Below are positions 1 to 40,081 of a stretch of 40,081 nt of DNA, in pieces. Numbering within the stretch: position 1 is the stretch's first letter; each line of letters begins with the position of its first letter. Source of the stretch: Rozella allomycis CSF55 (lineage: Eukaryota; Rozellomycota); assembly GCA_000442015.1 (NCBI GenBank), contig KE560617.1:1-40081 (forward strand), given 5' to 3'. The position numbers and the translations under genes were made by a program. The notes beneath the pieces were generated by a model, which was not told the DNA's origin, searched no databases, and saw only the letters and a list, made by a program, of their open reading frames with translations.

Positions 1-3000
1 GATCGGTTATTGTTGTTTGCAGAGTTGTTTTGAAGAGTCGTTGTGTTAGAGCGTTGAATCTTTTGATGTCTTTGGAATCTAGTTTTGAGTAGACGTTGCT
101 TTTAATTGCATCTAAAAGGATTTGAGTGAAATTAACATCTGAAGATTTTGAAGTGTCTATTGATGTTTTATCATTTGACGTATTCATTGATGGTTTCACA
201 TCGTTCGTCTGTTCATCTCTTTCTCCACTTTTCTCTACCCCATCTCCATCTCCCAATCCAATAATCTTCAATCTATTCCCCGCACTCTCCAAAACAGGTT
301 TCAAACTTCTCAAACTCCAATCATAATGTTTCCTCCTTCCAACCAGCTTCATACAATAGTCAAATAATCTACACACACTCTCTGCCAACTCAACACTATT
401 TTTGTTTGTACTATTTGGAATGTCACTCTGCATGAACCCATTAGCAAACAGCAAAGTCTCTGAAATCTCCAGCTTATCAGGTACACTCATTGCAATTGGA
501 CGAAAGAGAACTTTTAAATTAAAGGGGATCTTTTGGCGGCCCTTATATGCACGGCCTACTGGATTTAGTGTGACAAAGATTGCAGAGTTGGGGTGCACTG
601 GGACTCTGTTGTTCATCAAGAGCACTATTGAAGTTATATAAGGTGGATTACCTGTAGATTTGTTGCTTTGTGAGACTTCACCAACATTCAACCCATTAAA
701 ATCATTATTCTCCCCACCATCACCTTCACTACTAGAAACAAGAACAGATTGAATTTCCTGAATCTGCTGACTAACAGCTGCCAAAACCACTGAATCCAAT
801 CGATTAAACTCATCAAAACAAACCCTATCAACTCAAAAAGTATAATTTACCAGCTGCCACATTTAACAATACCAGTGAATATTCTCTCCATTGATTCAAC
901 ATCCAGCCCTTCATCGCAATTAAACACCATAACCTGTATATGTGCAATTCAAATATTTTACTTGTCTTCCTAGTAGACAGCCTAGAGCTTTAACAGATTC
1001 AGTTTTTCCAGTAGCAGCTGGACCGAATGGATTGCCAGCGTAGCCTCTTAGTAGCGCTTGAGATAGATTAATGAAACATTTTGAGGTTAGTTCAGTGTAA
1101 ACTAGTCTTTGAAAGTTTCCCTATTTGAGAGAGATAGTTGGAGGTGTACTTGGTATTCAAATGAATGAATAAAGGAAGCATCACATATTTTGATTATACA
1201 ATCTTTAGAGTCTAAATCAACGTAGAATCTTAATTGTTTTTGCCATTCCCAATGATTTATATTTTGAACATTGTTTTTGATTAGAGATTTGATTATTTTA
1301 ATGTAATGAATAACATCCAATATTAAAGCATTGATTTTGTATTTCTCATGTTCTTTTGTTGGGGTTAAATTTGTTAATTTATTCAACATTGATTGATAAT
1401 CCACCAACAGAGATTCAAGGGTTTGGCTTGAACTATTAGAATTGACACTTTTATCTTCATTTATTAATTTATTTTTGTCTAGAACGAGAATGGATTCAAT
1501 GGAACAAGTGAATTGAATTGCATGACATAAACAAATAGTCTCTTGTGGGTAATCAGCCAATGGAATTTTATCATTTAAACAACTAATCATTAACAATTTC
1601 AAAGTATTTCTAATTTCAACATCCAACAAATTCATCCAATCTTCAATCTTTTCATTCATTTGAATTAAATTCTTCAACAGAATTACTTCCCCTTGTCTAC
1701 TAACAATTCCTTTAATGAAATTATCACTAAACAAACAATATTCAACTCCATTAAATATCTTTTTGAAATGTTGGTTCATTACTTCTCTTGTTCCATTGAA
1801 ACTAATTAATTCTAATAAACTTTCATCATTTAGAAAATAAAATTTAGGGAAATTGTTTCTTTTTGTTTCTAAAAATTCATTTAAATCTTTTTGGTAAATT
1901 TCAAATTCTGAAACTAGATTTTGTAAAATTTGAAATAAATTATTAAATGAAATGAAATTTATCAATCTGGAATCTTTCTTGATAAAATTTAATATATCTT
2001 TCATTTGATTATTCAACGAATTAAAATTTGATTTAGAACTATTAGAACTATTAGAAGACTTGAAACTATTAGAACCCTTAGAATCTAAACTTCTAGAATT
2101 TAAAGAATAGATGGGGTTTAAGTATAACCACTTTCTTTGGGCTACATTCAATAATTGAGTACAATTTGACATTAAATTTAATCTCTCTTGCCACAACTTT
2201 ATTTTATCTTTAAAATAGATTGAACAATCATTCTCTTTAATACTCTCTATCAATGATTGATTATCTCCTATCATTGTCAACACTTCCCTCCATTCTTTAA
2301 CAATAAAATAATCTCCTTCTTGCTTCATCACAAAACAACTCTTAATCCCCCAATCATCCAACTCTTCCAACGATTTCTTAATCACACTCTCTGAAACAAC
2401 CCTCTTATTCAACTCTCTAATTCTCTCTCTTTCTTTTTCAATCACTTCAATCTTCATTATCATTTCTCTAATACTCATTGGATACTTTATTTTAATCAAA
2501 TTACTCAATTCTATCCAATTCTCTCTTGTATATTCCTCCCCCTTTAACAAACTCTCATACTTTTGAAATTTATCAATCTTTCCTATTGTTTCTTTAATAA
2601 ATTCTATCCTGCTTTCTCTCCATTCTTTTTCTATTTCAATCTTTTTCTTCTTTTCAATTTCAACCTCCAATCTCTCTTTAATCTCACCACTAAATTTTAT
2701 TATCTCTTTCAATTCATTTATTCTACCCCTCAATTCTTCCATTCGAGAGAGTTCCAAAGACTGAAAAGGTTCAACTTTAATTAGGTTATTCCCATCACTA
2801 TTATCACTCTTCTCTACGTCTCTGTTCTCCCCTTCTCCCTTCAAGCTTAATATCTCAATTTGACCTTCAATTTCATAAAACTCCTTCACAAAAGCTTCAA
2901 CCTCTCCAACCTTCTCCTCAATCCCCTCTTCAAAATAATCTCTAGGCACTTCAAACACCCTCCACTTGCTCACAAACTCTTCAAACACTTTACAAAACTC

Positions 3001-5923
3001 ACTCAACTTGTCCTTGTACTTGTCCCTAATAACCATCACCTGCTCCTGCAAGAATATCTCATATCCATTCAACACAATCTCAAGCCTCTCCCACTTGCCA
3101 AACATCTCACTCAAATTCACAAAGCTTCCAACACTCTGCTTCAATATCTTATTCAACTGCTGGATCTCCTCAATCTCTATCAAACCCTCCATCCTCCGTC
3201 TCTTCAATTCAACAAACACACTCCGCGCCCTGCTAATCTCTTCAAAATTACTCGGCTTGATCGATATCTCCTTCAAACTAGCACCAACAAACTCTTCAAC
3301 AATCGCAATCTTCCCACCAATTCTATTCCTCAAACTCTTCAACACACTCTCATAATACACCTGCAAATTCCTCTCAATACAATTCTATTAAAATAATTCA
3401 ACCCCCTTACCTTAATCTCAACACACTCAACTTTAATCCCACTAAACTCAAAACTAAACTTCACACTCTCCAACTCCCTCCCCTTGTCCTTGACAAACTT
3501 CAACTGCTTCACAAAATCATCGCCAGTTTCCAACCTCAAATCAATCATCTTCATCAACTCTTCCTCCTCTGGCAAACTCAACACCCACTTCTTAAACCTC
3601 AACGGAACCATCAACACCTGGTTTATCACACTCTCAGCCCTCCGGTACACCTCACAAACCTCATAACTACACTCATCAACTATCCCGCCAAAATCATACT
3701 CATCACTCAGTCCCTTGAACTGGCTCGGTATCCCAACATACTTTTTCAACTCCCTATACATCCGCATCCGCACATCCTCAATCCCAGGCTTATACTGCAC
3801 AACCTTGTTCCGCACAACAACCTCAACCCTCACACTCTCAATACACTCCAAAACCTTCTCCATCCCGCTCTTATACTGGAACAATAGTATCTTATACAAC
3901 TGATTATCCAAAAACCTCAACCAGCCCCTCATACTCTCCCTCGAATACCCCTCACTACCAAGCTCGCCAACAACAACCCGCATCTCATTCAACACCTCCT
4001 TATACCTCCCACTCGCTCTCATCAAATCAACATCAACAAGCTGCACCATCAACCCCACTATCCTCTCATGCCGCTGCTTCAGTTTCACATTCTCACGCGT
4101 CAACTGCATCATCACCCGCTGCAACATCCCAACATACTCCTTCACCTGCCCCTCATCATGCCACTCAATCTCCCGCTTCATATACTTTCCTGGATACTTT
4201 ATCATATTCTCAAACTTCATCGCTTGCTCAACCAACATCCCTTGCTGCTCCTTCAACACCTGCACATCAAACGAATTATAAAACTCGGCAACCTGCTTCA
4301 ACACACTCACTGAACGCCCAATCCGTTGGAACTTTTCAGCTCGATCCAGAAACTTCTCAGGCACTTTATACCCGTGCGCTGCAAACTGACACACACTGCG
4401 CACAAACCGGTCAATCGATTCGTTAAACAACACACACAACTTGCCATCACTCATATTCATATTCATCAACCGACCATTCTTGTCCAACTGCAACTCTGAA
4501 TTCACATCACCCAAATCTCTCTCCATTTGCACCACCCACTGCTCAAACACCTCGTCGGCTTTCAAAATCAAATCATTGCTCAACTCTTCACACACTCTCT
4601 TTTGGCTGCCATTCAAGTTGCTCAAATGTTTCACCTGTCATTTAAATCTCCGATGTTTACCTGGTGGGAGCCATGCTTCAGAGCGACAATTTTAGTAACA
4701 ATCTCCGCATCACTTGTTTCTATTGGCTGGAGTTTTAGTGCCTCAAATTCCTTGATTTTCTTTTCCGTCTTGACAAAAATAAGCACATCCAGTTTGGTGG
4801 ATTTTATTATTCCAGTAGATAGAAAATCGACATATTGGTTATAGCTATTTTCGTCATTATTAATCTTGTTTAGAATATTTTCAGAAACAATATCACAAAT
4901 ATCTTCAAATTGCGCATTCTGATTGAGAATATAACAATCAATTACTGATTTTCCATTCAAAGTATCGAACAGCGACTTTACCAGAGCTTCTTTATTCATC
5001 GACTTCATCTTTGGTAGCTTCGTTGCAAAATCAAATAAGAATGCCATTCCTTTGGCCTATTCATCGTCAATTCACATTCTTACTCGCATCAGCATTTTAT
5101 CAATCTGTTCTAACTTTGCATAAACATCTTTATTCAATGACAATGTTACAATTCCTTGCTTAAAATTCTCAAAAATGCCTTTCACTTTTCCATATTTCTC
5201 AATCGCCTATATTCAGAAATCTCATTGAGTCTCATACCGCATACAATGACCATTCAAAGAGCAATGGAGACTGCACAAATGTCTCTTTCAAATACTCATC
5301 AATAATCTTCAACGCAACATCAACACCCATCTTCTTTCCTTGCTCACTACATGACCAACAACCAGCCTCATTACTCAACCATCTCCAATTCATTCAAAAC
5401 ATCATTCAAACTATCCTCACTTACACTCTTTGCCAAATTTGCCAAACAGTCCCTCAAATTCTTATCCTCCACTCTCTCCAACTCNTCCACTTTCTCCAAC
5501 TCTCCACTGTACTTTCCCAACTTGGCCTCCCTCACAAACCGCTCAATGGCCACTAGCTGCTGCACACACGCATCAATACTCATCCTATCACACACCACCC
5601 AACCCATTACGTCGCCGCCAACGGAATTGCAAATTTCTCTACAATCACCTCAATATCGCCAACCAGATCGTACGGCTTCAATGTCGCTACACTGATATCA
5701 TCACGCTGCTTCCTAAAACACAAGCATGTTGAAATCGCCGTTGGACTAGACGATTCACATACAATTTGGTTGGCCTGTCAGATATTGAAAATTGACTTAC
5801 CGATTCATGACAGAATAATGTGCCGTCGGCGGAATGTTTAAATGCGTTGATTTCATTCCTTGATGATGGAGTGATGTCCGAAACTTGGAAATACGCGCGG
5901 ATCACTTGCTCAATATCGATCAT
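1..5923 (-). CDS. DYNC2H1: Cytoplasmic dynein 2 heavy chain, N-terminal part (retrograde IFT motor)
   Basis: Motor heavy chain that drives retrograde intraflagellar transport in cilia and flagella. Only the tail, linker and first AAA module are present; the 3' part runs off the left edge. Ten short GT-AG introns restore one frame: 5775-5800, 5585-5610, 5347-5374, 5207-5237, 5057-5083, 4635-4660, 3385-3410, 1121-1149, 934-961 and 825-850 (26-31 nt). The tail contains a stretch like the family's LKQVAHFYNS region (here [10 protein letters not shown]). The linker ends in [13 protein letters not shown]1 follows with Walker [10 protein letters not shown] near 1000-1050, then FNCDEG and CFDEFNRL, a Walker-B-type motif. 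These features match DYNC2H1 rather than DYNC1H1 or axonemal chains as I know the families. The start is the ATG at 5921-5923, giving a short N-terminus comparable to the family. A single N at 5485 leaves the frame open. Transcribed divergently from QTRT2, 244 bp away. Confidence 0.95.
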
Positions 5924-6167
5924 GGAAATTTCGTCAATTTGAAAAGCGGTCCTTATTTAATGAATCTGTTTGATTTAAACTTTATTAGTTTTATTATTCT
6001 TTTATTTATTAATGAAATAGTAGTGTTTCACAAAATTAAAGAAAATAGCATCGTGGCGATGGCACTGTTTAATGACGTTACTTGATTTCATAAATGCTAA
6101 GGCATAAGATAATGTCTTTGAATGAATTCGTTTTGGTGCGAGGAGAGCCAAGCCACATAAAAGTTGC

Positions 6168-7181
6168 ATGAGAAATATTTTCACTATCACATCCCAAAGA
6201 GTTTCAGGAATACGTACTGGTAAAATCACACTTGGTGGAAAGACAATGACAACTCCCGCTATTATCAATGCAACCAGTCGAGGAGCTATCCCCCACGTCA
6301 CTCATGACTTGTTGGCTGATCTCGCAATCCCACCAGCGCGATTTCTGAACATGGGTGATTTTCTAGACACTAGTAAAATAATCCAAGAACATGGATCCGT
6401 TGAATCGTTTCTCGGAACTCAAGACATCTTGTTTGGTGGTTTAGGTCACATTAAGAGCGGTAGTAACAAGTCTGTCGAATACAAGAGCATGCTTCAGTCT
6501 CATGTAGGCTCCCGTCAAATGAAGATCACCGAGTACACTGAATTGTGCAAAGCTGTAAAAACTGACATATGTTTGCCATTGTATGATGTCCCACCAACTG
6601 AAGATATTGCAAAATCAAGAGCTTTTAAATCTATTCAGAGAACTGAAACTTATTTGAAAGAAATGATTGGCAATTTTGAAAATGTTTTCGGTGTCGTGAG
6701 TGCGTCTTCAAAGGATCTAGCGCAAAGTTTACTTGAAATGCTTGCAAAGTATCCAACATTGACAGGACTTGCTTTTAATGTTCCTATTTCTGTAATTCCA
6801 CAACTTAACATTCCAGATGAGTTTAAAGAAAAGCCATTAATGTATTTGAAGCCAATCAAAGGAACCGATTTGAAAGACCTGTTGAATTTAGGATTCGATC
6901 TCTTTATTGTGGATGTCCATAAAGAATACACAGAAAAGGGCATCGCTGTAGTTGGTAACTCAGAAGAAGAAAAAAGTATAAATCTCAACGACGAATGCCA
7001 TGTTGAAGATGCGAAACCTTTGGTGAATGATTGCAAATGCTACGCTTGCGAACATCATATAAGAGCGTATATCAACCATCTTTTGAAAACAAGAGAAATG
7101 CTTGGATTTGTTTTACTTCAAATCCATAATATTCATCACCTAAATCAATTGCTAGTCTCTTTAATAAATAAATCATCATAG
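6168..7181 (+). CDS. QTRT2: Queuine tRNA-ribosyltransferase accessory subunit 2
   Basis: Non-catalytic partner of the eukaryotic tRNA-guanine transglycosylase, which puts queuine at G34 of tRNAs with GUN anticodons (Asp, Asn, His, Tyr). A single exon of 337 codons, somewhat shorter than animal QTRT2. The C-terminal zinc site is visible: Cys289, Cys291, Cys294 and His320, the C-x-C-x2-C-x25-H spacing of the TGT family. Around it, YACEHHIRAYINHLL and LLQIHNIHH match QTRT2. The N-terminus has the family pattern of a GK(I/T)xLGG strand followed by TPA and a PH(V/L)THDLL motif. I did not see the catalytic-subunit aspartate motifs, which supports the accessory subunit over QTRT1. The start ATG is the first in frame after the divergent promoter shared with DYNC2H1. 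The 3' end converges with the receptor gene, 59 bp away. Confidence 0.9.
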   Translation: MRNIFTITSQRVSGIRTGKITLGGKTMTTPAIINATSRGAIPHVTHDLLADLAIPPARFLNMGDFLDTSKIIQEHGSVESFLGTQDILFGGLGHIKSGSNKSVEYKSMLQSHVGSRQMKITEYTELCKAVKTDICLPLYDVPPTEDIAKSRAFKSIQRTETYLKEMIGNFENVFGVVSASSKDLAQSLLEMLAKYPTLTGLAFNVPISVIPQLNIPDEFKEKPLMYLKPIKGTDLKDLLNLGFDLFIVDVHKEYTEKGIAVVGNSEEEKSINLNDECHVEDAKPLVNDCKCYACEHHIRAYINHLLKTREMLGFVLLQIHNIHHLNQLLVSLINKSS

Positions 7182-7240
7182 ATGTCTCTAATAAATCTTT
7201 ATTAATGCATAATTTCCAAAAATTTTCAACTGTATTTTTG

Positions 7241-8245
7241 TCAAACCTCCTTGTCAGACTTAACAAACAATCTGCGACACAAAGTAACAAACCGCCTGTA
7301 ATTTATGTTATACCATTCTATTGCATATGAATTGAACATAATGAACATCACAAATAATGCAATACCATAAACTGAGGGCATGTATATTATCGCTAACGAC
7401 AGAAAATGCTGATTGGTGGAGCTTGACCTGGTTAAGCCCTTACTTGGTCGTAAAAACACATTGTATGTCCATCGAAATGAAGGAAGAATAGATAGAAAAG
7501 AAAAAACTGTGTATAAGAACCAAACATTGAATATCCTGAATATCATGCCAGTTGTGATTGTTGTTCTTAGAGTTTGATCATCATCTTCATATCTTTGAAC
7601 TTCTCTAGCATGTTTCAATGAATTCAGCCTTCGCTTAACTAAAGTAACAATCAAAATCATCCCCGCAAATATGCCTGGTATTAAGTGAACAATGAAAAAT
7701 GCTGTCGTCGTCACAACTATGTAAGTATGATGCGTTATGAAGCAATAGCTATATTCTCCGAGAATGTTAGTGCCAACAGGCGAAATTAATGGAAACTTTT
7801 GAGAATCAGACAGGAAAATAATGAAGCAAGGGCCAAGTAGTGAGAGCAAGGAAAGAGCATACGTTCTTGAAACAACACCCAATGGCAGCTTAAACCAATG
7901 ACGATACACATTAGATACTCCTGAAAACTGAAGCCTGACAAGGTATATCATGTATTCTTTGGCCAGACCATGCATCAAAATAAATAGCGTGTTCAAAGAG
8001 TAGCCTTGAAAAAGACAGTAACTAGAAGATGCAGATAGAATTTGTTCGTGACTAGGTTTGTGAATATTGAAAAACCGTCTTTCTGTAGGAAAATACCATC
8101 CAACCATTATTATGATAAGACTAATCAAAGCGGCCAAGTTTAGGTGTATGGGAATAGGATCTCGCATTTTGTTCTTAAACATGACATAAAAGAATAACAA
8201 AATCAATAGGACGGATATAACGCACAAAGTGGAGAACACATTCAT
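7241..8245 (-). CDS. STE3-like seven-transmembrane receptor (class D GPCR)
   Basis: Predicted 334-residue plasma-membrane receptor without introns. Seven hydrophobic segments lie at roughly residues 2-23, 34-52, 75-102, 126-145, 175-203, 228-254 and 283-306. The extracellular N-terminus is only a few residues and the cytoplasmic tail about 28. This layout fits fungal STE3 a-factor-type pheromone receptors: almost no N-tail, HLNLA in TM2, a Cys at the start of TM3 (SYCLF), a Cys in the second extracellular loop (SYCFITHHTY), a basic loop after TM5 (VKRRLNSLK) and an FRxxNVWFL-type TM6. The assignment rests on topology and weak motifs, so another 7TM family remains possible. If correct it couples to a heterotrimeric G protein and hints at mating or chemosensing. 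The stop lies 59 bp from the convergent QTRT2 stop, and ATG5 lies upstream on the same strand. Confidence 0.6.
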   Translation of the reverse strand: MNVFSTLCVISVLLILLFFYVMFKNKMRDPIPIHLNLAALISLIIIMVGWYFPTERRFFNIHKPSHEQILSASSSYCLFQGYSLNTLFILMHGLAKEYMIYLVRLQFSGVSNVYRHWFKLPLGVVSRTYALSLLSLLGPCFIIFLSDSQKFPLISPVGTNILGEYSYCFITHHTYIVVTTTAFFIVHLIPGIFAGMILIVTLVKRRLNSLKHAREVQRYEDDDQTLRTTITTGMIFRIFNVWFLYTVFSFLSILPSFRWTYNVFLRPSKGLTRSSSTNQHFLSLAIIYMPSVYGIALFVMFIMFNSYAIEWYNINYRRFVTLCRRLFVKSDKEV

Positions 8246-8350
8246 GACAGTGGCACAGCTGACAGGACCGTTACCCGATGGAATACATTAAAAGTAAATA
8301 CAGAACTAAAGATCTTGTTAATAATCGATTTTACAATAATTAATAGTACT

Positions 8351-9297
8351 CTAGTCATTTTCTTTCNTGTCTGGATAATGAAAGACAGTGGACAGATACA
8401 TCACTGACGTCTCAAGGTTCAATTCTACGCCATGACAAATCACTAAAGAATAGTTTTGATTATTAAGACATTGATCCAAAAGGCATGCGATGTTTTTTTC
8501 AACCTTTTTAACTCGATTAATTGATTTACCTTGGCGTTAGTCAATGGTGAAAAGGGCTCCTGAATTACTTTTCCATCTGGTAAATACAATCTAAACGGAA
8601 TGTTCTTAACATAATTTGTTCCATTTATTTTTCTATTAATTTCACAATATTCTTCAAAATTATCTATATCAAAATCTTGGTGGTTTAATTACGAGATTCA
8701 ATACTACTCCAAATTGAATTTTGGTCGGTAATAGATAAATTCATTATTTTTTGTACGTTTCCATATTTTAGATAGTTGGACTGCCAAAAAAATTTAGTGA
8801 CAAATATTACCTGCTTCAAAATTGACAATGCGTATTCAGATAGATCGTTAAATTTAAAATTGGTTTCCTTTATATCTAAATTAAGCACAAACTCTAATGG
8901 TTTCGCGTAATCCCAATAGATATCTGCAAGTAGCCCAACCGGGTAGTTCCTAAACGTTTCGTACTTGAGACAAGCATACCATTTCACAAGAGTATCAATT
9001 TTGGGTAATGTTATAAACAAACGACTTTGTATTTCATGGTAATCTACCCAATAAATATGATTTTCTTGGAATATCCTCTCTATCAAAACGGGTAGATAAG
9101 AACATCTGTACGCCATAGTCTAATTCATATACCAAGTTTGAAAATACGTGATATGGAAATATTTTCTCAAGTTTCAATAATAGCTGTACATCATTTGCAC
9201 CATTCCCATGAAAATGCAATGTCAGTGGAACTTTACTATACCAAACCTTTTTCTTAATGACATAATCCAATTCATCGGCTTCTGCTTCCTTATTCAT
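8351..9297 (-). CDS. ATG5: Autophagy protein 5
   Basis: ATG5 is conjugated to ATG12 and, with ATG16, forms the E3-like complex that lipidates ATG8 during autophagosome formation. Three introns (9120-9147, 8664-8692, 8504-8529; 28, 29 and 26 nt) join four exons into a 287-residue protein, close to the 275 of human ATG5. Recognisable features in order: VWYSKVPL near residue 18 (family VWxGxIP), an aromatic/WxDYHE segment, NYPVGLLAD near 108-116 (family YPIGLLFD), INRK, then IPFRLYLP. Lys134 in LDIKET aligns with the lysine that receives ATG12, as far as I can align by eye. I chose the ATG at 9295-9297 because it gives a short leader before the VW motif; an in-frame start at 9342 is also open. 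The last residues after HYPD are uncertain because of the N at 8367, and the family's hydrophobic C-terminus is not visible. Confidence 0.88.
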
Positions 9298-9366
9298 ATT
9301 TTTCAATAGTTTGAAGCTTAAATTATTCATGAAAAGATTCACATCAGGAACCTCCTAGTCTAAGCC

Positions 9367-9947
9367 ATGGATGCACTTGTTTCTTCGTATCCGTTACCTC
9401 CATCGTATTATAATTTGTATACAGACGAAGCCCTACAAAATCAAACTGCCCCTTTACCACCAAAACCAATAGAATACGGAGAGACTTATACTGTTTTCGG
9501 GGCAGAATACAAAGTAAGTTGAACGCAACGAGAAAAAAGAATGATATCTGCTTTAACGTGAATTTAAAAGATCAAGGTGTAGAAATATTGTATGATGAAA
9601 ACGATCATCCAAAGGAAAGCATGAAATACTTGTTTCAACGCCTGCACTATCAACTAATTTCTTACTTGGATGACATACATATGAACGAAGAAAACTTATT
9701 AAAGAAAGTCGACGAAACTAGATTGATTCTTATCAATATGTACCATCTAATGAATTGCCATAGATTGGAACAGGTAATTCCAGTTACCATTTAATTTCAC
9801 AAGGCAAAACAAAAGGTATACGATATGATGCAATCTCAAATAAATATTATTAAGGAAGTAGAGATTAAGGAGGTCGAAAATTGGAAGAAAAGACTTGTAG
9901 ATGAGAAGGCCCAACTTATCCAGTCGTTAAGAGAAGTTTTGAATTAG
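9367..9947 (+). CDS. MED7: Mediator complex subunit 7
   Basis: Middle-module subunit of the Mediator coactivator, nuclear, acting with MED21 and MED31 at RNA polymerase II promoters. Three exons give 193 codons minus stop: 9367-9513, 9540-9773 and 9804-9947, separated by 26- and 30-nt introns. The first exon has the MED7 hallmark of a proline-rich start, then YPLPPSYYNLYTDE, LPPKP and a YxVFG motif. The second contains HPKESMKYLFQRLHYQL and a helix ending in MYHLMNCHR, corresponding to the MED7 stretch ending in VHHLINEYRPHQ. The third is a predicted coiled coil. The total, about 174 residues, is short but complete, since human MED7 has a longer acidic tail. The ATG is 69 bp from the divergent ATG5 start, implying a very compact shared promoter. 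Confidence 0.88.
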
Positions 9948-10162
9948 CACTATAAAAATTAAAATTATTAATATATTTTTTGAAATATTTTTCGTTTGTA
10001 AAGATTTATAAACTCTTTTAACAATTTCAAGAGGCAAGTCTAGACTCTCGCTTTAATCTTTCATGTTAAAAAAGTCTTATTCATTGATCACAGATGATAG
10101 AATTAAGAGAAATGCTACCCGGTTTTCACCGTGTAGAAATAATTTGATTTAGCCACGAATTT

Positions 10163-10507
10163 ATGGACTGTGGTATACTTCTATTTTCATCAAGCAAATG
10201 TGTCACAAGTGAATCTATTTTGGAGAATAATAGCTCTTTAAACCCAAAAATTATTGTAGATAGTAACGTGCAAGAAAAACATGTCCAGAAAAGGGTTAAG
10301 TGCTTTAAGTTGCCATCAGATCTGCGAGGTGTAATAATGGACTACGATGAAATAATAAAGCAATCAATAAAGATAAATTCAAAGGCTCCAGATATTGTTC
10401 TGCCTCAAAAGATAAGAAAGAAATGTAGAAATAGGAGTAGGAAACAAAAAATGGATGCTAAACGTAAAAAAGAAACAATTCGAAGGAGTAGATTCAATAG
10501 CAGTTAG
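10163..10507 (+). CDS. Small basic protein of unknown function
   Basis: A single-exon reading frame of 114 codons that I do not recognise. The N-terminal half is mixed and serine-rich. The C-terminal third is strongly basic: RKKCRNRSRKQKMDAKRKKE followed by TIRRSR, which resembles a nuclear or nucleolar localisation signal or RNA-binding tail. No signal peptide or membrane segment is apparent. It lies about 215 bp downstream of MED7 on the same strand, and its stop overlaps the start of the repeat family copy at 10,505. It may be a genuine small nucleolar-type protein; the alternative is a last exon of a longer gene, but I found no convincing upstream exon. Confidence 0.45.
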   Translation: MDCGILLFSSSKCVTSESILENNSSLNPKIIVDSNVQEKHVQKRVKCFKLPSDLRGVIMDYDEIIKQSIKINSKAPDIVLPQKIRKKCRNRSRKQKMDAKRKKETIRRSRFNSS

Positions 10508-10746
10508 CACTTAATAAATTTATTTTAAAAGCATATACGATATAGATGCTTTGGTTTATTAAAATACAAGGAATAAAGACCGCATCTAAATCAAAAATTT
10601 ACTATTCAATGGCAATAAGGGCTTTTCTTCAATGCTATCAATTATCTTATGAAAATCTGTTTGTATTTTCTAAGGAACTTCATTAAATAAGTTTACTTTT
10701 AAGCTCCTTAAGGAGTTTTCGATGCACGAAGTATCAACATTTTTGT
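10505..10746 (-). pseudogene. Copy 1 of a short coiled-coil gene, truncated at an N
   Basis: Near-identical to 14,268-14,510 and, with differences, to 10,748-10,968. Read on the minus strand it holds the 3' part of the small gene described at 14,348-14,593: the end of exon 1, a 27-nt GT-AG intron (10670-10696) and exon 2, stopping at 10586-10588. The 5' exon is missing because the piece ends at the N at 10747. It may be an allelic or duplicated contig end rather than a separate locus. Confidence 0.5.
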
Positions 10747-10747
10747 N

Positions 10748-11085
10748 AGCACTTAATAAATTTATTTTAAAAGCATATATGATATAGATGCTTTGTTTTA
10801 TTAAAATACAACGAATAAAGACCCCATCTAAATCAAAAATTTACTATTCAATGGCGAATGCCAATAAGGGCTTTTCTTCAATGCTATCAATTATCTCATG
10901 AAAATCTGGTTGTATTTTTTTAAGCTCCTTAAGGAGTTTTCGATGCACGAAGTATCAACATTTTTGTCCACGATATTTTTGGTTATTGTAGTAATGGATT
11001 AAAGAAGATTTTGGATTTCCAAATCTACTTGGAAAAGTCCTTCAACGTCCATTTATTTTGGATATTTCAGGAATTTGGTGATATG
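10748..11085 (-). pseudogene. Copy 2 of the short coiled-coil gene, intron absent, disrupted
   Basis: A second copy of the repeat family on the minus strand. It differs from copies 1 and 3 in three ways. The 27-nt intron is missing almost exactly at its boundaries, leaving an A-run of 7 where a precise removal would leave 8 (10914-10921). There is an in-frame TAA where copy 3 has GAA (codon 18). A six-base insertion changes the C-terminus. The reading frame is therefore broken. Immediately to its right the sequence continues into a fungalysin-like fragment, as it also does after copy 3. Confidence 0.5.
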
Positions 11086-11180
11086 AATGACCAATGTGGC
11101 TTAAACGCAATTTAATGAACCGGTTACTTACGGCCGCCCTCTTCTGACTGGTCAAGGATTTTGTCATCGCCTGTCAGTCC

Positions 11181-11289
11181 CCCATTTTGCCCCTAAAGTC
11201 CTGCCCGCATTTGAAGAGCCCTGTCAACAAACTGTGGACGCGACCCTGTCCGAATTGCAATTGACATTGCCTCAAATTACCCTGAATCT
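11181..11289 (+). pseudogene. Fungalysin (M36) propeptide fragment
   Basis: The plus strand closely matches the start of the fungalysin copy at 14,774: the codons for FAPKVLPAFEEPCQQT are recognisable, followed by a diverged, partly deleted version of the ARDPVQIA segment. No long open frame is kept and the match stops before the next N at 11339. It reads as a decayed or misassembled remnant of the same gene family. Confidence 0.5.
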
Positions 11290-11290
11290 G

Positions 11291-12130
11291 TTAATTACCA
11301 ATTCTGATCAGTGAAACGTGTCCAAGCCTTCGTTGATANTTTTCGACAGTCAAATTTTCGCTAGATGCTCCAGGTGAGATAGATTTGAAAGCGGTCATAA
11401 ACCAATTGAACCAGCGAAGAATTTCAGACAAGCCGGGGCTTGAGTTGTAAGTGCCGTCATCTCCAGCATCAAGGACTACGAGAGCAGAAGCATATACAGT
11501 CCCATCTACATCAATAGCAAAGAAGCGAAAGATATCTCCATTGGTTAGAACAGCAAATACAGGAGTATTCTTTCCAGCGTCCAACCGTTTCTTGAGCAAA
11601 CATCCAGCTTCACAAAGGACTTGATGAATTGAACTATCAGGCCATTCCCTTTTCGCTTCCATAACCAAAAGAAACGAGTCCATACTATGAACAGTTTTGT
11701 TTTCAGCGGACCCAAGCATATAGTCCGCAGGGCCTGTGTAGCCGAAGCCAGGCCCTTCCCAGTCATTTCTGACTTCACAAAATCCCCAAAGTTGAGGTTG
11801 AGCGCTTGTATCAGTATTTTTCCACAAAACTTCTGTAAGGATTGCGTCAATGACAATTCGACAGGCTTTTTCATTGTCCAATACCCAGACCTGGTCAATC
11901 TTCTGCAAAGTTTCACAGAGCCAGGGACTAGGAAATACTGTTTCAAAATCATCTGGGATGTGAAGTGAAGGAGTTTTGGGCTTAATATATTTAAGGGTTA
12001 ACGCTAGACCATCGGGTCTAACACAGTGGTCATAAGTGGCTTTAGAAAAACTAATAGATGGTTTTTTCTTATTTATGAATTGCTGGACTTGTTTCCTTTC
12101 TTCTTCTGTGAGTTCGTTTATAACCCTCAA
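11291..12130 (-). CDS. PD-(D/E)XK nuclease-like protein, Crinkler-type C-terminal domain, 5' truncated
   Basis: An open frame of about 280 codons cut at its 5' end by the N at 12131 and crossing another N at 11339. The core shows an aspartate in GPADYMLG followed about 20 residues later by LLVMEAKREW, the D...E-x-K arrangement of PD-(D/E)XK nucleases. An alternating strand/helix pattern follows (VFAVLTNGDIFRFFAID). Proteins with an EAKRE motif of this kind occur as C-terminal effector domains of Crinkler/RHS-like proteins in fungi and oomycetes; that link is from family knowledge and cannot be proved here because the N-terminal targeting and ATPase parts are missing. A secreted-effector role would be inference. 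Other DUF families built on the same nuclease fold are possible. Confidence 0.55.
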   Translation of the reverse strand: MRVINELTEEERKQVQQFINKKKPSISFSKATYDHCVRPDGLALTLKYIKPKTPSLHIPDDFETVFPSPWLCETLQKIDQVWVLDNEKACRIVIDAILTEVLWKNTDTSAQPQLWGFCEVRNDWEGPGFGYTGPADYMLGSAENKTVHSMDSFLLVMEAKREWPDSSIHQVLCEAGCLLKKRLDAGKNTPVFAVLTNGDIFRFFAIDVDGTVYASALVVLDAGDDGTYNSSPGLSEILRWFNWFMTAFKSISPGASSENLTVEXYQRRLGHVSLIRIGN

Positions 12131-12233
12131 NTAGAAATAGGTGATTATTACCATTTTAAGTGCTGATGACTATAAAAAGCAAGAAATCTCTAAGCCTCAA
12201 AAAGAAAATGATCAATGGATTTTAATTGCCTGN

Positions 12234-12430
12234 AACTTCTTGATAGATTATGGAGGAAAGGCGGGATCCTATGAATCCACTGGTTCTTGTCAATCCTGTG
12301 CAGCTGGAACACATTCTTCAACTGTAGCATCGTTGTATTGCCATTCTTGTCCCTCCGGCCAATACGCAAATGTACGTGCCGCTAGTTGCTCTTCTTGCCC
12401 CCGGCACTTGAAATATGAGTTTGAAATGTG
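12234..12430 (+). pseudogene. Cys-rich ephrin-receptor-like repeat fragment
   Basis: A short plus-strand frame bounded on the left by an N (12233). It has regularly spaced cysteines in two GxYxxxxxCxxCxxGT units: GSYESTGSCQSCAAGT, then CHSCPSGQY and CSSCP. This spacing is typical of GCC2/GCC3 or ephrin-receptor-like cysteine repeats found in large secreted or membrane proteins. The fragment ends at a stop soon after. It is a piece of a larger gene misplaced or broken by scaffolding, not a complete gene. Confidence 0.45.
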
Positions 12431-13140
12431 AGTTCCGCTAATATCTAGGTATTGAATTGAAAAACGCTATTATTCAGTCACTTATGACTACTTACGGTAT
12501 TTTTCAACTTCGCCGAGTTCTTTCTTGGCCATCTAGATGAAATTTGGATTATCCACAATGACGATAGTGATTTTATCGTGCCGAATATTTGAGTTGGTGA
12601 GTTCAAAAAAGANATTGCCTGGGAAAGCTAGCAATGGCCTAATGGAATATAGATTTTATTACATCTTTCATTGTCCCTCAGACTCCCTCTTTCTTTATCG
12701 TCTATTAATGAATTTAAGAATAATGTTTTCGGATTATCAATGAATAATGAATTTGATTATTTGGGATTCCCTTTCAAAGTTAATAATCATAACATCAGAA
12801 GTATTTATGAAACGAAGTTGAACAAACTACGTTAACAAANACGAACTCAACAACGGCGTCACTACACGCAATCTCACTATTATCTGCAAACTCTCTTCTC
12901 AGGTCAACTTTCACGTTTGGAAGACTCTTATCACTGTGTGTCTAAANAATCATTAAATTAAATAGTTATTTTAACTTATTAAAAAAATTGATATAGTTTC
13001 AGAGGAGAACACCTTCCAAAAAATTCCTTTAAATCTTAAGGTATGTTTCTATACATTTGAAAATATAATGGAAAAAATGAGAAGAATGAATTAAGTATAA
13101 TCTCTAGATTTAAAATTCATGAAACGTTAAGAAATAATCT
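12431..13140. other. Fragmented stretch with no recognisable gene
   Basis: About 700 bp broken by Ns at 12613, 12840 and 12947. Only short frames are open and none shows a motif I recognise. The composition is AT-rich, like the intergenic DNA nearby. Confidence 0.4.
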
Positions 13141-13151
13141 ATCTAGAGATT

Positions 13152-13895
13152 TCACCATGTCAATTTGTTAAGTTTTTTTCGACAAAAACTAAGATCGATG
13201 AAAACATTATGGACCGATTTAGATCTTGCTGTAATGTGGATCATATCCTGAAAGATTTTGAATGTCCTTGGAATATTTAGGAATTTAATGTTAATGAAGA
13301 ATTCAGGNTCAAATTCTCGGCAATTCTGAAAGACAGCTTTATTGAACTCATGAAACTTGAACGTGAACTCCAAACCGAAAGAATCTTTAACGTACCAGAA
13401 ACTGTCAAATATTCTTTGATAAGATTAAATTCATTTTTGATTTCATTAAACATGTTCATGATAGGGTCCAACATGTATCTTTCGTTTAATTGTCGGTCAA
13501 TGTACTCTATCCTTTNATCAAATGAGGAAGCTCTGCAACAATCTCTGACTTCACCCAACATTGCTCCTTTATCTTCATCTTATGCTGCTGTTGCCACTTC
13601 TCATCTGTGNATGTGCCTCATTCCGCAATTTGAGTGCCTCATTCTGCAACTTGAGTGCCTCATTCCGCAATTTGAGTGTCTTCATAGCCTCATCTATCAA
13701 ATCCTTGTAGACTTGAACTAAAGTCGTAGCTGATTGGCCATCTTTCTCTAGTTTTTCCAATTTTTCAGCATATTTTATTTTTTTTTTTTTTATATTTTGT
13801 TTTATTTTATCAATTTCAACCTGTTTACGTTCACTCACTTGTCGGGCTTCCAGCAGCCCTAAAACGCTTGCCNTGTCCATGATTTTTTTCTCCAC
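13152..13895 (-). pseudogene. Coiled-coil protein fragments across several Ns
   Basis: Minus-strand frames run through Ns at 13873, 13610, 13516 and 13308. The first part is rich in Lys, Glu and Gln (VDKIK-type heptads) and contains three tandem 21-bp units, each coding one heptad of the type ALKLRNE or ALKLQNE (13615-13680), clear evidence for a coiled coil. A following segment reads YIDRQLNERYMLDPIMNMFN, and a third FKFHEFNKAVFQNCREF. The pieces could belong to one gene, but the joins cannot be confirmed and no single frame spans them. Function unknown. Confidence 0.35.
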
Positions 13896-13997
13896 TGCTT
13901 TAAGTTCAATTTTGTCGTCATCCGTAATGTGGCTTGGTTACAACAAGGGTATCTATTTTTAACATTAAAATTTTCAACTTAAATTTTACATTTTAGA

Positions 13998-14167
13998 CTT
14001 TCCGGTGGTCTAGTGGCTAACCATGATGCTTCCGGACGTCTAGTAGGTGCATAGTTTCGATCCCCATCCATGTTTCCGAATTTAAGTTTCCGGTGGTCTT
14101 GTGGCTAACCATGATGCTTACGGACGTCTAGGTGCATAGTTTCGATCCCCATCCATGTTTCCGAATT
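13998..14167 (+). repeat. Two tandem tRNA-like repeat units
   Basis: Two units of about 80 bp (starting near 13998 and 14088) share a box-A-like TGGTCTAGTGGCTA and a box-B-like GTTTCGATCC at tRNA-like spacing. The acceptor and T-stem halves do not pair well, and the anticodon arm is not clean, so neither is a functional tRNA as written. They may be degenerate tRNA genes or tRNA-derived SINE-like elements. The second unit has lost a few bases in the variable part. Confidence 0.4.
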
Positions 14168-14347
14168 TTCTGGACACATTTAAAAATCCACAACAGTTTG
14201 TCAATATCATTGATTCATTTTGGCGATTTTTTAAAGTAAAATGTAAAATTTAAGTTTCTTTTTTTTAGCACTTAATAAATCTTATTTTAAAAGCATATAC
14301 GATATTTTTGCTTTGGTTTATTAAAATACAAGGAATAAAGACCGCAT

Positions 14348-14593
14348 CTAAATCAAAAATTTACTATTCAATGGCAATAAGGGCTTTTCTTCAATGCTAT
14401 CAATTATCTTATGAAAATCTGTTTGTATTTTCTAAGGAACTTCATTAAATAAGTTTACTTTTAAGCTCCTTAAGGAGTTTTCGATGCACGAAGTATCAAC
14501 ATTTTTGTCCACGATATTTTTAGTTATTGTAGTAGTGGATTCAAGAAGGTTTTGGATTTCCAAATCTACTTGGAAAAGTCCTTCAACGTCCAT
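14348..14593 (-). CDS. Small coiled-coil protein (72 aa), intact copy of a repeated gene
   Basis: Two exons, 14593-14459 and 14431-14348, joined across a 27-nt GT-AG intron (14432-14458), give an uninterrupted 72-residue protein. It is acidic/hydrophobic with a heptad-like pattern (IQNLLES, IENSLRSLK, IIDSIEEK), suggesting a short coiled coil, as in subunits of tethering or kinetochore complexes, but I cannot name a family. Partial or broken copies lie at 10,505 and 10,748. The repeat extends past the stop to about 14,268. The intact frame plus a canonical-length intron argue that this was a real gene, not a random frame. Confidence 0.5.
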
Positions 14594-14607
14594 TTATTTT
14601 GGATATN

Positions 14608-14772
14608 TTGGCGTCCTTTCACACTAGTGCACGCGACCCTGTCCAAATTGCAATCGACCTTGCCTCATATTACTTTGATTCTAATAACTTTATTTCATCA
14701 TTTGTTGTCAAGAATGCTTATATTGAAACAGCTTTACAAAGGAAGAGAAGTCATCAATGGAGATATGAATAT
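14608..14772 (+). pseudogene. Fungalysin propeptide fragment with a 29-nt deletion
   Basis: Bounded by Ns at 14607 and 14773. It matches the segment at 14,829-15,022 (ASFHTSARDPVQIA onward) with a handful of substitutions, but lacks 29 nt corresponding to 14943-14971 of the other copy. The deletion shifts the frame after NAY, so the fragment cannot code for a normal propeptide. The missing 29 nt begin and end as GT...AG when read on the minus strand, noted separately as a finding. Confidence 0.6.
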
Positions 14773-14773
14773 N

Positions 14774-15561
14774 ACCCCTTTTGCCCCCAAAGTCCTGCCC
14801 GCATTTGAAGAGCCCTGTCAACAAACATTGGCGTCCTTTCACACTAGCGCACGCGACCCTGTCCAAATTGCAACCGACTTTGCCTCATATTACCTTGATT
14901 CTAATGACTTTATTTCATCATTTGTTGTCAAGAATGCTTATACTAGTGACAACCAGGTGACCCACGTTTACTTGAAACAGCTTTACAAAGGAAGAGAAGT
15001 CATCAATGGAGATATGAATATCAATGTGCATGAAAAGGGTATTTTATCTTTTGGAAACTCCTTTTCACAGAAATCTGATATTGAAGCATCGGAAAACCGC
15101 CCACTGATAACACCAATCCAGGCCTTGGAACGTTTTCTTGAATTCGTGGGCGTTGAAGAGCGAGTAGATGATGTCAAATTCCACCATGATGACAATTTGA
15201 CCAACTTAAAGAGCATTGCGAAGAATGATATTGATACCAAATTGTCCTACATCATCACAGAAAATGGTTTGTTGAAATTGGTTTGGAATCTCAAGGTTGA
15301 TATGAAAGGTTCCGACAACTGGTTTGATACTGCAGTTTGTGCCTACTCAGGCAATGTACTTTCATTGATTGATTGGGTGGCTGATGCACTGTACAATGTT
15401 TATCCAATTGGAATTGCACATCCTCTTGATGGTAGAAGAGCTCTATTAGTAGATCCGTATCCTAAAAATGCATCGCCTCTTGGATGGCATCAAACAAAAT
15501 CTTGGAACAGCACTCAAACCAAAGGAAACAATGTGTATGCTCAAGAAAACGTTGACGGAGG
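14774..15561 (+). CDS. Fungalysin metalloprotease (M36), propeptide part, partial
   Basis: Secreted zinc metalloprotease precursor, N-terminal portion only. The open frame runs from the N at 14773 to the N at 15562. It contains the FTP (fungalysin/thermolysin propeptide) region: ARDPVQIATDFASYYL, a THVYLKQ strand, INGDMNINV and GILSFGNSF. The PepSY-like continuation has IITENGLLKLVWNLKVDM and the start of the mature region, LDGRRALLVDP through NNVYAQENVDG. The last 350 bp are almost identical to 16,400-16,755 in the downstream copy, with only a few silent or conservative differences, so the two may be paralogues, alleles or the same gene split by assembly. The signal peptide is not present in this piece. 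Confidence 0.8.
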
Positions 15562-15562
15562 N

Positions 15563-15880
15563 TGATGAAGAAGAACTTGCAGCTATCCCAGATACTTTGG
15601 CCCAACTCAAGGAAAGTGCTAAACGATGGTTTGAACTTGTGAAATAGCTATAAAGAAAGATGTTAAGATGGAGGAAGAAACTATTGCATTTACAGACGCT
15701 ACTCAGCAAGATATTCAATCAGTCAGAGTCAAGTTTCCAATCAAGCATTTGGCTGACTTCCCAATGTATGAGGACGTTTTACCATCTGCTGATTTTGTGG
15801 CTCAATATAACAAGAATCGACAAGTGTGGATCATGAATTCCGAGGCTAAAAGGAGGACTTACAAAACTTGGCTCCTGTGA
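15563..15880 (+). pseudogene. Unidentified coding fragment with a 1-nt frameshift
   Basis: After the N the plus strand reads DEEELAAIPDTLAQLKESAK then RWFELVK and stops. The frame resumes one base later as KMEEETIAFTDATQQ and continues to a stop at 15878-15880. The inverted copy at 15878-15982 carries one more A at the equivalent of 15641-15644, which would restore one continuous frame (FELVKIAIKKDV), so the break is probably a homopolymer error or a recent mutation. I do not recognise the protein. It is unrelated to the fungalysin just upstream of the N. Confidence 0.4.
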
Positions 15881-15982
15881 CTGATTGAATATCTTGCTGA
15901 GTAGCGTCTGTAAATGCAATAGTTTCTTCCTCCATCTTAACATCTTTCTTTATAGCTATTTTCACAAGTTCAAACCATCGTT
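15622..15982. repeat. Inverted repeat, arms of about 104 bp with a 153-bp spacer
   Basis: The arm 15622-15724 is the reverse complement of 15878-15982, nearly perfect apart from one extra A. The spacer carries coding-like sequence. Transcribed through, it would form a long hairpin. It may be a real foldback duplication or an assembly chimera, since this part of the scaffold is built of short pieces. Confidence 0.65.
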
Positions 15983-16340
15983 ACAACAGTTTGTCAATAT
16001 CATTGATTCATTTTAGCCCAAATTATTGCAAGAGACACTTATGTGCCTTCTTCAAGAGCAATTCTAGAAGATTCGGGAATGTCTAGAACTAAAGGAAACT
16101 ATGTAGTATTATCATCGCTATGATTAAGATAATTATTATGATTTTTATGATACAGACTCACGAGTCGCATACTGACACAGTGAGTGGTACTAGACGACTA
16201 TCATGCTAATAAAAAGTTGATTTCCCCTGGCTTTCAAAATTGATTTTAATTACGTTTTATGAAAAGGACGGTTATTTGCAAACTTACGCTTTGAATGTTT
16301 TCAAAGTCTATAAAATAGCTTTGTGACACCCTGGTAATAA
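15983..16340. other. AT-rich intergenic stretch with a short shared repeat
   Basis: No convincing gene. The first about 33 bp (AACAGTTTGTCAATATCATT and on) are nearly identical to 14193-14224, linking this stretch to the repeat-bearing region upstream. The rest is AT-rich and ends at the N at 16341. Confidence 0.4.
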
Positions 16341-16341
16341 N

Positions 16342-17782
16342 ATCCAATTCCACCATGATGGCAACTATATGTACGCTAACGAAGCATTTACGTTGACCAA
16401 CGTAAAGAGCATTGCGAAGAATGATATTGATGCCAAATTGTCCTACATCATCACAGAAAATGGTTTGTTGAAATTGGTTTGGAATCTCAAGGTTGATATG
16501 AAAGGTTCTGACAACTGGTTTGATACTGCAGTTTGTGCCTACTCAGGCAATGTACTTTCATTGATTGATTGGGTGGCTGATGCACTGTACAATGTTTATC
16601 CAATTGGAACTGCACACCCTCTTGATGGTAGAAGAGCTCTATTAGTAGATCCGTATCCTAAAAATGCATCGCCTCTTGGATGGCATCAAACAAAATCTTG
16701 GAACAGCACTCAAACCAAAGGAAACAATGTGTATGCTCAAGAAAACGTTGACGGAGGATATGATTGGGCTAACAACTACAGACCAGATGGTGGTCGTAGT
16801 TTAAAGTTTGATTTTCCCATTGATTTTAAGAAGAGTCCGAAAACATATCTTGACGCAGCTATTACCAATCTCTTCTTTTGGAATAATGTTATGCACGATC
16901 TTTTCTATCAGTATGGCTTCAATGAAGTTTCTGGAAACTTTCAGGAAGATAATTTTGGAAGAGGCGGTTTAGGAATGGATGGTGTTATTGCCAATGCGCA
17001 GGACGGATCTGGAACCAATAATGCCAATTTTGCAACTCCACCAGATGGACAAAGAGGAAGAATGAGAATGTATGTGTGGACCCAAACCAATCCGAACAGA
17101 GATGGAGATTTAGAGAATGGAATCATTATTCATGAATATGGTCACGGAATATCTACAAGATTAACAGGAGGACCTGCCAATTCAGGTTGTTTAGGATTTG
17201 GAGAAGCTGGAGGAATGGGTGAAGGATGGTCTGATGTGTTTGCAGTTCTTCTTCGTCAAAGACCATCTTATAACAGAACTATGAGATTTTCAATGGGTGA
17301 CTACTCAAACGGTGGTATCGGTATACGAAGATATGACTATACAACAAACATGAAAATAAGTATTTAAATCATTCAATATTCAATTAGATCCCGAAACTTA
17401 TGGATATATTAAAAAGTCTGGCTATTGGGGTGTCCATGCTAAAGGAGAAGTTTGGGCGGGAATACTTTTGGAAAGCTATTGGAATTTTGTTGACAAGTAT
17501 GGCTTTAATGAAAACTGGTACAATAAATTTGGTGGAAACTCAATGTTCCTTTCTCTTGTTGTTGATGGGTAAATTGAATCTACGCATTTGAATAGATTGA
17601 AATTACAACCTTGTCGTCCAACCTTTGTCGATGCACGAAATGCGATTCTTCAAGCAGATAAAGTCAAATTTAATGGAAAAAATTCATGCTTGTTGTGGAA
17701 GGGATTTGCTAAACGTGGACTTGGATTGAAGGCTTCTGCTGGAGGAAATGAAGATTTCTCAATGCCAACTGAATGTTCTTAA
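16342..17782 (+). CDS. Fungalysin metalloprotease (M36), 5' truncated
   Basis: Secreted zinc endopeptidase, missing the signal peptide and first part of the FTP propeptide because the piece starts at an N. Exons 16342-17359, 17388-17568 and 17596-17782 are joined by introns 17360-17387 (28 nt) and 17569-17595 (27 nt), which restore the family reading frame exactly. The mature domain carries the catalytic zinc motif HEYGH (17131-17145) and, about 25 residues later, GEGWSD (Glu at 17221-17223), the third zinc ligand region of M36. Downstream, GYWGVHAKGEVWAG, LKLQPCRPTFVDARNAIL and LLWKGFAKRGLG are all fungalysin signatures, and the stop is in the expected place. Fungalysin families are expanded in chytrid pathogens and degrade host matrix; the host role here is inference. 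Confidence 0.92.
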
Positions 17783-17813
17783 AAAATTTAAACTGAATTT
17801 AAATAAATATAAT

Positions 17814-18937
17814 TTATTTCTCTTTAGCTGCCATCTTCATCACTCTTTTCATTGTTCCTTTGTTCATTATTTAATAAATAGCTTACTCTCAGAAAAATAA
17901 TTACGTAGACAAGAAGGCACTGATATAGACACTAGGTAAGCAATTGCATGTGGCCAATATGGTGTTGTAAATGAGGAAATTCCAATCTTTTTCATTGCAT
18001 GCTCAACATACTCTTTTGCACTAGGAGCCATGAATGATGGCTTTAATTTTGACATTTTAGTCGACACAAATGAAGTGTTCAATAATTCAACGTGAATGCC
18101 ATCTTTTGATACTTCTCTGTTCAAACTTAAACTCCACATCTTCAGAAAGGCTTTAGCCGCACCGTAGGTTTGTAAATATGGCATAGGAAATTCTCCCGCA
18201 AATGATCCAACGGTCAAAATGAATCCATTTTTCTGCGCAACAAAGATCGGTAAAATGGCTTTTGTCATTTCCAAAGTGCCAGTCACATTAATCTGGATTA
18301 ACTTTTCAATCATTTCCTCCTTTTCTTCATTGAACAATCTCGGCAAATCATTAGCTACGCCGACATTATTAACTTTTTTCAGTCATTCATATATGTTACT
18401 CAAAATATAACTTTTCACTTCACTAATTGCAGCTTTTAGTCTTGAAAACTCCCGTGTTTCTGCTGTAGAATAATCGATTGAATGAGTCCTAGTATCAACC
18501 TTGTACTTTTGGCCTTTGATATACTTTGATTAATGTTACGAATTTCTTTAGAGATATCATCTAACTTTGTTTGGCTTCGGGACACAAGGAAAATGTTGAA
18601 CCCTTTGGATGCAAATTGTTTAGCAAACTCCTTCCCAATCCCATCAGTGGCACCAGTGACAATCACCCATCCACCACTTCTTAAGCCATATTTTTCCCAC
18701 TAAGGTATAATATATACGTCAAATTACATTAACAGGTGAACGTAAAAATGTGACATATATGAATTTTAGTAGTTTGATGGCAATTGTCACCACGAAGAAC
18801 AGGCCAATTGCTGAAAACGCTTTGCACTCAAGAAATTTGTATGGACACAGATATCTCAACCCTAATTGCTATTAATTTATATCGCTATTACACTCTGAAT
18901 GCAACTCTCCAAATGGACAACTTCCTACCAACCACAT
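17814..18937 (-). CDS. Very-long-chain 3-oxoacyl-CoA reductase (HSD17B12/IFA38 type)
   Basis: ER-membrane short-chain dehydrogenase that reduces 3-ketoacyl-CoA in the fatty-acid elongation cycle. Six exons give 327 residues, as in the family. Introns: 18862-18891, 18700-18727, 18514-18539, 18373-18399 and 17858-17886 (26-30 nt). A hydrophobic segment near residues 31-55 is the N-terminal anchor. The Rossmann motif TGATDGIG is at 75-82, NNVG at 153-156, Ser208, and the catalytic Tyr221 and Lys225 in YGAAK. The flanking TRTHSIDYS and VKSYILINNVG match KAR/HSD17B12 rather than soluble SDRs. The first exon (46 nt) is inferred from the frame and is the least certain part. The last exon adds a lysine-rich tail ending KEK, suggestive of ER retention. 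The stop converges with the fungalysin stop, 31 bp away. Confidence 0.88.
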
Positions 18938-19222
18938 TTCCTAGAAACTGAAAAATTGAAATTTTTATGTCTAAAACAAAAATATATATATTCCTCTAAT
19001 CTCTATTTGTTATATCACCATTGGGTTAATTGAATTAAGTTGAGTAGAATCTTAATTGTGTCATCAAAAGGAATTAATTCATCGTATGCATATTTCATTA
19101 TTGTTAATCACAATAAAGATATATATTTCAAAATGAATAATGAATTTAAATATAGTCGACAAGTACATTATTACAAATCCGCGATTTGCCAAGCCACTAG
19201 AAAAATTCTTTCATTTTGAAAA

Positions 19223-20270
19223 ATGCTAGATGGATATTTCCAGGAAACTTTAAAAGGCAAACTTCCCAACGTAGAATTTAATGCTTCAGACGTACCATTT
19301 GATGTTCTTTCCACAGCTGCCCGGGAAGAATTAGGCGACACCAGCTTTCTTTCACAGTCATTACCAGCGTCAATGCATGTACCATTAGCGCCCAATTATT
19401 TAAAACGATTTCCGTCGCAAGGCCCTACCCCAATGATGCGCAACCCTAGTTATGACTCGCGATTTTCAGAAGCTGTCCATGAAGATGACATGATGTTTGA
19501 CTATAATCAACAACAATTTCAACAAACTCATAATACCGTTTATGGTTTCTATCCAGCGCAATCAATGCCAGTAAATGTTAATCCTGGTTTAAAATTGCAA
19601 ACCAGTCAACCTGTAATTACACCCCAGCAACACGCTTACTCGTTTGCCCAACAAATGCAAAGCCCAATGGCCTATTCACCAAGAGTTAATTCACCGATGC
19701 CAATGTCTTCTAGCGTTCCGGTTCGGCGCTGGTTAATGTCTAAAGGAGAAACACATGGTAACAGTCTTGCCGAACTTCAGCAAAAAGTGTAAATTTATTA
19801 TTGTTCATTAAATAGTGGACAGCAAGTAGAAGATCGTAAGAAGAAAAGACGCGAATCTCATAATATGGGTAATTATTATCACTTTATTTAAATAAGTGGA
19901 AAGACGAAGGCGAGATTACATTAATGAAGGTTTTTTTCAATTGCAAAAGTCGCTGCCGTCGTTTCTATTTGAAGAAAAAATGAATAGAGGATCAATATTA
20001 CACCGATCACTTGAACACATAAAGTTTTTGCAACAAGTTATTGAACAACAAACGGCAGAAATTAGAAAGCACTCCCCTGAATACAATCCACCATCATTTT
20101 TGAATACTAGAAAAGAATCACAAGCAAATAACTCTGCAATAAATGTTGATCAATCAGAAACTGCTACCCAAGCAAATGAAAAATCTCAGCCATCACGTCT
20201 GGAATCACCACTTGAAGAAGAGGAAGATTTCTTAATCTTGCCCGGTGGCGAAAATATGTTCGAAATTTAA
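19223..20270 (+). CDS. bHLH transcription factor, class B E-box binder
   Basis: Nuclear DNA-binding protein of 330 residues in three exons (19223-19788, 19816-19868, 19897-20270; introns of 27 and 28 nt). The first 185 residues are low-complexity, rich in Pro, Gln, Met and Ser, like an activation region. The basic region RRESHNMVERRRRDYIN carries His204, Glu208 and Arg212, the H-E-R set that defines binding to CACGTG-type E-boxes. Helix 1 (EGFFQLQKSLPSF) and helix 2 (SILHRSLEHIKFLQQVI) follow, with a short leucine-poor extension. The basic region is split by the second intron. It resembles USF/MITF/SREBP-type factors but lacks features that would choose one. The C-terminus is acidic. Divergent from the reductase gene with a 285-bp shared upstream region. 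Confidence 0.85.
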
Positions 20271-20416
20271 TCAGCCGAGGAGCATGAGGAAAAATTAGAA
20301 TTCCAGCCTTTATGATGCGATAATTAAAAATAAATATAAATTATTTAGTGTGATATTTAATATGCCCTTGGGCCTTGATTCAAATTTCTTAATGTGAAAC
20401 GAGTTTTCAGAAATTA

Positions 20417-20590
20417 ATGAAGACCGCCAAATCTCTAACCAGAAGTGACACGCTTAAAATAGGAAATGTCGTCAAAAACCAGCATCGGTTTCATAATGAT
20501 GATGTTTTTGAACAAGACCTTGGGAAAAACTGGGAAGACGTTATACGAGGAATTGCAACGAATAGAAAAAGCCATCTAGCTAGACTATAA
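20417..20590 (+). CDS. Possible small protein (57 aa)
   Basis: A short ATG-to-stop frame of 58 codons on the plus strand, about 145 bp after the bHLH gene. The product is basic at the start and end (KTAKSLTRS, TNRKSHLARL) with a central acidic/aromatic patch (HNDDVFEQD, NWEDVIRG). Its non-repetitive, hydrophilic composition looks protein-like, but I recognise no family. No other feature is visible between 20,271 and 20,828. Confidence 0.35.
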   Translation: MKTAKSLTRSDTLKIGNVVKNQHRFHNDDVFEQDLGKNWEDVIRGIATNRKSHLARL

Positions 20591-20828
20591 ATTGACTCCA
20601 TAGTGATCCTGATCAACTTTTTTGAATTTTAAGGTTTTGCAAGGATAATATCATACTATTGTATTTCAACCTCTCTGTCTCACGTGTTAGAATTGTTCAC
20701 TCACTCAAAGTAATTGACTTTGTATCGACTTAGGAATCTTGGAAGAATACAATTAGTTTATTTAACCTTTTTAAACCACATTCATCTTACAAATTGTTGG
20801 TAGAGAACATATTTTATTGATTAAACAT

Positions 20829-21284
20829 TTAAACTTGGTATTTAGTGCCAACTAATTCTTTAAACTCGCTGTAGCCACCAACAAACTTGGCCTTCTTTAA
20901 ATCACAGCCCTCAAGAATAAAAGGACTTGTTTTATGGTTCTTTCCATGCTTATAACTCTGATGAGAGCATCATTAATCAATTACTTGTTGCAAGTGCTTT
21001 AGTCTCTCCGGCCACTCGCTCCTTGGATAACCGTTCACTTCAACATGTACGCTTGCATCCCTTTCATTTAATTTCGACCCTAGTTTTGTAGCTTCCTGAA
21101 AGTATCCACATGAAAGGAACCCCTCAATATGGAAACAAGTTTTGGTGGATTCATTATTGCCAAATATTGATGGAAGAAGGGATTTCAAATAACCTGACAT
21201 GGGTCCATAAAAATATAGCAGGCATATTGCAAAGAGTAAAAATATACGCAGCAATAGATTTCTTTTTCTCATTGGGGCTTGCAT
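20829..21284 (-). CDS. Membrane-anchored glutaredoxin-like protein (MDH1B N-domain-like)
   Basis: Two exons (21284-20985, 20957-20829; 27-nt intron) encode 142 residues. A single hydrophobic helix spans about residues 9-26, preceded by a basic MRKRN, so it is probably a tail-in membrane protein with the rest on the other side. The remaining 95 residues look like a thioredoxin/glutaredoxin fold: a strand CFHIEGFLSCGYF with one Cys (Cys59) where glutaredoxins have CxxC, a helix, EVNGYPRSEWPERLKHL, then a KTSPFI strand and GGYSEFKEL. The SPFI and GGYxEF motifs closely resemble the N-terminal domain of vertebrate MDH1B, here without the malate dehydrogenase part. A redox role is uncertain because only one cysteine is in the active-site position. 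Confidence 0.6.
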
Positions 21285-21423
21285 AATTTTTTTCTCATAC
21301 CATCCTAAAAGTGAAATATTAACCCCGCTTTGAACAATTTAGCACAATTAAACTAGATAAAGGAATAAAAACAAGAGAAATTTTCGAATTATTTTATAAA
21401 AATATAAACTTTTGTACTTTCAA

Positions 21424-21497
21424 GTTTTCATGGTGTAGTTGGTTATCACATCTGCTTATCACGCAGAAGGCCTCCAGTTCAAGTCTGGATGAAAACA
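21424..21497 (+). tRNA. tRNA with valine-type body and anticodon AUC
   Basis: All four arms fold. The acceptor stem GTTTTCA pairs perfectly with TGAAAAC, the D arm has AGTTGG, the anticodon stem is TCTGC/GCAGA around loop TTATCAC, and the T arm is TCCAG-TTCAAGT-CTGGA, with discriminator A at 21497. A T-run about 3 bp downstream can terminate Pol III. The body, including the anticodon stem and the GTAGTTGGTTATCAC D region, is like fungal tRNA-Val(AAC), whose loop is TTAACAC. Here the middle anticodon base is T, giving ATC, which reads the Asp codon GAU. It may be a valine tRNA with a mutated anticodon, a pseudogene or a sequencing error. The gene has no intron. Confidence 0.85.
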
Positions 21498-21630
21498 TTT
21501 TGCTATTTTTCTAATTCTTTTATTTTTATTTGCCAAAGCTGTGCAGTTTAATATGTAGAAGATTGTGTTACTGAGATTTTTACTTTATTAGACATCTTCA
21601 GGCCTTTTCCAATTTCCCAAATTTCGTAAA

Positions 21631-22830
21631 ATGCTGCAAAGTACATCGACAAATAACGGTATTTTTAATCTGGTTGGTATATTTAGATATTGAAATATCC
21701 ACACCTCTCAATGATACGGTGTCTGAGCTTTGCTTTTCGCCTGTAGCTGACTACCTTGCAGCATCATCGTGGGACGGGCAGGTAAAACAATACAATAACT
21801 ATTAATAGACACGAGTTTGGGAAGTACAAGCAAACGGACAAACGGTTGCACGTACCAGCATTCAACACGACCAACAAAATCCTGCATTATGTTGTACTTT
21901 TTCAAAGGATGGAACAAAAGTTGTCAGTGGAGGAACTGATAAGGCTGTAAGAATTTTAGATCTTAATTCCAACCAAACTATGGTTTTGCAAGGAGTAAAC
22001 AGGAAGCCCTATAATTCATTTAGCATGAAGGTCCAGTGAAATGTGTAAAATGGGCAGAAAGCATGTCCCCTATCGTAATTTCGGGCTCTTGGGATAAAAC
22101 TGTTAAAGTATGATATAGTTTATGATGTAATTAGTATTGGGACTTGAGAAGTCCAAACCCAGCTGCCTCCGTTACTCTTCCAGAAAGATGCTACACAATG
22201 GATGTACAATATCCCCATTTAGTGGTGGGAACAGCAGAAAGAAATATTTTGATATTTAACTTGTCGAATCAGTCGTTAGTCAAGGTACGTTTAATGAATG
22301 CATTTGATTCAGAATACCGTTTCACCATTGAAACATCAAACAAGAACTATTTCTTGCTTCCCTGATGGAAAAGGATATGCTGTAGGCTCTGTAGAAGGCA
22401 GAGTCGGTATCGAATATTTCGACGAAAAGAACTCAAAGTAATTACAAAACCTTACTTTAAACAGCAAATTTTCTTTCAGATGTCACCGTGAAGGAAACAA
22501 CATCTTTGCCGTTAACTCAATATCTTTTCATCCATTTTATGGAACATTTTCTACAGCTGGATCAGATGGAGCGTATGCTTACTGGGACAAAGACTCGAAA
22601 TCTCGTCTAAAAACACCAACAAGCGTCGGAAATCCAATTACTTCTACTGCGTTTAATAGAAATGGGACAATTTTTGCATATGCCACTGGATACGATTGGC
22701 ACAAAGTAATTTAATCTATATTGATGAATTTAAGGGACATGAGCATCACACACAAGGAACAAAAAATACAATCAGGTTACATGCTGTTACGGACTCTGAA
22801 ATTAAGCCTAAAGGATTCAAAAAACGTTAG
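21631..22830 (+). CDS. RAE1: mRNA export factor RAE1/Gle2 (WD40)
   Basis: Seven-bladed WD40 protein that docks on the Gle2-binding motif of a nucleoporin and acts in mRNA export. Eight exons give 334 residues (human 368). Introns: 21659-21686, 21782-21808, 21995-22023, 22108-22134, 22285-22312, 22438-22464 and 22706-22734 (27-29 nt). Family signatures appear in order: SPVADYLAASSWDGQ, VISGSWDKTVKYWDLRSP, SVTLPERCYTMDV (human VLQLPERCYCADV), VGTAERNI, GSVEGRVGIEYF, FRCHREGN, IFAVNSISFHP, GSDGAYAYWDKD and FAYATGYDWHKGHE. The N-terminal FG-like leader of the human protein is mostly missing; the ATG is only about ten codons before intron 1. The stop is 26 bp from the convergent ALG12 stop. Confidence 0.96.
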
Positions 22831-22856
22831 AATAAAAAGCATATTTTCCCGAGTTT

Positions 22857-24518
22857 TTATTTACGCTTAAATATTACTATTTTGTCCGATAATCGTACAA
22901 AAATTGGCAGTTTTTGGTCTAGCAAGCAACTAGACATACCTTCTTTAAAGCATTTGAATAGATTGCTTATAAGATTAACAGGATTTGAAATAATCGACTT
23001 TAACATTTCCTTGTCAAGCTGTAACCCATCAAAGCCGGTTACACGATGCCATACTTTAAATCCTATTCCTTCATAAGAAGTTACATTAACATTGCTTTCT
23101 CTTAATAGTAAATCAAAGGTTTTTAATTCATTTGGATTTAGAGTGGCCTCTGTTTTATTATAATTCCAGTGCGGACTTTGGTGAGAAAACAAGCTGATTC
23201 CTGTTTGCGCGGAATATACATCATAATGTAAAGATATATTCGAATGATAAAAATCATTATGGATCAACTTCATAGCCTCTCCTCCAGGGTAATTGTACTT
23301 GAATGCCACGAATACAATGGATGATAGTCCAAATGATACTGCGATTAACAAAAATAGAATTAAAAGTCCAATTCTCCGTAACCTAACAATTCTCAGTAGG
23401 CCAATTGTACTAACAACATTGAACACTGGGAAAACAGGAAGAATAAATCTTAATTCTTTGTGTGATAAATGAGAATACAAACCTTTGATTTAATAAATAT
23501 TTAGGGTACCGACAAAAGAAAGAGAAGGAATTAACATTCTCACAAGATAGGGATGTTTTATACTTTCAAACAATCCAATAACAAAAGGAATCATTGAGAC
23601 ATGCAAAACTTTAGGTATAGCTGTTATCCAATACCATTGATATGGCTCAGTCTATTTAATATCAAAATCTTCTTTTTCTTACACCATAATCGCTGCTTTT
23701 GTTCTTCACAATATTGAACATAATACCATCGAATTCAGGCCAGCTGAATTGTCGCCAATAAAATGAATCCACGATTACAGAACATCCTATAAACAATATG
23801 GAATATAGAATGGCAAGCCCTACAAGCCTTTTCTTTTGCCTCGTTTGGATAAACATCATAAATCCTAAAGGGATGGCGATTAAAACCATATCGAATCTAA
23901 CCACAAAAGAACTAAATATAAGAAACGGTAAACTCTTAAGGCTCTCCTTTCTCAGAAAATAGCTGTAAGCTAATATGACTTTAATGGACCACATCAATTG
24001 TTACTAAAAGGTAATGCAAATGTATTTGTAAACAGTCTTCCACTGTAAAATATGAAATGGATCTGCATCATTAATGCTAAATAATAAAAAACAATAAATT
24101 TTGGTTCAGAAAATCCCTTCATCTTCCTTTTCATTAAATAAGAAACACTGGAACAAAAATGATTAATGCATAAAATTATACTGATATATAATAAAGAGCG
24201 AGCCAAAATGACATACTAGTTAATTCTTTGACATGAACTTACATCAATTCGTTCCTTCAAAGCCTCTTTAATTCCAAACACAGTTCCAAATAGTCGAGTC
24301 ACTTTAGAAAGTATCAATGGCACAATAAATGAGCGTTTCACTACTCCAGGAAATGTAATATGGTCATAATTTTCAAGTGAACCAGTAAATAGTAAGTCGT
24401 ATATGGCTTGTGTCGCAAAAGACTCTTCAACTTTGTTAAATGGTATTGATGTTATTAGATAAACGCCATAAGCGATTGCAAAAGTTAGAGAAAAAAGACA
24501 AACGACCAATTTGAGCAT
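22857..24518 (-). CDS. ALG12: Dol-P-Man:Man7GlcNAc2-PP-dolichol alpha-1,6-mannosyltransferase
   Basis: ER multi-pass GT22 enzyme that adds the eighth mannose to the lipid-linked N-glycan precursor in the lumen. Five exons give 516 residues, close to yeast and human ALG12. Introns: 24216-24242, 23979-24004, 23652-23682 and 23483-23509 (26-31 nt). The luminal start has FNKVEESFATQAIYDLL and HITFPGVVKRSF (family YTKVEESFNLQATHDLL, EFPGVVPRTF). Then VVRFDM, VDSFYWRQFSWPE, NKSSDYG, the GT22 signature HKELRF, and FKYNYPGG followed by YDVYSAQTG. These distinguish ALG12 from ALG9 and the PIG mannosyltransferases. The ATG at 24516-24518 opens directly onto the first membrane helix; a longer in-frame extension lacks an ATG. 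Confidence 0.95.
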
Positions 24519-24737
24519 ATAAACCCTTGTCGTCAATCAGAAACTCAATCACATGTTTCAATCGCATTTTTTCTTTCGAAAATTAAAATAATAGTTATTT
24601 AATTTTTAATTTTAAATTTAAGAAATAATGTTGAGTCTTTTTAGAGGCGATTGAAACCAATTTTGTTATTAATCTGATTCTAGATCAAATAAATGATAAG
24701 ATAGTTTGTGTGTAAACAAAAACACAATTTTGCAACA

Positions 24738-25100
24738 ATGCGCTTTTCCTTCCCCTTGTATCTTCTATTGATATCTCTTGTCTTTGTTGCTCCTTTACAA
24801 GTTCTATATCCACCAAACAATGCAGTGTTTAAAAGAGGGCAGCTCGTAACATTCAAATACATAATTTACAACTCCTTGTCAGCAGGAACTGCCGATGTCC
24901 GTTTGTTCATTGAACCCGCGCATATACAGGTCCTTCACAAGTATAAGTTCCCTTCCATTGCCAACTCTTTCACTTACAGGATTCCGTACAATTTGAAACC
25001 TGGTGTTGTTTACACTTTTGTTTGGCTTGATGTGGTCTCTGCTGGTCCTCAGAGCATCAATAATGGCAACGTTTACAATTACTATTTTACTGTGAAATAA
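24738..25100 (+). CDS. Small secreted protein, Kre9/KNH-like fold possible
   Basis: A 120-residue protein without introns. A clear signal peptide covers residues 1-21 (basic start, then a long hydrophobic run, cleavage near VAPLQV). The mature part is about 100 residues and beta-rich: VLYPPNNAVFKRGQLVTFKY, an LFIEPAHIQ strand, TYRIPYNLKPGVVYTFVWLD and YNYYFTV. The PPN...G..V.F.Y start and PGVVYTFVW near the end resemble Kre9/KNH-type or Ser-Thr-rich GPI-anchored wall proteins of fungi, but there is no Ser/Thr-rich tail or GPI signal. Cysteine-free. The role is unknown; a wall or effector function would be speculation. Confidence 0.7.
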   Translation: MRFSFPLYLLLISLVFVAPLQVLYPPNNAVFKRGQLVTFKYIIYNSLSAGTADVRLFIEPAHIQVLHKYKFPSIANSFTYRIPYNLKPGVVYTFVWLDVVSAGPQSINNGNVYNYYFTVK

Positions 25101-25214
25101 AATAGGGTTTTGATAAAAATCTCATTCTTCAAAATTTATCAAGTTATAACTTTTGTGAACTAAATGTACATTTTTTAATTTGGCTTAAATTGTGGCAACC
25201 TGTAAAAATGGGAA

Positions 25215-26307
25215 ATGGGGATTATTAAGCGGAAGTCCATTCCCCGCCTACTTGGAAAACTCCCATACACAGTTAGAATAATATTATTGTTCTCTACGTT
25301 TCTGTTCTTTTTATCATCTGCGCTCTTCTTTACACATGAGGAGAATTACATGTCTTTTGAATCTCAAGAAAGGTAATTGACCAAATCGTAATCAACAAAG
25401 ACTGATAAATAGCGAGATTTTTGACGTATTATATAATCATTATTATAAAATGTGCGGAAGAAAATCAAAATCGGTTGTCTCCGAAGCGCTGAGTTTAATG
25501 ATCAGGTTCAAGATCGATGTGATTTTCGGATTAGAATACTGGCAACCAAGCTTCCTAAGAGAAATCCTTGCTATTAATGGCAAAAGAATTGAACCGGGAT
25601 TTCCATTAGCTGAATTTCATCCCTACGATATTTCGGATCCAATCCCGCTCGTAAAATACCCAATGATCTACGCGGCCGACAATCCATCGAATGCCGCTCT
25701 TGTCAAACGCATGGACAAGAGATTTAAATATGCCAACATTAGCTATGAAATGATAGATTTTGGAAATCTGGAAGACGTTCACACAAGAATGCCATGGATT
25801 AAGACACATGTGTCAAAGACTCCTTTTAACACAGATGAAGATTTATTCGACTTTCATCTGTTGGCTACTTTCACGGCCTATGAATTTATTTCTAAATTGG
25901 CGGAATCTACAGTGGAAGCTGCAATATATCTGGAAACAGACGCGGTTCCTGTCTATAATGCACATAAAAAGTTTTCTTTGTTTTATCACCAACTAAAGAG
26001 ACATATGCCGTACTACGACATTGCAATGCTTGGCTCGTGTTTACAAATGGAAAGAGGACATGGACCAATATATCTGGCTGATAACTTGGCAAAGTTTCCT
26101 GGGACAAGATGTTTTAATGCTGTTTTAATGACAAGAAAAGCTGCAAAAAAGATTATGGAACATGGAACCGCTAATACTCCACATATCGCCATTGACTTTA
26201 TAATCAACCAACTAATCCTAGAAATTCCTCTAGAAATTGCATGGGCACAAGAGCCTTTGTTTTATGAAGAGTCAAAAACTCCTCCTAGTTTTAGATTTCA
26301 GTGTTAA
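25215..26307 (+). CDS. Type II membrane glycosyltransferase, GT25-like
   Basis: Two exons (25215-25372, 25401-26307; 28-nt intron) give 354 residues. The first 25 residues are basic, then a single hydrophobic helix (residues about 27-45) acts as signal anchor, a layout typical of Golgi glycosyltransferases. The catalytic part has a LETDAVP segment that could be the DxD-type metal site, a GTRCFNAVLMTRKAAKKIM segment and a closing AIDFIINQLI ... AWAQEPLFYEE. This succession is what one sees in GT25-type enzymes, but the match is weak and the acceptor cannot be told. An upstream ATG at 25208 is out of frame and short. The second exon starts inside the coding frame, so the first exon, with the membrane anchor, is needed. 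Confidence 0.65.
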
Positions 26308-26382
26308 TAAATTTATCAGACAATATCATATGTGGCTTGGATACGTTAGTTTGTTTACAATCTCGAAATCCAACGAGATTTA

Positions 26383-27678
26383 ATGTCCGTTTCAGTTAGT
26401 AATTCAGAATTTCTTGTTGAAAACACATTGCCCACTGCCAAAATAACCGGCGTCCATGATTCTTTACTTCAAGAATCTGAAAAGGACATTTTATGGTTCC
26501 GGGATAATTTCATTTGTCAAGGTAGCAGGCACCATTAATTTCTATATTATTAGAGCATCAAACATATCTATGTACAGACTCCCCTCGTGGACCTATGGCT
26601 GTATCCCTCGTGCTTGACAAAGATACATATAAAATACTCGTTAGAACAGATCAGGTATAATGATTAAAAATAGTTCATAAGGGTAGTGAGCGTCTTAGTA
26701 TCGCATCGCGCAATATAAGAATACCATGGTACAAAAAAGTGCTTGGATTATTACCATCATTGGCTGATATAATGAGCTCGATTGACGAAAACTTTCCTTG
26801 CCAGACACTAAGACTATGTAAAGAAAATAGTATTGCAAAAGATCTACTGGCAATGGAAGAGCGACAAGTAAAAATTTTATTGTTACATGACATGGTTATA
26901 CGATCGTATAAATTTGGCCTCGTGTATGTAGGATCCAATCAAAGCACAGAGGAAGAGATGTTTCAAAATAGACTGGGTAATTATACAAAGTTGCGTTGTT
27001 AGAAAACACATCGGCCAAATTTCAAGAGTTTCTTACATTTATTGGCGAGAAAATAGAACTAAAGGGATGGAAGGGGTATAGAGCAGGCCTTGACGTCAAC
27101 GGTAATTAACATAATGATTAATTGATAGATAATCAAACGGGGCAACATTCGATCTATACAAAATGGCAAGGCTACGAAATCATGTTCCATGTCGCACCTC
27201 TGCTCCCATATTCCGCCACCGACAAGCAACAAGTAAGCTAAATATATAGCATACACGCAGCTTGAGAAAAAGCGACATATCGGAAACGACATTGTGGTGA
27301 TACTCTTCCAAGACTCGGACACGCCATTCAGAATCTCGACAATAACCAGTAAGCAAAACCACGTAATCTGTGTAATTAAACCCCAGGGTGAAGGATACAA
27401 GTAAAACAAATTCTCTGCCGTGTAACTAGAATGACGATTGTACACAAGAACGGTGTTCCAGCGTATACCCCGGAGCTCCCCGACCCGACATATTTTGAGC
27501 GTAACGCAGTTTCGCGTGATTTTCTTTTGCATAAGCGTATGAAATTCTTTAGTTTTTTTAAATAGTCGTCAATGGCGAAAGGGCGTGCTATAAAGCACCA
27601 TCTTTTGCACCCAAGATTTCACGAACTCGATCCGTATTGATCAAGGATGTGGTAGAAAAGGGACTTGCATCTCAATAA
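26383..27678 (+). CDS. Rap GTPase-activating protein (RapGAP domain)
   Basis: Stimulates GTP hydrolysis by Rap-type small GTPases. Eight exons give 365 residues, essentially a bare catalytic domain. Introns: 26522-26553, 26655-26681, 26977-27002, 27102-27128, 27233-27260, 27401-27429 and 27537-27565 (26-32 nt). Motifs in order: FGLVYVGSNQSTEEEMF, IELKGWKGYRAGLDV, HSIYTKWQGYEIMFHVAPLL, then KRHIGNDIVVILF, which contains Asn255, the catalytic asparagine thumb of the family. Near the end come LPDPTYF, FLLHK and GERACYKAP, matching the RAP1GAP/SIPA1 C-terminal part of the domain. PDZ, GoLoco and coiled-coil extensions of animal members are missing. Choice between RAP1GAP and SIPA1 lineages is not possible by eye. 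Confidence 0.93.
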
Positions 27679-27844
27679 ACTGGCATTTGATTTCTAAAGT
27701 AGTTTTCTCAACCTTTAAACATGGTAACGTGGAACTCGCTATGCTTCTACATCGTCAATAATAGCAATTAAAATATAAAATATTTCCCTTTACCATTAAA
27801 TCTAGTGTACAACTATTTCAGTTTGAAAATTCAACCCTTGTCGT

Positions 27845-30412
27845 ATGAGTGTATCTAAAGCGACACTTTTTATTCGTGGGATCCCCAAAGAGGCCACCAA
27901 GGAAGATTTAGCAGAGATATTAAGCGAAACGAAGCCTTCTAATTTTTTTCTTGTCCAGAAAAAAGGACAAGAGCAGCACAGTGGGATCGCGTATGTGCAC
28001 TAGTAAGAGTCGGTGTTAAGATAGAGTAGTATAAAAGAGGAGAATGCAGTCAAGGCTAAGAGTGTATTGGAAGATAAAAAGCTGCATGGAAGGAACATCC
28101 AAGTTGATTTTGCATTGAAGAAGAAGAGAGAAGAGGATATGAAACCAGGCAAGAGAACGTTGAAAAAGATGAATCCTAGTGAAAGAGAAAAGGTCAAGGA
28201 GGAAAAAAAGGAAAAGAGTGAGGAAGAGATTTTGGCGGAAAAGAAGGAGAAGAAGGAAAAGGTTAAGCAGGAGATGATTAAAAAGGCGCAGGAAGCGAAG
28301 CAAGCGGAAGAAGCCTCACCTGCATCGACGTTGGTATTAGTGAAGAATGTAGCAAAGGATGTAGATCAAAAACAGTTTTACAAACGCGTGAAGAAGCTTG
28401 GGGATGTTAGTATTGTTTCATTTGGAGACGGACAAGGTAAGCATTGCATGCTGGTCTTAAAATAGCAAGAATATGTTTTTCTAGTATAGGAGAGGCAAGA
28501 GAAGGATTTAAGAAGCTTGACCAGCATGTGTTTAAAGGGGAGACGATGAGTTGTGAGTATGTCTATGAAAACAGAAGATTGATTATAAGAAATTTAGATT
28601 TCGCAGTTGATGAGGAGTATTTGAAAGAAGAGTTTGGAAAGATTGGGTTGGTTACTGATGTGCAAATTCCCGTTAAAGAAGATGGACAAAAGCGAGGGTT
28701 TGCGTTTGTTGAAATGGGGACAGAAAAGTTGGCTAAAAAGATTATTAAAGAGTTTAATGGAAAAGAAATAAAGAAAAGGCCAGTTGCCATTGATTTTGCA
28801 TTTAATAAAGAAGAATTTGAAAAGAAAAAAGTTGAGATTGAAGAAAAGGAAGCGTTGATTGCAAAGAAGAGAGAAGAGGAAGAAAGATTAGTCTTTAATG
28901 AAGAAGATGATGAAGAATTTGATATGGAAATGAACCCAATTGAAGGTAACGAAGAAGTAGAAGAAGTAGAAGAGGTGGAAGAGAGTGAAAAGGAGAGTGA
29001 CAGTGATGATGATAGTGACAATGAGAATGATGATGAAGAAGAGAGTGAAGGTGAAATCAACGATGATAAGGCTGAACAACAAAATGAAACGGAAAGAAAG
29101 GATATTCAAAAGAAGAAAGAGAAGTCTTGGGATACAGAAGATGGGTGCACGGTTTTTATTAGAAATATTTTACTATCTGCTAGCTATGAATCAATTAAAG
29201 AAGCTTTGAAGCCATTTGGAGAAATAGTCTATGTTAAAATGGTTAAAGACAAAGAAACCGGTGAATTCAAGGGAACAGCGTTTGCAAGGTTTAAAACTAA
29301 AGAACAAGCGAACGATGCAATAGAAAAATCAAAATTAGGTTTAATTAATTCAAATTCTGCTCTTTCCGATAGAACCCTTGTTAAATCTTCATTGTTAGTA
29401 CAAGATGACCAGGGTGTCTACATTGAAGGAAAACCAGTTTCAATTTTCCCAGCGATTAAAGATGTTGATAATTTAATAAAGAAAAGAGACGAAGAAGGTT
29501 CCTCTGATGTCGATAAAAGGAATTATTTTCTGTTAAAGGAAGGAGGTAATTTCTGAAATTTCTTAAATAATATTAGTGATTTTTCCAGATTCTCCAGCTG
29601 CCAAAGATTTAACGCCATCTGAATTAAAAAGAAGAATGGAATCATTCGATGAAAGAAAAAGACAATTAAAGAATCCAAATTTTATTGTTTCGAAAACACG
29701 TCTTTCTGTTAGAAATTTGCCTTTAGATGTTGATGAAACTCAATTAAAACTATTGGCCAGAAATTCGGTCATGGAGAGAAAGAAATTAACAGAAGAAGAA
29801 AAGAAATTAGAAGGCTGGGATAAAAAACTAAAAATAGTTCAAGTGAAAATTGTTAAAAGCAAAGATCGAGTTGATTCAAATGGTAAATTCAGATCTAAAG
29901 GTTATGGATTCATTCAATTCTCTCAATTTTGTCACGCCATGATGGCTTTAAGGCACATGAACAATAATCCAAATCTTTTAAAGAAAAGACTAATCGTTGA
30001 ATTCGCTATTGAAAATCTAAACATTGTTAAAAAGAGAAATGAAAAATTAAAAGCCAAAGAACTCAAAGACAAAAATGATGAAAAGAAGGATAACGAAAGC
30101 AAGGAAGAGAAGGGTTCAAAGAAGGAAAAGAAAGTTAAGAAGCCTAAAGAAAATAAAGATTCTGAAATGTCAACAGAAAAAGTTAAATCCAAAACAGATC
30201 CTTCTAAGCCTAAAAAGAAAAAGAAACAACAAGAAAAAGTTGATCAGCCTCAACCAGTTGTAACAAATCAACTAAAAAGAAAAGTTGACGAATCTTTAAT
30301 AGACAAAAAGAAAAAGAAAAAGAAGAATATTGAAAAGGTTGATAATTTTGATGCAATCTTGTCTTCTTACAAGGATAAACTTTCAAATGAATTAAACACA
30401 TCGGCATTGTAA
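27845..30412 (+). CDS. Nucleolar multi-RRM protein, RBM28/NOP4 type
   Basis: Ribosome-biogenesis RNA-binding protein, about 826 residues. Four exons with introns 28003-28029, 28437-28465 and 29546-29576 (27, 29 and 31 nt). Five RRM-like units at roughly 6-85, 150-222, 228-305, 415-490 and 590-690; RNP1 motifs such as KRGFAFVEM, FKGTAFARF and SKGYGFIQF are visible. A long acidic tract (about 330-390, Glu/Asp/Ser) separates the third and fourth, and the C-terminal 130 residues are lysine-rich. The last RRM (TRLSVRNLPLDVDETQLKLL ... ALRHMNNNP ... IVEFAIEN) matches RBM28/Nop4 best. MRD1/RBM19 also has five or six RRMs, so the label is probable, not certain. The second RRM is divergent. Confidence 0.85.
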
Positions 30413-31223
30413 ATTAAATAAATAATTTATTCATTCATATCCCTTTCTTATACGATGGCATTTTAACCATTTGACTTTGAAAGATTACACAAGCCCGCTT
30501 TCTTTTTTGAAAACGATAGTACGGACGTTAATGTCCTTATAAGGGTCCTACGATACAAGTGGTACAACCACTTTTCATTAAGATAATTACATCTTGCATC
30601 CTGTGAGTATCATACAGTCAAAACGTTAAACCATATGTAAATCATAATCATAGTTATTGACGCGGATGTAGGAAAATGTTTGTCGATAATTTCAGATGTT
30701 AATGTTTTAGGGAGTATTTTAGAGGAATACCCGTAAAAAAGCTGGATAGTGTCGTGTTTGTCCTTGTAGTGTCTTAATCCTCATAAATTATTTAAAAAGA
30801 TAATTGAGAAAACAGATGTCGATTGAGAATGGATTATCCTTTCTATTTGTTGAATATCTCTTTGAGCCTTTTATCTAAGGGCCGTAGTCGGTGTATCTTT
30901 GAGATCCACCGCGAATGGTTGTTATATTCATGTTAATGAATATTAATGGTACCGTATAAGCCTTATCTGGAGTTTGATATTCGTCCTTACTACAGGTGTC
31001 ATTCACAATATTCTGTGGCGTAATATCAGAAGTCACTACTCATGATATTTGCGGCTTTAAAGTACCTTGTGACGATATTCCATAACAGGCCCGATATTAG
31101 GGATTAAGGTTGTCTCTTCGATTTCAAGACGTGATTATACAAAACACATAATCAGCAGTGCTTAATCTCTGCCTCTTGTTTAACAAGAAACCAATACAAT
31201 CAATAGGAAAGTATTTATTTAAT
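30413..31223. other. Intergenic stretch, no gene recognised
   Basis: About 800 bp between the RRM gene and the ankyrin gene. Only short frames are open; the plus strand near 30,500-30,575 and 30,650-30,733 reads protein-like for about 25 codons each, but no intron joins them and no motif is seen. It may hold remnants of a decayed gene. Confidence 0.4.
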
Positions 31224-33177
31224 CTACCGACTGCCATCAACCCTAGGATCTTCCAGCAAAAGTGCGGCAACGTTTTTTTTGGCAAAGCGAATAGCATAAT
31301 TATCATTGTCACTGGGATTTACCCTAGAGTCTTTCAGCAAAATTGTAACAATTTCTACATAACCGTAAAAGGCAGCGCTTCGAATAGCTTCATTGTCGTG
31401 AGCACCTGGATCTACTCTAGAATCTTTAAGCAAAATTTTAACAACTTCTACATGACCATTGGAGGCGGCGTGTCGAATACACGCATTGTCGTGAGCACCT
31501 GGATCTACTCTAGAATCTTTAAGCAATATTTTAACAACTTCTACATGACCATTGGAGGCGGCGTGTCGAATACACGCATTGTCGTGAGCACCTGGATCTA
31601 CTCTAGAATCTTTAAGCAATATTTTAACAACTTCTACATGACCATTGGAGGCGGCGTGTCGAATACACGCATTGTCGTGAGCACCTGGATCTACTCTAGA
31701 ATCTTTAAGCAATATTTTAACAACTTCTACATGACCATTGGAGGCGGCGTGTCGAATACACGCATTGTCGTGAGCACCTGGATCTACTCTAGAATCTTTA
31801 AGCAATATTTTAACAACTTCTACATGACCATTGGAGGCGGCGTGTCGAATACACGCATTGTCGTGAGCACCTGGATCTACTCTAGAATCTTTAAGCAATA
31901 TTTTAACAACTTCTACATGACCATTGGAGGCGGCGTGTCGAATACACGCATTGTCGTGAGCACCTGGATCTACTCTAGAATCTTTAAGCAATATTTTAAC
32001 AACTTCTACATGACCATTGGAGGCGGCGTGTCGAATACACGCATTGTCGTGAGCACCTGGATCTACTCTAGAATCTTTAAGCAATATTTTAACAACTTCT
32101 ACATGACCATTGGAGGCGGCGTGTCGAATACACGCATTGTCGTGAGCACCTGGATCTACTCTAGAATCTTTAAGCAATATTTTAACAACTTCGATATGAC
32201 CACGTCCTGCTGCATCTCTAATACACTAATTGTCGCAAGCACTTGGATCTACTCTAGAATCTTGTAGCAAAATTTTAACGACTTCTTCATAACCATAAAA
32301 GGCAGCGTGTCGAATAGCTTCATTGTCGTGAACACCTGGATCTACTCTAGAATCCGAAAGCAAAATTTTAACAACTTCTTCATAACCATAAAAGGCAGCG
32401 TGTCGAATAGCTTCATTGTCGTGNGATATGACCACGTCCTGCTGCATCTCTAATACACTAATTGTCGCAAGCACTTGGATCTACTCTAGAATCTTGTAGC
32501 AAAATTTTAACGACTTCTTCATAACCATAAAAGGCAGCGTGTCGAATAGCTTCATTGTCGTGAACACCTGGATCTACTCTAGAATCCGAAAGCAGAATTT
32601 TAACAACTTCGATATGACCATTATTGGCTACACCTCGAATATCACGGGCACTTGGATCTACTCTAGAATCTTGTAACAAAACATTGACAACGTCTGCACG
32701 CCCATTTATGCAGGCCCTCCAAAGAGGTTCATTGTTATTTAGACTTGGGTCCACTATAGAATCTCTCAACATACGTTTAACACATTCACGGAAACAATTC
32801 TGACATGCAAATAAAAATGCATTGTTAACAGTTTCCGGTGACAAACATTTTTCTTGGAAGACGCTTAGAAAATCAACCAGCCACTTATAATTTTTTAAGT
32901 TATTCAGGATTTTCGTGCACTCTTTTACAGTCAATAATTCACCGCACCTATTCTCAATTATCTTCTGGATAATGTATGGGCAACTCCACGAACAACATGT
33001 TTCTGGAGCTTGATGAAGGATAGAATAAGAGCAATATGAACGAAGCCAACGGGAAGTTTTTGAGATTTGTTTTATGTCATTTAGGCTTACATGCGACAAA
33101 ATTATGTGCCAAACCTCAAATGGGAACTGGATCATTCTTTGTGTGGCTAGCCTGAGGCTGAAATACATCATACACAT
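31224..33177 (-). CDS. F-box-like/ankyrin-repeat protein, with an in-frame TAG
   Basis: The frame begins at 33177. An F-box-like segment comes first (FPFEVWHIILSHVSLNDIKQ, then SKTSRWLRSYC), then about 100 residues without clear motifs, then ankyrin repeats of 31 residues of the pattern DSRVDPxxxDNxxIRxAxxNGH, xEVVKILL. The frame is interrupted by TAG (32226-32228, and 32458-32460 in the duplicate beside the N), after which the same ankyrin frame continues to a stop at 31224. So the gene either ends early, is a pseudogene, or carries an error. F-box/ankyrin proteins commonly act as substrate adaptors of SCF ubiquitin ligases, known for the family; the substrate is unknown. An N at 32424 lies between two near-identical 186-bp segments. 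Confidence 0.7.
31399..32142 (-). repeat. Eight near-identical 93-bp ankyrin-coding units
   Basis: Period of exactly 93 bp (31 codons). The eight units are identical at the protein level and almost identical in DNA (the first has CAAAATTTT where the others have CAATATTTT). Units outside this block are diverged, so the block is a recent tandem expansion or is kept uniform by gene conversion. Copy number may be wrong if reads were shorter than the array. Confidence 0.95.
32193..32610. repeat. 186-bp direct duplication around an N
   Basis: 32193-32378 and 32425-32610 are nearly identical, with the N at 32424 between them. Both carry the same in-frame TAG of the ankyrin frame. The pattern suggests overlapping contig ends or haplotypes that were placed in tandem. 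Confidence 0.8.
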
Positions 33178-33426
33178 GAACCTTAAATCTTAATAGTTAC
33201 TCTTCAACATAAATATGGAAGCTAAAAGTTCTCTAATAAGAGTGACTGAACATCATTGTCAAGAAATCCATTATTAATTTGATTTCTGGTACAAACAGCT
33301 AAGAAATATGGGTTATCCATTATGTTCAGGTTAAGGTATCATATTTTATATTAGTTTCCCATATAATTAAAACAAATCATTCAATCTATTTATTTAAATT
33401 TATGAATTTATGTAAGCTATACCACA

Positions 33427-34173
33427 TCAAGCGAGATGAAAATGTCTCGAATACAACCAAACTTCTGCAAACAAAACAATCATACCCACAATGAGCGCCA
33501 AAATAACTCTCTAAAATAAACAAAACCAATTCACCATACCGTCCCCACATCAGGGATCACGTTCCTAAATGCCCACATCACCGCTACAATACAGCCAACA
33601 AATGAAAACAGTATATTCAAAATTGCGGTCATTTGCCTTTTAACCAACTTTCCTTCATCAATTTCACCCGGCGATCTTATAGTCATCTCAGAATAACCGT
33701 GAAAGGAAGCGCTGCGTATCATACTCTCATATCTCTCTGTATCAACCTTCAATTGTGCCTTGTCAAGCATCTCCTGCAGAGATTTCGACTAAATTCTTGA
33801 TAAAAGCTTAATTACCCGTGAAACTTTTTGTTCAGGGAAATAGAAACTACTCGATTTACACAGCTCGTGCAGCCAGTACGGCGATCTTTCTAGTCACCCC
33901 CGAAATGTATATTTACCAATCTCTTCCTCCGTTTTAAACTTTCGTTCGTGCGATATGAGAAATTCTGACAGCTGTGAAAGCAGCGAGACACTGATGTAGT
34001 GTTCTAGGAAAACGATAGCGATTTCAATTACCTGTGTAATCTGCGCAAGTGGACTCGGGATGGGAGCATAATAAAGAAAGATCGGATTTTAGAGTTGAGG
34101 GTATAGAATCTATTTGCACTGCAATATCTATCGCTTTTTGTAAGGGAGGCCCGATCTTTAGGAATAGTGGCAT
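33427..34173 (-). CDS. V-ATPase assembly factor, TMEM199/VMA12 family
   Basis: ER-membrane factor needed for assembly of the V0 sector of the vacuolar proton pump. Five exons give 211 residues, matching the family. Introns: 34004-34031, 33890-33916, 33789-33815 and 33511-33539 (27-29 nt). The soluble N-terminal half ends in YWLHELCKSSSFYFPEQK (family L..LL.GS.IY.P pattern) and ERYESMI. Two membrane helices follow: MTAILNILFSFVGCIVAVMW and VILALIVGMIVLFAEVWLY. The first contains the family hallmark (xxxNxxxSxxGxxxAxxW). The ATG at 34171-34173 is inferred from the restored frame of the first exon. The gene lies 70 bp downstream of WDR35 on the same strand, so the two are head-to-tail with almost no spacer. 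Confidence 0.85.
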
Positions 34174-34243
34174 TTGTAAATTTCAAGATTGCCAAGAGTT
34201 CTCTTTTTGAATATAAAAGAAAGATATTAGTAACAAAAGTCTT

Positions 34244-37200
34244 TTATTCAAACGGTTGATGGCACAACGCACAAAACTCAAAACTAGACTCATTAGGCAT
34301 GAATCTTCCATGACAAGTAGTGCATTCAATGTATTCTTTCCCCAAAATATTTCCAGTTTCAATCGACAATGGAAAATTTAAATCACACTGAGAGCACTTG
34401 CATTCGTAATCGTACACAGTGTTTCTACAATTTGGACATTGGAAGGCGCTTATTGGAGGATCAATCGGGGGATGCCTTTTGAGTGGATTAAGAACTTGTT
34501 ACGATTTAAAAATATCGCGACCAAGATTATCTAATACGACGCATTCTTTTTCCTGGCTGATAGATTTCAACGCTGAGATTGACTTTTCGCAGTATTTGTA
34601 AAGTTTGNTACAAATATCGCGACAAAGATTATCTAACACGACGCATTCTTTTTCCTCGCTGATAGATTTCAACGCTGAGATTGACTTTTCGCAGTATTTG
34701 TAAAGTTTGGCTTTAAGAGATGCTAGAATGGCAAGCTTTAAAACTATTTTAGGATCAATGAAATCATCAAATTGTAGCAAATAAGCAGTCTATTTGAAAT
34801 ACAGAGTATAAACTATACGATTCTTAAAGAGGCCATGTATTTCTCTTTTTGATAAAGATTTTGAGCCAACAAAAAGAAATGATAAACTTTTGCACCTTTC
34901 CAAGAATAATCCAAGGGTTTTGAAGAAGAAATATTGAATTCTAAATCAACCGAGAATGAATTTTGATAATAAATATTACTTTGGATTTATCTTCACTAAT
35001 CACAACTTCATGTCTCTGTAAACAAAGCGAATATAAAACAAATGCCTTTTTCTTCTCCAGTAAATTACTAATTTTATCAATCGACTTTTAAGACGAATTA
35101 AAAAGGGTTACGTTGTTAATTAGAATAGCCGCTTTAGAATAAAACTTTCCATTGCATAATAATTGAATGGCTGTAAATATTTTATTCTCTTTTATTAAGA
35201 TTTGCCCATAAGTTGTAAATAAGTTTTGAACATCACATGAATGATTTCTTTGGGCTAAATCCAACGCAATATCCCACAATAGTTTAACTAGTCAATGATT
35301 GTTACTTGATTTTGTTCAATGCAAATATCAATGGCATCTTTAATTAGACCATTTCTCTCGAGGCATTTTACACCTTCCCTTGTGAATCCATGATTGACTA
35401 GGCGAAATCCAANTTAGTTAGTGATTGTTACTTGATTTTGTTCAATGCAAATATCAATGGAATCTTTAATTAGACCATTTCTCTCCAAGCATTTTACACC
35501 TTCCCTTGTGAATCCATGATTGACTAGGCGAAATCCAATTGTTGAAAGTAATGGATGTGAATCACTAATATTATCAGCACACTCAATTGCCAAGTCAAAA
35601 TCCTTGTCCAAGAAGCAACAATCCAAAAGTTTTTCATATTTATGGCATTGATGATAAAACCTAGCCGCAGAACCCCTGTAATAAATTCAACCTTAAATTA
35701 CCATTTTCGTCTATCAAAATAATAATCACCAACTTTTTCTAAAACATTCTCCAATTCCAAATCACTTTTATTATATCCACTATTAAATAACTCCAATAGT
35801 TTAAACCAATCACATATAGTGTAATACATGTCATAGACTAGATCTAATCTATCTATTCTTTTATAAATCTCTTCTGCCTTTTCAAATTCTCTTAAAAATC
35901 TAAATTTTTCGGCTTCCAATAAATCAAGATCCTTTATTGAATTCATTCTATTTGTTACAGAAATTGATTGAATTCTCTTAATAAAAGAAACAGAATAATA
36001 ATCTTTTGCTCTAACAAAAACTCTTAAAGCATTTTCAAAATCATTTCTCTTAATTGCTTCCATTCCAATCATCACCCAAAGATCTTTATGAGGAGTGGAT
36101 TGAACAAATTTTATACAATCTTCTAAATCTACACTTTTTAACATGACAATTTATTAATTAAATAATTTATTTTACTTTTTAAATCTCTAAATGGTTTTGA
36201 CTCGAAAATCTTCAAACAATCTTCCTTTGGATGAAATGGATCGCAAAGCAACAAATCAATCTTAATAACAGTCACATAAAGATCTGAAAAGTTTACAATG
36301 TCTTTAATGTAACCAAAAGAAACTCATTTTACTCCCTTGAAATTCAACAGGCTCTTCTGGTTGTTCATCATGGAAAATATACACTTTATTCTTCTCAGCC
36401 AAAGCAAATGAATTTTCTGATTCGTCTGACCAAACTATTCCCCAACAATCTCTTCGTTCAAAGGTTTCGTTAATCACAATTCTATTTCCTTCAATTGAAG
36501 CCAATCTCGCTTTCCCATCAACATCAATCATTGAAAATTTATTAGAAACACAATTCAAACAAACAGAAAGTACATGAATACCAGATTTTATGACTTCATT
36601 GTTCAAAGATGGAAGTTGAAGTGCAACAATCGAGCCTTTCTCTTCACAGACAATCAAATATTCATCACTACAACACATCGATGTTACATGAATGTCATCG
36701 TTCCTATTAATAAATATTTGATCTCCTTTTTACAATCCTTTGAAATTTTCTGAATTTTCAAGAAATTCTGGAATAACTTTGTTCTCTGAAAATAGACATT
36801 CCAGCGCTATCATTTTTATTCTAAACCTATTCTTAAATCTTGTTGCCCCTTCTTGCTCAATGGGCACCACAAACAGATACCCCCTCCCAACCAAAAACAC
36901 ATGTGTAGAGTTCATGCAATACTTTCGTGGACGAATTGGTATATCCCGTGTNCCTTGTTGCCCCTTCTTGCTCAATAGGCACCACAAACAGATACCCCCT
37001 CCCAACCAAAAACACTTGTGTAGAGTTCATGCAATACTTTCGTGGACGAATTGGTATATCCCGTGTAAAAAGTATAGTTCCAACACTATTTACTAATCCA
37101 AACATTCTCCATCAAATTATTTAAGAATTAATTACGGTTTATCTTCAGTATAGAGAATACCAAGTCTTGATTGGTAAGACATCAACTCTACCGTCGAATT

Positions 37201-38406
37201 CATGCGTCTGTTTCACTAATTCAACATAATTTACTTTATTCCAACATTATTTGATTTTGTGTTCCAAAACAGAATGTCTGATCCTTCCTTGGAAGGAACT
37301 GTGTAGATTAAATTTGAATCACAATAGCAAACAGAATTATGTGTAATCACCCTGCCAAAGTAAATGGTACTCTCAATAGCAAAAACAATATTCTGGGATG
37401 AATAATCCCATGAAAAGTTTATTGGCTCCCCAGGAAGCTTCAGTTTTCTAACAACTTTTCCATTTTTATGATAAAAACAACAATAAAAACTTCCCTCTGA
37501 TTCACCACAAACGGCTAACAAATCTTCCTTTGTTGACCAATGTGCAATCGCATTATTCAATTGCGTATTGATAATCACGGCTACCTTCAAATCTCTACTG
37601 CAATTTACGTTTTGCGTTTGAGCATTCAAATAAATAAATTTCTCCAGTATCACATCCAATAGTCAATCCTTTTCCTTGTCCAATGGGCCTTTGATTCCTC
37701 CACATCAACATTACCATTCAACACAAGTAACCACTTTTTCCGATGGAATCGATGCACTCGACAACACATTTCCATCAACATCGCAAAATAAAATACTGTT
37801 ATGCGAGGTCACAAACACAAGCTGATTATTCTTTGGCGACCACGCGATCCATCTCGGTAGATGACCCTTCAATTCTCTATTCCACAATCTTGCTCCATCA
37901 ACAGCTCCACACAACAAGTTCCCTTTTAAACATTCCTGCATCGCATACCATCTTCATACGCTATACATATCTTTCTCCCATCAGGCGACCAGCAACACGC
38001 AACCACTCGATTCTTCCCCTTGCTCGAATTAGTCATCTCCTCCGTCCACGCCCCATCCTTCAGCTGCCACACAATAACCTTGCCAGTCTCATCAGCAGTT
38101 GCAAGTCTCGCATACTCATTATTCCAAATCGCATGCGTAACAGGCGCTCTCTCATCATCTCCGAATCTTTACCATAATGACCCTCCAAAATCTGATCAAG
38201 CTTTTTTATCTTGCCGGATACATCGTTTGATCTCACCTCTTCGTCTAACTTGTACACCTTGACATTGTTGCTTTTGCTGCTGCCTCCAACCACTAGATAT
38301 CCATCCTTGTTGCACCAGCTGACAGCTTTCAGTGGTGATTCTATTCCAGTGGTAATCTATCCGATCATGGAATGACGATTACTTTTTTTGATATGAATGC
38401 AAACAT
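34244..38406 (-). CDS. WDR35: IFT-A subunit WDR35/IFT121
   Basis: Core subunit of IFT complex A, used in retrograde intraflagellar transport and membrane-cargo entry into flagella. N-terminal WD40 propellers (VSWCNKDGYLVVGGS, THAIWNNEYARLATADETGK, WSPDGRKICIAYEDG, RRDCWGIVWSDE, QPEEPVEF) are followed by TPR-like helices (WVMIGMEAIKRNDFENALRV, VGDYYFDRRKW) and a C-terminal zinc ribbon (CPNC, CSQC, CTTC, CALC). Introns resolved: 38357-38382, 38147-38172, 37923-37948, 37689-37714, 37581-37608, 37208-37234, 37107-37135, 36704-36733, 36302-36332, 36129-36175 (47 nt, the longest), 35676-35701, 35085-35111, 34790-34818 and 34476-34502. Three Ns (36952, 35413, 34608) are flanked by duplicated exon pieces that the real protein should contain once. 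One junction near 35282-35310 is not canonical and a 1-nt frameshift is needed near 34980. Confidence 0.93.
34510..34709. repeat. 98-bp direct duplication around an N
   Basis: 34510-34607 and 34612-34709 differ at only a few positions, with the N at 34608. Both code the same WDR35 helix (LYKYCEKSISALKSIS). Most likely two haplotype or contig copies of one exon piece. Confidence 0.8.
35296..35538. repeat. 117-bp direct duplication around an N
   Basis: 35296-35412 and 35422-35538 are equal in length and differ at a few bases; the N is at 35413. Both contain the WDR35 segment NHGFTREGVKCLERNG and the following splice donor. Beyond the donor the two differ (CATTGACTAG against CACTAACTAA). Confidence 0.8.
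36839..37066. repeat. 113-bp direct duplication around an N
   Basis: 36839-36951 and 36954-37066 differ at only two or so positions; the N is at 36952. Each codes the WDR35 stretch RDIPIRPRKYCMNST onward, so a literal reading would duplicate about 38 residues. Confidence 0.85.
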
Positions 38407-38965
38407 TAATGTAATGTGTGGCTTGGCCGCTTGGGTAAGTATCTCTATTTAACGAGTTTTATGGGTTTGGTGTTTAACAATTTGAATCATAAAATGATTG
38501 AAGGTCTAAACAATGTAAAATTGGAATTTGGCAGTAGATGGAAAGCACTTTGTTGCAATGGAGTCGGAGAATCCAATAAATATTTCTTTTCTATAATTTT
38601 GTTTCTAGTGCTTAACGTTTGAACGCTTATAGCCATACATCATTATCTGGTGACAGATATTTAGCTAATGTTGTTGTGCATTAGGAATCATATAGCCGTA
38701 ATCATGAGCCTCATTACGACATCCCCTTCCCCGTGGGCGACCATGGGTCATAACATACAGGCTGCGGTGGGTTGTCGGTGGGTTTCGCATTCTTAGATTC
38801 ACTGCCATCATTATTCTATTAGTACATGAAGGTGAACTCCTCATTCAATGCAAGAAATAAATATATCAAATTCAAGAAAAATCTGGGATGGAATTTGGTA
38901 GAGCGAGTCCAATTCTTAAAAATTTATCATGGTACATTTAACTCATTAAAGATTCGCAAAGTTTA
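38407..38965. other. Intergenic stretch, no gene recognised
   Basis: Divergent upstream region of WDR35. An open frame of 68 codons starts at 38416 on the plus strand, but it shows no motif and is close to the chance length for this composition. A locally GC-richer patch (about 38,720-38,790) stands out from the AT-rich surroundings without a visible function. Confidence 0.4.
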
Positions 38966-40081
38966 GTGATGTTTCTGCAATGTGTTCAAAATGTCATTAT
39001 GATGGATGAATATTGGCTGGGTGAGTATATTAAGGATGTTTTTGGCATGGAAACGAACGAAATTGATGACGTTGTTAGTCCCAAACTGCAAACGATGAAA
39101 AAAAATGAAGTCCAATTTTTTGAAAGCGCGCTGTACCGCAAATCCACGAGTTAGTTAAACAGAATGAGAAACAACAAACGGAGGATAAAATAGGTTCAAA
39201 CCACCCAGAAGTATTGAATGCATATATGAGGGATCAATAATTTATGACGACCCCGAAAAGATTGTTGTGTGTATTAGAAGTTTCTTTTTGAACCCACAAA
39301 ATGACTAGGATGTAAAACGTAAAGTGAAGAAAGTTCTTGAAAACTTTCCCCCATCTATTCGATATTTGAGGAGATATTTGATGAGAAATTTGTACCCGCC
39401 AGAAAGGGGGCTGCGTAACAAGTGGCGTTGGCAGAAGCCAATATTAAAATTGGATATTATATATACTGCACAGATTCCGTTGAATGAATTTTTGCCTACC
39501 AATTTGTTTAAAGTGCGTAAATGTTACAACGAAATTGCAAAATTGATTGATGGAAAGATTGACAACACCAACGTGGCAGTTATTGGAGGTCCCGGTGTTG
39601 GCAAAAGTACCTTTCTGAGGGATATGTTTATCTGGTTTGATAATACGAAAGTGTTCTAGGCCATTGAGAGTGGACAATGGATATACAACAATGGCAGATC
39701 GTTTACATCTGGAAGAATTGAAAACTATGTATGGCAAAACGATTAAGTTTATCTCTTGATTGATGGAAGTACAAACAATAAATGTTTGAGTAAAATCAAG
39801 ACGGCTGTTATATTTTCGTCACCAGGCTTGAAGCACAAAAGGAAAGAGAAATAAAGACGCGCAAATTAAATGATGATAATGATGAACAAGATGTTGATAA
39901 TAATGATCAAGATGATGAGAACGTGATTGGTTATGAACACAGTCAAGAAGCAAGAAGACGAAGAAGAAACAGTTGAAATAGCAAAACATATATTTTGACA
40001 TGTTTAGAAAGCGTTGCGAATTGAAATTAGTGAAAGACAAAAGATTGTTGCTAGAAGGGTTAGACTTCTTTTTAGTCCAAC
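38966..40081 (+). pseudogene. Degenerate Crinkler/RHS-like P-loop ATPase
   Basis: A plus-strand coding trace broken by several stops and frame changes. Readable segments in order: EYWLGEYIKDVFGMETNE; a coiled, charged stretch (QIHELVKQNEKQQTEDK); DDPEKIVVCIRSFF; then a longer frame 39324-39659 ending in the Walker A motif GGPGVGKST (about 39,586-39,612) and FLRDMFIW. After a TAG the same frame continues with SGQWIYNNGRS and, after a TAA, VYLLIDGS (a Walker-B-like strand) and IFSSPGLKH. The GxPGxGKST/FLR, LLIDG and SSPG succession is what I know from Crinkler and retrotransposon-hot-spot ATPase domains. The stops imply a pseudogene, though sequence errors could add to the count. The right edge cuts the trace. 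Confidence 0.5.

Follow-up and report, generated by a model that had tools for sequence, protein, structure and literature searches.

Ultra-short introns with a 5'-anchored adenine at sampled loci of the Rozella allomycis CSF55 genome

Introduction

Introns at the sampled loci of Rozella allomycis CSF55 are ultra-short, about 26-31 nt, and when they are sorted into length classes and aligned at their 5' ends, a spike of A becomes visible at position +23, which is the new observation reported here. They are probably ordinary U2-type GT-AG introns that have shrunk to near a geometric floor and are recognised as a unit.

The literature places Rozella as a lineage sister to the Microsporidia (PMC8476143). 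In work on human splicing, about 50 nt is quoted as the shortest spacing of 5' splice site and branch site and 52 nt is estimated as the minimum for the B complex; human SMU1 and RED are reported to turn essential as this spacing shrinks (PMC6692369). If the A at +23 is the branch point, the spacing in Rozella seems shorter than what is considered workable for human spliceosomes. Among the matches listed in a literature search, judged by titles and the beginnings of abstracts, no paper on intron length or branch position in Rozella was recognised; the Rozella genome paper may give lengths. The word 'intron' is absent from the Paramicrosporidium genome paper. Here we present the introns of a window (the whole stretch of DNA analysed, 40,081 nt of contig KE560617.1) and of further loci, together with the splicing factor genes.

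Intron lengths

Of the 345 introns called by a gene model that had a flat prior on length (15-300 nt), no splice matrix and GT..AG as its sole splice motif, 178 measured 26-30 nt, with 16 calls at 21-25 nt and 14 at 31-35 nt. Six decoy dinucleotide pairs yielded 12-27 calls at 26-30 nt and 6-30 at 31-35 nt. The predicted GT and AG ends stand in this sense: both were imposed on the model calls, so they were tested through the decoys alone. In model round 1, without learned matrices, 86 introns were spread across all lengths; in subsequent rounds the 26-30 nt peak was retained and much of the scatter was gone.

The trained model placed 429 of 523 introns at 26-32 nt, the commonest length being 27 nt (129 of 523). 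Introns were found at 34 of 36 loci, and those of 26-32 nt at all 34. The peak extends beyond the window, as loci outside it supply 375 of the 429. The start is GTA in 411/429, in agreement with the original prediction. A putative second class of 41-48 nt, to which 19 of the 523 calls belong, was considered and rejected, since the sequences gave no trustworthy pattern.

Within the window, counting genes that scored at least 15 and leaving out duplicates and introns 20 nt or less from an end, 54 of 67 introns measured 26-32 nt: 26 (12), 27 (18), 28 (10), 29 (8), 30 (2), 31 (3) and 32 (1). The original observation of almost uniformly short introns is confirmed; its tally had 65 introns: 26 (15), 27 (18), 28 (12), 29 (11), 30 (3), 31 (4), 32 (1) and 47 (1). 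The other 13 calls measured 19, 24, 25 (three calls), 43, 47, 64, 78, 128, 176, 190 and 245 nt. The longest are in our judgement model errors, and the long calls near 34.4-35.4 kb adjoin unmerged overlaps at single Ns; calls longer than 33 nt or shorter than 24 nt were treated as unproven. The single 47-nt intron of the original tally is doubtful, as it leaves the protein six residues short against WDR35 of 8fgw; a base error, or a 29-nt intron not ending in AG, would be a better fit.

Homology support comes from two genes, RAE1 and SMU1, and most introns rest on the gene model. At RAE1 all seven chosen introns were best by homology among the frame-preserving candidates. The RAE1 model gave 98% against the deposited Rozella protein P0001, and protein identity agrees at five of the seven introns. 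The exceptions are intron 1, where the margin is just 4.3 bits and a longer intron follows from the deposited protein, and intron 6, where residues are missing from the deposited protein. Scored against other RAE1 proteins, the deposited protein lies 21.8 bits below the new model, and the short introns thus matter for annotation. At SMU1 homology supports introns 3-7, leaving two of seven unsupported, and the deposited Rozella protein agrees, by protein identity, at introns 3-5.

Gene content of the window

The features of the window are summarised in Table 1. The dynein exons matched Pfam DHC_N2 with 175.3 bits and DHC_N1 with 20.1 bits, the latter under the cut-off of 28.3. The spliced ATG5 protein carries three ATG5 Pfam domains (C-terminal tail left off), and the spliced MED7 protein matched Pfam Med7 with 80.2 bits; the MED7 model scored 12.3 and lies outside the count of 67. 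In the Rap1GAP-like gene, calls of 176 and 64 nt fall almost entirely inside the open frame 26664-26999 and are unproven as introns; a search with this frame alone gave no PDB chain at E 0.01, where a RapGAP match had been expected. WDR35 of 8fgw matches the first modelled piece of the WDR35/IFT121 gene and residues 1-480 of the second.

Table 1. Genes and introns of the window
Feature	Position	Strand	Introns	Remarks
Dynein heavy chain (partial)	79..5923	-	5775-5800, 5585-5610, 5347-5374, 5207-5237, 5159-5185, 5057-5083, 4919-4945, 4635-4660, 3385-3410, 1121-1149, 934-961, 825-850, 625-651	gene model; Pfam on exons; 112-136 doubtful
ATG5	8351..9403	-	9120-9147, 8781-8810, 8664-8692, 8504-8529	9355-9397 (43 nt) doubtful
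MED7	9367..9947	+	9514-9539 (26 nt), 9774-9803 (30 nt)	
M36 metallopeptidase	16369..17782	+	17360-17387, 17569-17595	
Short-chain dehydrogenase	17824..18560	-	18373-18399 (27 nt), 18500-18524 (25 nt)	17886-17904 (19 nt) doubtful
bHLH protein	19223..20270	+	19789-19815, 19869-19896	Pfam HLH 51.2 bits, spliced protein
RAE1/Gle2	21631..22830	+	seven, 27-29 nt	mRNA export factor 7byf, E 6.1e-89
RAE1 intron 1	21659..21686	+	28 nt, A at +23	best of 9 candidates including itself
RAE1 intron 2	21782..21808	+	27 nt, A at +23 and +24	best of 4 candidates
RAE1 intron 3	21995..22023	+	29 nt, A at +24, not +23	best of 2 candidates
RAE1 intron 4	22108..22134	+	27 nt, A at +23	best of 3 candidates
RAE1 intron 5	22285..22312	+	28 nt, A at +23	best of 19 candidates
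RAE1 intron 6	22438..22464	+	27 nt, A at +23 and +24	best of 4 candidates
RAE1 intron 7	22706..22734	+	29 nt, A at +23	best of 3 candidates
Rap1GAP-like	26383..27678	+	26522-26553, 26977-27002, 27102-27128, 27233-27260, 27363-27386, 27401-27429, 27537-27565, 27634-27660	1srq, E 3.7e-47, spliced protein
RRM protein	27845..30412	+	28003-28029, 28437-28465, 29546-29576	RRM domains on one exon; presumably NOP4-like
Vma12 family protein	33427..34173	-	34004-34031, 33890-33916, 33789-33815, 33511-33539	
WDR35/IFT121, two modelled pieces	34244..38406	-	38357-38382, 38147-38172, 37923-37948, 37689-37714, 37581-37608, 37208-37234, 36704-36733, 36302-36332, 35676-35701, 35085-35111	gene model; WDR35 8fgw; calls of 25, 78, 190 and 245 nt doubtful
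47-nt call in WDR35/IFT121	36129..36175	-		doubtful

Positional A and choice of the 3' splice site

In 5'-aligned introns A spikes at +23, sometimes at +24, in the 26-, 27-, 28- and 29-nt classes. A was found at +23 in 85/96 (89%), 85/129 (66%), 58/84 (69%) and 42/74 (57%) of these introns, respectively, and in 14/26 of the 30-nt introns (z 11.1, 7.6, 6.2, 3.9 and 1.6, the 30-nt class alone not being significant). With the splice matrix removed, the values for 26-30 nt were 90, 58, 74, 52 and 54%, the 29-nt class (z 1.8) then not being significant. Over all introns of 26-32 nt, 296 of 429 carry A at +23 (40/54 in the window, 256/375 elsewhere), compared with 34% A at +8 to +20; neither +23 nor +24 is A in 52 of the 333 introns of 27-32 nt. 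Among the homology-supported introns, A is at +23 in six of seven in RAE1 (at +24 in the remaining one) and in all five of SMU1 introns 3-7. In introns of 28-30 nt A is not enriched at -4, and the spike is independent of the 3' end there; in the 27-nt class, where -4 coincides with +24, A is elevated at this position too (65 vs 45.2). The signature is easily overlooked under 3'-end alignment.

The surrounding motif is weak. T at +21 reaches 55, 51, 45 and 55% in introns of 26-29 nt, compared with 39% inside introns, and purine at +22 is enriched in 26-nt introns only (69%, vs 55, 49 and 47% in those of 27-29 nt). Information relative to equal base use is 0.33 bits at +21, 0.16 at +22 and 0.72 at +23. 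The compact branch motif that the original prediction proposed to look for was seen as a weak motif, with no strict CTAAY.

The A at +23 may well be the branch site, which would then lie about 22 nt downstream of the 5' splice site and set the length floor at 26 nt. The earlier view that such introns have scarcely enough space for a distinct branch site was not supported, given the positional A at +23/+24 and the favoured T at +21; a polypyrimidine tract, in keeping with that view, has no room in the 3-9 nt between the putative branch A and the 3' end.

In 428 of 429 introns the 3' splice site is the earliest AG whose A lies at +25 or later, and an AG between +25 and the terminal AG was seen once vs 28.0 expected. 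Upstream of +25 AGs are common (280 among 7,293 sites). That upstream AGs are passed over and those downstream used immediately is as expected below a branch point. Of 435 introns, 410 combine a GTA start with a first AG that gives a length of 26-31 nt, as do 413 exonic places; this rule is not sufficient by itself.

Splicing machinery

Regarding the snRNA genes, U1 carries ACUUACCUG, U2 carries GUAGUA and U6 carries ACAGAGA; the U1 score (69.0) is slightly below the gathering score (69.5). Genes for SF1, U2AF65, a U2AF35-like protein, SMU1 (414.7 bits), Cwc25 and Isy1 are present, so the U2AF and SF1 homologues that the original prediction suggested inspecting were all found. The predicted Cwc25 starts with MGGG, and Isy1 fits its Pfam model from residue 1. 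Judged by sequence, these factors and the three snRNAs look conventional. A search with the RED_N profile gave no match, nothing being detected anywhere in it, and absence is not claimed; a search for SPF45 gave six G-patch matches, none assigned as SPF45.

Interpretation

The length peak, homology support in two genes, +23 spike, first-AG rule and canonical factor genes were observed directly; we infer that the segments undergo splicing in vivo, that the A at +23 serves as branch point and that the distance is fixed by geometry. The whole intron would form one recognition unit for the spliceosome, its elements being the 5' GTA, an A at +23/+24 that often has a U two bases before it, and the first AG from +25. 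The resulting UNA branch site would face the canonical branch-binding sequence of U2. A nearly invariant spacing of about 22 nt between 5' splice site and branch site, together with a branch-to-AG spacing that varies by a few bases, would explain why lengths begin sharply at 26 nt and fade by 32 nt. The suggested definition of introns by size is thereby refined, length being set by the next AG. More tentatively, the branch point may be chosen mainly by geometry, as an A some 22 nt downstream of the 5' splice site followed by the first AG, with SF1, U2AF, SMU1 and the branching factors conventional.

An artefact, in which the gene model would have bridged frameshifts from sequencing or gaps arisen by chance, is hardly credible: the assembly does contain single-N joins and false duplications, and some model calls are wrong or unsupported, but the decoys fall far below GT..AG, the RAE1 and SMU1 homology tests and the deposited proteins concur at the introns given above, and the density of 26-32-nt introns in predicted coding sequence (2.55 per kb) is close to the published 2.53 introns/kb for Rozella (PMC8476143). 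Recognition by size alone, with a branch-site signal absent, had been proposed earlier and is reported for other short-intron lineages; the lengths are indeed highly uniform, and a 50-species survey of 2008 describes no branch signature in Paramecium, Bigelowiella nucleomorph and dicyemid introns (PMC2483917). The +23 spike in the 26-29-nt classes speaks against it and makes it very improbable. Slightly less remote, yet still improbable, is that translation and decay of unspliced RNA mainly shape the lengths as in Paramecium, with multiples of three avoided or stop-bearing. Stops occur in 105/129 introns of 27 nt, vs 56/96, 47/84 and 42/74 at 26, 28 and 29 nt, and phase 2 is commoner in introns of 27 and 30 nt (51/155 vs 52/267, p 0.002). 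However, the commonest length is itself a multiple of three; 99.6 stop-carrying 27-nt introns are expected when ends and phase are kept, vs the 105 seen; TAG in phase-0 introns of 3n length is not clearly enriched (p 0.13 vs other phases, 0.03 vs non-3n); and stopless 27-nt introns are detected less well (47/53 vs 126/129). The translational effect is weak.

It is unlikely, though less so than the foregoing, that the introns are real and short while the A at +23 reflects another factor's contact or a weak preference and the branch point floats. The spike is mainly a single base with weak flanks, A is absent from +23 in 133 of the 429 introns, and the purine enrichment at +22 is confined to one length class; the raised T at +21, as in a UNA branch site, and the neglect of AGs upstream of +25 with their immediate use downstream argue against a floating branch point.

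If the geometric choice of branch point is correct, the minimum of 50 nt inferred for humans would not be a general limit, early spliceosome assembly would have to differ in order or shape, and similarly concealed, 5'-anchored signals may also occur in further short-intron lineages described as having no branch signal, to which length sorting and 5' alignment can be applied. A spacing of about 22 nt in an SMU1-bearing organism with otherwise conventional factors would make the human limit testable by comparison.

Comparison with known systems

As in U2-type introns generally, the ends are GT..AG by comparison with decoys, and U1, U2 and U6 carry canonical pairing sequences. Rozella introns resemble those of Paramecium (about 20-33 nt) and Nyctotherus (21-29 nt, ends GTA...TAG) in length and, for the latter, in their ends (PMC5014332, PMC2633312), and those of Paramecium in their relatively high density (PMC2483917). 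For these ciliates the cited accounts give depletion of multiples of three or stop enrichment and mention no branch signature, whereas in Rozella 27 nt is the commonest length, multiples of three are not depleted and A is raised at +23. The introns of Encephalitozoon cuniculi (22-76 nt, GT-AG) overlap those of Rozella in length (PMC3629993), but microsporidia are described as having few introns and a strict CTAAY-type branch motif (PMC2483917, PMC3629993), and Rozella has many introns and a weak motif. The introns of Yarrowia, Trichomonas and Giardia likewise lack a polypyrimidine tract and have a branch site at a set position, as proposed for Rozella; in them a strong motif is anchored relative to the 3' AG (PMC2483917), whereas the putative branch site of Rozella appears 5'-anchored and weak, the unenriched A at -4 in introns of 28-30 nt being at variance with a constant branch-to-AG distance. 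In the 15-16-nt introns of Stentor the branch A is reported to be fixed at the 10th or 11th position with a weak consensus; Stentor Cwc25 lacks the Gly2-4 motif and the N-terminus of its Isy1 is non-conserved (PMC9505925). Rozella keeps both, and its putative branch A lies at +23 rather than about +10, the fixed 5' position being a tendency (296 of 429 introns).

Genome and intron sample

Rozella is a flagellated, early-branching relative of both Fungi and Microsporidia, and genes for a dynein heavy chain and for IFT121/WDR35 are present in the window. The modelled RAE1 is 98% identical to a deposited protein of Rozella allomycis CSF55. The assembly searched comprised 213 contigs with 9,970,177 bases, and introns were sampled from 36 loci (292,417 bases, i.e., 2.9% of the assembly, window included).

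Features of the window and their coordinates
Feature	Position	Observation
RAE1 gene	21631..22830 (+)	seven introns of 27-29 nt
WDR35 gene	34244..38406 (-)	modelled as two pieces
WDR35 47-nt intron	36129-36175	6-residue gap relative to WDR35 of 8fgw; a 29-nt alternative would restore the WDR35 length but end in TG
tRNA gene	21424-21497	63 bits, called tRNA-Asp, anticodon ATC; differs at 3 of 74 bases from tRNA-Val(AAC) of the same genome (L008:1126-1199, minus strand)
Single Ns	34608, 35413, 36952	flanked by direct duplications of 101, 125 and 114 nt (95-97% identity)
Duplicated-segment cluster	10503-17782	300 nt at 98%, 227 nt at 99% and 148 nt at 97%; 15 single Ns; 300-nt pair within M36 metallopeptidase sequence
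Tandem repeat	31315-32423	93-nt unit, about 12 copies, 93% match

One of the differences in the tRNA gene lies in the anticodon, and those at bases 5 and 69 look like a compensating change in the acceptor stem; the gene may encode a tRNA with a Val body and an anticodon for an Asp codon, or reflect a switch of identity or one base error. The duplications flanking three Ns look like overlapping contig ends that were joined without merging, and they upset the modelling of the WDR35 gene; the remaining 18 single Ns of the window have no such end overlap. The duplicated-segment cluster represents either assembly trouble or young duplication. The tandem units encode near-identical repeats, which resemble ankyrin repeats.

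Intron length

The gene finder scored codon pairs and gave all intron lengths from 15 to 300 nt equal weight (a flat prior). When it was iterated with splice matrices, lengths still being flat, 105 of 283 introns measured 24-33 nt; the counts at 26, 27, 28, 29 and 30 nt were 26, 28, 20, 14 and 6, and every length outside 26-30 nt was represented by 0 to 7 introns. With a learned length prior, 446 of the 531 introns from the 36 loci fell into the 24-33 nt range. Removal of duplicates and of introns 20 nt or less from a locus end left a final set of 523, among which 429 were 26-32 nt long, with a cliff between 25 nt (6 introns) and 26 nt (96 introns). In a control run that kept the trained coding model but weighted all lengths equally and used no splice matrix, GT..AG yielded 345 introns, of which 178 measured 26-30 nt, 16 measured 21-25 nt and 14 measured 31-35 nt. 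Six decoy dinucleotide pairs, GT being kept in two and AG in one, yielded 229-273 calls each; 12-27 of these were 26-30 nt long and 6-30 were 31-35 nt long. The original prediction that the introns of the window are nearly all 26-32 nt long was borne out, and it also held in the sampled parts of the genome beyond the window.

There is no avoidance of multiples of three, 27 nt being the most frequent length class. Stops are more frequent in 27-nt introns, mostly because the fixed intron ends fall in frame (105 observed vs 99.6 expected). Phase 2 is slightly over-represented in introns with lengths divisible by three (p 0.002), which could reflect selection or detection bias.

Homology support

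For each RAE1 intron, all frame-preserving GT..AG candidates with a donor within 40 nt were scored against a profile from 119 other RAE1 proteins. The short intron was the top candidate at 7/7 positions, although the margin at intron 1 was only 4.3 bits. The spliced model scored 522.4 bits vs 500.6 bits for the deposited protein, which agrees with the model at introns 2-5 and 7. The short intron also ranked top in 7/7 cases in SMU1, a gene outside the window (119 homologues). Only five of these were counted as supported, because introns 1 and 2 fall where the modelled and deposited proteins differ at the N-terminus, and at intron 1 the lead is 0.1 bit; the deposited protein spans introns 3-5 and agrees there. 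After splicing, Isy1 gave a single match of 237.6 bits in place of two exon matches of 135.1 and 53.6 bits. In the Rap1GAP-like gene, the open frame (26664-26999) that takes in most of the 176- and 64-nt calls was expected to match a RapGAP; by itself it hit no PDB chain at E 0.01, which very slightly lowers confidence in the overall reading.

Putative branch site and choice of AG

Introns were sorted by length and aligned on the 5' end. A occupied +23 in 89%, 66%, 69% and 57% of introns of 26, 27, 28 and 29 nt (z 11.1, 7.6, 6.2 and 3.9 against each intron's own composition); in the 30-nt class (n=26) z was only 1.6. T was found at +21 in 45-55% of 26-29-nt introns, compared with 39% T inside introns. 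The 3' matrix, being aligned on the opposite end, cannot generate the +23 spike in the longer classes, and matrix-free calls retain the spike in smaller numbers (z 7.9, 3.3, 4.8, 1.8 and 1.2 for 26-30 nt). Counted from the 3' end, A at -4 was close to expectation in introns of 28 nt (30/84 vs 31.5), 29 nt (30/74 vs 26.5) and 30 nt (12/26 vs 10.2); it was raised at 27 nt (65 vs 45.2), where -4 is +24. Frequencies of +23 A were similar in the window (40/54) and outside (256/375). Where +23 lacked A, +24 carried it in 22/44 (27 nt), 11/26 (28 nt), 22/32 (29 nt) and 9/12 (30 nt) introns, and in 0/11 of the 26-nt introns; over the whole 27-32-nt range, A is present at +23 or +24 in 281 of 333 introns. 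We infer from these alignments a putative branch-site signature anchored to the 5' splice site.

An AG starting between +25 and the terminal AG was absent from 428/429 introns (1 observed vs 28.0 expected). AG was skipped at +22 in 7/429 introns and, among the 333 introns longer than 26 nt, at +23 in 26 and at +24 in 8. To judge from this pattern, an AG apparently becomes usable only at the second base past the putative branch A or beyond, and is then taken at once, which would set the 26-nt floor. The rule by itself is insufficient, as it fits 410 of 435 introns but also 413 exon places; with A at +23 or +24 also required, 350 introns vs 228 exon places remain. Part of the remaining recognition information may be supplied by A+T content (75.5% in intron interiors, 63.3% in exons).

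Splicing machinery

U2 (139.2 bits) and U6 (88.5 bits) snRNAs gave full-model matches and U1 scored slightly below the cut-off (69.0 vs 69.5 bits); all three carry canonical pairing sequences. SF1 has helix-hairpin, KH and zinc-knuckle domains. PDB chains of U2AF65 match the U2AF65 gene product across two RRMs, and its third RRM separately; adjoining zinc finger and UHM matches point to a U2AF35-like gene. SMU1 was found (414.7 bits); RED had no match in the search of the genome, which is not taken as absence of the gene.

Comparison with known systems

Ultra-short introns as such are of an already known kind. The literature searched yielded no account of a branch-site signature anchored at the 5' splice site for this genome with its many short introns. 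Introns of 26-32 nt occur at 2.55 per kb of predicted coding sequence; PMC8476143 gives 2.53 introns per kb for Rozella. In Stentor, according to PMC9505925, Cwc25 retains three Trp and has lost its Gly motif, and the N-terminus of Isy1 is not conserved. The predicted Rozella Cwc25 starts with MGGG, with Trp at 12, 24 and 72 (positions counted by eye), and the Pfam model of Isy1 is matched from residue 1.
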